Shown: positions 1 through 62,228 of the stretch, in pieces | Numbering within the stretch: position 1 is the stretch's first letter | How the letters are laid out: each line of letters starts with the position of its first letter | Origin: Bacteroidales bacterium | GTDB lineage: Bacteria; Bacteroidota; Bacteroidia; Bacteroidales; UBA932 | NCBI GenBank assembly: GCA_017960545.1 | Contig: JAGCYZ010000057.1 | Location: forward strand, 1 to 62,228 | Direction of reading: 5' to 3' | DNA: 62,228 nucleotides | Notes under the pieces: model-generated | What the model was told of the DNA's origin: nothing | Databases searched by the model: none | What the model saw: only the letters and a program-made list of their open reading frames with translations | Translations under genes and position numbers: made by a program

Positions 1-1045
1 AGGTCTCCTTGGGGTCCCAGGCCCAGTAGCTTCCCCACGAAATGTTGGCCCAGACGGCCCCGAGGAAGGTTCCGAATGTAATGAGGAACACCGCGGGGTA
101 AAGTATGGCCAGGCTCAGGTCCATAAGCCTCTCTCCGGCTTTCTTGCTGATCGCCCCTATAATCCCTATGATAGCCAATGCTGCAAATAGGATATATGAC
201 AGCACAATTGGAGTTACGTGGATAAACAGGAGGGGAGACCTGAGAACAGGTGCCAGTTGGGCGTCTTTCGAATATGCTCCCGTACGGAATATGACAAACA
301 ATGCTATCAAGGCCAGTATCAATCCTGCCGGGAAAAGATAGCAGAAGCGCCGCCAACCGGTTCCGTAGCCGGAGAGCCGGGTTAAGGCGCGCCTGAGGCC
401 GCTTTCACGCTGGAAAAAGAATCCGATCATACCCGCCAGCAGGAGGAGATATCCAAGGTAGGTCACTCCCACGCCCCAAGGGTCGCGTACAACTATCAGG
501 ATAGAAGAATCCCCGTCGTAGTCCGCCTGGTAGAAGCGGTAACCTTCAATCTTGGCGATTTTGTTCATTGAGATCACTATGGTCCTGGTGTCGGACCCTG
601 AACCTGTCTTGACGGTACTTATGTAGTCTGAAGGCATCTGCGATCCGGGGTAACGGACAATCTGGAATTCCTGCAGGGTCATTGGGGCGGGAAGGTCCTG
701 TCTGGTCCCGTCTTCAAGGTCCCACTGGGTGACGGTGACTCCGGGATCAAGCCTGACCTGCCCATCCTTGCCCCAAAAGTGCGTGATGAGAGCCCCTGCA
801 AGTATAACTGCAACTGAGATGTGAAGAAGCAGGGTGAAAAACCGTTTTTCCGTTCCTTCCAAGATCAGGTGCCACAGGCTGCTGACTGCCGCCAGTCCCC
901 ACAGGATCATGAAAACAGGGTTGTGGTAAACCAGTTTTAATGCCGTGGGCGTACCCTGGAACTTTTCTATGAAAGTGGCAGCTATCATCATTATGATGAC
1001 AGCCACCATTGAACAGAATCCGGTAATTTTCAGAATCTTCTTCAC
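1..1045 (-). CDS. ResB/CcsA-type cytochrome c assembly protein (5' part, cut by window edge)
   Basis: About 348 codons are visible and the 3' end lies outside the window. The frame opens with GTG at 1045-1043, just after the upstream stop at 1049-1047, so translational coupling is likely. Hydrophobic N-terminal helices are followed by a soluble ResB-like segment and then more membrane helices. At the window edge it reads WGSYWAWDPKET, the haem-handling WWD-type signature of the CcmC/CcsA family. The fused ResB-CcsA arrangement is the usual system II cytochrome c assembly protein of Bacteroidota. It would move haem across the inner membrane and attach it to periplasmic apocytochromes. The tlpA-like gene in the same operon fits, because apocytochrome cysteines must be kept reduced. 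Family assignment is strong; the start codon is somewhat less certain. Confidence 0.88.
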   Translation of the reverse strand, partial: MKKILKITGFCSMVAVIIMMIAATFIEKFQGTPTALKLVYHNPVFMILWGLAAVSSLWHLILEGTEKRFFTLLLHISVAVILAGALITHFWGKDGQVRLDPGVTVTQWDLEDGTRQDLPAPMTLQEFQIVRYPGSQMPSDYISTVKTGSGSDTRTIVISMNKIAKIEGYRFYQADYDGDSSILIVVRDPWGVGVTYLGYLLLLAGMIGFFFQRESGLRRALTRLSGYGTGWRRFCYLFPAGLILALIALFVIFRTGAYSKDAQLAPVLRSPLLFIHVTPIVLSYILFAALAIIGIIGAISKKAGERLMDLSLAILYPAVFLITFGTFLGAVWANISWGSYWAWDPKET

Positions 1046-1046
1046 G

Positions 1047-3257
1047 TTACCTTATTCCAAAGATATAGACATCGATGTCCTCCTGGTCTTCTTCCTTGGA
1101 TTCCCAGGAGAATAAGACATTGAAATCTTTATCCTTTTGAGTCCATTTCATATCATAACGGTTGCTGCTGTCCACAACAAGCCCTTTCTGTGTATCCGAT
1201 GCAGGAAGTTCTTGTATGGCACCGCCAAGATGGAATGTTACTTTTTTGTTTGATACTGCATATAATGAGACTGTGGACTTGTTTGCCGGTAATGCGAAGA
1301 CTCCATAGGCACTCTTGTTGAAAATAGTGACAGGGACTCCTGACTGCCCGTTCACCTTTACCCGCTCGAACCTTAGAGGCGCGCCGGAATTATAGTCGGC
1401 AATGGAATAGATGCTGGAGAAGTCGGGATATACACTATAGAGAGTCCAGTACCAGTAGCGAGGGCTTGCAAGGGTCATTGACCCGGTGTAACCAAGGTAA
1501 CAGCCGTCAAATGACACGTACATTCCCAAGAGTTTTTCCAAGGTCTCCTTGACATATCCGTCAGGTTTGTAGAACCTGATGAACTGTGATGGAGTGCTGT
1601 TGTATTCAATTTGATAGAATCCATCGGATTTAACCAGTTTTCCGCTGAAACGTATTCCGCAGGCATTGTCGAAATCTTTAGGCCAGGTTATCAGCTCATT
1701 CTTCCAAGATCTGAAAAAAGCCCCGTCCGTACCCTTCTTGGAAACCGTAACGGTGTCCCCTCCAATGCAGGCACCCCGGAAGAAAATGAATTTCCTGTTG
1801 GTGGGGTCAGAGAGTTGCTTTCTTATGCCGGACACTATCACGCGGTCTCCTACCTTGAGCTTGTATGAATTTAACTGTCCTGCCGGCGCATTTGAAAGGT
1901 CCACATAAATGCCTTTGCCTTCAGAACCGCCTTCCCAAACCGTGAATCCGTCTGCCGTGATGGATGTGACCGTCACCGGTCCGGTATTCACGGCTGTGCC
2001 ATTCTCGCTGCCCAGGATATCCTGGATTGTCATTGTTCCGGCCAGGTCGAATGGTTCCACTTTGTCAAAGATGCAGTAAGAACGAGAGGGGGTATGATAT
2101 AAAAAATACCCGCTGGCTATCACAGTCCGTTCCTTATCCGCTTTCAACACGCTTGACTCTACAGGGTTGTAATCGAAAATACGATAGCCGTCAGGAAGGA
2201 CCAGGCAGCTGCTGTCGGGACCCACGGTGCCTATTACTGAGAAATAAATGGCGGAATTGAAATGTTGCCTGAATTCTGAAGTGTTTGTGAACGGTCCGTA
2301 ATCAGTATGTGCAGCGGCTATGTTGCCAGGAGTATATCCTTCGTAATAGTTGAGATATTGGAGGTGCCTCATGTCCCAGGCATCTCCATCGACAAGCTCG
2401 GGCTCGACAAAACAGTAGAGGACATCGAATTTGTCTCCAACCTTGCAGTTGACAAGAACATCTACATTGGAATCTTCCGGGTCGTATTTAAGCTGGACCT
2501 GACCACCCCTTTTGGGATCCCAGAGGACAATCTGAGAGGTGTGTCCCGGGCTATAGGCCGTAGCAGCAACTACTGCGTCCTTGACGAACATAGGGTAGTC
2601 AGAGGTGCGCATCAATCCGGAAGGAGTGTCGTACATTTCAAGGTCGGAAACCGTACGGGCTACAATGTTTACGCATTCCCGGTTTCCTATTTGGGTTACG
2701 CCGTTACAGAAACCTCTGATCTTGACGAAGTGCCCTATGAAATCATCCGTTGACGTGTATTGGGTCTCAATAGTCTCGATTTCCTGAAAGAGAGGAGCAT
2801 CTACATTGAAAACCCGTTTACAATCGCACTTTTTTGTGGGAATGTCATACAATCTTACAAATAAATGTTCCCCGGATTTCTCCAACCTTCCGGAAATTTC
2901 ACAAAAATCGACGGAAGTGAATTTGATCTTATCCGGATCATAGCCCGGGAATGACATTTTAATGTCAGGAAAACGACTGTCTTTTGGGTAGGAAATGATC
3001 TTGAAATCAGAGACCTTCTCGATTATGGGGATACTCCCGTTCATCCTCTTGGTACCTACAAGGTTAACTACGTTATGGAGTTGGCAGAAAGGTTTGAAAA
3101 CGGTTTCCACAAAGATAAAGTCACTTATGGTCTCATCGCTTGCGGCAATGAATCCATGTTCGTTGACGGCAGCAACGTGGGCATTCACCAGTTGGAACTG
3201 TATGCCCTCTGCAAGAGCCTGGCTCTTTGCTTGGGTCACGGTAAACTCTTGTAACAT
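1047..3257 (-). CDS. Unknown 736-residue protein with OB-fold-like repeats
   Basis: I do not recognise a named family. The protein is beta-rich and appears to contain several OB-fold-like units, with recurring patterns such as VGDRVIVSGIR, GHFVKIRGF and FSGKLVKSDGFYQIEY, as in Bacteroidota lipoproteins carrying DUF5689/OB domains. Those relatives normally have a lipoprotein signal, but this one begins MLQEFTVTQAKSQ with no hydrophobic leader. The upstream gene ends only 17 bases before its ATG, so no longer start is available. By eye the gene is richer in A/T than its neighbours. It lies between an NAD(P)H-hydrate dehydratase gene and the cytochrome c assembly gene, all on one strand. Function and location are unknown; it could be a cytoplasmic protein or an N-terminally truncated exported one. 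Confidence 0.6.
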   Translation of the reverse strand: MLQEFTVTQAKSQALAEGIQFQLVNAHVAAVNEHGFIAASDETISDFIFVETVFKPFCQLHNVVNLVGTKRMNGSIPIIEKVSDFKIISYPKDSRFPDIKMSFPGYDPDKIKFTSVDFCEISGRLEKSGEHLFVRLYDIPTKKCDCKRVFNVDAPLFQEIETIETQYTSTDDFIGHFVKIRGFCNGVTQIGNRECVNIVARTVSDLEMYDTPSGLMRTSDYPMFVKDAVVAATAYSPGHTSQIVLWDPKRGGQVQLKYDPEDSNVDVLVNCKVGDKFDVLYCFVEPELVDGDAWDMRHLQYLNYYEGYTPGNIAAAHTDYGPFTNTSEFRQHFNSAIYFSVIGTVGPDSSCLVLPDGYRIFDYNPVESSVLKADKERTVIASGYFLYHTPSRSYCIFDKVEPFDLAGTMTIQDILGSENGTAVNTGPVTVTSITADGFTVWEGGSEGKGIYVDLSNAPAGQLNSYKLKVGDRVIVSGIRKQLSDPTNRKFIFFRGACIGGDTVTVSKKGTDGAFFRSWKNELITWPKDFDNACGIRFSGKLVKSDGFYQIEYNSTPSQFIRFYKPDGYVKETLEKLLGMYVSFDGCYLGYTGSMTLASPRYWYWTLYSVYPDFSSIYSIADYNSGAPLRFERVKVNGQSGVPVTIFNKSAYGVFALPANKSTVSLYAVSNKKVTFHLGGAIQELPASDTQKGLVVDSSNRYDMKWTQKDKDFNVLFSWESKEEDQEDIDVYIFGIR

Positions 3258-3274
3258 GGCGGTATGGTTTAGGG

Positions 3275-4108
3275 TTAATACAATTCTTTGAAGCCTTTGT
3301 ACAGCGCCTCTGTCAAATCCAGGCTGCTGTACGCCTCAGGGGTGCATTCCTCGCTGAGGCGGTCTCCGGCGAAGCCGTGTATCCACACGCCCAGCAGGGC
3401 GGCGTCAAGGGCGCGGTACCCGCGGGCGAGGAGGCCTCCCACGAGGCCTGTGAGCACGTCTCCGCTGCCGCCCTTGGCCATCCCGGCGTTGCCGGTGGTG
3501 TTGACATAGGCTTCGCCCGATGGGGCGGTGATGCGCGTGCGCCAGCTTTTCCTGACCATTACGCATCCTTCCCCCTGCGTGCAAGGGCCGTCAACGCTGA
3601 ACTTCTCGGAGCCGACAAGCCTTTTAAGTTCGCCGGGGTGAGGGGTAAGGATTGAACCGTCCGGGATAAGACTGGCGAGGCCGGGATTTGCGGCTATGAG
3701 GTTGAGCGCATCGGCATCCAATACCATTGGGATGCCTGCGCTCCTGGCTGCTCCCATCAATTCCTTCAAGGCTTCCATAGTCTCCGGGGCCTGTCCCAGG
3801 CCGGGGCCTACGGCAATTGCCGAGAACCTCTCAAGGTGCTCCGGGACCACGCTGAAATGCCCGGCAGGGTCTTCCGACAGCATTGCGGAAGGGTACCTGT
3901 TCACCGTTGCCTGCAGGGCGCGGGCGCAGGAGTGCAGCGTCACCAGGCCGCAGCCCGATTTCAGGGCTGCGCCTGTCGCCAGCACGGCTGCGCCGCTGTA
4001 AGCATCGCTCCCGCATACCAGAAGCAGATGGCCATAATTCCCCTTATGGCTATCGTTCTGCCGTGACAGGAGCAGCGGCTTCAGACAGTCTGGATTCAGT
4101 TCTCGCAA
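3275..4108 (-). CDS. nnrD: ADP-dependent (S)-NAD(P)H-hydrate dehydratase
   Basis: This 277-residue protein is the dehydratase (YjeF C-terminal, ribokinase-like) domain alone. It repairs NADH or NADPH damaged by hydration, using ADP or ATP. Visible motifs are GNYGHLLLV near residue 23, GPGLG at 101-105, DAD at 131, TPHPGE at 155-160 and GNAGMAKGGSGDVLTG at 206-221, which includes the catalytic Asp 217. The N-terminal epimerase half found in many bacterial fusions is absent, so an epimerase would have to be encoded elsewhere. Its start overlaps the end of the tlpA-like gene by 13 bases, which implies co-transcription. The segment around 180-200 (GEGCVMVRKSWRTRIT) departs from the usual VLKGxxTxI pattern, but the catalytic motifs are intact. 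Confidence 0.92.
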   Translation of the reverse strand: MRELNPDCLKPLLLSRQNDSHKGNYGHLLLVCGSDAYSGAAVLATGAALKSGCGLVTLHSCARALQATVNRYPSAMLSEDPAGHFSVVPEHLERFSAIAVGPGLGQAPETMEALKELMGAARSAGIPMVLDADALNLIAANPGLASLIPDGSILTPHPGELKRLVGSEKFSVDGPCTQGEGCVMVRKSWRTRITAPSGEAYVNTTGNAGMAKGGSGDVLTGLVGGLLARGYRALDAALLGVWIHGFAGDRLSEECTPEAYSSLDLTEALYKGFKELY

Positions 4109-4683
4109 TTCTCGTCAGTGCAAAGTTCGTTGTTGAAAAGCGTGCGGGTTCCCGCAGCCGGCGCGCCCAGCAGGGCAGCCGCGGCTTTGCCGGCCATTAC
4201 GGTTCCAAGGATAACCTTGCCGTCAGGTCCTATCACATACATTGACGGGATCCAATTGATGTGATAAGCTTTGCCAATTTCAGATTCCTTCATACCCTGA
4301 GGGTCGAACAACTGGACACCTGGCAGGGCGTTTTCCGGAACGAACTGCTTCCAGGTGTCTATCTCACGGTCAAAAGAAACCGATACGAATTCCACCTTGT
4401 CCGGATTCACCAGGGTATGCATTGCCTTGATCTGGGGTATTTCAGCCCGGCAGTCAGGACACCAGGAGGCCCAGAACAGCAGCAGGATGGTTTTTCCGCG
4501 GAAATCGCTGAGTTTCACGCTCTTGCCATTGATGTCATTGAGGGTGAAATCCGGCACTGCATCTCCCTTTGCTATGAGTTCTGCGGCGTATTTGGGGTCA
4601 AGGTCTTCTTCTACGGCAGTTTGGGCCCTTACTGTAGTGCAAAGGCAAAGAAGACCGGCAATTATGGCGATAATTCTTTTCAT
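4096..4683 (-). CDS. TlpA/ResA-like thioredoxin-fold lipoprotein-free periplasmic protein
   Basis: The protein has 195 residues. A signal peptide (residues 1-20, ending TVRA) precedes an AhpC/TSA-Redoxin type thioredoxin fold with active site WCPDC at 74-78 and a cis-proline region HINWIPSMYVIG near 141-152. It is probably a periplasmic thiol-disulfide reductant or oxidant. Its place as first gene of an operon that ends with a ResB/CcsA cytochrome c assembly gene suggests a ResA-like role, reducing the CXXCH cysteines of apocytochromes. A -7-like TATATTTG lies only five bases before the ATG, so the message may be almost leaderless. It overlaps the next gene by 13 bases. A general oxidative-folding or stress role cannot be excluded. 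Confidence 0.85.
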   Translation of the reverse strand: MKRIIAIIAGLLCLCTTVRAQTAVEEDLDPKYAAELIAKGDAVPDFTLNDINGKSVKLSDFRGKTILLLFWASWCPDCRAEIPQIKAMHTLVNPDKVEFVSVSFDREIDTWKQFVPENALPGVQLFDPQGMKESEIGKAYHINWIPSMYVIGPDGKVILGTVMAGKAAAALLGAPAAGTRTLFNNELCTDENCEN

Positions 4684-4688
4684 ACAAA

Positions 4689-4707
4689 CAAATATAATTT
4701 AAATTTG
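4689..4707. promoter_or_regulatory. Overlapping divergent -7 promoter elements
   Basis: Bases 4689-4696 read TATATTTG on the minus strand and 4700-4707 read TAAATTTG on the plus strand. Both match the Bacteroidota -7 consensus TAnnTTTG, and they face the tlpA-like and GH2 genes respectively. The elements are almost back to back, so the two promoters may compete. No clear TTTG -33 element is seen at the ideal distance on either side. Confidence 0.5.
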
Positions 4708-4723
4708 TATAAATGAGAAAACT

Positions 4724-6571
4724 ATGAGAAGACTGTTTATAGCAATTGCATTGTTTTTTGTGGCATTGTCGGCCGTGGCCTGGAATCCGGTTGGCAATCC
4801 TCTCCGCACCAGTTGGGCCGGGGATGTCACGCCCCAGAATGTACACCAGCAGTATCCCCGTCCCCAGATGGTCAGGGCAGACTGGCAAAGCCTTAACGGC
4901 CTTTGGGACTATGCCATAGTCCCCAAAGATGCACAGAAGCCCGTCAGCTACGACGGGCAGATACTTGTGCCCTTTGCACCGGAATCCTCCCTCTCGGGAG
5001 TGGGGAAGCGCGTGGGCGAAGACAATGCCCTGTGGTACAGGACTGCCTTCAAAGTGCCTTCTGCCTGGAAGCGCAGCCGCACGCTGCTTCATTTCGAAGC
5101 GGTGGACTGGGCCGCCGAAGTATATCTGAACGGTACCCTGGTGGCTTCCCATACCGGCGGATACACACCTTTCTCCGTTGACATCACCCCTTACCTCAAG
5201 GGGAGTTCCCAGCAGCTGGTGGTAAAGGTGCTGGATTCCACCGACAAGGGCGCCAAGGTCCCGCGCGGCAAGCAGGTTTCCAATCCGGGCAGCATCTGGT
5301 ACACCCCGGTCACGGGAATATGGCAGAGCGTATGGATTGAATGCGTCCCTGAAGCCCATATCGATAGCTTCTATGCCGCCCCGGACATCGACGCCGGAGT
5401 GCTTTCAGTTAATGTGGAAGCCACCTCCGGCGCAGCTTCCGTGAAGGTTGAGCTGCTGGAAGGAGGATTGGGCTACGATTCCACGCAAATCCCCATAAAT
5501 CCGCAGGTTGTGGCCCAGGCTTCCGCCGCGCCCGGAGACCAGCTTAGGCTTCGCGTAAGCTCGCCAAGGCTCTGGTCTCCAGACGAGCCTTACCTTTACG
5601 GCCTTCGCATCTCCCTTTTGGACAAGAGGGGAAAGGTGGTCGATACGGTTTACGGCTACACTTCCTTCAGGAAAAGTTCAGTGGTGAAATCGGCCAGGGG
5701 ATTCAACGTGCTGGGCCTTAACAACAAGCCGTTGTTCCAATACGGGCCGCTTGACCAGGGCTGGTGGCCGGACGGGCTGTACACAGCCCCCTGCGACGAA
5801 GCCATCCTGTACGATATACAGATGACCAAAGCGCTGGGATTCAATATGATACGCAAGCATATCAAGGTGGAGCCCGCCCGCTGGTACTGGTACTGCGACC
5901 GCCTTGGGATAGTAGTATGGCAGGATATGCCGTCTATGGACGACAGCAGTTCCGGCCGCTGGACATACAACGATTTCGGCGTTGGAACAGACTCCAGGAT
6001 ATCCGATTGGGAAAAGGAGAATTACTATAAAGAGTGGGTGGAAATAATAGCCGCGCGCAAGTGCTTCAACTGCATTGTGGTGTGGGTTCCTTTCAACGAG
6101 GCCTGGGGCCAGTTCGACACCCGCGAAGTGGTAGCCTTCACAAAGCGCCAGGACCCTACGCGCCTGGTAAACGCAGCCTCCGGCGGAAACCATTACGAAG
6201 ACTGCGGCGACATCCTTGACTGCCACCATTATCCCAACCCGCAGCAGTATCTCTGGAGCCCCTCAATGGTCAACGTGGTTGGCGAATACGGCGGAATAGG
6301 CCTCGCCCTGCCCGGCCATCTGTGGCAGGAAGACCGCAACTGGGGCTATGTCCAGTACAAATCCAAAGAAGAGGTTACCGAAACCTATCTGCGTTATTCA
6401 GGCCAGTTGCTGGACCTTGTTGACAGAGGCTGCAGCGGAGCGGTTTATACCCAGACCAGCGACGTGGAAATAGAAGTGAACGGCCTTATGACTTACGACC
6501 GCAAGGAAGTGAAAGTGGACATTCCCAAAGTCAGGGAAGCCAACCTCCGTATCATCAATGCCTTGAAATAA
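4724..6571 (+). CDS. Glycoside hydrolase family 2 protein, secreted
   Basis: The protein has 615 residues and a signal peptide (1-19, ending SAVA). It carries the GH2 order: jelly-roll sugar-binding domain (about 40-210, with SIWYTPVTGIWQSVW), immunoglobulin-like domain (about 210-315) and TIM barrel (320-615). The acid/base is Glu 459 in FNEAWGQ and the nucleophile is probably Glu 521 in VVGEYGG. It is shorter than LacZ (about 1000 residues) because it lacks the C-terminal domains, like many beta-glucuronidase, beta-mannosidase or unassigned GH2 proteins of Bacteroidota. Substrate cannot be told from sequence. It stands apart from the SusCD locus and ends five bases before the convergent lactonase-family gene. 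Confidence 0.88.
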   Translation: MRRLFIAIALFFVALSAVAWNPVGNPLRTSWAGDVTPQNVHQQYPRPQMVRADWQSLNGLWDYAIVPKDAQKPVSYDGQILVPFAPESSLSGVGKRVGEDNALWYRTAFKVPSAWKRSRTLLHFEAVDWAAEVYLNGTLVASHTGGYTPFSVDITPYLKGSSQQLVVKVLDSTDKGAKVPRGKQVSNPGSIWYTPVTGIWQSVWIECVPEAHIDSFYAAPDIDAGVLSVNVEATSGAASVKVELLEGGLGYDSTQIPINPQVVAQASAAPGDQLRLRVSSPRLWSPDEPYLYGLRISLLDKRGKVVDTVYGYTSFRKSSVVKSARGFNVLGLNNKPLFQYGPLDQGWWPDGLYTAPCDEAILYDIQMTKALGFNMIRKHIKVEPARWYWYCDRLGIVVWQDMPSMDDSSSGRWTYNDFGVGTDSRISDWEKENYYKEWVEIIAARKCFNCIVVWVPFNEAWGQFDTREVVAFTKRQDPTRLVNAASGGNHYEDCGDILDCHHYPNPQQYLWSPSMVNVVGEYGGIGLALPGHLWQEDRNWGYVQYKSKEEVTETYLRYSGQLLDLVDRGCSGAVYTQTSDVEIEVNGLMTYDRKEVKVDIPKVREANLRIINALK

Positions 6572-6576
6572 CGGTT

Positions 6577-7701
6577 CTACCTGATGAACTGAATGCAGAC
6601 AGGAGCCCCCGTCTCAATGCTTTTTCCGGTATTGGACAGGGCTCCGGTCTTTTTGTCTATCCGGTAGATCTCTATCCTGTCATCATCCCTGCAGGCGCAC
6701 AGAAGCAGGTTTCCGTCCGGGCTTATGGCAAAATTGCGCGGGTGCTTCCCAGTAGGTTGGAAGCCTGTGCGCCGGACCTTTCCGCCTGCTCCTATTGAGA
6801 ATATGGAAATGCCCTCGTCCTTGAGGCGGTGGCTGGTATATAGGAAACGTCCGTCAGGACTGATGTGGATGTCGGCGCTGCCGTGGCCTTTGCCGGTGTA
6901 CGCCGTTACTGTTTGCATTGGGATCAGGTTCCCGCCCTGGTAACGGAAAGAAACCAGTTTGTCGCCCAGCTCGCAAAGCAGATAGGCATACTTTCCATCC
7001 TGGCTGAAAACCATATGCCGGGGGCCGGGATGGGAGGGCCCGCGGTGGCTCCAGGCCACCGTGGAGACTCCCAGAGGGAGGCCGTCCGGGCCCAGTTCAA
7101 AGCGGTGTACGCAGTCGTTGCCAAGGTTTACGGCAAAGATGTATTTCCCGTCAGGGGAGAGCACGGCGCAGTGCATATGGGCATCGCCTTCCTTGAAAAG
7201 CCCGAGGCCTTGGAACTCCTTGACTGGGTTGAATGCCTGGCTGAGCGCATCCAGGGTGCCGTCTTCTTTGAGCCTGAAAGAAGTCAGGGTCCCGCCGGTA
7301 TAATTGGAAGTGACAATTGCCCCTGAGGCCAGAAGCAGGTTGCAGGGATCTCCTCCCGGGGTTATGTTCTCCGGTATTGACAGGTGCGATGTCTCCTTCA
7401 GGGTATTTCCCTGCAGAGAGAAGGAGCTCACGCCCTGGCGCCCGTCGTTGAATTCGTTCACGCAGTAAACGGTTCCGCCGTCCTGGGAAAGGATCACGAA
7501 GGAAGGGTTGTCCGTGGGAGCGGAACCTTCAAGGCTGCTTTGCAGGGTTGAGGTGTCAAGTGAATACAGGCTTATTCCCGTAGCGGGGGTGTTCTGGGTA
7601 TAGCTGCCCACAAGGATTCTGTAACTGCCCTGGGCATATGAAATTGAACTCATCATCAATAAAGGAAGGATCAAAGAGACTCTTATCCGGTTGAAGGGCA
7701 T
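6577..7701 (-). CDS. Lactonase-family seven-bladed propeller (6-phosphogluconolactonase-like), exported
   Basis: The protein has 374 residues with a signal peptide ending SISYAQG near 24-26. The repeated pattern of NPSFVILSQDGG, AVLSPDGKYIFAVNLG, HMVFSQDGKYAYLL and NFAISPDGNLLLCAC marks a lactonase-type (PF10282) beta-propeller. Family members such as Pgl of Escherichia coli hydrolyse 6-phosphogluconolactone in the cytoplasm, but exported Bacteroidota versions have no proven substrate and may act on sugar lactones or bind ligands. It converges on the GH2 gene with a five-base gap. I would not call it pgl because of the signal peptide. Confidence 0.82.
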   Translation of the reverse strand: MPFNRIRVSLILPLLMMSSISYAQGSYRILVGSYTQNTPATGISLYSLDTSTLQSSLEGSAPTDNPSFVILSQDGGTVYCVNEFNDGRQGVSSFSLQGNTLKETSHLSIPENITPGGDPCNLLLASGAIVTSNYTGGTLTSFRLKEDGTLDALSQAFNPVKEFQGLGLFKEGDAHMHCAVLSPDGKYIFAVNLGNDCVHRFELGPDGLPLGVSTVAWSHRGPSHPGPRHMVFSQDGKYAYLLCELGDKLVSFRYQGGNLIPMQTVTAYTGKGHGSADIHISPDGRFLYTSHRLKDEGISIFSIGAGGKVRRTGFQPTGKHPRNFAISPDGNLLLCACRDDDRIEIYRIDKKTGALSNTGKSIETGAPVCIQFIR

Positions 7702-7753
7702 AGGCGGATTTGTTAATACTGCAATAAAAATACGGAAAAAATATACAATTGTC

Positions 7754-7761
7754 TATCTTTG
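7754..7761 (+). promoter_or_regulatory. Probable -7 element of the aldo/keto reductase gene
   Basis: TATCTTTG matches TAnnTTTG and lies 34 bases before the ATG at 7796. The expected TTTG -33 element is not obvious about 20 bases upstream, so only the -7 half is supported. Confidence 0.5.
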
Positions 7762-7795
7762 TAACTCCTTTTAAAAGCCTTTAACAGATAAGAAT

Positions 7796-8767
7796 ATGAA
7801 ATACACAGAATTGGGGAATACCGGAATCAAGGTGTCCCGCATATGCGTAGGCTGTATGTCTTTCGGCGTGCCGTTCGACGACTTCCAGCCCTGGACGCTC
7901 AATCCCGAGCAGACAAAAGTAATGCTCTCACACGCCCTCGACCTCGGAGTCAATTTCTTTGACACGGCGAACGAGTATGCGCACGGCACCAGCGAAGAAT
8001 ACCTGGGAGGAACGCTCAAGAAACTGGGCGTAAAGAGAGAAGACGTAGTGATTGCTTCCAAGGTATATTTCAACGAAGGCCACCTCAGCGCAAAAGCCAT
8101 ATACAGGGAGATAGAAGGCACACTCAAACGTCTGGGAACCGATTATCTGGACCTTTACCAGATTCACCGTTTCGACTACGGTACCCCCATAGAGGAGACG
8201 ATGGAGGCCCTCCATTCGCTGGTTAAAAGCGGCAAGGTGAGGGCGCTTGGCGCCTCCGCAATGTTCGGCTACCAGTTCCACAATATGCAGATTGCGGCCG
8301 AGAAGAACGGCTGGACCAAATTCTCCACCCTCCAGAACCATTACAACCTCCTTTACAGGGAAGACGAAAGGGATCTCATACCCGTTGCAAACCAGTACGG
8401 GGTATCGCTCATACCGTATTCTCCGCTTGCCGGCGGCCACCTGGCCCGCACGCAGTGGTTCTCCGACAGCAAGCGCAGCGAGACCGATTTCACCCTCAAG
8501 CGCAAATACGACCACGCCAAGGAGAACGACATGCAGATTATCGCACGCGTGGCTGAAGTCGCAGAAAAGCGCGGCGCAGCAATGACGGACGTAGCCCTTG
8601 GCTGGCTGTTCAAGAAAGGCGTCGCCGCCCCTATAGTAGGAGCCACCAAGATATCCCATTTCGATGCAGCCGTCAAGGCGCTCGACTTCACACTCAGCGA
8701 CCAGGATGCCGCCTATGTAGAAGAACTCTACCGCGCCCACGACGTGGTTGGCGCACTCAAGCCTTAA
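7796..8767 (+). CDS. Aldo/keto reductase
   Basis: The protein has 323 residues and no signal peptide, so it is cytosolic. The AKR catalytic tetrad is present: Asp 56 and Tyr 61 in FFDTANEYAHG, Lys 89 in VIASKVYF and His 124 in DLYQIHRFD. The NADPH-binding region appears near the C-terminus (APIVGATKISHFDAAV). It resembles the YajO/IolS/Tas-like group that reduces sugar aldehydes and other carbonyls. Its substrate is not predictable. The transporter gene that follows begins 22 bases after its stop, so the two are probably co-transcribed. Confidence 0.92.
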   Translation: MKYTELGNTGIKVSRICVGCMSFGVPFDDFQPWTLNPEQTKVMLSHALDLGVNFFDTANEYAHGTSEEYLGGTLKKLGVKREDVVIASKVYFNEGHLSAKAIYREIEGTLKRLGTDYLDLYQIHRFDYGTPIEETMEALHSLVKSGKVRALGASAMFGYQFHNMQIAAEKNGWTKFSTLQNHYNLLYREDERDLIPVANQYGVSLIPYSPLAGGHLARTQWFSDSKRSETDFTLKRKYDHAKENDMQIIARVAEVAEKRGAAMTDVALGWLFKKGVAAPIVGATKISHFDAAVKALDFTLSDQDAAYVEELYRAHDVVGALKP

Positions 8768-8789
8768 ACCTATCTGTAAACTGACTTAA

Positions 8790-10472
8790 ATGGAAAAACT
8801 ATCGGCATTGAGCGGCTCTGCGGGAGCGCTGATTATCCTGGCAATGGTAGTGGGCTTCGGCCTTCTGCTGGGCAAGATCAAGATCAGGGGCGTTACTTTC
8901 GGTTCAATTTGGATTCTCTTCGTGGGAATCCTCCTGGGGCATCTTGGCTTCAGGGTTGACCCCGTGATCCTTACATTTGTCAAGGACTTCGGCCTCATAC
9001 TGTTCATTTTTATGATCGGACTCCAGGTGGGGCCCGGATTCTTCAGTTCATTCCGTAAGGACGGCCTGGCAATGAACCTGATGGCGGTGGGGCTGGTCCT
9101 GCTTGCCGTGATCACCACGTGGGTCATACACCTTGTCACGGGTCAGGATATAGGATTGCTTACCGGAATAATGACCGGAGCCGTGGTGAACACGCCCAGC
9201 CTGGGTGCGGCGCAGGAGACAATGTCAGAACTGGTCACTGCTTCCGGCGGAAGCGTGGAGCAGGCGTTCGAGGCATCGTCCAGGCTCGCTTCGGCCTATG
9301 TGGTCGCTTATCCGCTTGGAGTGCTGGGAGGATTCATAGTGCTTATTGCGCTCAAGGCCTTGCTGCATATCGATTTAGATAAAGAGAAACTTGCCGCAGG
9401 CAAGGAAGATGATGGGGCAAACGCGTACCGTATGGCTTGCAGGGTGGCGAATCCCGCCATAGAGGGCAAGACCCTGGGAGACGTCCTCAAGGAGAACCGC
9501 GACCTTCATTTTGTGGTGTCAAGGCTGATGAGGGACGGGGAAGTGCAGTTCCCTGAAATGGAAGAGACCCTCAGGAAAGGGGATTGCGTCCTTATAGTTA
9601 CGGACAACAGGCATAAGGAAACCGTCCGCCTGATCTTTGGCCAGGAGTACCCGGCCGATATGAAAGAATGGCAGAGAACCGGCTCCAAACTTGTTTCCAG
9701 GCGCCTGGCCATCACCGATCCCGCAATCACCGGCAAGACCGTCCGAGGTATGGACATCAGGCACAAATACGGTGTCACCGTCACCAGGATAGTAAGGTCC
9801 GGAATTGAGTTGAAGGCGGAAGGGGACTACATACTCCAGGTAGGAGACGTAATCCAGGTAGTGGGTTTTGAAGACGGTATAGCCCATCTTGCCAAACAAG
9901 TTGGCAATCAGCCGGATAACCTTAGGAAACCCAACCTGGCCCCAATCTTCCTGGGCATTGTCCTGGGAATACTGCTTGGCCTTATGCCAATCCGTTTCCC
10001 GTCAATGCCGCAGCCTCTGAAACTGGGGCTTGCGGGTGGACCTCTCATAGTGGCCATCCTGTTGAGCCGTTTCGGACCCAAGCTCCATATAACCACCTAC
10101 ACCGCCCTCAGCGCCAACCTTATCATCCGGGAACTGGGAATATCCCTTTTCACCGCCGCAGTGGGACTGGGCGCAGGTGAGAACTTTGTATCCAGCCTTG
10201 TTTCCGGAGGATACGTGTGGATCCTGTATGGCGCAATCATAACCTTGGTCCCGCTCATAATCACGGCCATAGTGGCAAGATTCATACTCAAGATGGACTT
10301 CTTCAAGGTCTGCGGACTGCTGTCCGGAGGCGGTACAAACCCTCCTCTGCTTTCTTTCTGCGAGCAGACTTACGGGGGAGACAGGGTGGCTGTGAACTAT
10401 GCCACAGTATATCCCCTGACAATGTTCCTGAGAGTCGTTTCCGCCCAGATCCTTATCCTCACTTTGCTATAA
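8790..10472 (+). CDS. AspT/YidE-family membrane transporter with two RCK_C domains
   Basis: The protein has 560 residues. Two membrane halves of about five helices each (about 8-190 and 380-560) carry the duplicated Asp-Al-exchanger motif, for example GIMTGAVVNTPSLGAAQE near 125-142 and a counterpart GLLSGGGTNPPLLSFCEQ near the C-terminus. They flank two cytosolic TrkA-C/RCK_C-like domains at about 205-370 (for example LQVGDVIQVVGFEDG). The family includes the aspartate:alanine antiporter AspT and the uncharacterised YidE and YbjL. The substrate is unknown, perhaps a small carboxylate or amino acid. The RCK domains suggest control by a nucleotide or ion. Confidence 0.88.
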   Translation: MEKLSALSGSAGALIILAMVVGFGLLLGKIKIRGVTFGSIWILFVGILLGHLGFRVDPVILTFVKDFGLILFIFMIGLQVGPGFFSSFRKDGLAMNLMAVGLVLLAVITTWVIHLVTGQDIGLLTGIMTGAVVNTPSLGAAQETMSELVTASGGSVEQAFEASSRLASAYVVAYPLGVLGGFIVLIALKALLHIDLDKEKLAAGKEDDGANAYRMACRVANPAIEGKTLGDVLKENRDLHFVVSRLMRDGEVQFPEMEETLRKGDCVLIVTDNRHKETVRLIFGQEYPADMKEWQRTGSKLVSRRLAITDPAITGKTVRGMDIRHKYGVTVTRIVRSGIELKAEGDYILQVGDVIQVVGFEDGIAHLAKQVGNQPDNLRKPNLAPIFLGIVLGILLGLMPIRFPSMPQPLKLGLAGGPLIVAILLSRFGPKLHITTYTALSANLIIRELGISLFTAAVGLGAGENFVSSLVSGGYVWILYGAIITLVPLIITAIVARFILKMDFFKVCGLLSGGGTNPPLLSFCEQTYGGDRVAVNYATVYPLTMFLRVVSAQILILTLL

Positions 10473-10492
10473 ACGCCTCTGTTTCTGATTAA

Positions 10493-10519
10493 ACCATCTG
10501 CGCTCAAAGTTGTCTAATA
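10493..10519 (+). promoter_or_regulatory. Promoter shared with the second Spy-like gene, copy 1
   Basis: ACCATCTG (10493-10500) and GTCTAATA (10512-10519) recur at 29557-29583 as ACCATTTG and GTCTAATA with the same 19-base offset. In both places a TTTTTAATA follows about 20 bases later, just before the start of a Spy-like gene. The -10-like GTCTAATA resembles promoters read by ECF sigma factors more than the housekeeping TAnnTTTG. Conservation is seen in the sequence; the sigma-factor class is inferred. Confidence 0.55.
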
Positions 10520-10548
10520 AGACGTAACAACTTTTTAATAGTGTAGAT

Positions 10549-10980
10549 ATGAGAAGAATTATGTTGGGGCTTATCGCCCTTGTTTTAACAACGTGTGCTT
10601 TTGCCCAGGGCCCCGGTCAGAGACCGCAGATGAACCCTGAGGATATGGCTAAGAGGCAGGCAGACCGTATCAAGGAAACCTGCAACACTACAGACGCACA
10701 GTACAAGAAACTGTACGATTATTTCCTGGCAGAGGGCAAGAAGATGGCTGAGCAGATGCAGCAGAACCAGGGCGGTGGCCCGGGCTTCGGCAATATGGAA
10801 GAGATGCAGAAAAGGATGCAGGCTCAGGAAGACTTCGTAAAGAGCGTCCTTAACGATGACCAGTTCAAGAAGTATCAGGAGCAGAGGCAGAACCGCAGAG
10901 GCGGCTTCGGCGGACCCGGAGGTCCCGGTGGTCCAGGCGGTCCCGGTGGTCCCGGAGGACAAAGGCCTCGTCAGAGATAA
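10549..10980 (+). CDS. Spy/CpxP-like small periplasmic protein with Gly-Gly-Pro tail
   Basis: The protein has 143 residues. A signal peptide (1-19, ending CAFA) is followed by a helical, Met/Gln-rich core with NPEDMAKRQADRIKE, an EEMQKRMQAQEDFVKS helix and VLNDDQFKKYQEQRQ, as in Spy/CpxP/LTXXQ-type or DUF4890-type periplasmic proteins. Five GGP units then lead to the end QRPRQR. Relatives act as ATP-independent periplasmic chaperones or stress sensors, so a chaperone role is inferred. The paralogue at 29616 shares the core (MQADRIKE, QFKKYEE) and the promoter but lacks the GGP tail. It directly precedes the redox-propeller operon and is followed by a hairpin terminator. Confidence 0.8.
   Translation: MRRIMLGLIALVLTTCAFAQGPGQRPQMNPEDMAKRQADRIKETCNTTDAQYKKLYDYFLAEGKKMAEQMQQNQGGGPGFGNMEEMQKRMQAQEDFVKSVLNDDQFKKYQEQRQNRRGGFGGPGGPGGPGGPGGPGGQRPRQR
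10909..10953 (+). repeat. Five tandem 9-bp Gly-Gly-Pro coding units
   Basis: Five imperfect units of the form GGNGGNCCN encode (GGP)5 at the C-terminus of the Spy-like protein. Such runs can expand or contract by slippage. Confidence 0.8.
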
Positions 10981-11004
10981 TTCCTGAGACGCCCTTTTAT
11001 CAGT

Positions 11005-11039
11005 TGCCTCTTGCTGCGGGTCAGACCCCGGCGGAGGCA
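11005..11039 (+). terminator. Hairpin with U-rich tail after the Spy-like gene; copy 1 of a conserved 35-nt element
   Basis: The hairpin starts 24 bases after the Spy-like stop. Pairs are 11005-11009 with 11035-11039, 11011-11016 with 11029-11034 (including G-U pairs), and 11018-11020 with 11026-11028, with C bulges at 11010 and 11017. CTTTCGTTTT follows at 11041-11050. A second copy at 28055-28089 has the same length and the same flanks. Termination is inferred from position and tail; conservation in bulges and flanks hints at an additional function. Confidence 0.6.
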
Positions 11040-11093
11040 TCTTTCGTTTTATAAACCCACTTTTTTCCTTAAGTCCCTCATTTATCGTATGTT

Positions 11094-11120
11094 TTGTCAA
11101 TATTATTACTATATTGACAA
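11094..11120. promoter_or_regulatory. Perfect 10-bp inverted repeat, candidate operator of the redox-propeller operon
   Basis: TTGTCAATAT (11094-11103) and its exact reverse complement ATATTGACAA (11111-11120) are separated by TATTACT. The second arm ends six bases before the ATG at 11127. A TATGTTTT sequence, similar to a -7 element, abuts the left arm. A repressor bound here would block transcription or initiation. The half-site loosely resembles the outer bases of Rex and Crp/Fnr sites, but the 27-base span does not fit Rex. It could also form an RNA hairpin masking the start. Confidence 0.55.
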
Positions 11121-11126
11121 GAATTT

Positions 11127-12557
11127 ATGGGTAAAGGGAATTTGAAATGGATTACGGCCGGCGTTGCCTGTCTTTGGGCCGCCCTCCTTCTGGGGTGGCA
11201 CCTCTACGATCCATACCGTAATATGGCCTTGCAGGAACCCGGGGCTGACAACCGTCCCGAGGGTTCGGCGCGCAGTGCGGATGACGTCGTTATAGGCGAA
11301 TTCTTTATGAAATACGAAGCGGCCGAGCCTTCCGCCCTCCTTACAGGGGTATGGAGCGGTTTCCGCGGTGACGGAAGGGACAACATCACTCCCGCGGCTG
11401 ACATAGTCACAGATTCCGATTATCCCCTTATGTGGTCTTTCTCCACCGGAGAAGGCCACGCCGCGCCCGTCATCTATCACGGGCGGGTATATGTCCTTGA
11501 CTACGACGAAACCCTTATGTCCGATATGCTGCGCTGCTTCTCTCTTGAAAGCGGAGAGGAATTGTGGCGCAGGTGGTACAGGGTGAGGATGAAGCGCAAC
11601 CACGGCTTTTCCCGCACCATTCCCGCAGTGGGGGATGGCTATCTGGTGACCATAGGGCCCGAAGGCCACGTAATGTGCTGCGACCCCCTCACCGGAGAAA
11701 TGAAATGGACCCTGGATATGAAGCAGGAATTCTCCACCGAGGTTCCGTTCTGGTACACCGGACAGTGCCCTCTGGTAGAAGACGGAGTGCTTGTCCTGGC
11801 TCCCGCCGGAGAAGAAGTGCTGATGGCCGGGGTGGACGTCCGCAATGGTGAAATCCTGTGGACAACGCCCAACAGCGTGCATTTTACTATGAGCCATTCC
11901 TCCATAATGCCAATGGAATTGGGAGGGAAGAGGTTCTACGTGTATATAGGCGTGGGCGGTGTATGCGGTGTATCCGCCGAGAAACAGGACAGGGGAACGC
12001 TTCTGTGGAGCACTAATAAATGGCAGCCGTCCGTGGTGGCCCCTTCTCCGCTCAGGATATCGTCCGACAGGGTATTCCTCGTTGCCGGATACGGCACAGG
12101 AGGCGCGCTTCTGCAGGTTACCCGCAGCGGATCCGGCTGGAAGGCCGACATCCTTGAGCAGTATAAGGCGGACAAGGGAATGTCCGCCGAGCAGCAGACG
12201 CCCATCCTTTATGACGGAATGCTCATAACCATCCTGCCAAAAGATGCCGGCGGCTCGCGCGAGAGGCTCCTTTGCTACAGCCCTTCGGACCTGCACACTC
12301 CCATCTGGCGCAGCGAAACCGACGAAAAGTTCGGCCTTGGCCCATATATGATACTCCAGGACAAGCTCCTGGCTTTCAATGAGAACGGAGAGCTGTACGT
12401 ATATCAGCTGGAAAGGGGAGGAATGTCCCTGCTTCACAAACAGCAGGTGCTCGAAGATGCCGTTGACGCCTGGGGCCCCATGGCCTATGCGGACGGCAGG
12501 CTGGTTCTCCGGGACTCCCACAATGTCATTTGCCTGAAAATAGACGGAAATGGATAA
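11127..12557 (+). CDS. Membrane-anchored PQQ-like beta-propeller protein (first gene of redox-propeller operon)
   Basis: The protein has 476 residues. One hydrophobic helix at about 8-25 (ITAGVACLWAALLLGW) anchors a propeller predicted to lie in the periplasm. Blades show the PQQ-like repeat pattern, for example RCFSLESGEELWRRW, CCDPLTGEMKWTLD and GVDVRNGEILWTTP. Despite the domain name there is no sign of a PQQ-dependent dehydrogenase active site or a haem CXXCH, and relatives such as BamB are scaffolds. The next gene starts eight bases before its stop. A candidate operator lies just upstream. A scaffold or docking role for the Fe-S proteins of the operon is inferred. Confidence 0.82.
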   Translation: MGKGNLKWITAGVACLWAALLLGWHLYDPYRNMALQEPGADNRPEGSARSADDVVIGEFFMKYEAAEPSALLTGVWSGFRGDGRDNITPAADIVTDSDYPLMWSFSTGEGHAAPVIYHGRVYVLDYDETLMSDMLRCFSLESGEELWRRWYRVRMKRNHGFSRTIPAVGDGYLVTIGPEGHVMCCDPLTGEMKWTLDMKQEFSTEVPFWYTGQCPLVEDGVLVLAPAGEEVLMAGVDVRNGEILWTTPNSVHFTMSHSSIMPMELGGKRFYVYIGVGGVCGVSAEKQDRGTLLWSTNKWQPSVVAPSPLRISSDRVFLVAGYGTGGALLQVTRSGSGWKADILEQYKADKGMSAEQQTPILYDGMLITILPKDAGGSRERLLCYSPSDLHTPIWRSETDEKFGLGPYMILQDKLLAFNENGELYVYQLERGGMSLLHKQQVLEDAVDAWGPMAYADGRLVLRDSHNVICLKIDGNG

Positions 12558-13608
12558 TAAAGAGAATAAAAAGATTTCCAGGAAAGATTTCCTGCACCTT
12601 ACCGGATCGGTGGTGGCCGGAGGCGTCATTGCCGGTACGGCCGGAAGCCTTTTGTGGAAGATGATCAAACGTCCCGACGACGTTTTCTACGACCCGCAGG
12701 GGGAACCGTACTCCATAAGTGACGGAGACACTTCGGTGTCGCCTTACAGGCGCATTTCGTCATTCAGTACACCGGGCTCCATAGACGCTTTCGAGGCTGC
12801 CGGGGAATCCCTGATAACCGCGGTGGACGGAAAGGTGATGGTTTATTCGCCCGATGGAACGCTCCGAAGCAGTTTTGATGTGGAATCTCCCGTAAGGGAC
12901 CTGGCCGTGGATGGAGACAAACTGTACGTACTGGCTCCGGCCAAAATTGCGGTATTCACACTGGACGGAGCGCGCACCGGTGGCTGGGACGCCTGCAGCG
13001 ACGATGCAGACTACTGCTCCCTTACTGTAACGCCCCAGGGTGTGTTCGTGACGGATGCAGGAGCAAAGATTATGGTAAAATACCGTCTTGACGGCTCCCT
13101 TGACCGTTTCATAGACAGCCCGCGCGGCTTTGTGGTTCCCAGCTATTCCTTTGGCGTGACCCATTACGGAGATGTGGTTTATTGCTCCAATCCGGGCCGC
13201 CATCTGGTAGAGAGCTATTCGGCCCAGGACGGAAAGTTCCTGGCCGCATTCGGGACGGCGGGCACGCAGCCGGGCCGCTTCAGCGGCTGCTGCAACCCCG
13301 TCCGGATTATCGTATCGCCTTCCGGCGAGCTTATCACCTCAGAGAAAGGAATCCCCCGCATCTGCTGCTACAGCCGCGAGGGCCAGTTCCGCAGCGTCCT
13401 CCTTAACAGCAAGGCCCTTGGCGGCGGAAGCGCCGCTTACGAGGTGCGCATAGCCCGCGACGGCCGCTTCTTCGTAGCCGGAAAGAATTCCGTATCCGTC
13501 TTCCGCTACGACGACCGCCTCGCCAGCGCGGGAGCAGGCGAATCTGTAAGCTCCGCCTGCGCCATCTGTGCAATAGAATGTCCGCTCAAGCGCGGCGTAA
13601 ACGTTTAG
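12550..13608 (+). CDS. NHL-type propeller with Tat-like leader and C-terminal three-Cys motif
   Basis: The protein has 352 residues. The leader SRKDFLHLTGSVVAGG resembles a Tat signal with RK in place of RR. The body has NHL/SMP-30-like blades (AVDGDKLYVLAPAKIAVFTLDG, VTPQGVFVTDAGAKIMVKY, FGTAGTQPGRFSG). The chain ends with CAICAIECP, Cys 337, 340 and 344, a CXXCXXXCP pattern like half of a bacterial [4Fe-4S] ferredoxin motif. Further cysteines occur at GCCNP and RICCYS. The gene overlaps its upstream neighbour by eight bases and precedes the polyferredoxin gene by 12. It may carry or receive an Fe-S cluster through the tail, or dock to the next protein; both are inferred. Confidence 0.75.
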   Translation: MDNKENKKISRKDFLHLTGSVVAGGVIAGTAGSLLWKMIKRPDDVFYDPQGEPYSISDGDTSVSPYRRISSFSTPGSIDAFEAAGESLITAVDGKVMVYSPDGTLRSSFDVESPVRDLAVDGDKLYVLAPAKIAVFTLDGARTGGWDACSDDADYCSLTVTPQGVFVTDAGAKIMVKYRLDGSLDRFIDSPRGFVVPSYSFGVTHYGDVVYCSNPGRHLVESYSAQDGKFLAAFGTAGTQPGRFSGCCNPVRIIVSPSGELITSEKGIPRICCYSREGQFRSVLLNSKALGGGSAAYEVRIARDGRFFVAGKNSVSVFRYDDRLASAGAGESVSSACAICAIECPLKRGVNV

Positions 13609-13620
13609 CATCCGCAGACA

Positions 13621-14205
13621 ATGAAAAAGGATAAAGAACAGATAGACAACAGCCCGATGCCCCGCCGGGAATTCTTCCGCAAGATTTCTAAAGCCATTGC
13701 GGGGGCGGGCGTCCTGGCTCTTGGCGGCGCCGCCGCGACCAAAGTCAAGGGGAACAAGTCCGCCAGCCTCTACTGGCAGATAGACCCCGAAAAATGCACC
13801 CAGTGCGGCCGTTGCGAAACCAGCTGCGTAATGCCGGTTTCCGCCGTCCGCTGCATCCACGCCAACAAAGTATGCGGATACTGCGACCTCTGCGGCGGGT
13901 ACTACCGCACCAACGCCAAGGAGCTCAACACCGCCGCCGAGAATATGATATGCCCCACCGGAGCCATCCAGCGCAAGTTCGTGGAAGACCCTTACTTTGA
14001 ATATACAATTGACGAAGACCTCTGCAACGGCTGCGGCAAATGTGTCAAGGGCTGCAGCTCGTTCGGCAACGGATCACTCTTCCTGCAGATAAGGCAGGAC
14101 CTCTGCCTCAACTGCAACGAGTGCTCCATCGCAAACGTTTGCGCCTCCGGGGCAATCACCCGCGTCCCTTACGAAACAGCATACAAAATGAAGGACCAAG
14201 CCTGA
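13621..14205 (+). CDS. Tat-exported polyferredoxin (NapG/HybA-like)
   Basis: The protein has 194 residues. The leader has PRREFFRKI with twin Arg 15-16 and a hydrophobic stretch to about residue 38, so export in folded form by Tat is expected. Four [4Fe-4S] cluster sets can be traced: Cys 59/62/65/69; a set from Cys 78/85/88/91 and 111; Cys 135/138/141/145; and Cys 162/165/168/174. This layout is like NapG, HybA and DMSO-reductase electron-transfer subunits. It probably transfers electrons on the periplasmic face, paired with the NapH-like protein whose ATG overlaps its stop. No molybdenum enzyme is encoded nearby, so the final partner is unknown. Confidence 0.85.
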   Translation: MKKDKEQIDNSPMPRREFFRKISKAIAGAGVLALGGAAATKVKGNKSASLYWQIDPEKCTQCGRCETSCVMPVSAVRCIHANKVCGYCDLCGGYYRTNAKELNTAAENMICPTGAIQRKFVEDPYFEYTIDEDLCNGCGKCVKGCSSFGNGSLFLQIRQDLCLNCNECSIANVCASGAITRVPYETAYKMKDQA

Positions 14206-15473
14206 TGAAAAAGTTCCTCAACTCCCTGGTACTGCTCCTGGCAGGCTGGAAGGCGGCTGCCATCAGTCGTTTCCCCAGGCCTGATTTCGAATCGGGCTAC
14301 CAGTACCCGGAATACACCTATGCCGTCCCCAACGAGATGCTGTGGGACATCATAGACGTAGCTATGCTGCTCATCCTTATGGGTATTGTCACCTGGGCTT
14401 TGTATAAGAAGCGCACCCGCGGCCCCATACTGTGGAGCTCGGTGGTTTCAGTGGCTTACTTCGGCTTTTTCAGGGGTGGTTGCGTGTGCAGCGTGGGCTC
14501 CATCCAGAACGTGGCCCTGGCCTTCGTGGATAATTCCTACAGCCTGCCGCTGGCGGTTTTCCTCTTCTTTATGATTCCCATTTTGGGGGCGTTCCTTTTT
14601 GGAAGGGTATTCTGCTCGGGAGTGTGTCCCCTTGGCGCCCTCCAGGACCTGGTGAACGTTAAAAACTACCGGATCAACAAGGCGGTGGCGGGCGCCCTGA
14701 GCGTAATCCCCTGGATTTACCTGGCTTTTGCGTTGCTGTACGCCTTGACCCGTACCCGTTTCATAATCTGCCAGTTTGACCCGTTCATAGGCATCTTCCG
14801 CCTTGGCGGAGACATAGGTATGATTGCATTCGGCGTAATACTGCTGGTGATGTCCGTATTCACGGGAAGGCCGTTCTGCCGTTTCCTGTGCCCGTACGGT
14901 GCGTTGCTGAGCATTTTCTCTTCGGTTTCGGTTTTCAAGATAGGCATCACCCCCAAACCCTGCATCAACTGCGAGCTCTGCCACAATTCCTGCCCCGTCG
15001 ATGCCATCGAAGCCCCTTACGGCAACAAGGTTAACGAAAGCAACCGTACGGGCGTCAAAAGGCTGCTGGCATATATGCTTATAATCCCCGTCCTTATGGC
15101 CGCGGGAGGCCTGCTTATGCGCCAGGCGGCTCCGCAGCTCGCACGCGCCAACAGGGAAGTGCGGCTCTATTCTCAGGTAATGTACTTTGAAGACCATCCC
15201 GATGGAGAAATGATCCCGGAAGTAGAGGCATTCTACAGCCAGGGACGCACACTAGAAGACCTGATCAGTTCCTATGAAGAAGTTCACAAAGATTTCCGCC
15301 TGTACGGCACTCTCGCGGGTATGCTCATAGGCCTTGTGATAGGTGTTAAGCTCGTAAGGCTTTCCCTCAAGCGCGGCCGCAAACAGTATGAGATAGCCCA
15401 CTCGCGCTGCGTCGCCTGCGGAAAGTGCTTCAGTTATTGTCCCCAGAACCGCGTCAAGGCCAAAGTGAATTAA
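14205..15473 (+). CDS. Membrane-bound 4Fe-4S protein of the NapH/NosR/CcoG type
   Basis: I chose the ATG at 14205, inside the upstream TGA, which gives 422 residues. About six or seven membrane helices are seen. The motifs CSGVCPLGALQ (137-146) and CRFLCPYGALL (225-234) are the paired CxxxCP signatures of NapH and the NosR C-terminal domain. GGCVCS lies at 91-96. A ferredoxin set (Cys 253/256/259/263) follows, and a further set at the C-terminus (Cys 402/405/408/412, CVACGKCFSYCP). Relatives pass electrons between the quinone pool or cytosolic donors and periplasmic reductases. Here it would link the cytosolic NuoEF-like module to the exported polyferredoxin. That path is inferred. Confidence 0.85.
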   Translation: MKKFLNSLVLLLAGWKAAAISRFPRPDFESGYQYPEYTYAVPNEMLWDIIDVAMLLILMGIVTWALYKKRTRGPILWSSVVSVAYFGFFRGGCVCSVGSIQNVALAFVDNSYSLPLAVFLFFMIPILGAFLFGRVFCSGVCPLGALQDLVNVKNYRINKAVAGALSVIPWIYLAFALLYALTRTRFIICQFDPFIGIFRLGGDIGMIAFGVILLVMSVFTGRPFCRFLCPYGALLSIFSSVSVFKIGITPKPCINCELCHNSCPVDAIEAPYGNKVNESNRTGVKRLLAYMLIIPVLMAAGGLLMRQAAPQLARANREVRLYSQVMYFEDHPDGEMIPEVEAFYSQGRTLEDLISSYEEVHKDFRLYGTLAGMLIGLVIGVKLVRLSLKRGRKQYEIAHSRCVACGKCFSYCPQNRVKAKVN

Positions 15474-15480
15474 GCAGAAT

Positions 15481-17307
15481 ATGAAAAAGAATATATACCG
15501 CAACATAGCCATAGTCACCGCAATTTTTGCGCTGACGCTGTCTATAATGCTCATAACCAACTATTTCCAGGTACGTAAGGCCACCCCTCTGCAAACCGAG
15601 GTGGTCCAGACCCTCAAGGAACTCAACGACGTCAACGCGGACAATCTGCAGCTCCAGGAGCAGATCCGTCAGCTTGACCTCCTGTCCCGAAGGGCCTACT
15701 TCGTGCAGAGAAGCCATCTTAAGACCGGGCTTTACCTGCTTCTGGGAATGCTGGGAGTTCTGCTGGTTTGCCTCCGTCTTTATTATTCCGGAGTCAAGGA
15801 CATCCCGGAAAAGGAGATCGACCACCTTGACGACTGGCTCATACAGTCCAAGGCACGCAAATATGTGCTGGGAGGCGCTGGCGCAGTGGCTGTAGCCGCG
15901 CTGGTATTCGCCTTCCTGTCGTCTCCATATTATTCTTCTTTGGGGGAGCGCCGTGCCCAGAAGAAGGCGCTGGCCCAGCAGGAGGAATTCGAAGCCCCTC
16001 AAGAGGAGATCTTTGATGCAGAGTCCTTCGATCCTGCTCAGTTGACAGCCGATGCTACCGCCCCTGAAACCGAGGCTCCGGAAGAAGAAACCGCTCCCCA
16101 GGAGGAATCCCAGACAGAGGAGGCCGCTTCCGAAGAGCCTGTAGTAGAACAACCTGTAATATCTACCGTTACCCATAACGCTTTCCGCGGCAACAATTCC
16201 AACGGCCAGTCCAATGCCAGGGGAGTCCCTGTGAACTGGGACCTTTCCGCCGGCTCCAATATCGCCTGGAAGGTTTCCGTGGCCAAGCCCGGTTTCAATT
16301 CGCCGGTGCTCAACGGGCGCAACGTGTTCCTTACCGGCGCCGACGCATCGGCAAGGGAACTCTATTGCTACGACCTCCTTACCGGAGAATTGCGCTGGAC
16401 CCTAGCCGCCGACGGCATTGCCGGATCTCCTTCCACAATGCCAACCGTTAATGGCGATACAGGCCTTGCGGCTTCGTCTGTGGCCACCAACGGAAGCCAG
16501 GTATGCGCAATTTTCGCCACCGGCGATATCATTTGCGCCGATATCGACGGCAACCGCCTTTGGGCCAAGAACCTCGGCGTGCCCGACAACCATTATGGCT
16601 TTGCTTCTTCGCTTCTCATTTACGGCGGCGAGGTCATAGTCCAGTACGATAACGACAGCGACGGCAAGCTCATAGCCCTCAACCTGAGCAACGGTAACGT
16701 CCGCTGGACAAAATCCAGGACCGAAAAGGCCACCTGGAGCTCTCCTATAATAGCCTACATAGACGGAAAGGCCCAGCTTGTGGTAATGGGCAATCCCGCC
16801 CTTACCGCCTACAATCCGGACAACGGCGAAATGCTGTGGAAAGTTGACTGTATGAGCGGAGAAGTGGGCGCGAGTCCCTGCAGCTCCAACGGAATAGTTT
16901 ACGGAGCCAGCGAATACGCCTCGCTTGTGGCGGTAAACGCCCAGGACGGCTCCCTGCTGTGGGAGGCAAACGACTATCTGCCGGAGGTCTCCAGCCCCGT
17001 GGCTACAAAAGATTACGTTTACGTGGCCACCAGCTACGGAATGCTCATAGCATACGACGCCTCCAACGGGGAAATCCTGGCGGAGCAGGACCTTGGAACA
17101 CAATTCTACTGTTCTCCAATGCTCGTGGAGGGCAAGATTTATATATTCGGGACGGAAGGGAATATGTACATTTTCAGCAATGACGGAAAGCTGACCCTTC
17201 TGCGCACCATCCAGACCGGGGAGCCCACCTTTGCCACCCCGGCGTTCACGGACGGCAAGATTGTGGTGCGTTCCACAGAAAGCCTGTATTGCGTAAGCGC
17301 TTCATAA
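15481..17307 (+). CDS. Three-helix membrane protein with acidic linker and PQQ-like propeller
   Basis: The protein has 608 residues. Helices are predicted near 9-26, 83-101 and 128-147. A stretch that may be coiled coil (35-70, LQTEVVQTLKELNDVNADN) lies between the first two. Residues about 165-230 form an acidic, Glu/Ala/Pro-rich linker. From about 235 on, PQQ-like blades occur (CYDLLTGELRWTL, ALNLSNGNVRWTKS, AYNPDNGEMLWKVD, AVNAQDGSLLWEAND). The propeller should be periplasmic. No catalytic or haem motif is seen. It starts eight bases after the NapH-like stop and ends four bases before the NuoEF-like gene. The fusion of a multi-helix anchor to a propeller suggests a structural link with the membrane Fe-S protein. 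Confidence 0.8.
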   Translation: MKKNIYRNIAIVTAIFALTLSIMLITNYFQVRKATPLQTEVVQTLKELNDVNADNLQLQEQIRQLDLLSRRAYFVQRSHLKTGLYLLLGMLGVLLVCLRLYYSGVKDIPEKEIDHLDDWLIQSKARKYVLGGAGAVAVAALVFAFLSSPYYSSLGERRAQKKALAQQEEFEAPQEEIFDAESFDPAQLTADATAPETEAPEEETAPQEESQTEEAASEEPVVEQPVISTVTHNAFRGNNSNGQSNARGVPVNWDLSAGSNIAWKVSVAKPGFNSPVLNGRNVFLTGADASARELYCYDLLTGELRWTLAADGIAGSPSTMPTVNGDTGLAASSVATNGSQVCAIFATGDIICADIDGNRLWAKNLGVPDNHYGFASSLLIYGGEVIVQYDNDSDGKLIALNLSNGNVRWTKSRTEKATWSSPIIAYIDGKAQLVVMGNPALTAYNPDNGEMLWKVDCMSGEVGASPCSSNGIVYGASEYASLVAVNAQDGSLLWEANDYLPEVSSPVATKDYVYVATSYGMLIAYDASNGEILAEQDLGTQFYCSPMLVEGKIYIFGTEGNMYIFSNDGKLTLLRTIQTGEPTFATPAFTDGKIVVRSTESLYCVSAS

Positions 17308-17310
17308 AAG

Positions 17311-19713
17311 ATGTGCGGAACTGATTGCATAGAAAAAGAGGCTGCGGCCCTCAAGGCGGTGCTTTTGCGCACGGATGCCATAATTGACCGCATCGGGACA
17401 ACCCCCGATGTAGTCATCCCTTTGCTCCAGGCACTGCAGGAAGAGTTCAACTACCTGCGCTCCGAGTCGCTGGACAGGGTTTACGAGCGCACGGAGATCA
17501 CCCGCGCCCAGGTGATGAGCGTAGCCACCTTCTATTCCCAGTTCAGGCTGGTGCCTTTCGGCAAGCACATAATAAAGGTCTGCAACGGAACCGCCTGCCA
17601 CGTGAAAGGGGCCGACACGGTGTATGACGCTTTCAGGCGCGAGCTCAAGATGGAGGGCGACGACATTACCACGGCGGACGGTCGCTTCTCGATAGAGAAG
17701 ATAGGCTGCCTGGGCTGCTGTGCCCTGGCTCCCGCGGTGCAGATAGGCCCCAAGATCTATGGGCACGTGCAGCCCGGCAAGGTGGATGAGGTGCTGGACG
17801 CCTTCAACGCCCTGGCCGCCCAGGAAGAGGAGAAAGAAGAGGAAGAGAGGGAAGGAAAGGTGCAGGGAGAGATAAGGCTGGGAATGGAAAACTGCTGCCA
17901 GGCCAGCGGCACCGCCGAGATTTACGAGGCCGTGACTGCCGCCTGCGCCGAACTGGACCTTAACGTAAGGATCAAGCCGGTGAGCTGCGTGGGCGCCTGC
18001 AATCAGGTTCCTATGGTAGATGTGGCAATGCCCGACGGGCAGATTATCCGGTACCCCAATGTCAAGCCCGAGGAGGTCAGGGAAATCCTTCTGAACCATT
18101 TCAAGGCGACATCCCCGCTGCGGCGGCTGCGCAACAGCATTTTCCGCCGCGTGGACCATATTCATACCGATACCGTTTGGGAGAGTTCCCTCTGGGAACC
18201 CGATGAGGTGCGCACGCGTACCATAAACAACTTCTTCGCGGGCCAGAAGCGCATCTCCACCGAAGGATACGGCCATATGGCTCCGCTGGATGCGGACGAA
18301 TACATAGCCAACGACGGCTTCAAGGCCTTGGAGAAGGTACTCAAGGAAATGACTCCGGGACAGGTCATAGACCAGGTGCTGGCCAGCGGTTTGCGAGGGC
18401 GCGGAGGCGGAGGTTTCCCTTCGGGCCGGAAATGGTCCCTGGTGGCCTCCCAGCCCACAGACGTGAAATACGTTGTCTGCAACGGAGACGAGGGAGACCC
18501 CGGAGCCTTCATGGACCGCATCCTGCTGGAATCATACCCTATGAGGGTCATTGAAGGAATGATAATAGCGGGATATGCCGTAGGAGCGCATCAGGGCGTG
18601 TTCTATATAAGGGCGGAGTATCCTCAGGCCGTGATCCGAACACGCAAGGCACTGCAGATGTGCCGTGACAGGGGCTATCTGGGGAAGGACATCCTGGGCA
18701 GCGGATTCGACTTTGACATACGCATTTTCGAAGGCGCGGGAGCCTTTGTCTGCGGCGAAGAAACGGCCCTTATAAACTCCATAGAAGGAAAGCGCGGATT
18801 CCCCAACCTGAGGCCGCCGTATCCGGCCGTATCGGGCCTTAACGGCTGCCCGACGCTTATCAATAACGTAGAGTCCCTGAGCCAGGTTCCCTATATAATC
18901 CGCAACGGGGCTGAGGCCTACGCATCGGTGGGAACGCAGAGCAGCAAGGGAACCAAGGTGTTCGCATTGGTGGGAAAGGTCAACCACGGAGGGCTCATAG
19001 AGGTTCCTATGGGCACCACTCTCAACCAGATAATTGAGGATATAGGCGGCGGAGTGGAAGGAGGCGAAAAACTCAAGGCGGTCCAGACCGGAGGCCCGTC
19101 CGGAGGCTGCATCCCCGCGGAGATGTGCGACACCGCCGTAGATTACGAAGCACTCAAGGGTATGGGAGCCATAATGGGCTCCGGAGGCCTTGTAGTGCTG
19201 TCCGAGAGCAGCTGTATGGTTGACGTTGCCCGCTATTTCACGGAGTTTACGGCAGGGGAGTCCTGCGGCAAATGCACATTCTGCCGCATAGGCCTCCGGT
19301 GCATGCTTGACATCCTTGACAAGATATGCACGGGCAAGGGAAAGGAAGAAGACATAGCACAGCTGGAGGAACTGGCTCAGAACATAAGCAAGGCCGCCCT
19401 CTGCGGCCTGGGAAAGACTGCGCCCAACCCGGTTCTCTCCACGCTGCGCTACTTTATGGACGAATACAAAGAGCACATTGCGGGAATCTGCCGTACGGGT
19501 ACCTGCAAGGATATGGTTAAATACGAGGTGAACGAAGACTGCGTTGGCTGCACCAAGTGCGCCAAGGCCTGCCCTGCCGACGCCATAGAATATACCCCGT
19601 ACGAGAAGCACTTCATCCAGGTTGACAAATGCACACAGTGCGGCCTTTGTATAGGAGAGTGCAGTTACGATGCCATCCACAAGGTGCCTTTGAAAGAAGT
19701 TGCAATAAGTTGA
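17311..19713 (+). CDS. Fused NuoE-NuoF-type NAD(P)H flavin/iron-sulfur subunit (HydC-HydB-like)
   Basis: The protein has 800 residues and is cytosolic. Residues 10-170 are a NuoE/HydC domain with [2Fe-2S] ligands Cys 91, 96, 133 and 137. After an acidic linker (171-186), residues 187-265 form a second thioredoxin-like [2Fe-2S] domain (Cys 195/196, 226, 230). Residues 330-720 are NuoF: FMN/NADH loop GLRGRGGGGFPSGRKW (360-375), CNGDEGDPGAF (390-400), GAGAFVCGEETAL, and N3 cluster Cys 652/655/658/698. Two ferredoxin clusters end the chain (Cys 744/747/750/754 and 774/777/780/784). The order equals HydC fused to HydB of electron-bifurcating hydrogenases. It should oxidise or reduce NAD(P)H; its partner here is not a hydrogenase. 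Confidence 0.93.
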   Translation: MCGTDCIEKEAAALKAVLLRTDAIIDRIGTTPDVVIPLLQALQEEFNYLRSESLDRVYERTEITRAQVMSVATFYSQFRLVPFGKHIIKVCNGTACHVKGADTVYDAFRRELKMEGDDITTADGRFSIEKIGCLGCCALAPAVQIGPKIYGHVQPGKVDEVLDAFNALAAQEEEKEEEEREGKVQGEIRLGMENCCQASGTAEIYEAVTAACAELDLNVRIKPVSCVGACNQVPMVDVAMPDGQIIRYPNVKPEEVREILLNHFKATSPLRRLRNSIFRRVDHIHTDTVWESSLWEPDEVRTRTINNFFAGQKRISTEGYGHMAPLDADEYIANDGFKALEKVLKEMTPGQVIDQVLASGLRGRGGGGFPSGRKWSLVASQPTDVKYVVCNGDEGDPGAFMDRILLESYPMRVIEGMIIAGYAVGAHQGVFYIRAEYPQAVIRTRKALQMCRDRGYLGKDILGSGFDFDIRIFEGAGAFVCGEETALINSIEGKRGFPNLRPPYPAVSGLNGCPTLINNVESLSQVPYIIRNGAEAYASVGTQSSKGTKVFALVGKVNHGGLIEVPMGTTLNQIIEDIGGGVEGGEKLKAVQTGGPSGGCIPAEMCDTAVDYEALKGMGAIMGSGGLVVLSESSCMVDVARYFTEFTAGESCGKCTFCRIGLRCMLDILDKICTGKGKEEDIAQLEELAQNISKAALCGLGKTAPNPVLSTLRYFMDEYKEHIAGICRTGTCKDMVKYEVNEDCVGCTKCAKACPADAIEYTPYEKHFIQVDKCTQCGLCIGECSYDAIHKVPLKEVAIS

Positions 19714-19717
19714 CGTT

Positions 19718-20686
19718 ATGCGCATTACTATAAATGACAGAACAGTAGAGACCCTCCAGGGCGAGACCCTGCTTGAGGCTTGCCGCCGGGTGGGTATTGA
19801 AGTCCCGTCCCTCTGCTATGCTCCAAACGCGGTTCACAAGCCTTCCTGTATGGTCTGTATGGTGCAGGACCTTTCCACGTCCCAGATGATTCCGTCCTGC
19901 TCTACATACCCTGTGGAGGGAATGCGGATAGATACGGAGTCCAGCCTGGTGGTTTCCCTCAGGAAGATGGCCCTTGACCTGCTCCTGCGCGACCACAGGG
20001 CCGACTGCGAAGCCCCTTGCGTTACCGTGTGCCCGCACGGGTTGAATATAGAAGGGATGCTGGCCGCTTACGACAAGGAAGATTACCTGCGCGCCCGCAA
20101 GTACCTGGCGGCGGTCTTCGACCTGCCGTCGGTGGCCTGCGAGGGCTGCAAGGCCCCGTGCGAGAAAGTCTGCCGCCGCAATTCTGTGGATGCGCACGTG
20201 GAAATACGCTCCATCGTAAACGAACTTGCCGCAAGGGAGGACCTTCCCGTCCAGGGAGACCCGGCCGACGTGCAGGTTCAGGACAAAACCCGCTTCTCTT
20301 CGCGCCAGGGCGTGTTTACGGAGCAGGAGAAGATACGGCTGCGCGCCGAGCAGCCCCTCGCGTCCAACTGCCTTCACTGCGCCTGCGCGGCGCGCAACGA
20401 CTGCCGTCTGCGCGACCTTGCCAGCGCAGCCGGCATAAAGACACCCCGCTTCGGGGTCTCTTCCGCCCAGCCGTTCAAGAAGCGCAAGCACATTACCGGA
20501 GACCTGTGGTTTGAACCCGCCAAGTGCATACACTGCGGTCTTTGCGTTTACAATACCGTGGACGGCTTCAGCTTCAAGGGCCGCGGCTTTACAATGCAGG
20601 TGGACATACCTGAAGCAAGCTATGGAAACGTCAGTGAATCCCTTGCGGGGCTTTGCCCCACGGGGGCCCTTTCTTTGATCAGATGA
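19718..20686 (+). CDS. NuoG-N-terminus-like iron-sulfur protein without an H-cluster or molybdopterin domain
   Basis: The protein has 322 residues. The N-terminal [2Fe-2S] ferredoxin has Cys 33/44/47/61. His 93 with Cys 97/101/105 lies where NuoG and HydA have their His-Cys3 cluster. A segment like the Fer4_20 domain of GltD/NfnB-type proteins follows (GLNIEGMLAAYDKEDYLRAR, Cys 141/144/148/152). CxxCxC at 218-223 and CIHCGLC at 270-276 with Cys 313 (CPTGAL) suggest further clusters. It stops where HydA would have the H-cluster and where NuoG would have its large domain. It is probably an electron-wire subunit of the preceding flavoprotein, from which it is separated by four bases. It may hand electrons to the membrane Fe-S protein. 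Confidence 0.85.
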   Translation: MRITINDRTVETLQGETLLEACRRVGIEVPSLCYAPNAVHKPSCMVCMVQDLSTSQMIPSCSTYPVEGMRIDTESSLVVSLRKMALDLLLRDHRADCEAPCVTVCPHGLNIEGMLAAYDKEDYLRARKYLAAVFDLPSVACEGCKAPCEKVCRRNSVDAHVEIRSIVNELAAREDLPVQGDPADVQVQDKTRFSSRQGVFTEQEKIRLRAEQPLASNCLHCACAARNDCRLRDLASAAGIKTPRFGVSSAQPFKKRKHITGDLWFEPAKCIHCGLCVYNTVDGFSFKGRGFTMQVDIPEASYGNVSESLAGLCPTGALSLIR

Positions 20687-21816
20687 TAAAAAGGCTTCTG
20701 AAATACCTGGCCATTGCCCTGGCCTTAGCCGGCTGCTCCAAAGGAGGCGGCACCGGGAATATGGACTGGAACGTATTCAGGGGCGATTCTTCCCTGAGCG
20801 GATACACAGACCAGGCGCTCCCTTCCAAACCGCGCCTTCTCTGGAGCTTCACCACCGGCCCCCGCACGGAGGGGTCCCCGGTAATCAAAGACGGCGTCAC
20901 CTACTGGTGCGACCGCCGCGGAAAGATGTACGGAGTGGATCCTGACGGCAACCAGGTATTCCAAAAGGAATTCGACACTTACATAGAGGCCACGCCCCTT
21001 ATCAATGACGGCGTGCTTTACATAGGGACTACCGACGGCAGTCTCCTGGCCATAAGCATCCCGGACGGAAACGTGCTGTGGGAGTATGAGACCGAAGGGC
21101 AGATATCCGCCTCTCCCAACCTTGCGAGCTTCGCAGGCAGGGATGCCATAGTGGTTGGCAGCTACGACAACTGGATGTATTGCATAGATGCGGCCGACGG
21201 CACGCTTCTCAGCCGGTACGAGTCTGGATACTACCTTAACGGCGCCGCGGCGTGCTGGCGGCAGAACGTACTGTTTGGAGGATGCGACCAATGGCTCAGG
21301 ATGATAGACTGCGCCACCGGCGGCGCCGTGGATTCGCTCAGGCTGGACGCTTACATCCCTTCTTCTCCCGCCATTTCGGGCGATATGGCGTACGTTGGGG
21401 ACTATTCCGGCAATCTGTACGCCATCAATCTTGAAGACGGGAAAATGGGCAAATGGAGCAAATTGCGCGAGGCTACAGAGGACAGCTCAGACCTTGTCAG
21501 CGTCCCCGCAGTGGATTCCAAGGCCGTTTACGCTTTCTCTTCCGACAGGCTGCTTACCGCCTACAGCCGCAAGGACGGAAGCCTCAAATGGTCAGTGCTC
21601 CTTAAAGGCAATCCGGGAGAAAGCTCCCCGCTGGTATGCAGGGATAAGGTCCTGGCCTGCACCAAGACCGGAATTATTAGCATATTCGACAAGTCGGACG
21701 GAACCCTCCTGTGGGAATATGATGCGGGAGAAGACATCATTGCCAGTCCGGCGGTCATCAAGGACAGATTTATGATACTTACGGCCAAAGGCACCCTTTT
21801 GTGCTTTGGCAAATGA
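20683..21816 (+). CDS. PQQ-like beta-propeller lipoprotein
   Basis: I chose the ATG at 20683, which overlaps the upstream TGA, because it gives a lipoprotein leader IALALAGC with Cys near residue 17. An in-frame ATG 30 bases upstream would bury that leader. The 377-residue product has PQQ-like blades (GVDPDGNQVFQKE, AISIPDGNVLWEYE, CIDAADGTLLSRYE, AYSRKDGSLKWSV, IFDKSDGTLLWEYD) and an FRGDSSLSG motif near the start, like the other propellers of the operon. It should be attached to the outer leaflet of the inner membrane or to the outer membrane. BamB is a well-known relative, but nothing links this protein to the BAM complex here. Confidence 0.82.
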   Translation: MIKRLLKYLAIALALAGCSKGGGTGNMDWNVFRGDSSLSGYTDQALPSKPRLLWSFTTGPRTEGSPVIKDGVTYWCDRRGKMYGVDPDGNQVFQKEFDTYIEATPLINDGVLYIGTTDGSLLAISIPDGNVLWEYETEGQISASPNLASFAGRDAIVVGSYDNWMYCIDAADGTLLSRYESGYYLNGAAACWRQNVLFGGCDQWLRMIDCATGGAVDSLRLDAYIPSSPAISGDMAYVGDYSGNLYAINLEDGKMGKWSKLREATEDSSDLVSVPAVDSKAVYAFSSDRLLTAYSRKDGSLKWSVLLKGNPGESSPLVCRDKVLACTKTGIISIFDKSDGTLLWEYDAGEDIIASPAVIKDRFMILTAKGTLLCFGK

Positions 21817-22493
21817 AAACAGATATGGCGCTTATCGAACTGAAAGGAATTCAAAAGAGCTTTCCGGACGGGTCCGGACGCAGCAACACCATTCTGCGCG
21901 ACGTCACCTTCAGCGTAGAAAGAGGGGAGTCCGTAGCCGTGACGGGGCCATCCGGCAGCGGCAAGACAACCCTGCTGCGTATGTTGGGAACCCTTCTGGA
22001 GCCGGACAAGGGCACTTATACCCTTGACGGAGACAATCCTTTTGCAAACCCGTACCAAGTACGCAACCGCAAAATAGGATTCGTATTCCAGGACCACAGG
22101 CTGCTGCCCCAATATACTGTCCTGCAGAACATCCTGATGCCTTGCCTGGCTACAGCCCAAAGTGCTACTGAGCAGCAGGTTTCCTATGCCCGCGCACTGA
22201 TGTCAAGGACGGGCATTGACGGGCTCGAAGGGCAGTATCCGCAGACCCTTTCCGGAGGCGAGGCGGGCAGGGCGGCGCTTTGCCGCGCCCTTGTTATGGA
22301 GCCGTTGCTGGTCCTTGCCGACGAGCCCACCGGCCAGCTGGACGCTGACAACGCCGATGCCATCCTCTCTTTGCTTACAGAGTTGGTGAAAGAGCGTTCG
22401 ACCACACTTATAATGGTAACACATTCGGAGCAGACGGCTGCAGCCGCCGCCCGCAGGCTTTGTATAGAAAACCGTACGGTAATTGAAAAGTAG
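21813..22493 (+). CDS. ABC transporter ATP-binding protein (LolD/MacB-like)
   Basis: The product has about 226 residues from the ATG at 21813, which overlaps the preceding TGA; the ATG at 21825 is an alternative. Walker A GPSGSGKTT, signature LSGGE and Walker B LLVLADEP are all present, along with the conserved VTHS switch histidine. It groups with ATPases that drive FtsX-type permeases (LolD, MacB, FtsE). The permease gene that follows overlaps its 3' end by 11 bases. It would power extraction of a lipoprotein, or mechanical work in the envelope, rather than solute import. Membership in the redox-propeller operon is supported by the chain of overlaps. Confidence 0.9.
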   Translation: MKTDMALIELKGIQKSFPDGSGRSNTILRDVTFSVERGESVAVTGPSGSGKTTLLRMLGTLLEPDKGTYTLDGDNPFANPYQVRNRKIGFVFQDHRLLPQYTVLQNILMPCLATAQSATEQQVSYARALMSRTGIDGLEGQYPQTLSGGEAGRAALCRALVMEPLLVLADEPTGQLDADNADAILSLLTELVKERSTTLIMVTHSEQTAAAAARRLCIENRTVIEK

Positions 22494-25400
22494 AGAACTA
22501 TCCGCTGGAAGCATACGCTATTACAAGCGTTTCTGGATCCTTATAGCCATTGCTTGTGCAGTGGCTGCGGGAGTCATTTCCGGCAGCCTCATCGTGGGCG
22601 ATTCCGTGCGCCATTCCCTCGAAAAGCGCACCCTGGACCGCCTGGGCGACGCCCGTACCGTAATTGTGTCCCAAAACGGATATCTGGATGCCGCGTTCGC
22701 AGCGGCCGTGCCTTCTGGGCGGGGAATGCTGTATTCCGACGGTTTCGTATCGGCAGACGGAAGGCTGATTCCCGTCAACGTATGGGGCATAGATTCCGTT
22801 GAGCCCGGAACGGTCAAGATCAACGCGCCGCTCAGCAAGGAAATAGGGGCGCGGCAGGGGAGCGCCGTAGTGCTGCGCCTCCCTCGCAACGGCCTGGTTC
22901 CGTCGGGCTCCCTTTTTGTCACTGAAGAATACACCCTTGGCCTGAGACTCTCCTGCACCGATGTCCTTTCTGCCTCCCAGGGCGGAAACCTCAGCCTCAG
23001 GGTAGCCCAGGTGCTTCCGTACAATGTCTTTGTGAGCCGGAGCGAACTCTGCGAGAACCTGGAAACCGGCGATAAGATCAGTATGGTCTTCTCCCCGGAA
23101 GAATTGGGCAGGAGCGTGCTGGATGACGTATTCAAGCCTCAGTATGCCGGCCTTTCCGTCCGCACCGCCGCCGACGGGCGCAGCGAAGTGGTTTCAGACG
23201 CCGTTTTCCTGCAGGAAGACATCATTGAAGCCGTGTCCGGGCGCGACGCCAAACCCGACAGGCTATTCTCTTATCTTGCCAATACCATATCAGCCGGGGA
23301 CGCATTTGTGCCGTATTCCTTTGTCACGGCAATGGATTATTACAAAGGGGAAAGCATCCCGGCAGACCAGATTTACCTTACCGACTATACCGCCGCCCGT
23401 CTTGGCGCCCGCATAGGAGACCAGATCAACGTCTCATACTACATCTCTCCAGGAATGAAGCAGTTGGAGACCGACTCCGTGACGCTTCGCGTAGGCAGGA
23501 TAATCCCCATAGGAGAAGTACTTTCCGATCCGGGGCTCAGCGCCTCGTATCCTGGCCTCACCGAGGCGCAGCGATGCTCCGACTGGGACAGCGACCTTCC
23601 CCTTGACATGTCGCTCATAGGCCCCCAAGACGAACTGTACTGGGAGCGGTACCGCTCAGCCCCCAAGGCCATATTGCCTTATGCTGCCGTGGCTTCTTCC
23701 TGGAAGAATCCATACGGCGCGGCAACGGCACTCCGTCTTGACGGGGAAGCGGACCTTGACGCCCTTGATGCCTCCCAATGCGGAGTAGCAATGATCCATC
23801 CTCTGGATTCCGGCCTTGCCGCGGCCAGGGGAGGAGTGGATTTCGGCGGGCTGTTCCTGGCACTGGGCTGCTTCATAATAGCAGCCGCCCTGCTGCTCAT
23901 CCTCAATCCTTTGAAGGAGATGCTGCAAAAGCGCAAGGGGGAAAGGGAAGTGATTGAATCTATAGGCTTCCAGCCTAAGTCCATAAGAAAGATGATTAAC
24001 CGCGAAGCGGTTCCCGTGCTGGGGATTGCATCGCTGGCGGGAGTAGTGGCGGGCCTGCTTTATGCCTTTGTGGTCCTGTTCCTTTTGGGAAACCTGTGGA
24101 AAGGGGCTACGCATACAGACGGCTTTGCGGTTTATCCGCGCCCGCTTACCCTTGTGACGGGCCTGGCGGCCGGCTTGCTGCTGGCTTTGGGCACCGTCGC
24201 GCTCACGCTGCGCCGCTCCATGCGCAGCGGCAAGAAAGCCGCCAGGCAGGCAAACCCCGCCGCCATAAAGGTATGGGCGATAATTTGTACGGCGCTGATG
24301 ATTCTGCTGCCGTTCCTTTCCAAGCCCCTGGGCGCCGTGGTGAGTTTCGTCCTCACCGGATGCCTCTGGGTAGCGGCCGGAACGCTGTGGTTCTGCTGGT
24401 ATATCCTTAAGAAGCCCGCAAACGACGTTTCCCGTTCGGGGCTTGTACGCGAGAGCCTGTATTATTCCCGTTCCGGTGCCATACTGTCTTTCATTACCCT
24501 GGCGCTCGGAGTGTTCATAGTATTTGCCGTAGGTCTCAACCGCCAGGATTTCACTGACGGAAGCAAACGTACAGCCCTTACCGGAGGATATGGATGGTGG
24601 TGCGAGACTTCGGTTCCGGTCTATTACGACCTCTCCACCCCTCAGGGACGGAGCCATCTTTCACTGGGAACCCTTTCGCCCCAGGCGGAAATACTCCAGT
24701 TCCTGCGCGCTCAGGGCGATGACGCCAGCTGCCTTAATCTCAATAAGGTCGAAACTCCCGCGGTGCTTGCGGCCGATATGGAAGTCTTCCTCAAGGACTT
24801 TCCTGCAGGAGACATAACAGCCCAATATATGCGTAGCGCCCCCGTAGCCCTGGTAGATGAAACCGTGCTGCTGTGGGGTATGGCAAAGCAGGTAGGGGAT
24901 ACCCTGCACTACACGGACTCCCGCGGCAACCCTGCGGACATTGTAATTTGCGGAACCCTGCCCAATACCGTGTTCCAGGGCAACATTGTAATGGACAGGA
25001 CTGTATTCGAGCAATTCTGGCCCCAGACCACGGGCAGCGAAGTATTCCTCTTTAAGAGCCCTCAGCAGAACGATGCCGGCATAGCGGCGGCCGCCCTCAA
25101 CGAATACGGAATACGCGTCACTCCAACCCTCGAAAGGCTCAAGGAGTTCAATTCCGTGACCGATGCGTACCTGACAATCTTCCTGATGCTGGGCTTTGCC
25201 GGCCTTCTCCTGGGTCTGGTAAGTTTCTTTGTAATAATGAGAAAGAACCTTGCCGCCAGAAAGGAAGACATAGACCAGTGGGCCTGCCTGGGAATACCCC
25301 GCGAGACGGTCCACGAACTGCTTTACAAGGAATACGGCCCCGTTCCGCTCCTGGCTGCGGGCCTTGGCGTGAGCGGCGCGCTGCTCAGCGTTATAATATC

Positions 25401-25506
25401 GTTCGGAAATATCCCCGTGCTCATCTGGCTCCTATGCATCGTTTTTGCAGCGTGCCTGCTGTACGGGATATACGTTTCAGTCAAGAAAGTGATAGGCAAA
25501 GTATGA
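22483..25506 (+). CDS. FtsX-like ABC permease, about ten helices
   Basis: The frame has no ATG before the first membrane helix, so the start is taken as TTG at 22483, inside the upstream gene; this gives 1007 residues. An N-terminal helix (about 13-35) is followed by a large periplasmic domain (to about 445) and helices near 449-471, 513-537 and 555-575. A central helix pair and a second extracytoplasmic domain follow (about 690-880), with three C-terminal helices. This duplicated FtsX layout is typical of ADOP-type or lipoprotein-release permeases. With the ATPase it may move lipoproteins, perhaps the propeller lipoprotein upstream. Its stop overlaps the ATG of the glycosyltransferase. Confidence 0.83.
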   Translation: MKSRELSAGSIRYYKRFWILIAIACAVAAGVISGSLIVGDSVRHSLEKRTLDRLGDARTVIVSQNGYLDAAFAAAVPSGRGMLYSDGFVSADGRLIPVNVWGIDSVEPGTVKINAPLSKEIGARQGSAVVLRLPRNGLVPSGSLFVTEEYTLGLRLSCTDVLSASQGGNLSLRVAQVLPYNVFVSRSELCENLETGDKISMVFSPEELGRSVLDDVFKPQYAGLSVRTAADGRSEVVSDAVFLQEDIIEAVSGRDAKPDRLFSYLANTISAGDAFVPYSFVTAMDYYKGESIPADQIYLTDYTAARLGARIGDQINVSYYISPGMKQLETDSVTLRVGRIIPIGEVLSDPGLSASYPGLTEAQRCSDWDSDLPLDMSLIGPQDELYWERYRSAPKAILPYAAVASSWKNPYGAATALRLDGEADLDALDASQCGVAMIHPLDSGLAAARGGVDFGGLFLALGCFIIAAALLLILNPLKEMLQKRKGEREVIESIGFQPKSIRKMINREAVPVLGIASLAGVVAGLLYAFVVLFLLGNLWKGATHTDGFAVYPRPLTLVTGLAAGLLLALGTVALTLRRSMRSGKKAARQANPAAIKVWAIICTALMILLPFLSKPLGAVVSFVLTGCLWVAAGTLWFCWYILKKPANDVSRSGLVRESLYYSRSGAILSFITLALGVFIVFAVGLNRQDFTDGSKRTALTGGYGWWCETSVPVYYDLSTPQGRSHLSLGTLSPQAEILQFLRAQGDDASCLNLNKVETPAVLAADMEVFLKDFPAGDITAQYMRSAPVALVDETVLLWGMAKQVGDTLHYTDSRGNPADIVICGTLPNTVFQGNIVMDRTVFEQFWPQTTGSEVFLFKSPQQNDAGIAAAALNEYGIRVTPTLERLKEFNSVTDAYLTIFLMLGFAGLLLGLVSFFVIMRKNLAARKEDIDQWACLGIPRETVHELLYKEYGPVPLLAAGLGVSGALLSVIISFGNIPVLIWLLCIVFAACLLYGIYVSVKKVIGKV

Positions 25507-26759
25507 AAATACTGTTCATTTCCCCGAGTGCGGGAGACACATACTACTGCGGCAACTGCTTCAGGGACAATCTATTGGCGCAGGCGCTCCTCAAGCAAGG
25601 GCACGATGTGATCATTATGCCCCTGTACCTGCCTATGAAGATAAGCACCCAGGGCGTGCCCGTATTCTTTCCCGCCACGTCATATTATCTGGAGCAGGCC
25701 CTGTTCAAGAAAGGTCAGATGCCATCCTGGATGCGCAAGGCCATAGGGTCTCCCAAGATGCTGGGCCTGGCCGCATCCCTTTCCGGAACCACTTCCGCGG
25801 CCGGAATGGAGGGAATGACAATGTCAATGATAGAGGGCCTTGACGGAGCCTTCCTCAAGAATATGGAAGATATGGTGGCCTGGATGCGTTCCGACGGCCT
25901 TCCCGACGTTGTCCATCTGTCTTCATCTCTGCTCATAGGCATAGCGAGGTTCATAAAAGAGGAGCTGGGCATTCCTGTGGTATGTTCCCTTCAGGACGAG
26001 GAAGTCTGGATAGATTCCCTTAAAGAAGATTACGTTTCCAAGGCGTGGGAGGCCGTAAGCCGCAACGCCGCATACGTGGACCGCTTCATCACCTCAAGCA
26101 ACTATTACAGGCAGATAGCCTTGGAAAGGATGCCTTCGCTAAAGGATCCCGAGGTGATTTATCCCGGTGTGGACATAGAGCGTTACCGTAACCTTTCGCA
26201 GCCGTCAGACCCTACGATAGGATTCTTCTACAGGATGAACGCCCTTGACGGCCTCGACCTGGTTGCCCAGGCCTTCGTAGACCTCAAGCGCCGCGGCACA
26301 GTTCCCGGGCTGAAGTTGAGGATAGGAGGCGGGGCGATGGGCTCTTCCGACAAGAAATTCTTGGAAAAAGTTAAGGAAATACTTGCTCCGTATCAAGAAG
26401 ATGTTACCTTTGTACCCTACAGCGTAGATTCCCACGCGGATTTCTACCCTCAGATAAGTGTACTTTCCGTGCCGCTTCGCTTCAACGAAGGAGTAGGACT
26501 CTATCTTTGCGAAGCATTCGCCTCCGGGCGTCCTGCCGTAGAGCCGCGCAGCGGTTCTTTCCCAGAAATTACCGACGGCGCAGGGCTGCTTTACGATCCG
26601 GAGTCGCCTCAAGCCTTGACCGATACTTTGGAAAAAGTCCTCACGGACAGGGACCTTTACGGCCGTCTGTCCGCCCGGGCCCTTGAATTGTCCGGCAGCA
26701 GGTATGACGGTGCCGTTATGGCCCGCAGATTGTTAGAAGTATATGAATCAGTTATATAG
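25503..26759 (+). CDS. Family 4 glycosyltransferase
   Basis: I chose the ATG at 25503, overlapping the permease stop, which gives 418 residues. The N-terminal Rossmann half begins MKILFISPSAGDTYYCGNCF, and the acceptor-side GNCFRDN motif resembles GT4 retaining enzymes. The C-terminal half has GFFYRMNALDGLDLVAQAF and the E-x7-E donor-binding motif in FNEGVGLYLCEAF with SGRPAVEPRSGSFPEI. It would transfer a sugar from a nucleotide sugar to a lipid, glycan or protein on the cytosolic side. Substrate is unknown. Its presence in the redox-propeller operon suggests that an envelope component of the system is glycosylated, or that the operon joins two tasks. Confidence 0.88.
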   Translation: MKILFISPSAGDTYYCGNCFRDNLLAQALLKQGHDVIIMPLYLPMKISTQGVPVFFPATSYYLEQALFKKGQMPSWMRKAIGSPKMLGLAASLSGTTSAAGMEGMTMSMIEGLDGAFLKNMEDMVAWMRSDGLPDVVHLSSSLLIGIARFIKEELGIPVVCSLQDEEVWIDSLKEDYVSKAWEAVSRNAAYVDRFITSSNYYRQIALERMPSLKDPEVIYPGVDIERYRNLSQPSDPTIGFFYRMNALDGLDLVAQAFVDLKRRGTVPGLKLRIGGGAMGSSDKKFLEKVKEILAPYQEDVTFVPYSVDSHADFYPQISVLSVPLRFNEGVGLYLCEAFASGRPAVEPRSGSFPEITDGAGLLYDPESPQALTDTLEKVLTDRDLYGRLSARALELSGSRYDGAVMARRLLEVYESVI

Positions 26760-26768
26760 TTATCAATT

Positions 26769-28031
26769 ATGTTGAGTATGAAGAAAATTTTATTTTCACT
26801 GTGTGCAATGGTCGCCTGCGTCTGCTCCTTTGCCCAGAGCAGCGCTCCCGACGGCTTCCGCGGCCCCAAACACGACGGAATGTACCTGTCGGAAACCGGC
26901 CTTATGAAAACCTGGCCTGCAGACGGCCCCGCAAAACTGTGGGAGAACCTCCAGGTAGGTGACGGCAACTCCAGCCCGGTAATAGACGGTGACAGGCTTT
27001 ACATAACCGGCCTGTCCGAAGACAAGAGACAGGAAGTGCTCCTGGCCCTGGACAAAACCGGAAAAGTCCTGTACAGCGTAGCTTACGGATCTCCCTGGAG
27101 GAACTCTTACCCCGAGACACGTACCACCCCCACAATCTACAACGGCAAGGCATACGTCATAAGCGGCAGCGGAGAAGTAGTCTGCGTGAATACCGCAGAT
27201 GGCAAGATAGTATGGAAAGTGGACGGCAACTCCGCTTTCAGGACCACCACGGGTAACTGGGGTACCGCAGAGAGCCCCCTCATTGTAGATAACAAGGTCA
27301 TCTACTCTCCCGGCGGAAACCAAACCACCCTTGTGGCCCTTGACGCAGATACCGGCAAGGAGGTATGGAAGTCCCGCTCCCTTGGCGAGAAGCGCGCCTA
27401 TGCCACCCCTATCCTAATCGAATGGAAAGGAAAGAAGCAGATAGTGGCCTTCACCATGCACAGCATCTTTGGAGCGGACCCTTCCAACGGCAATATAGAA
27501 TGGACATTCTCCAACTGGGGAAAAAGCGGCGAGGACAATATCCCGCCCAACAGCCCCCTTTTCAAGGACGGCCGCATTTTCTTCAGCCAGGGATATGACA
27601 TAGGATCCTTTATGCTCCAGCTCAACGACAATCTTACAGGAGTGACCGTAGCGTGGAAGAATGCCGATATGGACACCCATCACGGAGGATACGTCCTTGT
27701 GGACGGCGTCATTTACGGAACCAACTGGGTGAACAACAACAGCGGAAACTGGCTCGCACTGGACTGGAACACCGGAAAGACCCTTTACAACTCCGCCTGG
27801 TCCGGCGGAAAGGGCAAAGGCTCCATAATCTATGCGGACGGAATGCTCTATTGCTACGATGAGCGTCGCGGATACATAGGAATGGTAAAGCCGGACGGTA
27901 AAGAATTCAAGACCGTCAGCGAGTTCCGTATGGACAAGGGTTCCGGCCCCTACTGGGCCCACCTGGTAATTGCCGACGGAGTCCTTTACGCCCGTCACGG
28001 CTCCGCCCTCATCGCTTATAAAGTAAAGTAG
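26769..28031 (+). CDS. Secreted PQQ-like beta-propeller protein (last gene of the operon)
   Basis: The protein has 420 residues from 26769; the ATG at 26778 gives a cleaner signal peptide (ending CSFAQ) and is about as likely. Blades include CVNTADGKIVWKVDG, ALDADTGKEVWKSR, GADPSNGNIEWTFS and ALDWNTGKTLYNS. The start of the mature protein has GFRGPKHDGMYLSETGL, the same FRG-type motif as the other propellers (FRGDGRD, FRGNNSNG, FRGDSSLSG). It resembles the outer-membrane PQQ-repeat group that is often annotated as a dehydrogenase but lacks a proven cofactor. It lies nine bases after the glycosyltransferase stop, and a hairpin terminator begins 24 bases after its own stop. Confidence 0.82.
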   Translation: MLSMKKILFSLCAMVACVCSFAQSSAPDGFRGPKHDGMYLSETGLMKTWPADGPAKLWENLQVGDGNSSPVIDGDRLYITGLSEDKRQEVLLALDKTGKVLYSVAYGSPWRNSYPETRTTPTIYNGKAYVISGSGEVVCVNTADGKIVWKVDGNSAFRTTTGNWGTAESPLIVDNKVIYSPGGNQTTLVALDADTGKEVWKSRSLGEKRAYATPILIEWKGKKQIVAFTMHSIFGADPSNGNIEWTFSNWGKSGEDNIPPNSPLFKDGRIFFSQGYDIGSFMLQLNDNLTGVTVAWKNADMDTHHGGYVLVDGVIYGTNWVNNNSGNWLALDWNTGKTLYNSAWSGGKGKGSIIYADGMLYCYDERRGYIGMVKPDGKEFKTVSEFRMDKGSGPYWAHLVIADGVLYARHGSALIAYKVK

Positions 28032-28049
28032 CGGAATAATCTGCGCTTA

Positions 28050-29486
28050 TCAGTTGCCTCTTGCTACGGGCTGGCCCATAGCGGAGGCATCTTTCGTTTC
28101 GTCCGCGTTTACTTTGAATACCATATAATCCGGAGCATCCTGTGTGAAGGCTTTCCAGCCGTTGCCGGGGTCTCCGGTTTTTGCGAAGTTGGTCCAGTGG
28201 GTGATTATCCTTTCGGCAAGGTCCCAGTCTGCCTGTGTGAAGGGCCTGTCACTGTGGTCGAGGGACTTGAACATAAACCAAAGCTCAGAGGAGTGGAAGG
28301 CGCCCTTCATATCGTGTGAACCGGCCGCATCGTCTGGAAGGGGACGTGCGAACTGATATGCGTAAACGGGCTTGCCGGCCTTGTTGCGAAGGCTGCAGAA
28401 CAGGTCGATGGCGCCCTGGGGGCTTCCGTTGCCCATATCGTCGCGGGTGTATCCTATCATATACGGGATATCCTTGATGGTGCCGTCAAAGGCGGCTGCG
28501 TCAAAGCTCTCGTTGGATACGTAGCCGTCTATATTGGGCCTTGTGTTGAGGTTTCCGCGCCTGCCGGTTGCCTGTGAATAACGGGTCGCCAGGGTGAAGA
28601 TATCCTCTGTAGAAGCGGCGCGCATCTTCTCCAGCGTGTCGTATCCGGCCCATTCGAAAATCTCCTCTACGGTAGGGGCTGCAGGCATATTGAAGCCCTG
28701 AGGCATCTGGCCGCCTGTGGCCGGGCGGGGCTCGGTTACACCGCCGCCGCTCTGTATGATGGCCTTCTTGATGAGGTTGCCGGTAAGAGGGGAGGAGCAC
28801 AGCGTCTTGACGCTTCCTGCGCCGGCGCTCTGTCCCAGGATTGTTATGTTGTCCGGATCTCCGCCAAACTGCTCTATGTTGTTTGCAATCCACTTGAGCG
28901 CGGCAATCTGGTCAAGGATTCCGTAATTGCCGGATACCCCGTGAGGGCTCTCGGCGGCCAGGAGGGGATGGGTCAGGAATCCGAAAATGCCAAGGCGGTA
29001 GTTGATGGTAACCAGTACCACGCCCTTCTGGGCCCATACTTTTCCGTCGAACTCAGGCTCCCAGCTCCATCCGCCGGTGTAGCCGCCTCCGTGGATCCAC
29101 ATTGCCACGGGGAGTTTCTTGTCCGTCTGGCCCGGTGCGGGTGTCCATACGTTCAGGTAAAGGCAGTCCTCGCTGAATTCAGGGTCTGTCATATAGAACT
29201 CGCTGGTCCAGGGGTTTGAGGAATCGTGCGGAGACTGAACGGCTCCGGCGCTGAAGGTGTCGGCAATCTTCACTCCCTGCCAGGGAATGACAGGCTGAGG
29301 CTCCTTCCAGCGCAAGTCACCCACGGGTGGAGCTGCAAAGGGGACGCCTTTGTAAACGAAAACTCCCTTTATTGTGGTTTCAACGCCCTGAATCTGTCCT
29401 CCTTCTACTGTAAGGACCGGGTTTTTTGTCTTGCATCCAGCAAGCGCCGCCGCCAGGATGACCAATGCCAATATGGATCTGCGCAT
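28050..29486 (-). CDS. Carboxylesterase type B, lipoprotein
   Basis: I start the gene at 29486 because MRRSILALVILAAALAGC gives a lipobox with Cys 18; an in-frame ATG farther upstream would add 25 residues and bury it. The 478-residue product has the alpha/beta-hydrolase features of PF00135: oxyanion HGGG (132-135), EDCLYLNVW (106-114) and nucleophile Ser 220 in LGQSAGAG. His in HDMKGAFHSSEL is the likely catalytic histidine. It would hydrolyse esters, perhaps acetyl or feruloyl groups on plant glycans, at the cell surface or in the periplasm. Its last codons overlap the hairpin described at 28055-28089. It is transcribed away from the second Spy-like gene. Confidence 0.9.
   Translation of the reverse strand: MRRSILALVILAAALAGCKTKNPVLTVEGGQIQGVETTIKGVFVYKGVPFAAPPVGDLRWKEPQPVIPWQGVKIADTFSAGAVQSPHDSSNPWTSEFYMTDPEFSEDCLYLNVWTPAPGQTDKKLPVAMWIHGGGYTGGWSWEPEFDGKVWAQKGVVLVTINYRLGIFGFLTHPLLAAESPHGVSGNYGILDQIAALKWIANNIEQFGGDPDNITILGQSAGAGSVKTLCSSPLTGNLIKKAIIQSGGGVTEPRPATGGQMPQGFNMPAAPTVEEIFEWAGYDTLEKMRAASTEDIFTLATRYSQATGRRGNLNTRPNIDGYVSNESFDAAAFDGTIKDIPYMIGYTRDDMGNGSPQGAIDLFCSLRNKAGKPVYAYQFARPLPDDAAGSHDMKGAFHSSELWFMFKSLDHSDRPFTQADWDLAERIITHWTNFAKTGDPGNGWKAFTQDAPDYMVFKVNADETKDASAMGQPVARGN
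28055..28089 (+). terminator. Hairpin with U-rich tail after the operon; copy 2 of the conserved 35-nt element
   Basis: Pairs are 28055-28059 with 28085-28089, 28061-28066 with 28079-28084, and 28068-28070 with 28075-28077. Relative to copy 1 at 11005-11039 the pair G-C (11016/11029) is A-T here (28066/28079), and T-G (11015/11030) is T-A (28065/28080). CTTTCGTTT follows. The element also encodes, on the minus strand, the last residues of the carboxylesterase. A terminator for the plus-strand operon is the simplest reading. Confidence 0.6.
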
Positions 29487-29556
29487 TTTGTGAGTATTTT
29501 TGTGGAACAATTCTATTAAACTGTTACGAAGATAAAAAAAATGAGAAACACTTTTT

Positions 29557-29583
29557 ACCATTTGGTATAAAATGTGTCTAATA
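29557..29583 (+). promoter_or_regulatory. Promoter shared with the first Spy-like gene, copy 2
   Basis: ACCATTTG (29557-29564) and GTCTAATA (29576-29583) match the pair at 10493-10519 in order, spacing and distance to TTTTTAATA (29595-29603). The repetition upstream of two paralogues but no other gene in the window supports common control. Confidence 0.55.
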
Positions 29584-29615
29584 GTCAGTTAACGTTTTTA
29601 ATAAACACTTCAATT

Positions 29616-29993
29616 ATGAGAAAATTTTTGATTGGGCTCGCAGCCCTTATTATGACTACCGGCGCTTTTGCACAGGGATTCGGTCAGTTCAACCCCGATG
29701 ACATTGCAAAGATGCAGGCAGACCGTATCAAAGAGGTTTGCAAGGTAGATGACGGTCAGTACAAGAAGATCGTTGATTACTTCGTAAAGGACGTTAAAGA
29801 GATGACAGCCCAGATGTCACAGGGCCAGGGCGGTGGCTTTGGCGGATTCGACATGGAAGCTATGCAGAAGAGGATGAAGGCTCAGACCGATTTCCTCAAG
29901 AGCGTGCTTACCGAGGATCAGTTCAAGAAGTACGAGGAGGATCAGCGCAGGATGATGGAGCAGTTTGGAGGAGGCGGCTTTGGCGGCTTCTAG
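29616..29993 (+). CDS. Spy/CpxP-like small periplasmic protein
   Basis: I chose the ATG at 29616, which opens directly into a signal peptide (MRKFLIGLAALIMTTGAFAQ); an in-frame ATG 42 bases upstream lies within the promoter-proximal repeat. The product has 125 residues. The core FNPDDIAKMQADRIKEVC, DMEAMQKRMKAQTDFLKS and VLTEDQFKKYEEDQRR parallels the paralogue at 10549, and the protein ends in Gly/Phe-rich GGGGFGGF instead of GGP repeats. A helical periplasmic chaperone or envelope-stress protein is likely by family; DUF4890 is an alternative label. A strong terminator follows. Confidence 0.8.
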   Translation: MRKFLIGLAALIMTTGAFAQGFGQFNPDDIAKMQADRIKEVCKVDDGQYKKIVDYFVKDVKEMTAQMSQGQGGGFGGFDMEAMQKRMKAQTDFLKSVLTEDQFKKYEEDQRRMMEQFGGGGFGGF

Positions 29994-30020
29994 AGCCCTC
30001 CGGGCTTCCTAATCAAAAAA

Positions 30021-30047
30021 AGCCGACGCATAATGCGCCGGCTTTTT
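30021..30047. terminator. Bidirectional intrinsic terminator
   Basis: AGCCGACGCAT pairs with ATGCGCCGGCT (one mismatch), preceded by seven A bases and followed by five T bases. It lies between the convergent Spy-like gene and the large GH2 gene and can serve both. Confidence 0.85.
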
Positions 30048-30068
30048 CTGTCTTTATCAGCAAACACC

Positions 30069-33233
<3,165 letters not shown>

Positions 33234-33249
33234 TTATTATTAGTGTTTG

Positions 33250-34164
33250 TTATTGATATACCCGAACATAATCTACATAATAGCGCTGCGGCCACTCCGA
33301 CCCGTCAGGGTCGCCTCCGTTCTGGCCGCCGATCGCGTAATTCAGCAGGATGTAATCTGCGAAATCTTCATATGTGTTGTTGAAAGGATTTTCAGTGTTG
33401 CCCCTGAAGCCACCGTTGACCGTTTCCGACAGGTCAACCCTGTTCAGCACCTCGCCGTCAAGGCTGAGGACAATCTCCCCGGGGGTCCAGTCCATAGTCC
33501 ATATATGGAACTTCTCCACCCATTGCGGATCCTTCTCAAGGAAACGGGCAAGTGGATGGTAGGAGGAGCGCCATTCCGCTCCGCCCCTTTCGTTCCCCCA
33601 GGCCACGTTGGCCAGGATTGTGGGGGTGTCCCTGTAAAGATAATACTCCATTACGTCAATCTCTCCTCCGTAAGGCCAGCCCCACTGGTTGCCAAGCAAC
33701 CATATTGCAGGCCAGGATCCCTTTTCTGTGGAGATCTTGGCCCGCACTTCAAGTTTACCGTATTTGAAGGTAAAACTGCGTCTTGTGTTTATGCTGCCGG
33801 AAGTGTACCCGGCATATTCCCTGGAGCGTTTCCAATCCCTTGGAGACGCCTCCGGGGAGTAATCAGGGTTGGGAACCGTTTCCCTGCGGGCCTCTATGAC
33901 AAGGGCGCCGCCTTCAACGAAACAGTTGTCCTCCTGATACCACTGATGCTCCTGGTTCCTGACGAAGCCTTTCTCATAGCTCCAGTCCGCCCCCGGGCGT
34001 CCGTCGATGTCAAATTCGTCGTGCCAGACAAGGTTCATCCCGTCATATTGGGTGACGGTGAAACCTTTGGGCAGGGGAGCGAATTCAGAGACCTTTCCCT
34101 TGCATCCGTTCAAGGACAGAAGGGAAACGACCGCCAGACATAAAAAACCGATACCCTTGGACAT
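33250..34164 (-). CDS. GH16 endo-glucanase/galactanase lipoprotein
   Basis: The protein has 304 residues and a lipobox SLLSLNGC (Cys near 21). The GH16 signature E-I-D-V-M-E lies at 168-173, with Glu 168 as nucleophile and Glu 173 as acid/base. Aromatic residues near the cleft (WPAIWLLG, QWGWPYGGE) and the C-terminal ADYILLNYAIGG...YYVDYVRVYQ are typical of the laminarinase-like subgroup that cuts beta-1,3 or mixed beta-1,3/1,4 glucans. A surface location is expected from the lipoprotein signal, so it may make the first cuts for the SusCD pair upstream. Substrate assignment within GH16 is inferred. Confidence 0.92.
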   Translation of the reverse strand: MSKGIGFLCLAVVSLLSLNGCKGKVSEFAPLPKGFTVTQYDGMNLVWHDEFDIDGRPGADWSYEKGFVRNQEHQWYQEDNCFVEGGALVIEARRETVPNPDYSPEASPRDWKRSREYAGYTSGSINTRRSFTFKYGKLEVRAKISTEKGSWPAIWLLGNQWGWPYGGEIDVMEYYLYRDTPTILANVAWGNERGGAEWRSSYHPLARFLEKDPQWVEKFHIWTMDWTPGEIVLSLDGEVLNRVDLSETVNGGFRGNTENPFNNTYEDFADYILLNYAIGGQNGGDPDGSEWPQRYYVDYVRVYQ

Positions 34165-34222
34165 CAGTGGAAAATGAAGTTAAAAAAGTCCTATCAAGAT
34201 AGGAGTAATTTGTAAGAAAAAC

Positions 34223-34262
34223 AAGGAAAAGGCACCGCCGCATAAGGGCGGAGCCTTTCCTT
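34223..34262 (-). terminator. Intrinsic terminator after susD
   Basis: A long stem pairs 34223-34239 with 34247-34262 (one A-A mismatch and one bulge) around CCGCC/GGCGG. On the minus strand it is followed by a T-rich run at 34211-34222. It separates the SusCD transcript from GH16-GH2, though some read-through is possible. Confidence 0.75.
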
Positions 34263-34278
34263 GAAAAAGTATGACGGA

Positions 34279-36294
34279 CTACTTGATGGCGCTCAGGTCA
34301 GCCTCTACCGGCCAGTAAGGATTCTGGTAGATGGTAGAAGAGGATGCGCTTACGCCGTCCTCGGAGTTGAGGAGGATCTCACTTACCGGGATAGGATCGA
34401 AGTAGTGGGCAAGGTGCCAGTGGCATCCGTCGTAGCCATTCTCATTGCGTACGGTCTGGAATACCCTCAGGTACTCGCTGTTAACCCTTCCCGATACATT
34501 TGCCTTGGGGTCGTCCGGTCCCTCGATGAGGGTGCCTTCGTACCAAGCCTCCATAGGGGTGTTCCACAGGTGGATGCCCTCAGGCTGGAATCCTGCGAGC
34601 GGACCTCCGTCCAGCAGACAGTCGTAAGACTTCCATCTGCGGAGATCGTCGTTGCGGAATCCCTCGGAGAGGAGCTCGGTGCGGCGCTCGCGGCGGATGT
34701 TGTAGAGAACCTTGTCGGTCATCAGTGTACCTGCGCTGTAAGCGCCCCAGTCGAATTCGCCTTCCTTGGCCATATCGGTGAGGTTCACGGTGTTCATATA
34801 GTCCTCGTTAACCTTGGCCCTCTTGCGGATGGCTCTCCAGTACCTGTCGGCGGTGGCGTCAACGTTTCCGCTGATCTCGTAGCTTGCCTCCATATAGTTC
34901 AGGAGCGCTTCTACGGCACGGAACGTGATGGCTCCAGTGTAGCCTCCGTAGTTGGCATAGTGGTTACAGTCAAGGGCGCCTCCCTTGTGCAGGGCGTATC
35001 CGGTGGTGTATCCGCGCTCGGAGTCACCCAAGGTGATGGTAGGATAAGGCTCGGTAACCACAACTTCGGTTCCACGGGGGTCACCAATGTTATAGCATAC
35101 GTTCTTCTCTCCCGGGGCCTTGAGGAAGATTGACAGACGGCTGTCCCTGTTCTTCTTCACGTCGGCCAGGGTCTTGTCGCCCATATAGTATCCGTCGCCG
35201 TCGGCGTATGTTCCGTGGGTGTAGATGGGGCTTCCGTCAAGCATCAGGAAGTTCTGGACATATCCGCGGGTAAGTCCCAGCAGATAGTTTCCGCGGCCTG
35301 CGGCCTGCGGTACGGAGTGGGTTGAATAAGTAATGGAGTACTGACGCCACATTACAACCTCGGGGAATCCGTTCAGGTCCACGGAAGCGAACATGTTGTA
35401 GTAAGGGTTGGGAGTCTCTTCGGCTGTCTGCTGCATTACACCGGTGTTCTCGGTGAGCCTGTCCACATACTTGTCAGCCACTTCCTTGGCGGCGCTGGCT
35501 GCCTGGTTAAGGAACCAGGAAGACTCTGCGTCTATGCTGCCTGCAGGATATGAATAGCTTGATCCGCCCGGCCACTCGGGGCCGCCCGGTACCAATGCCG
35601 TTCCCTTGTGGTACTTGAGCCAGGATCCCTCGTAGAGGGCAACCCTGGACTTGAGGATGAGGGCGGCGTCTTTATTGATGCGGGTGGTTCCAAGGTTGAG
35701 GTCGCCCATAAGGCTTACAGCCTTGTCAAGGTCTTCCAGGATGAAGCGCGCAACCTCGTTCTGGGGAGAACGCTTGCTGGCCTCGCGAAGGACTTCCATA
35801 TCGTCAGGAAGGCATTCCTTGATGATGGGGTAGTCTCCGTAGCGGGTGAGCTTGGTGTAATAGTAGTAAGCACGCAGGAAGTATGTCTCTCCTATGTAGT
35901 GCTTGATGGTTTCCTGGTTGCCGGTGATCTTTCCCTCTTCGAATTTGGGAACGACCTGCTCCAGGATATAGTTGACATAGTAAAGGGCGGTGAAACTCCA
36001 GTTGCCGCTGGTGTTAGGCACCTTCCACATGCCGTTGAGGAACTTGTTGTCCATTCCGGCATCCATCTGGTTGTCAGTGTCCACGTCATTTCCCAGATAA
36101 CCGTATCCTCCGGAGTTGCCGGGAAGGATGTTGGCATACTCCCTAATGAGGGCGGCATTGACCTGGGCGTCTGAAGAGAAGTATCCTTCAGGAGAAATCT
36201 GGGACATTGGCTCCCTGTTCAGGAATGGATCGCACGCTGCAAGAGCAAGTACTGTTGCCGATGCAAGTAATATTTTGCTGAATATATTTTTCAT
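34279..36294 (-). CDS. SusD/RagB-like surface glycan-binding lipoprotein
   Basis: The protein has 671 residues and a lipobox ATVLALAAC with Cys 21. The N-terminal TPR-like helices of SusD (FSSDAQVNAALIREYANI, HYIGETYFLRAYYYYTKLTRYGDYPII) and the C-terminal RRERRTELLSEGFRNDDLRRWK segment are clear. SusD proteins cap the SusC channel and bind glycan at the surface. It is somewhat longer than the usual 500-600 residues. The gene follows susC by 18 bases on the same strand. The identity of the glycan is suggested only by neighbouring GH16 and GH2 genes. Confidence 0.95.
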   Translation of the reverse strand: MKNIFSKILLASATVLALAACDPFLNREPMSQISPEGYFSSDAQVNAALIREYANILPGNSGGYGYLGNDVDTDNQMDAGMDNKFLNGMWKVPNTSGNWSFTALYYVNYILEQVVPKFEEGKITGNQETIKHYIGETYFLRAYYYYTKLTRYGDYPIIKECLPDDMEVLREASKRSPQNEVARFILEDLDKAVSLMGDLNLGTTRINKDAALILKSRVALYEGSWLKYHKGTALVPGGPEWPGGSSYSYPAGSIDAESSWFLNQAASAAKEVADKYVDRLTENTGVMQQTAEETPNPYYNMFASVDLNGFPEVVMWRQYSITYSTHSVPQAAGRGNYLLGLTRGYVQNFLMLDGSPIYTHGTYADGDGYYMGDKTLADVKKNRDSRLSIFLKAPGEKNVCYNIGDPRGTEVVVTEPYPTITLGDSERGYTTGYALHKGGALDCNHYANYGGYTGAITFRAVEALLNYMEASYEISGNVDATADRYWRAIRKRAKVNEDYMNTVNLTDMAKEGEFDWGAYSAGTLMTDKVLYNIRRERRTELLSEGFRNDDLRRWKSYDCLLDGGPLAGFQPEGIHLWNTPMEAWYEGTLIEGPDDPKANVSGRVNSEYLRVFQTVRNENGYDGCHWHLAHYFDPIPVSEILLNSEDGVSASSSTIYQNPYWPVEADLSAIK

Positions 36295-36312
36295 ATCGAT
36301 CGTGCTTTAATA

Positions 36313-39300
36313 TTAGAACGTAAGAGAAACACCGAATGAAAGGGTACGGGACAGAGGATAAGCGTTTCCTCCCTGTCCTCCGCGTACGGTCTCGGGATCG
36401 AAGAGCTTGTTGAGCTTGGTTCCGGTCCAAAGGTTGTCTATGGAAGCGAAAGCGCGGGCTCTTGACAGACCGATCTTGCCGGTGATGTGCTGAGGGATGG
36501 TGTAACCAAGCTGGAGGTTCTTCAGACGGATGTATGAAGCGTCCTGGAGGTACTTGGTCTGGGTCTGCTGGTTCTTGCCTGAGTTGGACAGAGGCCTGGG
36601 ATAATAGGCGTCTGTGTTGGCAGGAATCTCGTGTCCGGGAAGTCCGGTAGGCTCGGCGCGGAAATAGTCGCCGTGCTCGCGGAAGGCGCAGGAGTTCCAG
36701 ATCCAGGATACAACTCCCCAGAAACTCTGGTTGGAGATGAAGATGTCGTTCTGGAGAACACCCTGGAGCATAGCCCTGATATCGAAGCCCTTGTAGTCCG
36801 CCTGGAGGTTGACTCCGAAGAAGTAGTGCTGGGCGTTGATACCGATAACCTTGAGGTCACCGTGGTCTTCCAGTGTCTGTGCGCCGCGGGTGAGCTTGCC
36901 GTCACCGTTGAGGTCAGCGTACATGATGTCTCCTGCTCCCCACATTGAACCGATGGCGCTCTGGTCAACCTTTGCAAGGTGGGCGTCCATTTCGGCCTGT
37001 GTCTTGGCCATACCTACGGTCTCGAATCCCCAGATCTCTCCCATTTCATGGCCCTCGTTGTAAGAGCTGATGGCGTGAGTGGTGTTGTCAGGGTATTTGA
37101 GGATGATTGTCCTGGCATCAGAGATGTTGGCGGAGATGCTGTATCCGAATCCGGAAGGAGTGCGGTCTCTCCAGGAGAAGTTTACTTCCCAACCAACGGT
37201 CTTGAGGTCGCAGTTGTTGGCGCTAGGAGCGCTCAGACCAAGGGTGGCGGGGAGGTCCAGGGCGGGTCCCACCATATCGTGGGTGAACCTCTGGAATCCT
37301 TCTACGGTACCTGTGAAACGGTTGTTGAAAGCGCCCCAGTCAAGACCCAGGTTGTAGGTCTGGACCTTCTCCCAGGTAAGTGAAGCGGAGATAAGGCCTC
37401 CTACACGGGCTGTGTTGGGCTGCGTGCCGTTCTGGAGCCAGGCTCCGTTGGCGGTTCCCAGGGTCATTGTCCTGTAGGTAGGATAGTATCCGCTGGTGTT
37501 CTGGTTGGAAAGGGTACCGAATGAAGCACGGAGCTTGAGCATGTTCACGGTGCCTTTTATGGGCTCCCAGAAATCTTCCTGCGCAATGTTCCATCCAGCT
37601 GAAACAGAAGGTGACCAGGTCCAGCGGCTTGCCTGGCGGAAACGTGAGGTTCCGTCATAGCGGAGGTTTCCTTCCAGCAGGTATTTACCCTTATAGTCGT
37701 AGTTGATACGGCCAAAGAAACCGGCTGTTGACCACTGGTTCTCGGTTCCCGAAATTGAAGGGTTGGTGGCGGCGCCTGTTCCGCTCAAGCCTGTGGTGAG
37801 GCTGAGTACGGGGAGGTTGGGATCCTGCACACCGTTGCGGGTAACGGAGAATGCCTTGATGATTTCCTCGTCTGTCTGGAAACCGAGCATGAACTTGAAG
37901 TTATGGTCGTCGGCAACCTTGAGGGTGTAATCTGAATAGATGTTCCAGTTGTAGTGGTCGGACCTGTTCTCAGAGTTCTGGAGTGAAGAGCTTGAAGTTG
38001 TAGGAACAAGGTTTCCTTCAACGTCGTGATCCTGCAGAGGCAGGCTCATCCTGTAGGTGTTGCTGATGTTGTTCCTGAAGTTGAACTCGATATGGGTCAC
38101 CCAGTTCTTGATAGGCTCCAGCACCAGGGATGCCTGGTGTGTGTACTGGTCTGCCAAAGTGTCGTTGAATCCACTCTCTGCAAGCCTCTGGGCCATGTTT
38201 CCTCCTGAACCGTTGGATGTGAAGTATCCGTTCTCGTCATAGATAGGAAGGTTAGGCCAGGTCTGGCGTCCCAGGTCACCGTAGATGTTGGTGATATAGG
38301 TTGCAGGGGTATGCTTGGTCTGACGCACGTAGCGGATTGAGTAACGGAAAGTTGCCCAGCTTGCAAGTGCGGCGCTGAAGTTGGCGGAAAGGTTGATACG
38401 GCGGGTGTGGTCATTTCCGTAACGGATGAGACCGTCGCTGTCAAGGGCGCCAAGGGAAGCATAGTAAGTGATGTTCCTTGTGCCGCCGCTGAGGCTTACG
38501 TTGTGCTCCTGTGAGAAGGAGTAGTCCTTGTAAAGCTCGGCATACCAGTCTGTGTTGGCGAAACCTGTGGTGTACGGGTCGTTGCCCGGCTTGCCCCAGT
38601 ATTTGCCGTCGATGGAAGGAAGGAGTCCTCCCTTGCTGGTGCCTCCCTTTGCCTGGAAGTCAAGCATCATCTGAAGGGTCTCGTCAGTGAAGATAGGGTT
38701 CTGGCCCGCATTCCTGTGCGCATCGTTGAAATAGACTCCAAAGGTGTAGGAATCCATCGGCTTTGGAATGATGGTAGGGCTGGAGAAACGGAAGTTGTTG
38801 TTATAGGAAACCGTTCCCTTGCCGTCAGCTCCCTTCTTGGTTGTAACGAGCACCACTCCGAACGCTGCCCTGGCTCCATAGATGGAGGCTGAGGCGGCAT
38901 CCTTGAGAACGGAGATGCTTTCTACGTCCTGGGGGTTGAGGGTGTTGATGTCTCCCACCATACCGTCGATAAGCACGAGAGGTGCGTCAGACGATCCGCT
39001 GCCGATGGTACCGGTACCGCGGACCCTGATGTTCATGGTGGTGTTGATGTCTCCGGCAGCATGAGTCAGCTGAAGTCCCGGGAGAAGTCCTTGCAGTGCG
39101 CTGGGGACGTCGTTTACAGGCCTGGCCTCAAGTTCGTCCGACGTGGCCACGGCCACTGAACCGGTGAGGTTGACCTTTTTCTGTGAGCCGAAGCCCACTA
39201 CCACAACCTCCTCGAGGACCGTAGTGTCCTCTGCGAGGGTGACGGGGTAGGAGGTGCGTCCGGCTGAAGTAACGATTTCCTGGGTGTAGAATCCGATGCA

Positions 39301-39537
39301 GGAAAATACAATTGTTGCACCAGGAGATACTTCCAGCTCCCATTGTCCGTCAATGTTGGTCATTGTACCGTTGGTGGTACCCTGTTCCATTACATTGACT
39401 CCGACCAGCGGCTCGGCGTTAGGATCCAGGACTGTACCTGAAATCTTTACCTTTGACTGGGCGAATGCTGACTGGGAGGCAAACAGGCAGACTGACATTA
39501 ATGCCATTGCCAGCATTTTGAGAATGTTTTTACTCAT
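36313..39537 (-). CDS. SusC/RagA-like TonB-dependent outer-membrane transporter
   Basis: The protein has 1074 residues. A signal peptide (1-26, ending SAFA) is followed by a carboxypeptidase-regulatory-like domain (about 30-105), a TonB-box-like region and a plug (about 110-230, with VVVVGFGSQKKVNLTGSV and ISVLKDAASASIYGARAAFGV), then a 22-strand barrel ending LSFGVSLTF. It would import oligosaccharides across the outer membrane using TonB energy, paired with the SusD protein. No sigma/anti-sigma extension (STN domain) is seen at the N-terminus, so control by that route is unlikely. No regulator gene sits beside it. Confidence 0.96.
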   Translation of the reverse strand: MSKNILKMLAMALMSVCLFASQSAFAQSKVKISGTVLDPNAEPLVGVNVMEQGTTNGTMTNIDGQWELEVSPGATIVFSCIGFYTQEIVTSAGRTSYPVTLAEDTTVLEEVVVVGFGSQKKVNLTGSVAVATSDELEARPVNDVPSALQGLLPGLQLTHAAGDINTTMNIRVRGTGTIGSGSSDAPLVLIDGMVGDINTLNPQDVESISVLKDAASASIYGARAAFGVVLVTTKKGADGKGTVSYNNNFRFSSPTIIPKPMDSYTFGVYFNDAHRNAGQNPIFTDETLQMMLDFQAKGGTSKGGLLPSIDGKYWGKPGNDPYTTGFANTDWYAELYKDYSFSQEHNVSLSGGTRNITYYASLGALDSDGLIRYGNDHTRRINLSANFSAALASWATFRYSIRYVRQTKHTPATYITNIYGDLGRQTWPNLPIYDENGYFTSNGSGGNMAQRLAESGFNDTLADQYTHQASLVLEPIKNWVTHIEFNFRNNISNTYRMSLPLQDHDVEGNLVPTTSSSSLQNSENRSDHYNWNIYSDYTLKVADDHNFKFMLGFQTDEEIIKAFSVTRNGVQDPNLPVLSLTTGLSGTGAATNPSISGTENQWSTAGFFGRINYDYKGKYLLEGNLRYDGTSRFRQASRWTWSPSVSAGWNIAQEDFWEPIKGTVNMLKLRASFGTLSNQNTSGYYPTYRTMTLGTANGAWLQNGTQPNTARVGGLISASLTWEKVQTYNLGLDWGAFNNRFTGTVEGFQRFTHDMVGPALDLPATLGLSAPSANNCDLKTVGWEVNFSWRDRTPSGFGYSISANISDARTIILKYPDNTTHAISSYNEGHEMGEIWGFETVGMAKTQAEMDAHLAKVDQSAIGSMWGAGDIMYADLNGDGKLTRGAQTLEDHGDLKVIGINAQHYFFGVNLQADYKGFDIRAMLQGVLQNDIFISNQSFWGVVSWIWNSCAFREHGDYFRAEPTGLPGHEIPANTDAYYPRPLSNSGKNQQTQTKYLQDASYIRLKNLQLGYTIPQHITGKIGLSRARAFASIDNLWTGTKLNKLFDPETVRGGQGGNAYPLSRTLSFGVSLTF

Positions 39538-39596
39538 ACCTTTTGGTTAAATTATTAATGGTAGAATTGGAATGTCCGGTTTAGTTTGATTTATTC

Positions 39597-39630
39597 CCAA
39601 GATAAGTATAATAAACATAAAAAGTGCAAA
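39597..39630 (-). promoter_or_regulatory. Possible susC promoter
   Basis: On the minus strand TTTG (39630-39627) and TATCTTGG (39604-39597) resemble the Bacteroidota -33 and -7 elements, with one mismatch and a 22-base spacer that is a little long. They lie about 60 bases before the susC ATG. Confidence 0.35.
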
Positions 39631-39681
39631 GTTTATTTTAAATTTTTTGGGAATAATGCTCATAAAAGCTATTAACTGCCG

Positions 39682-39717
39682 GTTGGCCAACAATATCAGG
39701 GTTTTTTACTATCTTTG
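39682..39717 (+). promoter_or_regulatory. Palindrome and -7 element before the S9 peptidase gene
   Basis: GTTGGCCAAC (39682-39691) is a perfect 10-bp palindrome, and TATCTTTG (39710-39717) matches the -7 consensus. The ATG is at 39741. The palindrome may be an operator or may supply the TTG of a loosely spaced -33 element. Confidence 0.4.
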
Positions 39718-39740
39718 ATAATCTGAAAACAGACACATTT

Positions 39741-42194
39741 ATGAAAAAGCTAATCCTGACAATCTTATGCGCCGCCGGTTGCGCTTCTGCGGCCATCGCG
39801 GCGAACATTCCCGTCCGCGAGTTCCGCTATGCCGGACCGTTCCCGGTCAAGACTCCTTTCATCGTGGACAGCGTAAACGTCAAATCCAAGGCCTTTGACA
39901 TTGCAAGCCTCCTGGACGCCGCAATCTCCACGGACGCCCTCAAGGGCGCCGGAGTGAGCACTGCGGCCAGCCTTCCGGCGACAGCGGCATCGGACGCCAT
40001 CCATCTCCTGGAGTTCGATTTCCAGAACAGCGGATATACCACCGCCACAATCAAGGTGGAAGGCGTTAAGAATTACAAGATAAACGTGGACGGAAAGGAC
40101 GGAGGGGCAAACCTTAAGCTCCAGCCATTCACGCACAGGGTGCGCATCAAATACTTCACCCCTTCCGGCGAGGCTGCGGCCCCTTCAGTTTCCATAGAGA
40201 CACCTGACGATTCCAAGATCTCCTTCAGGACAGACGGAAAGCACCTTTACAGTATGTCCGACGTGCTCCTCGGAACCCGCCTTGGCGGCGTACAGCTCAG
40301 TTCCGACGGCAAATATATGACGGTGTCATACACTACCACCGCCGAGGGCGGAAGGTCCACTTCCACCACAAAACTCATTGAGACCGCCAGCGGACGCGTC
40401 CTGTTCGAGACTGCCGACAGGCTGACCTGGATGCCCGTATCCCCCAAATATTACAAGACAAGGAGGGGAGCGGACAAGACCCAGCTGATAGTAGTGGACC
40501 CCGCAACGGGACAGGAGGAAGTTCTGGTAGAGGATCTTCCCCAGGGCAACTTCAGGATGGCTCCCACAGAGGATTTCCTCATCTATACATTCAGCGAGTC
40601 CGGTCCGGCGGAAAGGCCTGAGATCTACCAGATCCTCACCCCGGACGACCGTCAGCCCGGCTGGCGCACCCGTTCCTATGCATCCAAGTACGACATTGCA
40701 ACCGGAATGATGCAGCAGCTTACCTATGGATATCACAGCGCCCGCATAGGCGACATCTCCCCGGATGGAAAAACCGCCCTCCTTTCCGTGAGCGAAGACA
40801 GGCTCACTCAGCGCCCGACCACCGTTTCCACCCTATATCTCCTTGACCTTGAGACCCTTGAGGCCAGGATGCTGGTGGAAAAGGACGGCTTCCTTGGTGG
40901 CGGACAGTTCTCGCCCGACGGCAAGAAGATCCTCCTCCAGGGATCTCCGGAGGCCCTTGACGGAATTGGAATGAACGTGAAGAAGGGCCAGACCCCCAAT
41001 ATGGAGGATATGCAGCTGTATATAATGGACCTGGCTTCCGGAAAGGTCACCCCTATGACCAAGAACTTCAACCCCAACGTGGCGGCGGCCCGCTGGAGCA
41101 AGTATGACGGAATGATTTACTTCACCGCTGAGAACAGGGATTACATAAGCCTCTATGTGCTCAACCCCTCAAACGGCAGGATCACCCAGATTGAGACAAA
41201 GGAAGACCTGGTGAACGGCCTTGCCCTTGCCACGGATTCTCCAATGATGGCTTACTACGGCCAGGGTGCCTCCAATTCCGACAGGCTCTATACCTACGAT
41301 ACCAAGTCCAAGGCTACTGTCCTCAGGGACGACCTCAGCGCCGTCATCCTCAAGGACGTTGACCTGGGAGAGTGCCGCGAGTGGAATTTCAAGAATTCCA
41401 AGGGGGAGACCGTATATGGCCGCTTCTACCTGCCGCCGCATTTCGATCCCAACAAGAAATACCCTATGATAGTCAACTACTACGGTGGATGCAGCCCTAC
41501 CAGCCGCAACTTTGAAAGCCGCTATCCCCAGCACGCTTATGCGTCCCTGGGATACGTGGTTTACGTAGTTGCAGGCCCCAGCGGCGCCACAGGATTCGGC
41601 CAGGAATGGTCCGCCCGCCACGTGAACACCGCCGGTGACGGTCCTGCCCAGGATATCATAGAGGGAACCCAGCAGTTCTGCAAGGAGCATCCTTTCGTGG
41701 ACGCTTCCAAGGTGGGCTGCATTGGCGCTTCTTACGGTGGATTCATGTCAGAGTACATCCCAACCCTCACTGACTTCTTTGCGTGCGCCGTTTCCCACGC
41801 CGGAATCAGCGACCACACAAGTTACTGGGGATTCGGCTACTGGGGATACTCTTACAGCGAGGTATCAATGGCCAACAGCTATCCCTGGTCTGACCAGGAC
41901 CTGTACGTGAAGCAGAGCCCTCTGTACCGTGCGGACAAGATCAACACTCCGCTGCTGCTCGTCCACGGAGACGCTGACACCAACGTTCCTTTCAACGAGA
42001 GCGTTCAGCTGTTCACAGCCCTCAAGCTGTTGGGCAAGGAGGTTGCGTTTGTAGCGGTAAAGGACCAGAACCACCACATCCTTGACTATCAGAAGCGTCT
42101 GGAGTGGCAGGAGACAATCTGGGCCTGGTTTGCCAAATGGCTTCAGGATGATCCTTCCTGGTGGGATGCCGTTTACAGCCCCAAGAGCCTTTAG
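39741..42194 (+). CDS. S9 family dipeptidyl peptidase (prolyl oligopeptidase clan), secreted
   Basis: The protein has 817 residues and a signal peptide (1-20). An N-terminal beta-propeller region (WMPVSPKYYKTRR, LSPDGKTALLSVSEDR, GGQFSPDGKKILLQG) precedes an alpha/beta-hydrolase domain (from about 560). The triad is Ser 664 in GASYGGF, Asp 746 in GDADTNVPF and His 778 or 779 in DQNHHILDY. It would cleave short peptides in the periplasm, probably from the N-terminus. Its placement beside a glycan locus may reflect release of peptides from glycoproteins, but an independent housekeeping role is equally possible. Its stop overlaps that of the convergent SGNH gene in the bases TTAG. Confidence 0.92.
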   Translation: MKKLILTILCAAGCASAAIAANIPVREFRYAGPFPVKTPFIVDSVNVKSKAFDIASLLDAAISTDALKGAGVSTAASLPATAASDAIHLLEFDFQNSGYTTATIKVEGVKNYKINVDGKDGGANLKLQPFTHRVRIKYFTPSGEAAAPSVSIETPDDSKISFRTDGKHLYSMSDVLLGTRLGGVQLSSDGKYMTVSYTTTAEGGRSTSTTKLIETASGRVLFETADRLTWMPVSPKYYKTRRGADKTQLIVVDPATGQEEVLVEDLPQGNFRMAPTEDFLIYTFSESGPAERPEIYQILTPDDRQPGWRTRSYASKYDIATGMMQQLTYGYHSARIGDISPDGKTALLSVSEDRLTQRPTTVSTLYLLDLETLEARMLVEKDGFLGGGQFSPDGKKILLQGSPEALDGIGMNVKKGQTPNMEDMQLYIMDLASGKVTPMTKNFNPNVAAARWSKYDGMIYFTAENRDYISLYVLNPSNGRITQIETKEDLVNGLALATDSPMMAYYGQGASNSDRLYTYDTKSKATVLRDDLSAVILKDVDLGECREWNFKNSKGETVYGRFYLPPHFDPNKKYPMIVNYYGGCSPTSRNFESRYPQHAYASLGYVVYVVAGPSGATGFGQEWSARHVNTAGDGPAQDIIEGTQQFCKEHPFVDASKVGCIGASYGGFMSEYIPTLTDFFACAVSHAGISDHTSYWGFGYWGYSYSEVSMANSYPWSDQDLYVKQSPLYRADKINTPLLLVHGDADTNVPFNESVQLFTALKLLGKEVAFVAVKDQNHHILDYQKRLEWQETIWAWFAKWLQDDPSWWDAVYSPKSL

Positions 42195-43378
42195 AAAAGA
42201 TTAAGGTCTATACAGTCGCCCATGGCCTTGTAACCCTGGGCGTTGGGATGGAGCCAGTCGTTCTCGAACAGATAAATTGGATTGAGGGCGTCTGGCTCTT
42301 CCTTTCCGTTCATTGCGGCGTCAAAGTCTATGAGCCCGTCAAACTCCCCGCCGTTGCGTATCCAGTCATTGAGAATCCGGCGGCCTTCCTCCCGGCTTTC
42401 AGTGTAGTAGCCGTTGTGCTTGAAAGGCATCACCGTGGCGCCAATGACCTTGATTCCCTTGGCGTGCGCCTGGGCTATGATATTCCGGTAAACCTCTATG
42501 ACATTGGCTGCGGTTTCCGGGCCGTTGCGGGTTGTGCCAAGGTCGTTGACCCCTTCGAATATGATAATATACTTGACCGAAGGGAATCCCAGGAGGTCGT
42601 GCTCATAGCGGTTGACCACGGTGGGGCCGTTGCCGCCGCGCAGCACGCAGTTGCCGCCAAGGCCAAAGTTGAGTACGGCCAGGCGGCGTGTGCGCCTGCC
42701 GGCCAGAAGCCTCCTGGACAGGTTGTCCGTCCAGCGGTTCTGGCCGTTGGTGGTGGTGCCGCGGCCGTCGGTTATGGAATCTCCCAGCACGGCTATCGAG
42801 TATGCTTTGTTGGAAGCCTTCACGTCTATGCTCTCAATTGTGTACCAGTGGTCCGTTTTGGCATCCTTGCCAAGGAAATAGGAAGTGGTACGGGAACCCG
42901 GGTGGCTGGTTATTGTGTTGGCCGGTGCCTTGCCGTAGGTGATGGTAATGGCAACGTTCATCCTTTCCTTTAGTTTGAAACGGATGGGATCGCTGTAAAT
43001 TTCCTCGCCGGCCTTGATGGTCACGGCTTCCTTACCTCCAAAAGACAGGACCTTCTCCGATCCCGGCAGGATGTCGGGGCTGGCGCCTTCTGTCAGGGCC
43101 TGGGCTATCTCCACGTGAAGCATCTCCAGGTCTTCCTTGCTGAAGCGGTTGGAGAAGCGGAGCCTGACTTCGTTTCCTCCTATGGACACCTGGACAATCT
43201 GCCTGAGAGTTTCTCCGGAAAGGGGGATGGGAGGGTTGTTGTGCGGTTCCGCTATCTGCTGGGCGGTTGCCCAGGTGGTGACCCACTTGCGCGCGGAGGC
43301 GCTGTAAGGGCAGAATACTGCAAGGGCTGCAGCCAAAGCCCCGATTAAGAGAATCCTGGAAAGTTTCATGGTATTCAT
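42191..43378 (-). CDS. SGNH/GDSL-family esterase, secreted
   Basis: I chose the ATG at 43378, which overlaps the thioesterase stop; it leads MNTMKLSRIL into a signal peptide ending YSASA. The product has 395 residues. SGNH blocks are present: block I VLGDSITDG with the nucleophile Ser, block II NFGLGGNCV, block III FEGVNDLGT and block V NDWLHPNAQGYKAM with Asp and His. The large N-terminal part (about 30-180) may be a separate beta domain that binds substrate. Relatives include carbohydrate and rhamnogalacturonan acetylesterases and lipases. It is translationally coupled to an acyl-ACP thioesterase, a combination without an obvious joint task. Confidence 0.87.
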   Translation of the reverse strand: MNTMKLSRILLIGALAAALAVFCPYSASARKWVTTWATAQQIAEPHNNPPIPLSGETLRQIVQVSIGGNEVRLRFSNRFSKEDLEMLHVEIAQALTEGASPDILPGSEKVLSFGGKEAVTIKAGEEIYSDPIRFKLKERMNVAITITYGKAPANTITSHPGSRTTSYFLGKDAKTDHWYTIESIDVKASNKAYSIAVLGDSITDGRGTTTNGQNRWTDNLSRRLLAGRRTRRLAVLNFGLGGNCVLRGGNGPTVVNRYEHDLLGFPSVKYIIIFEGVNDLGTTRNGPETAANVIEVYRNIIAQAHAKGIKVIGATVMPFKHNGYYTESREEGRRILNDWIRNGGEFDGLIDFDAAMNGKEEPDALNPIYLFENDWLHPNAQGYKAMGDCIDLNLF

Positions 43379-44112
43379 TCGAATATTAGTTTGCAGACAA
43401 AGATCTGGGCGTCCCCGCATCGTCCTTCAACAATGTGTTCGCAGCCGTTCTGAGCGTGGTAAAGGGTCACGGTCTCGCCAAAGAGGGCTTCGTGGTTGAA
43501 GTTGATGGTAATGTCCTTGATGTTGTGGTTCCTGGTGATGTCGCCCGGGAGGCAGTCCATCGCCCATACGGTGTATTTTGCGTTGTTCGTGTGCCCGTTG
43601 CAGTCAAGGTCTGAGTAGATTACGCGGTGCTCTCCTACGGCCTCCAGGGGGGCGTCCTTGGGGAGGAGGATGCGGGCGGCGGGCTCCTCTATGGCAAAGC
43701 TGTCATTCTGGGCCTGGCTGTCCACGATGCCCTCGAGTGCGTTGGGCCGCACAATGGCTCGCTTTGTCTTTTCCATAATGATCCAGGAACTGGTGGCATC
43801 CACCAGGGATTCCCCGTTGTCACCCAGCAGACGGTAGTCCCTCACATAGCACATTCCCTTGAGCCCCCTGTGCCAGGTCTGGGCCGTGACACTGCTGTAC
43901 ATTGGAGGGAGGGTGTTGAACCTGACGCGCATCCTGGCCAGGATCCATACAATATTGTGAGGCGCCATCTGCCTGTCGGAAAAGCCCAGTTGGAAAGAAC
44001 CCTGGGTGGCAAGTTCCTGCGCTATGTCCATAAATGACGATGCCCTTAGCAGCGAGCGGTTGTCGAACATATAGCAAGGTATGTCCAGTTTGTAAGAAAG
44101 CATTTTTTCCAT
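43375..44112 (-). CDS. Acyl-ACP thioesterase (PF01643)
   Basis: The protein has 245 residues and is cytosolic. Two hotdog folds are expected. SDLDCNGHTNNAKYTVWAMD near residue 165 is the conserved D-x-N-x-H-x-N-N motif of bacterial and plant FatA/FatB-type thioesterases. It would release fatty acids from acyl carrier protein and so set chain length or supply free fatty acids. The N-terminal half has RASSFMDIAQELATQG and ILARMRVRF, typical of Bacteroidota members. It heads a two-gene unit with the SGNH esterase. The gene is common in the order Bacteroidales and is probably not part of the glycan locus. Confidence 0.9.
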   Translation of the reverse strand: MEKMLSYKLDIPCYMFDNRSLLRASSFMDIAQELATQGSFQLGFSDRQMAPHNIVWILARMRVRFNTLPPMYSSVTAQTWHRGLKGMCYVRDYRLLGDNGESLVDATSSWIIMEKTKRAIVRPNALEGIVDSQAQNDSFAIEEPAARILLPKDAPLEAVGEHRVIYSDLDCNGHTNNAKYTVWAMDCLPGDITRNHNIKDITINFNHEALFGETVTLYHAQNGCEHIVEGRCGDAQIFVCKLIFE

Positions 44113-44155
44113 AATGCAAATATAGTGAACTTGGGGCGTTCAATGAATTTTTTTG

Positions 44156-44170
44156 TAAATTGCAACATTA
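44156..44170 (+). promoter_or_regulatory. Element shared by two esterase genes, copy 1
   Basis: TAAATTGCAACATTA lies 34 bases before the esterase ATG at 44190. It matches TATATTGCAATATTA at 59955-59969, 38 bases before another esterase of the same family, in 13 of 15 positions. It may contain a -7 element of the form TAnATTGC and suggests common control. Confidence 0.45.
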
Positions 44171-44189
44171 AAGCTAATACCATCCTATT

Positions 44190-45317
44190 ATGAAAAGATT
44201 TTTCGTCATTTTGGCAGCGGCCCTTCTGTGTGCAGGCGCCGCCACCGCACAGGAACTCCAGAACTTCCAGAACAACGGACGCCAGCGCGTTGTTTCCCCT
44301 GAAATCGCAGACGGACAGGTGACCTTCCGCCTTGCGGCAGATTACGCCACCGTAGTTTCGCTTTCTGGCAACTGGATTACCGAGAGGGGAGGAATCCCCA
44401 TGACCAAGGAGAACGGCGTATGGTCAGTGACAATCGACCTGCCCACTCCGGACATCTACACATACAACTTTGTGGTTGACGGCGTTGCCGTGAACGACCC
44501 TCAGAACTATATGGTCCAGAGGGACGGAACCCGTTACCTCAATATGCTAATGGTACCCGGCGAACTCACCGAGAACTATTTCGAGGCGGACCAGAGGGGA
44601 ACCGTAAGCTATAAGTGGTATGACAGCAAGATCCTGGGCATAAACAGGCGCCTTACCGTCTATACCCCTTACGGATACGAGAAGAACACCAAGCAGAAAT
44701 ACCCTGTCCTCTACCTTCTCCACGGAGCAGGCGGAGACGAGGAGGCCTGGACCAGCATGGGCCGTACCGCACAGATCCTTGACAACCTCATCCAGAAGGG
44801 CAAGGCCCTTCCTATGATCGTGGTTATGCCTAACGGAAATCCCGGCCAGCAGGCTGCCGTAACCCTGGGCCTTCCCGAGTCAGGCCGCAACTTCCGCGAC
44901 CCTTCTCTTGCAAACGCCTATGTCAGAAGCCTTTGCGAGGAGATTGTTCCTTTCATCGAGAAAGAATACAGGGTAAACGCCAAACCCGCTTCACGCGCAA
45001 TCGCAGGCCTTTCAATGGGTGGCGGCCATACAATCACCGCATCCATCCTCTATCCTGAACTGTTCGACTACATCTGCCCCCTGTCAGCCGCCGGTTCAGC
45101 AAATGACGAGCAGATCCAGGCCCTCAAGAAGGCAGGCGTGAAACTCTACTTCCTCGCCTGCGGAACATCAGACTTCCTGTACCAGGGTTCCCAGACCCTT
45201 GACGAAACCCTTACCAAGAACGGCCTGGACCACATCTTCTTCCAGTCCTCAGGAGGCCACACCTGGTCCAACTGGAGGATCTACCTGAACAACTTCGCAC
45301 CGCTCCTTTTCAAATAA
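44190..45317 (+). CDS. CE1-like esterase with N-terminal E-set domain, secreted
   Basis: The protein has 375 residues and a signal peptide (1-20, ending TATA). An Ig-like/CBM48-type domain (about 30-125, VVSLSGNWITERGG, PDIYTYNFVVDG) precedes an esterase D/feruloyl-esterase-like domain. The nucleophile is Ser 275 in AGLSMGGG; Asp in CGTSDFLY and His in GGHTWSNW complete the triad. Such proteins, as in the ferulic acid esterase domain of XynZ, remove feruloyl or acetyl groups from xylan or related glycans. It is followed 12 bases later by the GH43-like gene. The relatives at 59993 and 61115 share the same design. Confidence 0.9.
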   Translation: MKRFFVILAAALLCAGAATAQELQNFQNNGRQRVVSPEIADGQVTFRLAADYATVVSLSGNWITERGGIPMTKENGVWSVTIDLPTPDIYTYNFVVDGVAVNDPQNYMVQRDGTRYLNMLMVPGELTENYFEADQRGTVSYKWYDSKILGINRRLTVYTPYGYEKNTKQKYPVLYLLHGAGGDEEAWTSMGRTAQILDNLIQKGKALPMIVVMPNGNPGQQAAVTLGLPESGRNFRDPSLANAYVRSLCEEIVPFIEKEYRVNAKPASRAIAGLSMGGGHTITASILYPELFDYICPLSAAGSANDEQIQALKKAGVKLYFLACGTSDFLYQGSQTLDETLTKNGLDHIFFQSSGGHTWSNWRIYLNNFAPLLFK

Positions 45318-45329
45318 ACATAAAAGCCA

Positions 45330-47192
45330 ATGAGAAAAACCGCAATAGTCACAGCCCTGGCCCTCCTGGCCACAGCTGCGTTCGCCCAGGGGAATTACCA
45401 GATATCCGACCAGGATACATACGGATATCTTTTCGCCCACCAGTCCGCCCACGGCGGATGGACGGCTTACGCGCTTTCGCCTGACGCCATCCATTTCCAT
45501 TCCCTCCTTTGCGGCGATGCCATAATGGACAATGTGAACGCCCCTTATGTATGCCGCACCCGGGACGGAAAGGGTTTCATAATGACCGTTGCGGGCTCCA
45601 ATGGCAGAATTGAGATAAAGACAAGCTCCAACCTTCTGGACTGGAAAGACGTCTCCGTGAGGCCTTCGCTGCCTCGCGGAGCCTCAGTCCGGGGCCCTCA
45701 GATAATCTGGGACGCCCAGAAAGGCTCTTATCTGCTTTATTTCTCCCTCCTGGACGCATCCCAGTGCCGTTATTACCGCATTTACGGATGCTATCTGGAC
45801 GCAGCCTTAACCAAGATAAGCGCTCCGGAACTTCTCGCGGACTGGAACGGTTCCACAATAGATCCTGACATCACCTGGCTGCCCTCAGAGTCCAAGTATT
45901 TCCTCATTGCCAAGAAAGACGGCGGCCAGCCCGGGTTCTATACCGCCAAGTCTGCCTCCCTTGAAGGCCCTTGGGATGAACCCTCCTACGTGGCATTCGA
46001 AAGGGATGACGTCTGCACCGGAGTGTCCGTATTCCACGTGGCAGGGCAGGAGCAGTGGCAGATAGGATATGTCAACTACTCCAGCGAGCCGTTCAACTAC
46101 CGCCTCTGCAAGGCCGACCCTGCAATGGGACGCTTCTTCTCTCCCCAGAACATAGAGGGTATCTACGGCCCTCAGCAGGGCTCTTTCCTAGCCCTGACCG
46201 AGGCCGAGTACAAAGCCCTCCAGGCCTGGAGCGACGAGCGCGAGCCCGCCCATCTTGCACCCGATGTCAACAATCCGGTATTCCCCGGCCTTTATGCCGA
46301 TCCCGAGGCCCTCTATAGCGAGCAAACGGGCAAATACTACATTTTCCCTACGACGGACGGCGCTTACCAGTGGCATAACTATGACTTCCACTGCTTCTCT
46401 TCTACAGACCTCAAGAACTGGAAGGACGAGGGCGTGATCCTGGACCTGAGGAACCTTTCCTGGGGAAAGGAATATGCCTGGGCCCCTTGCATCATTGAAA
46501 GGAAAGAGGGCGATTCATACAAGTATTATTACTACTTCGTTGCCAACAAGGCCGTGGGAGTGGCCGTGGCCGACAGGCCGGAAGGCCCCTACACGGACGC
46601 GTTGGGCAAGCCGATGCTGAGCCAGGAAGAGCTCAAGACCCCCAACCAGGTCATAGACCCTGACGTGTTCCAGGATCCCAAGACAGGCAAGTATTACCTC
46701 TACTGGGGCAATTCCTACCTGTGGATGGCCGAACTCGCAGACGATATGGTATCCCTAGTTCCGGACACCATGCACGAACTGATCTCCCGCAGGCAGCTAG
46801 CGGAATACCACTATCTGGAGGGCACATACGTGTTCGAGCGCAACGGCCTGTACTACTTTATGTGGTCCGAGAACATAACCCGTTCTTCCTACTACCGCGT
46901 CCGTTACCTGATCTCAGACTCTCCAACTGAGTTCATACGTGACGGAAAACCGGCAAAGGTGGAGGAGACCATTGTCATTCAGCAGGATCCATCCAAGCAG
47001 ATATTCGGAACCGGCCACCACGCCGTGCTCAATGTCCCCGGCACCGACGACTGGTACATTGTTTACCATCGGTTCACCCGTCCGGAAGGCGTAAAGATGG
47101 GCCTTTCCGGCGGATACAACAGGGAAGTGTGCATAGACAGGATGTATTTCAACCCCGACGGGACCATCATCCCTGTCAAACCTTCATTGTAG
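45330..47192 (+). CDS. Double GH43-like protein, secreted
   Basis: The protein has 620 residues and a signal peptide (1-19). Two five-bladed propeller-like halves follow: residues about 28-300 (SPDAIHFHS, VRGPQIIWDAQKGSYLLYF, TIDPDITWLPSESKYFL) and about 310-620. The second half has the expected GH43 acids: base Asp in LYADPEAL, pKa-modulating Asp in VIDPDVF and acid Glu in YLEGTYVFE. The first half looks like a diverged copy, with DITWL in place of one catalytic region, and may be inactive or bind sugar. Arabinofuranosidase, xylosidase or galactanase activities all occur in the family. It is probably co-transcribed with the CE1-like esterase. Confidence 0.87.
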   Translation: MRKTAIVTALALLATAAFAQGNYQISDQDTYGYLFAHQSAHGGWTAYALSPDAIHFHSLLCGDAIMDNVNAPYVCRTRDGKGFIMTVAGSNGRIEIKTSSNLLDWKDVSVRPSLPRGASVRGPQIIWDAQKGSYLLYFSLLDASQCRYYRIYGCYLDAALTKISAPELLADWNGSTIDPDITWLPSESKYFLIAKKDGGQPGFYTAKSASLEGPWDEPSYVAFERDDVCTGVSVFHVAGQEQWQIGYVNYSSEPFNYRLCKADPAMGRFFSPQNIEGIYGPQQGSFLALTEAEYKALQAWSDEREPAHLAPDVNNPVFPGLYADPEALYSEQTGKYYIFPTTDGAYQWHNYDFHCFSSTDLKNWKDEGVILDLRNLSWGKEYAWAPCIIERKEGDSYKYYYYFVANKAVGVAVADRPEGPYTDALGKPMLSQEELKTPNQVIDPDVFQDPKTGKYYLYWGNSYLWMAELADDMVSLVPDTMHELISRRQLAEYHYLEGTYVFERNGLYYFMWSENITRSSYYRVRYLISDSPTEFIRDGKPAKVEETIVIQQDPSKQIFGTGHHAVLNVPGTDDWYIVYHRFTRPEGVKMGLSGGYNREVCIDRMYFNPDGTIIPVKPSL

Positions 47193-47226
47193 TACAATGT
47201 TTGCACGGGTCTTATAAAACGGAATT

Positions 47227-47751
47227 ATGAAAGTACGAGTTATATTATTTGCAATTGCCGGCCTGCTGGCTTTCTCATTGGCAGCAAGTGCCCAGGAACA
47301 GGATAAGGAGGCCCTGGGAGATGCCAAGGTACAGTATTCCTCCATAATAGATATGCTCCGCAGGGAGCCCGGAATCATTGTGGGTCAGGCCAGCGCCGGA
47401 TCGATGCCAAGGGTGCTGGTGCGCGGCATTGGCACCAATACGGACCAGACACAGCCGCTGTTCGTGGTTGACGGTGTAATAACTGACAATATCACATACA
47501 TCCTTCCCAATGACGTATATTCCATAGAGGTCATAAAGGACGGCACCGCATCCATTTACGGAATGCAGGGAGCAAACGGCGTGATTGAGATTACCACCAA
47601 GTCCGCCCGCGAGGCCTCCCAGAAGGCGCTTAAAGCGGCTCAGGAAGCAAAGCAGCTGGCCAAGGAAACAAAGAAAGCCGAGCGTGCGGCCGCAAAAGAG
47701 GCCAAGAGACTGGAAAAGGAAGCCAGGAAAGCTGCCAAGAAGGCTAAATAG
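47227..47751 (+). CDS. TonB-receptor plug domain alone with Lys/Ala-rich helical tail
   Basis: The protein has 174 residues. A signal peptide (1-22) leads to a plug-like domain (about 35-125) with IIDMLRREPGIIVG, PRVLVRGIGTN, PLFVVDGVITDN, VYSIEVIKDGTASIYG and NGVIEITTK, the same landmarks as SusC plugs. There is no barrel: after residue 128 the chain becomes a charged helix rich in Lys, Ala and Glu (EASQKALKAAQEAKQLAKET and onward) to the end. It may be a periplasmic plug-like binding protein, or an adaptor that touches TonB or peptidoglycan. The gene follows the GH43-like one by 34 bases. The frame is intact, and the tail has no similarity to a barrel, so simple truncation is not the obvious explanation. 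Confidence 0.8.
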   Translation: MKVRVILFAIAGLLAFSLAASAQEQDKEALGDAKVQYSSIIDMLRREPGIIVGQASAGSMPRVLVRGIGTNTDQTQPLFVVDGVITDNITYILPNDVYSIEVIKDGTASIYGMQGANGVIEITTKSAREASQKALKAAQEAKQLAKETKKAERAAAKEAKRLEKEARKAAKKAK

Positions 47752-48739
47752 CCCACTTGGTCAGTATCCTGAACACTTTGCCGGGATTGGCGTTCCATTT
47801 TTCCATGGCGTCCTGGGCGTCCTTGGGATCTATGATGTCTGAGACAAGGGCATCCGCATCCACTCCTGAAGACAGATACGCGATAACATCCGTAAAGTCT
47901 TCGGGAGTTGCGTTTCTGGAGCCCATTATGTCCAGTTCCTTCTTTACGAACAGGCTTGTAGGCAGGGATACGTCAGTCTTGGCGTAGCCGATGCATACGA
48001 TGCGGCCTGTAAAGGCAACCCTTTCTACGGCCATCCTGTATGTGGGAACGCTTCCCACGGCCTCTATCACTACGTCAGGGTCCGGGAGACCTTCCCACTC
48101 TGCGGCGCTGTTGTAAGCATATGCCGCGCCCAGTTTCCGGGCAAGCTCAAGCTTGACCGGGTCAATGTCCGCGGCAATGACGGTGGCGCCGCGCTGCACT
48201 GCGCTCACAAGGGCGCCAAGGCCAACCATTCCGCAGCCTATCACCATTACCACGTCGTCCTTTGTAATGCGCCCGCGGTTTGCCGCGTGGAAGCCTACGC
48301 TCATAGGCTCTATGAGGGCGGTGTACTTGAGAGGAACCTCTCCGCAGGGGATGACCTTCTGCCAGGGAACGCAGATGAACTCCTTCATCGCGCCGTCGCG
48401 CTGGACTCCCAGCGTCTCGTTATTCTCGCACGCGTTGGGCCTTCCGCGCCTGCAGGAGGCGCATTTCCCGCAGCTGGTGTAAGGGTTGAGGGTGACAATC
48501 TGCCCAGGCTTGAAGGTGTCCGGGACATCGCTGCCCAGCGCCTCTATGCTGGCGCCTATCTCGTGCCCCGGGATGCGGGGATAACTTACCATTGCATTGG
48601 CGCCCCTGAACGTGTTCAGGTCCGATCCGCAGAAGCCTGCGTAATGTATCTTAACCTTTATTTCCCCCGGACCCGGTGCTGGCTCCGGAGTATCTGTCAG
48701 GCGGATGACGCCCGGCTGGACAATTTGAAGTGTTTTCAT
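47744..48739 (-). CDS. Zinc-dependent medium-chain alcohol/polyol dehydrogenase
   Basis: The protein has 331 residues. Catalytic zinc residues appear in CGSDLNTF and GHEIGASIE, structural zinc cysteines in CGKCASCRRGRPNAC, and the NAD(P)-binding motif in VMVIGCGMVGLGALVS with acidic AADID. The closest activities by pattern are sorbitol, L-idonate, threonine or galactitol dehydrogenases. The TIM-barrel amidohydrolase gene overlaps its start by four bases, so the pair likely handles one sugar or sugar acid. It converges on the plug-domain gene with an eight-base overlap. Confidence 0.9.
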   Translation of the reverse strand: MKTLQIVQPGVIRLTDTPEPAPGPGEIKVKIHYAGFCGSDLNTFRGANAMVSYPRIPGHEIGASIEALGSDVPDTFKPGQIVTLNPYTSCGKCASCRRGRPNACENNETLGVQRDGAMKEFICVPWQKVIPCGEVPLKYTALIEPMSVGFHAANRGRITKDDVVMVIGCGMVGLGALVSAVQRGATVIAADIDPVKLELARKLGAAYAYNSAAEWEGLPDPDVVIEAVGSVPTYRMAVERVAFTGRIVCIGYAKTDVSLPTSLFVKKELDIMGSRNATPEDFTDVIAYLSSGVDADALVSDIIDPKDAQDAMEKWNANPGKVFRILTKWAI

Positions 48740-49620
48740 TCCGACATATTTTTTATGTATGGTGGCTGGGGAACTTCCCCAAAGCCGTAGAATCGTTTTG
48801 CGTTGAGGCCCAGGAAGGCTTCCTTTTCTTCCTGGCTCAGTTCATTGGATTTAAGGACAAAGTCATAGCTCATCTTGTATGTGATGGCGCATATTGTGCG
48901 GGGGTAGTCGCTTCCCCACATCAGTTTGTCCATTCCCACCCAGTCTGCGGCCTGGCGTATGGAGCGCACGGCGGAAGGGTAGGGATAGAATTCCGAATTG
49001 TAGAGCCAGGTTATTCCGCCAGCCTCCACATAGACGTTGGGCGCCTGCGCCAGTTTGACCTGCTGCTCGAAACACTTGCCGGTAACCATTCCAAAATGGC
49101 CTATCGCAATCTTTAGGTCAGGGCACTCTTGGATGACTTCCTTGAACTGGGCTATCTGGGAGGCGTTGTCGTCAAGGCACATTGACAGGATCTGCCCCTT
49201 GGCCTCCATATCCTTGAAGAATGCCACAAGGGCGGGGTCAGTGAGGCTGCGTTTCATCCTGTGGCCGGGAATGGCTACAGCCCTGAAGCCCTCCGGGACC
49301 TCAAGCGGGCAGTTGTCAATGTCCAGCAGGCTGCAGCAGAGGAAGCGGTTGGGGTATTTCTCCTGTACTTCCTTGAGGTAGGCGTCCTGATTGCCGTCTA
49401 TCACCTCCTGCACCACTACTGCGGCGCCCACCTGGGCGTAATCCATATTGGAGAGGAATACCTCCGCCGTATTGGTCCCGTCCGCCATAAATGGAGGGAG
49501 CATCTGGCGTATCTCTCCAAAGAACATTGACCGACCTCCGGGGAGGGGGTATATCCTTTGCCCATCAACAAGGGCTTCCTGTCTCAGCCACAAGTGGCTG
49601 TGTGCGTCTATTAATATCAT
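48736..49620 (-). CDS. Amidohydrolase-2 family hydrolase (possible sugar lactonase)
   Basis: The protein has 294 residues and is cytosolic. The metal-binding start DAHSHLW, IAIGHFG in mid-chain and LMWGSDYPRT near the C-terminus are typical of PF04909 (amidohydrolase_2). This family includes L-fucono- and L-rhamnono-lactonases and decarboxylases. With the overlapping dehydrogenase gene it could form an oxidative sugar route (dehydrogenase makes a lactone, hydrolase opens it), perhaps for fucose or a related deoxysugar. That pathway is inferred; no kinase, aldolase or dehydratase is beside it. Confidence 0.87.
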   Translation of the reverse strand: MILIDAHSHLWLRQEALVDGQRIYPLPGGRSMFFGEIRQMLPPFMADGTNTAEVFLSNMDYAQVGAAVVVQEVIDGNQDAYLKEVQEKYPNRFLCCSLLDIDNCPLEVPEGFRAVAIPGHRMKRSLTDPALVAFFKDMEAKGQILSMCLDDNASQIAQFKEVIQECPDLKIAIGHFGMVTGKCFEQQVKLAQAPNVYVEAGGITWLYNSEFYPYPSAVRSIRQAADWVGMDKLMWGSDYPRTICAITYKMSYDFVLKSNELSQEEKEAFLGLNAKRFYGFGEVPQPPYIKNMSE

Positions 49621-49661
49621 AAATCATAAAGAATCGTTGATGCTAATTTAAGAATTTTCTT

Positions 49662-49669
49662 TAATTTTG
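49662..49669 (+). promoter_or_regulatory. -7 element of the SGNH-GH97 gene pair
   Basis: TAATTTTG matches TAnnTTTG; a TTG at 49637-49639 lies 22 bases upstream. The start codon is at 49706. Confidence 0.45.
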
Positions 49670-49705
49670 AGGATATAACACTGTATAACCAAATTGACAA
49701 TCAAT

Positions 49706-51208
49706 ATGAAAAAACTTTTCACCCTGGCCGTATTGTGTCTGTGTATGACCCTTAATGCGGCAAATCTCAAGTTCTCCAGCATGTTAGGGGACAATATGGT
49801 CCTCCAGCAGAACGCTTCTGTAAAGATATGGGGCTACGCGTCTCCCGGCGCCAGCGTCAGCGTGAGCACCTCCTGGGGCGCATCAGGCTCCGCAAGGGCT
49901 AACGCCAAGGGCGAATGGGTGGCTACGGTCAAGACCCCGGCCGCAACGTTCAACCCCCAGACCGTGAGGGCCCGCAGCGGCTCGGAGAGCGTCACCGCCT
50001 CCAACGTCCTCATTGGAGAGGTTTGGTTCTGCTCCGGCCAGAGCAATATGCAAATGACCCTTGGCGGAGGTATGGGCACTCCTGTGGAAGGCTCGCTTGA
50101 GGAAATAGCCCTTTCCGGACAATACAAGGGTGTAAGGCATATCACCATCAGGAACACCAGCGCCCTGGAGCCCGCGTTTGACGTAGAAGGGGAGTGGCAG
50201 GTTTCCAACCCCAACACCGCACCCCGCTTCAGCGCTGTGGCATATTTCTTTGCCAGCAGGCTGTCAAAGGCCCTGGACGTGCCCGTGGGCGTGATCAACG
50301 CCAGCTGGGGCGGTGCGGAAATCACCCCCTGGATGAGCGCTGAGTCCCTCAAGGCTTACTCCTCCATAGTCAATATGGCCGATGCCACTGACAATTCCGT
50401 GAACGTAATGTACAAGCCTACCGTGATGTACAACGGAATGTTCGCCCCTGCCAGCAAGTATGCGGTAAACGGAATCATCTGGTACCAGGGAGAGTCCAAC
50501 GTAAGCATCCGTTACCAGGATTACGCGGCCCTTATGACCACTATGGCGGAGACCTGGCGCAACGACTTCGGCCGCGGGGACATCCCGTTCCTTATCGTGG
50601 AGCTCCCTCCTTATGACTACTACGACGGCAACTACGGCTTCCAGGACGAGCAGGGCCCCATCCTGCGCGAGCAGCAGTTCCTTGCCACCAAGACCATCCC
50701 CAACAGCGGAATAGTTGGAACCAACGACCTGACTTTCGACTACGAACTCAACCAGGTGCATCCCTCCAACAAGCGCCCCGTGGGCGAGAGGCTCTGCTTC
50801 CTTGCAATGAAGATGGCCTACGGCTACGACAACCTCCCGGCCCTCAACCCAAGCGCAAGGGTGGCCTATGTGGACGGCGCAAAGGTGCGTGTTTACTTTG
50901 ACAACGCCAACAGCGGATGGCTTGGGAACAACGCAATCGAAGGCTTCGAGCTCGCGGGCGGCGGCGGACATTTTCACAAGGCCGATGCCGTTACCGGCTT
51001 CGCCTTCAGGGAAGGCGCCTACGTGGAACTCACCTCCAAGGAGGTTCCGGAGCCCAAGTATGTGCGCTACTGCTTCCGGGATTTCCAGGTTGGCACCCTG
51101 AAGGCCGCCAACGGACTTCCCGTAATCCCGTTCCGCGCGGAAGTGGAGCCTATGCCAGAACAGCCGGCCCGTCCGGCTGGACCTCCCCAGAGACCGGCAA
51201 ACAACTAA
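49706..51208 (+). CDS. Sialate O-acetylesterase-like SGNH protein (PF03629), secreted
   Basis: I chose the ATG at 49706 (MKKLFTLAVL), which starts the signal peptide directly; an in-frame ATG 12 bases upstream is possible. The product has 500 residues. The nucleophile is Ser 113 in FCSGQSNMQM; GVINASWGGAEI, IWYQGESNV and a C-terminal VHPSNKRPVGERL fit the family's other blocks. Known members deacetylate sialic acid or xyloglucan (CE20-like). The mature protein has an N-terminal beta domain (about 20-100) and ends in a Pro-rich tail (PEQPARPAGPPQRP). GH97 follows after four bases, so they share a transcript. Acetyl-ester removal before glycosidase action is plausible. Confidence 0.88.
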   Translation: MKKLFTLAVLCLCMTLNAANLKFSSMLGDNMVLQQNASVKIWGYASPGASVSVSTSWGASGSARANAKGEWVATVKTPAATFNPQTVRARSGSESVTASNVLIGEVWFCSGQSNMQMTLGGGMGTPVEGSLEEIALSGQYKGVRHITIRNTSALEPAFDVEGEWQVSNPNTAPRFSAVAYFFASRLSKALDVPVGVINASWGGAEITPWMSAESLKAYSSIVNMADATDNSVNVMYKPTVMYNGMFAPASKYAVNGIIWYQGESNVSIRYQDYAALMTTMAETWRNDFGRGDIPFLIVELPPYDYYDGNYGFQDEQGPILREQQFLATKTIPNSGIVGTNDLTFDYELNQVHPSNKRPVGERLCFLAMKMAYGYDNLPALNPSARVAYVDGAKVRVYFDNANSGWLGNNAIEGFELAGGGGHFHKADAVTGFAFREGAYVELTSKEVPEPKYVRYCFRDFQVGTLKAANGLPVIPFRAEVEPMPEQPARPAGPPQRPANN

Positions 51209-51212
51209 TTAT

Positions 51213-53066
51213 ATGAAAGCTAAATATTTACTGGTCCTGCCGCTGCTGCTCTTCGCAGCAACCGCCTGCAGGAAGGGCTTTGAATCTCCCAATGGATACC
51301 TGGCCCTTGACGTGGAAGAACAAACCTTGACCGTAACCTATAAGGGCGCAGACGTGTTCCCGGAGATTCACCTTGGACTCATAGCGGAGAATGCGGACTA
51401 TGACCAGGGGCTGACCCTGAAATCAGTCTCCAAGGTTGGGAAGATATCCGAAGAGTATGAGATGCTCACCGGCAAGCGCAGCCATTGCAGCAACCAGGCT
51501 AACGAGAGGACGCTTACCTATGCCAATCCCCAAGGGGAGGAACTTAAGGTAGTGGTCCGCCTATACAACGACGGACTGGCCTTCCGCTACGTTGTTCCGG
51601 CAGGAACAAAGGTCACGGAGGACAGGACGTCCTATCTGGTGAAGGACGGCGTTAAGCGCTGGTTCTCCTCCCTGCATACGGATTATGAGAACAACTTCCC
51701 CCTGGCCACGGACGGCAAGCCCACGCCTTCAAGGCGCCCGGGCGGAAGAGGCTCCACGCAGTGGGCCTATCCAGCCCTTCTGGAGCCGTCCGAAGGCGTA
51801 TTCGCCCTCATCTCAGAGGCTGACGTCCGCCACGGTGACAGCGCATCGTCCCTGGACAATGGCGCCGCGGAAGAGTACTACACCGTGAAATTGACGGGCC
51901 CTTCGGCATTCTGCGACGGCCTCTCGCCTTGGAGGATGGTGATGATCGGGGACCTTGCCGCCATCACGGAATCCACCCTTGTAACGGACCTCAGCACTCC
52001 CAGCCAGATTGCGGATATGTCCTGGATAAAGCCCGGAGTGTCTTCCTGGGTTTACTGGTCCAACAACCACGGTTCCAAGTTCTTTGACCTGGACGTGGAG
52101 TTCATAGACCTTGCCGCCGATATGGGCTGGCCATACTGCCTCATAGACTGGGAGTGGCCCGATATGGAAGACGGAAGCATCGAGGAACTCGTGGACTACG
52201 CCAAGGAGAAGGGCATCAAGATAAACCTGTGGTATAATTCAGGAACTTCCTGGATTGGCCCCGGCGCCCCTCAGCCTCAGGACAGGCTCAACACCTCGGA
52301 GAACCGCGAGAAGGAATTCGCCTGGCTGGAGAGCATTGGCGTGACAGGAGTGAAGGTGGACTTCTTCCTTCCGGACGACGCCACAATGGTTGACTACTAT
52401 CTGGATATCCTGGAAGATGCCGCAAGGCATCATCTGCTGGTGGATTTCCACGGCTGTACCATCCCTCGCGGCTGGCAGCGCACCTGGCCCAACATGATGT
52501 CAATGGAAGCCGTTTACGGGGCTGAAATGTACAATAACGGGCCAATTATGACAACCCGCGCGCCATCCCACAACGCAACGCTTCCGTTCACCCGCAACGT
52601 TGTAGGTCCTATGGACTATACCCCCGCCACATTCACTGACAGCCAGTTCCCTCACATAACCACCAACGCGCACGAGCTTGCGCTTCCGGTCCTGTTCGAG
52701 TCCGGCCTGCAGCATATGGCGGACAGGCCCTCGGGCTTCTACGGCCTTCCGGAAGAAGTCCGCGAAGTCCTGGGCGGGATGCCTTCCTTCTGGGACGATA
52801 CCGTCCTGCTGGACGGCTATCCGGGCCAGAAGGCCGTCATTGCCCGCCGCAGCGGCAGCAAGTGGTACATAGCCGGAATAAACGGCCTTGAAGAGCCCGC
52901 GACGCTGGAGTTCTCCCTTGAGAGGCTTGGCAGCCTGGGCGGCAAATCCATCCTGTTCTGCGACGGCGCAGAGGACAGGGATATAAAGATAACGGCCCTC
53001 CCTCAGGGGAAGACCGTATCTGTTCCTTGCCGCGCAAGGGGCGGATTCCTGGCCGTCATTGAGTAA
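51213..53066 (+). CDS. GH97 glycoside hydrolase, lipoprotein, probably retaining
   Basis: The protein has 617 residues and a lipobox LLFAATAC (Cys 19). The N-terminal beta-sandwich (about 30-270) and the barrel (SWVYWSNNHGSKFFDLD, PYCLIDWEWPDMEDGS) are clear GH97. Asp 383 in GVKVDFF sits where retaining members (alpha-galactosidase type) have the nucleophile, and Glu 432 in SMEAVYGAEM is a candidate acid/base. Inverting SusB-type alpha-glucosidases use a Glu base elsewhere. The protein is thus more like the retaining alpha-galactosidase branch. Calcium ligands typical of GH97 were not traced. Its 3' end overlaps the convergent small gene by 11 bases. Confidence 0.9.
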   Translation: MKAKYLLVLPLLLFAATACRKGFESPNGYLALDVEEQTLTVTYKGADVFPEIHLGLIAENADYDQGLTLKSVSKVGKISEEYEMLTGKRSHCSNQANERTLTYANPQGEELKVVVRLYNDGLAFRYVVPAGTKVTEDRTSYLVKDGVKRWFSSLHTDYENNFPLATDGKPTPSRRPGGRGSTQWAYPALLEPSEGVFALISEADVRHGDSASSLDNGAAEEYYTVKLTGPSAFCDGLSPWRMVMIGDLAAITESTLVTDLSTPSQIADMSWIKPGVSSWVYWSNNHGSKFFDLDVEFIDLAADMGWPYCLIDWEWPDMEDGSIEELVDYAKEKGIKINLWYNSGTSWIGPGAPQPQDRLNTSENREKEFAWLESIGVTGVKVDFFLPDDATMVDYYLDILEDAARHHLLVDFHGCTIPRGWQRTWPNMMSMEAVYGAEMYNNGPIMTTRAPSHNATLPFTRNVVGPMDYTPATFTDSQFPHITTNAHELALPVLFESGLQHMADRPSGFYGLPEEVREVLGGMPSFWDDTVLLDGYPGQKAVIARRSGSKWYIAGINGLEEPATLEFSLERLGSLGGKSILFCDGAEDRDIKITALPQGKTVSVPCRARGGFLAVIE

Positions 53067-53592
53067 ACAGAATACCCAACGTGAGTCCCTGGGTGCAGTC
53101 TAAAAGCTCTCCCAGGGGCTTTATGTTTTTCCGCTCCGGGCCCGTGCACAGGAAAAAGAGCATTATGAACAGGTCCCTGCGGTTGAAGACCATCTCTATC
53201 CCTTCCCCCGTATCAACCAGATAGCCCGTGAGTCCCATAGGTCCCAAAGCTACCCTGAACTCGCGTGTCGCGGCCTTGACGGACCAATTGATGTTGAAGG
53301 ATTTCTTGCCTACGGCAAAGGTGCATTTCTTGAGGTCGTGGAAGGTGACGGAAAGGCTCTGCGGATTGACTCCCATCGCGTCCATAAGCGTGGCGACCTC
53401 CTTCTGAGGAGGCACCGGGCCCTTTTCCTCCATAAAGACCATTCCGATTCCGGAAAAAGACCACTTCCCCAACATCTCTGAAGGTGTCGGGGAAGGGTAG
53501 TCTCTTGCTATGTCCTTGATTGTTCCGCTGACCTGGCTCCTGGCCGTAATGGCCAGGGACAGGAACAGCAGGAACGCTGACAGTTTTCTCAT
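53056..53592 (-). CDS. DUF4923-like exported protein
   Basis: The protein has 178 residues and a signal peptide (1-19, ending TARSQ). A lipocalin-like beta pattern (GKWSFSGIGMVFMEEK, LSVTFHDLKKCTFAVG, FRVALGPMGLTGYLVD, GIEMVFNRRDLFIMLFFL) resembles the DUF4923 family of Bacteroidota. Function is unknown. The GH9 gene ends by overlapping its ATG (ATGA), so translation is coupled to the hydrolase upstream. I am confident it is a gene, and moderately confident in the family. Confidence 0.7.
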   Translation of the reverse strand: MRKLSAFLLFLSLAITARSQVSGTIKDIARDYPSPTPSEMLGKWSFSGIGMVFMEEKGPVPPQKEVATLMDAMGVNPQSLSVTFHDLKKCTFAVGKKSFNINWSVKAATREFRVALGPMGLTGYLVDTGEGIEMVFNRRDLFIMLFFLCTGPERKNIKPLGELLDCTQGLTLGILFTQ

Positions 53593-56120
53593 CGTCCCAT
53601 CAGGTTCTTGAATGCGAGACCGAAGGTGAGGTAAGATACGTTTCCTCCAATGGTTCCCTCATTCTGACCCCACAGGAACGGCCAGTCGTCGTAGTTCTCA
53701 AAGTGGTCGGGCTTGCGGAACAGGAGTCCCGGGGCCACGTTTCCAGGGATGAACGAGAGGTCGGCCCTGTTGTTTCCGTAGAATACCTGCTTGGGCCTTG
53801 CTGCGCCGACGGCTGCAACCAGTGAGTAGTTGTGATAAGGATGGCATCCGAACAGGAATGAGGTTGCCTTGAAGGCCTCGTCCTTGCTGATGATGTCAGG
53901 GAAGTAGCTGCTGGCCAGGCAGATGGTTGAGCCGAAGCTTACCACGCTGCCGCTGCCGGCCCAGTTGCCCAGTCCGATAGGAACTCCGTAAGGGTTGTCG
54001 GTCTCAAGGCTGTCAATGTAGTGCTTGTACTGCTCCACTGCCGGCTTGAGGCTCTCCTTGTAGGCGTCATCCATATAAGGGATGGCCTCCAGGGCGGTTG
54101 TGAGGGAGTTGATGGCACTGCGGCTCAGCGAACGGTTGATCTGGTCCTTGAACCTGTCAAGATACTGCTGCTCTCCGGTGGAGATGTAAAGCTGCAGGTT
54201 GGCTGCCATATCGTTGCCTGCTCCGCGGCCTGAGCTCTGCATAAGGTCTGTAGCCTCCTTGAGAAGCCTCTTGGACTCCTTGAGGGCGCGGGCTGCCAGG
54301 TCGTCGTTGTAACCCTTGAGGGCGCGGCTTGCAGCTGCGAGGCAGGTTGCTGCGCGGAAGTCTGATGAAGGGTTGCGGCTGGTGAATGCCCACATATCGT
54401 CAGGGGTGCCGCTGGACTTGCCGTCGGCAGACTTCTGGTATGGCTTGAGCCTTGGATCGTAGTGCAGTCCGTCGGTGATGGAAGCTGCGTCTCCAAGGTG
54501 GTGGTAGTTGTCAAGTACGGAGTTGGAGAGGGTCTGGGACATATGTCCTATGTTCTCTGCCTGGGCCACGATGTTGAGAACGCCGTGCTCGAGGTACTCG
54601 ATGATATCCGGTTTTCCGTCCGGACGGTGGAGGTCTACATAGCGCTGGTCTTCGTCAACGAAGGTGTAGTCACGCATAGGATGGAACCTCTCCCAGATGG
54701 ATGTCAGGTTCTGGATAACGCCAATGTTGGATCCGGTCTCGATGTCGAAGTCTCCTGCATCGAAGTATCCGCCCACGTTCAGGCCCGGGATGAGTTCCAG
54801 GTCCTTGTACTTGGTGTCCGTGGTAGGGCCCTGGCCGTGGAGGTCGAAGTGGTCAGTATTGACGGGAGCCTGGAGATAACCCTCCCTGAACGGCTCTCCG
54901 TGCCAGATGCGGTAGCCCTCGTTAACGGTAACGTGGTTCATATGGATAGGGATCCATACATCGCTGGTGGCGTCGGTGATATGGTCGTAAACGTCGTCGT
55001 TGATGATGAAGTTGCCGGTCTCGGTGTCACCGTACTTGATGAAGTAAACGCCGGGCTCCTGTACCTTTGAGAAGTCGAACTTCACGTAGTTGTACTTGAA
55101 GTAAGGTCCCCAGGTGTCGGTAGGGCCGGTGAAAACGGTCTTTGTGCTGCCGTCGTCGTTAACCTTGCAGATTGAAGCCTTGCCAAGGATCTTGTCGTTC
55201 TTGTCGAGCTCGATTACTGCAACCTTTGGCTGGTCAGGCATATAACCTACCTGTGAGAAGCCGATGTTGGGCTCGCGGATCCATCCGTCGATGGAGTTAG
55301 GCTCTATTGTCCAGGAGAGGACCTTGCCGGTCTTGCCTGCGGGAAGGAGGCTGCGGAGAACGAACCATCCGTTCTGAGCCAAGATGCGGCCGTCATAGAG
55401 GTTGAGGTCTGCGCCGTCGCTGGTAACCTTGATGGTCCTTTCAGGATCGTCCGGTGCAAGGAGGATTTCGTGTCCCTTTGCGAGAGGGAGCGGATCTACG
55501 AACTGGTCCGTGCCCCTGTCGTCATAGGTCTTGTAGCCCTTGTACTGCTTGATCTTCTCTGAATTGGGCCTTGCAACGGTGTTGCTTACTGCATAGCGGG
55601 GGAAGCGGTCAGGTTTTCCGTCAATCACATAGGTCTTGAGCCAGTACTGTGAAGGAAGGAACTCCAGGTTGAATCCGGCGTCTCCCACAAGCTCTGCAGG
55701 TACAGGCTTGTCAAGATATACGGCAATCTCAAATGCGTCGCCCTTTCCGGTAACCACTACGCGTGAGTCAAAGTCGAAGTCGTCATAACGAAGGCCAACT
55801 TCTATTGAATTGTCGTCAAGGTTGACTTCCCTTGAAGTGGTGGCGGGAACGAGGTCCCACTGCTCAGGTGTGTTGGAGAGCCTTATGGCTCCGCCCTGTA
55901 CGGTGCGGACTCCGTGGTGGATGATCTCAATTCCTGAGTCTTTCTCATCATTGAAACCACCGCTGAACGTGTTGCTGTAAACAAGCACGTTTACGCCGCG
56001 GTTGGCAAAATACTCAAGATCGTTAATCTTGAGATCCTTGTTCTCTGCCGAGTTGCAGGCGGCAAACAAAAGGAGGGATGCTGCCGCTACCGGGAATAAT
56101 TTGATTGTGTTTCTTAACAT
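53589..56120 (-). CDS. GH9 glycoside hydrolase, lipoprotein
   Basis: The protein has 843 residues and a lipobox ASLLLFAAC with Cys 21. An N-terminal beta-sandwich region (about 30-270) and an Ig-like CelD-N domain (about 285-375, FSQVGYMPDQPKVAVIE) precede the alpha6/alpha6 barrel. GGYFDAGDFD near 450-458 holds the catalytic base Asp of GH9. Later landmarks are GCHPYHNYSLVAAVG, FIPGNVAPGL and WGQNEGTIGGN with the likely acid Glu near the C-terminus. GH9 enzymes are endoglucanases or xyloglucanases that invert beta-1,4 linkages. Extra N-terminal residues compared with simple GH9 lipoproteins may bind glycan. It probably acts at the cell surface. Confidence 0.9.
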   Translation of the reverse strand: MLRNTIKLFPVAAASLLLFAACNSAENKDLKINDLEYFANRGVNVLVYSNTFSGGFNDEKDSGIEIIHHGVRTVQGGAIRLSNTPEQWDLVPATTSREVNLDDNSIEVGLRYDDFDFDSRVVVTGKGDAFEIAVYLDKPVPAELVGDAGFNLEFLPSQYWLKTYVIDGKPDRFPRYAVSNTVARPNSEKIKQYKGYKTYDDRGTDQFVDPLPLAKGHEILLAPDDPERTIKVTSDGADLNLYDGRILAQNGWFVLRSLLPAGKTGKVLSWTIEPNSIDGWIREPNIGFSQVGYMPDQPKVAVIELDKNDKILGKASICKVNDDGSTKTVFTGPTDTWGPYFKYNYVKFDFSKVQEPGVYFIKYGDTETGNFIINDDVYDHITDATSDVWIPIHMNHVTVNEGYRIWHGEPFREGYLQAPVNTDHFDLHGQGPTTDTKYKDLELIPGLNVGGYFDAGDFDIETGSNIGVIQNLTSIWERFHPMRDYTFVDEDQRYVDLHRPDGKPDIIEYLEHGVLNIVAQAENIGHMSQTLSNSVLDNYHHLGDAASITDGLHYDPRLKPYQKSADGKSSGTPDDMWAFTSRNPSSDFRAATCLAAASRALKGYNDDLAARALKESKRLLKEATDLMQSSGRGAGNDMAANLQLYISTGEQQYLDRFKDQINRSLSRSAINSLTTALEAIPYMDDAYKESLKPAVEQYKHYIDSLETDNPYGVPIGLGNWAGSGSVVSFGSTICLASSYFPDIISKDEAFKATSFLFGCHPYHNYSLVAAVGAARPKQVFYGNNRADLSFIPGNVAPGLLFRKPDHFENYDDWPFLWGQNEGTIGGNVSYLTFGLAFKNLMGR

Positions 56121-56148
56121 ATAAGGTTAGTTTTTGGAGATATTGATG

Positions 56149-57333
56149 CTATTGTAATATGGCTTCTGCCAGGAGTTCGAGATTGGGGATGTCGCTGTCC
56201 TTCAGGCGGCTCTTTATGGTTACCAGCGGGCCGGCTATCTCCACGTTCTTCAGGGAGGATATCATCTCCGTCATAACCTTGCCGGCGCTGGGAGCCCAGG
56301 AGCCGTTCTCCATAATGGCCACCTTGCGGTTGCAGTAGCCCTTGGTCTGGAGCCTGTGGAGGAAGTCGTACATAGGGGTGAAGAGCCCGAAGTCATAAGA
56401 GGCTGCGGCCACCACCATCCTGGGGTAGCGGAAGGCGTCTTCCACGTTTTCCGCGATGTCAGAGCGGCTGAGGTCGCTGAGGACAACTTTTGGGGCGCCT
56501 TTGGCGGCCAGAATGTCCGCAAGCTTCTGTGCCGCGGCCAGGGTGCCTCCGTGGATGGAAGCGCAGGCTATGAATATGCCGTCAGTCTCAGGAGCGTAGC
56601 GGCTCCAGGTGTCGTACAGGCTTACGTAATCTGCAAGGTTGTCTTCCAGAAGTGGACCGTGGAGAGGGCGGATGGCCTTTACGGGCAGTTTTCCCACCTT
56701 GGCCAGGAGCGTCTGCACCGGGCCGCCGTATTTTCCAACTATGTTGAAATAGTAGCGGCGGGCCTCGCAGCTCCAGTCATCGTCTTCGCGGCCGTAGAAG
56801 CCGCATTTGCCCAGGGCTCCGAATTTTCCGAAGGCGTCCGCGCTGTACAGGGCGCCGTCGGCCTTGTCAAAGGAGACCATTACCTCCGGCCAGTGCACCA
56901 TGGGTGCCGAAATGAACTGGAGCGAGTGCTCACCGAGGTCCAGCACGTCGCCCTCCTTTACGCAGAGGGCCCTGCCGGAGAAATCCTTGTCAGGGAAAAA
57001 CTGCGGCAGCATCTGCAGAGCCTTGGCGCCTGCGGTGAGAACCAGTTCAGGATATTCCTCCATTGCCCAGGCAATGAGGGCGGAGTGGTCCGGCTCAAGG
57101 TGGTGGACAACCAGGTAGTTGGGCTGGCGGTCGTCAAGGGCCTCCTTGAGGTTCTCCTTCCACTGGTCAGCCATACGGGCGTCAGCTGTGTCCAGGATGG
57201 CTGTTTTACCGTCCTTTATCACGTAAGAATTGTATGACATCCCGTCCGGGACAATGTACTGGCTCTCAAAGAGGTCAAGGTCATTGTCGTCCGTTCCTAT
57301 GTATATGACTTTGTCAGAAATCTGTCTTATCAT
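56149..57333 (-). CDS. FprA-type flavodiiron protein
   Basis: The protein has 394 residues and is cytosolic. The metallo-beta-lactamase domain has all diiron ligands: His 78, Glu 80, Asp 82 and His 83 in HHLEPDHS, His 147, Asp 166 and His 225. The flavodoxin domain (about 255-394) starts FIACASIHGGTLAAAQKLA. Family members reduce O2 to water or NO to N2O with electrons from rubredoxin. The divergent rubredoxin gene at 57427 is the likely electron donor. It would protect this anaerobe, including its many Fe-S proteins, from oxygen or nitric oxide. Confidence 0.95.
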   Translation of the reverse strand: MIRQISDKVIYIGTDDNDLDLFESQYIVPDGMSYNSYVIKDGKTAILDTADARMADQWKENLKEALDDRQPNYLVVHHLEPDHSALIAWAMEEYPELVLTAGAKALQMLPQFFPDKDFSGRALCVKEGDVLDLGEHSLQFISAPMVHWPEVMVSFDKADGALYSADAFGKFGALGKCGFYGREDDDWSCEARRYYFNIVGKYGGPVQTLLAKVGKLPVKAIRPLHGPLLEDNLADYVSLYDTWSRYAPETDGIFIACASIHGGTLAAAQKLADILAAKGAPKVVLSDLSRSDIAENVEDAFRYPRMVVAAASYDFGLFTPMYDFLHRLQTKGYCNRKVAIMENGSWAPSAGKVMTEMISSLKNVEIAGPLVTIKSRLKDSDIPNLELLAEAILQ

Positions 57334-57362
57334 CTTGGGTTATTATTTCTTTAGCTATTATA

Positions 57363-57390
57363 CAAATATAGGAAATTGTATTTATATTTG
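57363..57390. promoter_or_regulatory. Divergent -7 elements forming an inverted repeat
   Basis: CAAATATA (57363-57370) reads TATATTTG on the minus strand and faces fprA; TATATTTG (57383-57390) faces the rubredoxin gene. The two are exact inverted copies 12 bases apart. Each matches the -7 consensus. One protein bound between them could control both genes. Confidence 0.5.
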
Positions 57391-57426
57391 ATGAAACCAT
57401 TTAAGCTTATTTAAATTTTTACAATT

Positions 57427-57585
57427 ATGAAGAAATACGTTTGCGAAGTATGCGGATGGGAGTATGACCCGGAAGCAGGATGCCCTGAGGCAGGAATAGC
57501 CCCTGGAACAGCCTGGGAAGACGTTCCTGCAGACTTTGTCTGCCCGGTTTGCGGTGTTGGCAAGGACGAATTCGCTGAGGAATAA
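57427..57585 (+). CDS. Rubredoxin
   Basis: This 52-residue protein begins [19 protein letters not shown] and ends [16 protein letters not shown]. The four iron ligands are Cys 6 and Cys 9 (CEVCG) and Cys 39 and Cys 42 (CPVCG). The length and the conserved Tyr, Trp and Pro residues fit classical rubredoxins. It is the probable electron donor to the divergently encoded FprA. YccF follows 13 bases after its stop. Confidence 0.97.
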
Positions 57586-57598
57586 ACCCTTTTGAACA

Positions 57599-57976
57599 AT
57601 GACCCTGATAGGAAATATCCTTTGGTTTGTGCTGGGAGGATTCCTGGTGGCCCTGCTGTATTTTCTGGGCGGGCTTATGCTCTGTGTCACAATCATAGGC
57701 ATTCCGTTTGGAATACAGCTGTTCAAGATTGCAGGCCTGGCCCTGTGCCCGTTCGGGCGTGATGTTGACATGATGAAGGATTCAGGATGCCTGAACACCC
57801 TCTTCAACCTGCTCTGGCTTGTATTGGGATGGTGGGGAATCGCCGTGGTCCACCTTGGCCTGGCCGCCATCTTTGCCATTACCATAGTGGGTATCCCGTT
57901 TGCGAAGGCGCATTGGAGATTAATGAAACTTTCAATGCTGCCATTCGGGACGGTTACCATCACTAAGCGCAAATGA
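57599..57976 (+). CDS. YccF-family small inner-membrane protein
   Basis: The protein has 125 residues with about four hydrophobic segments. Duplicated motifs (LCVTIIGIPFGIQLFKIAGL and AITIVGIPFAKAHWRLMKL) and the segment LALCPFGR are diagnostic of YccF (DUF307). Function is unknown in the family. It overlaps the start of the following deacylase gene by four bases. Confidence 0.9.
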   Translation: MTLIGNILWFVLGGFLVALLYFLGGLMLCVTIIGIPFGIQLFKIAGLALCPFGRDVDMMKDSGCLNTLFNLLWLVLGWWGIAVVHLGLAAIFAITIVGIPFAKAHWRLMKLSMLPFGTVTITKRK

Positions 57977-58506
57977 GTCCCAGGATAACCGAGACCCTTG
58001 ACTGGCTGGAATCCCACGGGATTTCCTATCAGGTCCATTATCACCCTCCGCTGGCCACCATTCAGGAAGCGCTGGCATATTGGAAGGACATAGATTCAAT
58101 GCACTGCAAGAACCTGTTCTTCCGCAACCACAAGGGAAACCGCCATTATCTGGTGAGTTTCGAATGCCATAAAGACCTGGACATCCACGCCCTGGAGCAT
58201 ATGCTGCACCAGGGCAAACTCAGTTTTGCCAGTCCTGAAAGGATGGAGCGCTGCCTGGGAGTGAGCCCGGGGTCCGTTTGCGCCTTTGGGCTGATCCACG
58301 ACATTGACATCGCCTCCAAGGCGGACCCGCGCGAGCTGTTCGAGAACGGCCATCGGGTCAAGTATTTCATTGACAAGGAGTTGAAAGATGCCCCGCGCGT
58401 CAGTTTCCACCCTTGCGACAATACGGCCAGCGTGGTGCTGACAAACGAAATGTTCCATAAGTTCCTCTCCATCTGGGGAGGTGAGGTAGAGTGGCTGGAT
58501 ATCTAG
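57973..58506 (+). CDS. Prolyl-tRNA deacylase (ProX/YbaK family)
   Basis: The protein has 177 residues. CKNLFFRNHKGNRHYLV, GVSPGSVCAFGL and FHPCDNTASVVL match the ProXp-ala/PrdX group that hydrolyses Ala-tRNA-Pro or Cys-tRNA-Pro made in error by prolyl-tRNA synthetase. The active-site Lys is in the HKDL or CKNL region. It is cytosolic, and its stop overlaps the convergent phosphatase stop by four bases. Housekeeping role; no link to its neighbours is apparent. Confidence 0.9.
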   Translation: MSPRITETLDWLESHGISYQVHYHPPLATIQEALAYWKDIDSMHCKNLFFRNHKGNRHYLVSFECHKDLDIHALEHMLHQGKLSFASPERMERCLGVSPGSVCAFGLIHDIDIASKADPRELFENGHRVKYFIDKELKDAPRVSFHPCDNTASVVLTNEMFHKFLSIWGGEVEWLDI

Positions 58507-58967
58507 CCGCGGGATACCGTTTCTCCGCTTAACATAGCCTCGCAGCCTTCCAGTATGTCCTGGAAGGTCCTTTCAAAGTCCCCGGTGTACCAGGGGTCCG
58601 CCACGTCGCGGCTCTTGCCGGCGTAGGACATCATTGAATGGATCTTGCCCTCCGGATCGCCCCCGAAGATGCGGTCCAGCCACCGGCGGTTGCTGTAGTC
58701 CATATAGATGATGCGGTCAAAGCGGGCGTAGTCTGCGCGCGTGACATCTCGCGCCGTCTTGCGCGGGTCGAACCACACTCCGTGCTGGTTCAGGCAGCGC
58801 TTTGCCGGCGGATAGATGGGGTTGCCGTATTCCTCGTCCGAGACGCCGGCGGACTCTATGTAGTAGAGGCCTTCCAGCCCGTAGGCCTTGACAAGGGCTT
58901 TCAGTATGAATTCCGCCATAGGGGAACGGCAGATGTTGCCGTGGCATACGAACAGTATCCTGCGCAT
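58503..58967 (-). CDS. Low-molecular-weight protein-tyrosine phosphatase
   Basis: The protein has 154 residues. The P-loop CHGNICRS gives Cys 8 and Arg 14 (C-x5-R-S), and the general acid Asp is in VADPWYTGDF near 127. In Bacteroidota such enzymes may dephosphorylate tyrosine kinases of capsule synthesis or other targets. The transporter gene upstream ends five bases before its ATG, so the two share a transcript. Confidence 0.95.
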   Translation of the reverse strand: MRRILFVCHGNICRSPMAEFILKALVKAYGLEGLYYIESAGVSDEEYGNPIYPPAKRCLNQHGVWFDPRKTARDVTRADYARFDRIIYMDYSNRRWLDRIFGGDPEGKIHSMMSYAGKSRDVADPWYTGDFERTFQDILEGCEAMLSGETVSRG

Positions 58968-58972
58968 AGTTT

Positions 58973-59917
58973 CTATTCCTTTCTTTTTTCTATCTCTTTA
59001 TGCCTGCCGGCAAGGAACACTCCCGCGAAGATTGCAAGGGAGCCTGCGGCGGACAGGGGAGTGAGCCTTTCGCCCAGTATTATGATGGCCGCTATCAGGG
59101 TGAAGAACGGGTTGAGGTACACAAAGTTGGTGGCGGTGAAATGGCCCAGGCGCACCATAACCTTGTTCCAGATTATGAAGCAGGCCAGCGACGCGACAAG
59201 GCCAAGGAAAAGCAGGTTGCCCATGACCGCGCCTCGGCCAAGGACCGCCGGATCCGGGAGGCCGTCTCCCGCAAGCAGGAACGGAATGATTGTCAGGAGG
59301 CCGTAGAAGAAGACCTTGCGGGTGGCGAACACTTCGCCGTAATCGCCGGACATCTTTCCCATAAAGATGCTGTAAACGCCCCAGCATAGGGCTGCGCCAA
59401 AGGCGAGCAGGTCCCCGCGCAGGCTCATCTGGAAGCGCGAGCCGTCAAAGGCTATGAGCGCCACGCCGCCAAGCGCCAGCAGCGTGCCCAGAACAAGGAC
59501 CCAGTTGAAGAGCACGGGCTCCAGGGCGTCAATGAAATCGCCCTTGAAGAGCTTTCTGGCGGCAAGGGTCAGGAGGACGGTGACCAGCGGGGCGGTGCTT
59601 ACAATGAAGGCCACGTTGCTGGCCTGGGTGTAGGCAAGGGCGGTGTTTTCCGTCAGGAAATACATTGACCCGCCGCTGATGCCCAGGATCAGGAACACGG
59701 CCTCGTCCCGCAGGCTGGCGCTCCACAGGCGCGGCTTCTCCTTGCCCGCAAGTTCCAGCACCCAGATGCCCGCGTAAGCCATCACAAAGCGGATGAAAAA
59801 GATCTGCGACGGATGTAAACCGTTGTTTATGAGCACTTTGGTGGAGATGAAAGTGACTCCCCATACGGCCACCACAAACAAGGCAAGCAGATGATATAGT
59901 ATTTTTTTAGCGGGCAT
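58973..59917 (-). CDS. EamA/DMT-family membrane transporter
   Basis: The protein has 314 residues with ten predicted helices in two EamA repeats (VAVWGVTFISTKVLI, AFIVSTAPLVTVLLTL, GAALCWGVYSIFMGK, LNPFFTLIAAIIILGE). DMT members often export amino acids or other metabolites; substrate is unknown. It is divergent from the esterase at 59993. Confidence 0.92.
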   Translation of the reverse strand: MPAKKILYHLLALFVVAVWGVTFISTKVLINNGLHPSQIFFIRFVMAYAGIWVLELAGKEKPRLWSASLRDEAVFLILGISGGSMYFLTENTALAYTQASNVAFIVSTAPLVTVLLTLAARKLFKGDFIDALEPVLFNWVLVLGTLLALGGVALIAFDGSRFQMSLRGDLLAFGAALCWGVYSIFMGKMSGDYGEVFATRKVFFYGLLTIIPFLLAGDGLPDPAVLGRGAVMGNLLFLGLVASLACFIIWNKVMVRLGHFTATNFVYLNPFFTLIAAIIILGERLTPLSAAGSLAIFAGVFLAGRHKEIEKRKE

Positions 59918-59954
59918 ACCAGCCGCAAAGGTAGTACAATTACAATAAAGTTAG

Positions 59955-59969
59955 TATATTGCAATATTA
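59955..59969 (+). promoter_or_regulatory. Element shared by two esterase genes, copy 2
   Basis: TATATTGCAATATTA, 38 bases before the ATG at 59993, matches the copy at 44156-44170 in 13 of 15 positions. It may include a -7 element. Confidence 0.45.
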
Positions 59970-59992
59970 GAATAATCCTAATCCAAAACAAT

Positions 59993-61099
59993 ATGACAAA
60001 CACTGTTAAAAGACTGGCCGTACTGCTCCTCGCTGCAGGAATGGTGCTGCCTTTGGGTGCGCAGAACAGGGGAGGGATGGGTGTTCAGGTGAATTCCCCT
60101 GTGGTGAACCCGGACAACACGGTCACGTTCAACTACCGCAACGCCAATGCAAAGAGCGTGAAGGTTAACGTGCAGTTTGCCGGCACGCACGACATGACCA
60201 AGAACGAGAACGGTGTATGGACCATCACCCTGGGTCCCGCCGCTCCGGACATCTACCCTTACTGCTTCATCGTTGACGGAGTCAATGTGATGGACCCCCT
60301 GAACCCGGACTGGTTCCCCAACGAGACCTTCAAGAACTCCCTGGTTGACATCAGGGGTAACAAGCCCCTTGTACACTCCGTACAAAGTGTCCCTCACGGA
60401 AGCGTGGACTATGTGAACTACTACTCCAAGAGCCTGGGCACCTGGGGAAGGCTGGTGATCTACACTCCGCCTTTCTATGACCAGAAGCAGAACGAGCGCT
60501 ATCCCGTATTCTACCTCATCAGCGGAACCACGGACACGGAAGAGACCTACCACAAGGTGGGCCGCACCAACTTCATACTGGACAACCTCATCGCAGAGGG
60601 CAAGGCGGTGCCAATGATAGTGGTTATGCCTTACGGAAATCCTTCCAAGTACTTCCCCGCAGGAACCGACCTCAGGGGCAGGGGCGATATGACCAGCGAG
60701 GACTTCATCAACGACATAGTGCCTTACGTAGATGCAAACTACCGCACAATTGCGGACAGGGAGCACCGTGCTGTGGGAGGCTTCTCCCGCGGAGGCAACC
60801 AGGCCCTTTCACACGGCCTGAGGCATCTGGATATGTTCTCCCATTTCTGCTGCTACAGTTCCTACACCTCAATGGACCTGCCCGCATACGACAGGCCTGA
60901 CATCAACAGCCAGATCAAGCTCTTCTGGCTTGGCGTAGGCACGGACGACTTCCTCTACGAGGGCGCCAAGCAGTATATGGACTTCCTTGACAGCAAGAAG
61001 ATCAAGAACATCAAATTCTTCACCGACGACAAGTTCGGCCACACCTGGATGAACGCCAAGTGCTTCCTTGACCAGTCAGTGCCGCTGTTGTTCAAATAA
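59993..61099 (+). CDS. CE1-like esterase with N-terminal E-set domain, secreted
   Basis: The protein has 368 residues and a signal peptide (1-22). The Ig-like domain (about 30-115, TVTFNYRNANAKSVKVN, PDIYPYCFIVDG) and the esterase domain follow the same plan as the protein at 44190. The nucleophile is Ser 265 in GGFSRGG (Arg replaces the Met or Leu of the two relatives); Asp in VGTDDFLY and His in FGHTWMNA complete the triad. It may remove feruloyl or acetyl esters. A third member begins 15 bases after its stop, so this is a tandem array. Confidence 0.9.
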   Translation: MTNTVKRLAVLLLAAGMVLPLGAQNRGGMGVQVNSPVVNPDNTVTFNYRNANAKSVKVNVQFAGTHDMTKNENGVWTITLGPAAPDIYPYCFIVDGVNVMDPLNPDWFPNETFKNSLVDIRGNKPLVHSVQSVPHGSVDYVNYYSKSLGTWGRLVIYTPPFYDQKQNERYPVFYLISGTTDTEETYHKVGRTNFILDNLIAEGKAVPMIVVMPYGNPSKYFPAGTDLRGRGDMTSEDFINDIVPYVDANYRTIADREHRAVGGFSRGGNQALSHGLRHLDMFSHFCCYSSYTSMDLPAYDRPDINSQIKLFWLGVGTDDFLYEGAKQYMDFLDSKKIKNIKFFTDDKFGHTWMNAKCFLDQSVPLLFK

Positions 61100-61114
61100 T
61101 AGGAGGAAAGGAAT

Positions 61115-62228
61115 ATGAAAAAGATATTTGCAGCAATGATCGTGGCCCTTGCGTGCATCAGCGCAGGCGCCCAGCAATATACAATTCCAAGGGAGACAAT
61201 GGCAAGGCTCTTCCCTCAGGGAGTCATCTCTCCCCAGATCAATGCCGACGGAAGCGTGACCTTCCGCTGCCAGGCTCCCAACGCCACCCAGGTGATGCTC
61301 AACTGCCAGATGCTGGAGCGCAACGCCCCAATGGTCAAGGACGAGGCCGGCGTATGGTCAGTTACCGTAAAGCCCAAGACACCGGACATCTATCCGTACT
61401 GCTTCATCATTGACGGAACCCAGATTGCGGACCCCAACAACCCTGACATATTCCCCAACGAGGGCTTCAAAAACAGCCTTGTTGACGTACGCGGTTCCGT
61501 TCCTTCAATGCAGGACCTCCAGGACGTTCCCCACGGAAAGGTTTCATACAGGTACTACACCTCAAAGAGGCTCGGATTCGACCGTCCTATGTGCGTTTAC
61601 ACACCTCCGGGATACAACCCTGCAGAGGATACCAAATACCCTGTGCTCTACCTCATCCACGGTATGACCGACACATACGAGACCTGGTTCAAGGTAGGCA
61701 AGATGAACAACATCCTGGACAACCTCATCGCTGAAGGACAGGCAGAGCCTATGATTGTGGTGATGCCTTACGCCAACCCGTATCCTGAGATGATCCTCCG
61801 CGGCCTTGCACAGGCTTACGACGCAATGAACACTGAGATTGTGGTACGCGAGATCGTTGACGAGGTTATGCCTTACATAGAGTCCAGCTATAAGGTTCAG
61901 GCCGATGCCGACCACCGCGCAGTGGCAGGCTTCTCACTTGGAGGACGCCAGACCCTTGCCACCGGACTTGGCAACCCTGACAAGTTCCACTATGTATGCG
62001 CTTTCGCCCCCGCCATCTTCGGAGGGGAGTGGAACACCAACTTTGACAACGGAACCTATGCCGCTCCGGACGCCATCAATTCAAACCTCAAGCTCCTCTG
62101 GGTAAGCTGTGGTATAGACGATGGCCTGTGCAGCGCTTCACGTGGCCTTGACACAGCCCTCAACGAGAGGAATATCCGCCATCAGGCTTACTTCTGCCAG
62201 GGAGCACATACCTGGATGAACTGCCGCG
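61115..62228 (+). CDS. CE1-like esterase, 3' end beyond the window
   Basis: About 371 codons are visible and the frame is open at the window end. A signal peptide (1-19, ending SAGAQ) and an E-set domain (VTFRCQAPNATQVMLNCQ, PDIYPYCFIIDG) lead to the esterase domain with Ser 274 in AGFSLGGRQ, Asp in CGIDDGL and His in GAHTWMNC. All triad residues are visible, so only a few residues are missing. The start is preceded by AGGAGG at 61101-61106, a strong Shine-Dalgarno sequence that is unusual here. It is a tandem paralogue of the gene at 59993. Confidence 0.9.
   Translation, partial: MKKIFAAMIVALACISAGAQQYTIPRETMARLFPQGVISPQINADGSVTFRCQAPNATQVMLNCQMLERNAPMVKDEAGVWSVTVKPKTPDIYPYCFIIDGTQIADPNNPDIFPNEGFKNSLVDVRGSVPSMQDLQDVPHGKVSYRYYTSKRLGFDRPMCVYTPPGYNPAEDTKYPVLYLIHGMTDTYETWFKVGKMNNILDNLIAEGQAEPMIVVMPYANPYPEMILRGLAQAYDAMNTEIVVREIVDEVMPYIESSYKVQADADHRAVAGFSLGGRQTLATGLGNPDKFHYVCAFAPAIFGGEWNTNFDNGTYAAPDAINSNLKLLWVSCGIDDGLCSASRGLDTALNERNIRHQAYFCQGAHTWMNCR

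Follow-up and report, generated by a model that had tools for sequence, protein, structure and literature searches.

A conserved twelve-gene operon of Bacteroidales that may carry electrons from a BfuBC-type core, through a NapH-like membrane protein, to envelope propellers

The locus raises the question of why a cytosolic NuoF-type enzyme should be encoded together with membrane-bound and exported Fe-S proteins, five beta-propellers, an ABC transporter and a glycosyltransferase. The window, by which we mean the whole 62,228-nucleotide stretch of Bacteroidales DNA that was analysed, carries between positions 11127 and 28031 twelve intact, tightly packed open reading frames, all on the + strand (Table 1), and the twelve-gene operon is real. 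As the preliminary description had stated, the genes are co-directional and overlapping: six of the eleven junctions overlap, with spacings in bp of -8 (A/B), +12 (B/C), -1 (C/D), +7 (D/E), +3 (E/F), +4 (F/G), -4 (G/H), -4 (H/I), -11 (I/J), -4 (J/K) and +9 (K/L), a range of -11 to +12. For D, H, I and K we preferred the starts at 14205, 20683, 21813 and 25503 over the first start of the reading frame, a judgement from ATGA/TGATG overlaps and homologues. Pfam searches upheld the earlier domain assignments and, like the first reading, picked out nothing in the operon recognizable as a catalytic reductase, as a hydrogenase or as part of Rnf.

Table 1. Genes of the operon, with window coordinates and the basis of each assignment
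Gene	Position	Strand	Assignment	Basis
A	11127..12557	+	membrane-anchored PQQ-like beta-propeller, 476 aa	Pfam PQQ_2 3.2e-21
B	12550..13608	+	NHL-like propeller, GCCNP	PDB NHL matches and alignment
C	13621..14205	+	Tat-signal polyferredoxin, NapG-like	Pfam Fer4 and alignment
D	14205..15473	+	NapH/NosR-like membrane Fe-S protein	Pfam Fer4_5 1.4e-17
E	15481..17307	+	membrane protein with C-terminal PQQ-like propeller	Pfam PQQ_2 3.1e-35, hydropathy
F	17311..19713	+	BfuC-BfuB-type fusion	Pfam, PDB match, alignment, tree
G	19718..20686	+	BfuA/NuoG-N-like Fe-S subunit, probable electron wire, FAD domain lost	Pfam, comparison
H	20683..21816	+	BamB-like propeller lipoprotein	Pfam PQQ_2; lipobox LAGC by eye
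I	21813..22493	+	ABC ATPase	Pfam ABC_tran 5.5e-32
J	22483..25506	+	FtsX-type ABC permease of some 1000 aa, exact start uncertain	Pfam FtsX 1.8e-11, hydropathy
K	25503..26759	+	GT4 glycosyltransferase	Pfam and alignment
L	26769..28031	+	secreted PQQ-like propeller	Pfam PQQ_2 1.7e-25

F was originally read as a NuoE-NuoF fusion, and both domains are present, but the protein goes beyond NuoEF to a full BfuC-BfuB (HydB-type) ligand set. Above the Pfam cut-offs are 2Fe-2S_thioredx (162 bits), Complex1_51K (146), NADH_4Fe-4S (112) and a C-terminal 2x[4Fe-4S] region (Fer4, 29), giving a layout of NuoE, N-terminal 2Fe-2S, FMN/NADH, B1/B2 and C-terminal 2x[4Fe-4S]; an SLBB match of 25.1 bits lies below the cut-off of 27. 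The domains given for Bfu enzymes are IPR011538, IPR019554, IPR019575 and IPR017896 in BfuB and IPR002023 in BfuC (PMC9304861), a set that F has as judged from Pfam matches taken as InterPro equivalents, with SLBB sub-threshold. Cluster ligands, assigned by alignment and motif spacing (B2 being His722 with Cys635, 727 and 732), are invariant at positions C1, B5, B1, B2, B3 and B4 in 61/61 rows with few exceptions, namely C658 (58/61) and C780 and C784 (60/61, each with one gap). Site 673 differs between rows (Cys in 23, Thr in 28, other residues in 10), and C476 of Bfu is likewise variable in part (PMC9304861). The single NuoF-type protein in the alignment (L171) lacks B2 to B5. HydB-like paralogues share the ligand set but have three of the four Cys given to B5, so that the B5 assignment is uncertain. 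The best PDB match is NfnB (9n5u, E 4.3e-202), and operon F proteins form one clade (100/100) separate from 11 HydB-like paralogues, which speaks against F as a plain HydB. We take F, which carries the ligands, to be a flavin-bifurcating-class BfuBC fusion and not just NuoEF.

The Fe-S domains of G (Pfam Fer2_4 and Fer4_20) agree with its first description as a NuoG-N-like protein, but the window's G is a reduced form of a GltD/Nfn-like subunit of 480 to 541 aa. Its Fer2_4 and 4Fe-4S matches correspond to the domains given for BfuA (IPR001041, IPR017896), and 18 Cys are invariant in 54/54 rows (53 long forms plus the window's), with C165 kept in 53 and replaced by Ser in the window. The long form of G includes an FAD part of GltD type, of which, in the long G of L027, the Pyr_redox_2 match covers positions 2 to 108 of 291 only; this part is gone, with the Fe-S cysteines kept, from the window and from L018, L019, L196, L198, L200 and L201. 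G thus derives from a subunit of GltD/Nfn-like type, and several lineages have lost its FAD domain. We set aside an Nfn/Stn-type NADP(H) enzyme on the ground that G has its FAD/NADP part either reduced or missing altogether. The likeness of F and G to the HydABC-type Bfu enzymes (HydBC, StnABC, NfnABC) is one of domains and metal ligands, including the His/Cys set of B2 and the NuoG-type 2Fe-2S and 4Fe-4S sites of BfuA, whereas in the operon BfuC and BfuB are fused, G has no FAD domain in several lineages, and the genes alongside encode propellers, a Tat ferredoxin and a membrane protein of NapH type. The paper on Bfu enzymes (PMC9304861) uses none of the words "NapH," "propeller" and "PQQ" in its main text.

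D belongs, as first described, to the NapH/NosR-like Fe-S proteins, but it is not an ordinary NapH. Hydropathy fits a multi-helix membrane protein with two 4Fe-4S sites, an N-terminal RFPxPxF motif and two CX3CP motifs (C137/C141 and C225/C229) that align with NapH, NosR and YccM. These four cysteines and a further three, C93, C95 and C189, occur in 89/89 rows, and the extra three are missing from all six NapH, NosR, YccM and NapH-like proteins compared. D also scores far below the curated cut-offs for napH (TIGR02163, 64.2 of 213 bits) and NosR (NF046105, 64 of 1000 bits). The authors of the RdhC study (PMC5928378) favor disulphides over a cluster at the CX3CP motifs, since NosR held at most eight Fe. 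Compared with NapGH, NosR and RdhC, the operon shares these membrane motifs and a NapG-like Tat polyferredoxin, but D has no FMN-binding domain and the cytosolic partner is an NADH module instead of, or besides, quinol. Flavinylated NapH-like extracytosolic systems (PMC8238504) likewise have a NapH-like protein passing electrons across the membrane, but operon proteins gave no match in Pfam to FMN_bind, the FMN-binding domain that marks flavinylated NosR/RdhC systems. Rnf also links NADH/ferredoxin to the membrane; the operon has no Rnf subunit, and RnfC is encoded elsewhere in the window's genome (G000:C43) and in 26 of 33 operon-bearing genomes tested. The nos gene clusters (NosR/NosZ/NosDFY) bring together a polyferredoxin, Tat-exported proteins, a propeller and an ABC transporter, as the operon does, but the operon has no match to NosZ, NosD or NosL and its permease is of FtsX type.

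On the envelope side, C has 16 Cys invariant in 86/86 rows, corresponding to four [4Fe-4S] sites, and a Tat motif (RREFF in the window) whose RRxF is kept in 83/86 rows. TatC was found in 40 of 42 D-positive versus 166 of 205 D-negative genomes of the order (Fisher p = 0.022, counted from tables). PQQ_2 matches in A, E, H and L, together with B, bear out the earlier count of five propellers: B has no Pfam match at 0.01, and the count is right because its family profile matches NHL propellers in the PDB (best E 4.3e-21). The GCCNP of B is invariant (C247/C248 in 80/80 rows), and window-type B additionally has RKxF as a Tat-like signal and CxxCxxxC at its C terminus, two features that occur together in the same 4/80 rows and also in L199 and L201. 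A has conserved H111, H159, M183-C184, C214 and H257 in a 72-row alignment, a putative site, and weak PDB matches to BamB, tetrathionate hydrolase and quinoprotein ethanol dehydrogenase. E has three hydrophobic segments by hydropathy and adjoins D in every locus seen, and one to four copies of L lie ahead of A in many relatives. PQQ_enz_alc_DH scores of 18.5 (A) and 46.4 (E) of 480 bits are far below the cut-off, and we rejected PQQ dehydrogenases as an identification; a PqqC search of 33 of the 42 D-positive genomes gave no match, and its control was equally blank. K carries an invariant YCxNC motif, with C16 and C19 in 39/39 rows.

How far this gene set holds together was followed in the 80 best of 550 candidate stretches encoding some D relative (tblastn 1e-3), all of them named loci and four on the same contigs as stretches already in the comparison set. 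The next family gene was the expected one for AB in 66/66 cases, BC 73/73, CD 78/81, DE 74/74, EF 62/62, FG 49/49, GH 46/46, HK 36/38, KI 22/22, IJ 17/18 and L-A 55/56. The three CD exceptions are loci with a second short C-like reading frame, the two HK exceptions have no K between H and I, and one I and one L have another gene next (L077, L117). Among flanking genes, no family was common to more than 6 of the 80 loci. Within the order to which the window belongs, 247 genomes were sampled, its own included; 42 of them, under 30 family labels, carry D, against none of 389 genomes of the phylum outside that order. The preliminary description had named a gene order confined to this lineage as the finding that would count against it; the synteny is kept across many families of the order. 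Seven of the 80 locus titles name groups other than Bacteroidales (Chlorobiota for L065 and L115, Chitinophaga pinensis for L089, Cyclobacteriaceae for L104 and L123, Cytophagales for L105 and Phaeodactylibacter for L130), and the operon may therefore also occur outside Bacteroidales. Titles of metagenome-assembled genomes are fallible; L063, a contig of G108, carries the title Bacteroides fragilis.

In a few genomes the set is split, which hints at separable units: G638, 97% complete, has L-L-A-B and no D that we could find, C sits with A-B apart from D-E in G713, B stands alone in G087 (L024), the set is divided in G668, B has no preceding A or L in L027, and K is absent from L141 and L142. 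These splits in G668, G713 and G087 are what a grouping of unrelated neighboring units by chance would lead one to expect, but the near-invariant adjacency in 80 loci, the 30 family labels and the overlapping genes make that reading extremely improbable, and we reject it on the synteny. An apparently wider spread of B, with matches at 1e-3 in 98 of 395 phylum genomes, was treated as generic NHL propellers; besides the window's own, a single match had E below 1e-13 (G374, 2.6e-17), with no other operon gene in the 35 kb around it. No plasmid relatives of A or B were found, and those of D (157 records) are all below 60% identity, none covering 80% of the query; five that we examined among the matches listed comprised three NosR, YccM and an unannotated NapH-like protein from Prevotella. 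Propellers like A and B may also occur in Planctomycetes and Verrucomicrobia.

We propose, with about evenly balanced confidence, that the products of the operon form an electron-transfer complex in the inner membrane of Bacteroidales, running from F through G, D and C to the envelope propellers. Movement of NADH electrons across the membrane, as first suggested, is kept as the leading model on the strength of the F ligands, the D cysteines and the Tat motif of C. Cytosolic F would oxidize NADH at FMN and, its BfuBC-type core being complete, would probably draw on ferredoxin as well, by electron confurcation. Electrons would run along the Fe-S chain of G, reach D at its cytosolic 4Fe-4S sites and cross the membrane by way of the cytosol-side CX3CP tetrad and then the periplasm-side C93/C95/C189 triad, these groups serving as metal sites or redox-active thiols. 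D would hand them to the exported C, and C to the propellers, with E nearest and A, B, H and L beyond, one of which may hold or present the acceptor; Pfam recognized no terminal oxidoreductase in the operon. I-J and K may act as assembly or export factors; nothing found here supports the earlier suggestions that a propeller is glycosylated by K or moved by I-J. A bolder form, possible in our view and rather doubtful, is a new Bacteroidales confurcating enzyme in which NADH and ferredoxin push low-potential electrons through a NapH-derived wire, with its extra Cys triad, to periplasmic propellers, A with its conserved His/Cys site among them, which would make up an acceptor complex or metallo-enzyme of a new kind and in some hosts serve terpenoid-lipid chemistry. 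If the model is true, it would describe the first case, as far as we found, of a bifurcation-type core connected to chemistry outside the cytoplasm. It would then also point to a role for certain Bfu-type enzymes to which the Bfu paper (PMC9304861) assigns no function, and account for a large redox operon that about one in six sampled genomes of the order carry. A description of the operon was not found in titles or abstracts of the open PMC literature among the matches listed.

The membrane step could instead involve menaquinone, F-G-D being an NADH(/ferredoxin):menaquinone oxidoreductase, or D connecting C with the quinone pool, as happens in NapGH, with the propellers as scaffolds or sensors. 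D does share with NapH and NosR a membrane module bearing two CX3CP motifs and may have a quinone site, quinol oxidation is proposed for the membrane part of NapH (PMC5928378), and a menaquinone-reducing Nuo-Bfu has been proposed (PMC9304861); the Cys triad on the presumed periplasmic side and the dedicated Tat ferredoxin fit transmembrane transfer, and Pfam found no NuoB/D/H-like quinone module in the operon. We regard this reading as unlikely. Inward flow, in which a propeller (A or L) oxidizes an envelope substrate and electrons pass from C through D and G to F for bifurcation to NAD+ and ferredoxin, seems to us decidedly unlikely. It would suit the PQQ-type propeller families matched by A, E, H and L, the conserved His and Cys of A and a Bfu mechanism held to be reversible (PMC9304861), but it requires a strongly reducing donor, no substrate enzyme is known, and E and A score far below the PQQ dehydrogenase cut-off.

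Very unlikely, finally, is an envelope maturation or lipid pathway in which the electrons are spent on a reductive step of terpenoid or glycolipid synthesis or export and not on energy metabolism, with the GT4 enzyme, the ABC/FtsX pair and a cyclase as its parts. The argument for it is a class II terpene-cyclase-like (squalene-hopene-cyclase-like) gene found at 1e-15 in 10 of 247 genomes of the order, 8 of 42 with D versus 2 of 205 without (Fisher p = 1.3e-5; 6.2e-5 without G094, the source of a query cyclase, and 2.9e-4 without G094 and the same-genus G609), although the query was built from cyclases beside the operon and related genomes are non-independent points. At this threshold no cyclase was found in 34 of the 42 genomes with D, including that of the window, so the cyclase is at most one client. 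The two cyclase genomes without D (G636, G638) carry A, and the cyclase gene immediately precedes A or the L genes in L018, L019, L120, L201, L216 and L071, where the locus end cuts it. Maribellus sediminis is one of the hosts that bear the cyclase. Cultured carriers of the operon exist, including Draconibacterium, Maribellus, Sunxiuqinia and Perlabentimonas, and the operon is thus directly testable.

The preliminary description had read the locus as twelve genes, five of them propeller proteins, and this gene list and count were borne out: the operon comprises intact open reading frames, A to L, with domains called from Pfam and NCBIfam. Spacing at the gene junctions varies between -11 and +12 bp, with overlaps at 6 of 11, and the operon observation is confirmed and stronger than first stated. 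The interpretation offered with it, transfer of NAD(P)H electrons across the membrane to an envelope acceptor, stands in outline and is sharpened in detail here. The window is an entire contig (G000:C108) of a 2.0-Mb genome in 112 contigs that is 78% complete. We rate the operon as a novel combination of known kinds, in which the core of an electron-bifurcating enzyme (Bfu family) is joined to a NapGH-like module; among titles and abstracts of the open PMC literature searched, no description of such a joining was found. Any direction of electron flow, any acceptor and any roles of I (ABC ATPase), J (FtsX permease) and K (GT4 glycosyltransferase) remain putative.

Judged by its predicted ligands, the NuoE-NuoF-type fusion F is a bifurcation-type core. 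In the PDB it matches NfnB 9n5u best (E 4.3e-202), and the next matches are chains that we take, by name or recall, to be of the Stn, HydB and NiFe-HydB types. Putative ligand positions for clusters B1-B5 and C1, which we assigned ourselves, are kept across 61 operon F rows with few exceptions (C658 in 58/61, C780 and C784 in 60/61, site 673 variable). HydB-like paralogues carry the same ligand set, most of them without one Cys of our assigned B5, and L171, the sole NuoF-type protein in the comparison table, is without B2 to B5. In the published Bfu classification, the BfuBC core is defined by a conserved B2 His together with clusters B1-B5 and C1, and no function is assigned to 17 clades (PMC9304861). 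A 33-row tree, in which 12 rows are paralogues and 21 are operon F proteins sampled at regular intervals, groups operon F as a single clade with support of 100/100. A PF10589 search matched in 10/10 genomes, with three to six matches per genome in eight isolates, so F is not the only NuoF/HydB-type gene there.

The accompanying Fe-S protein G is 480-541 aa in most relatives and contains a GltD-type FAD motif, exact in 49/54 rows; the exceptions comprise the window's G and four long forms. The Pyr_redox_2 match of L027 G (L or G with a number denotes a fetched locus or a sampled genome, bare L a propeller gene) is confined to the first third of the domain. A short G of 322-366 aa that has lost the motif occurs in the window, L018, L019, L196, L198, L200 and L201, and the 536-aa G of L197 is likewise without the exact motif. 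We infer that G is a reduced form that would no longer serve NADP(H) and may act as a wire passing electrons into or out of D.

Among relatives of NapH and NosR, D is distinct. It shares with NapH a pair of CX3CP motifs and two 4Fe-4S sites, and has three extra cysteines, C93, C95 and C189, invariant in 89/89 rows, a few of which are one genome fetched twice. These three are absent from E. coli NapH, three NosR proteins, YccM and a Prevotella NapH-like protein, in an alignment that is weak outside the motifs. By our reading of hydropathy and charge, the CX3CP cysteines would face the cytosol and the triad the periplasm, and electrons may cross the membrane through D. According to the RdhC work, first-motif changes in NapH and NosR impair electron transfer and the cluster content of CX3CP motifs is undecided, the RdhC authors favoring disulfides because NosR held at most 8 Fe (PMC5928378). 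NapH-like proteins in flavinylated systems serve reductases and oxidases alike (PMC8238504).

On the export side, the ferredoxin C carries a twin-arginine motif in 83/86 rows and sixteen invariant cysteines in the alignment. TatC was detected at 1e-3 in 40/42 D-positive versus 166/205 D-negative genomes (Fisher p = 0.022), a weak association that nevertheless fits Tat export of C; the D-positive genomes without it are a 990-contig assembly (G543) and one that is 78% complete (G626). In propeller B, a Tat-like signal is present in 4/80 rows (window, L017, L018 and L019), the very rows that have a CxxCxxxC at the C-terminus; both extras also occur together in L199 and L201, and not in five other B proteins of that locus set. 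Such a pattern would be expected had a cofactor been acquired by B in this branch. In propeller A, H111 is conserved in 70/72 rows and H159, C184, C214 and H257 in 72/72, a putative site at most. K and its homologues share an invariant N-terminal YCxNC motif (C16 and C19 in 39/39 rows); we know of none in other glycosyltransferases.

B matched at 1e-3 in 13 of 120 relatives, window genome counted, the G058 match (59 residues, E 7.8e-4) being apparent noise. Among eleven stretches fetched around the matches other than G058, the order A to H is kept in nine, as far as each extends, and most of these nine have L genes upstream of A and K-I-J downstream of H. In the window, L018 and L019 the order is I-J-K, not K-I-J, and L022 has an additional ORF separating A and B. 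The two exceptions are L024, a lone B followed by unrelated ORFs, and L027, with B through K-I and neither A nor L preceding B. A D-alignment scan of GTDB contigs yielded 550 stretches encoding some D relative. The best 80 of the 550 were retained as named loci; gene adjacency is near perfect across these 80, which include Draconibacterium orientale, D. sediminis, three Maribellus, Gaoshiqia, Sunxiuqinia elliptica and Perlabentimonas gracilis, and seven are titled as groups other than Bacteroidales. An even sample of the order had D in 42/247 genomes and 34/173 genera, spanning 30 family labels. Across 395 genomes sampled from the phylum, D matched solely in the window's own genome, 5 other order members and 389 non-order genomes being blank. 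Together, these samples indicate a system that is widespread yet patchy in the order and unseen in the phylum sample beyond it.

Some genomes have the set split. D-E is the only pair never found split, and C and F mostly accompany it. G668 has C-D-E-F by themselves (L203), with L-A-B and G on a separate contig (L213); G713 has two genes between D-E and F (L202), with A, B and C on a separate contig (L214); and G087 has a lone B, with D on a different contig. G638 has L-L-A-B (L211) and no detected D, which counts against an obligate link.

Locations of the operon, its flanks and features of related loci
Feature	Location	Strand	Remarks
Operon A to L	window 11127-28031	+	twelve intact genes
K	window 25503-26759	+	
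Small secreted Gly/Pro-rich protein	window 10549-10980		146 bp upstream of A; weak DUF4890 likeness (E 0.003)
Upstream flank	window 7796-10472		aldo/keto reductase, Asp-Al_Ex permease (Pfam); aldo/keto-reductase-looking ORF likewise upstream of A in L017
Downstream flank	window 28050-33227	opposite to operon	carboxylesterase, GH2 beta-galactosidase (Pfam)
151-aa ORF, Thioredoxin_3 domain	L193:16469-16924		Draconibacterium orientale; between F and G
HdrA-like, FlpD, 4Fe-4S, Fer4_22, FAD/NAD-binding and acyl-CoA dehydrogenase genes	L027:1-6852		G108; upstream of B-C-D-E-F-G-H-K-I operon without A, L there
Recurrent terpenoid cluster	L212:6327-12681		
Recurrent terpenoid cluster	L218:2306-7885		small Fe-S protein not seen
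Recurrent terpenoid cluster	L219:10611-16849		polyprenyl synthetase fused to DUF116
Recurrent terpenoid cluster	L221:273-6534		

One subfamily of squalene-hopene-cyclase-like genes, found in 10/247 order genomes, is associated with D (8/42 D-positive versus 2/205 D-negative; Fisher p = 1.3e-5). The query was derived from operon-adjacent cyclases, one row of it from G094; p is 6.2e-5 without G094 and 2.9e-4 without G094 and its congener G609. Both cyclase-positive D-negative genomes (G636 and G638) have A, in G636 as cyclase-L-L-A running to the contig end. The cyclase adjoins the operon in L018, L019, L120, L201, L216 and the cut locus L071. It is missing from 34/42 D-positive genomes and is therefore at most an optional client of the operon. 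Away from the operon, the genes grouped with the cyclase encode a polyprenyl synthetase and a toroid protein, together with a radical SAM protein and a small Fe-S protein; Pfam made the calls on L219, and in the other loci the last two genes were matched by eye. The cyclase-like enzyme of this recurrent cluster carries a DxDD motif.
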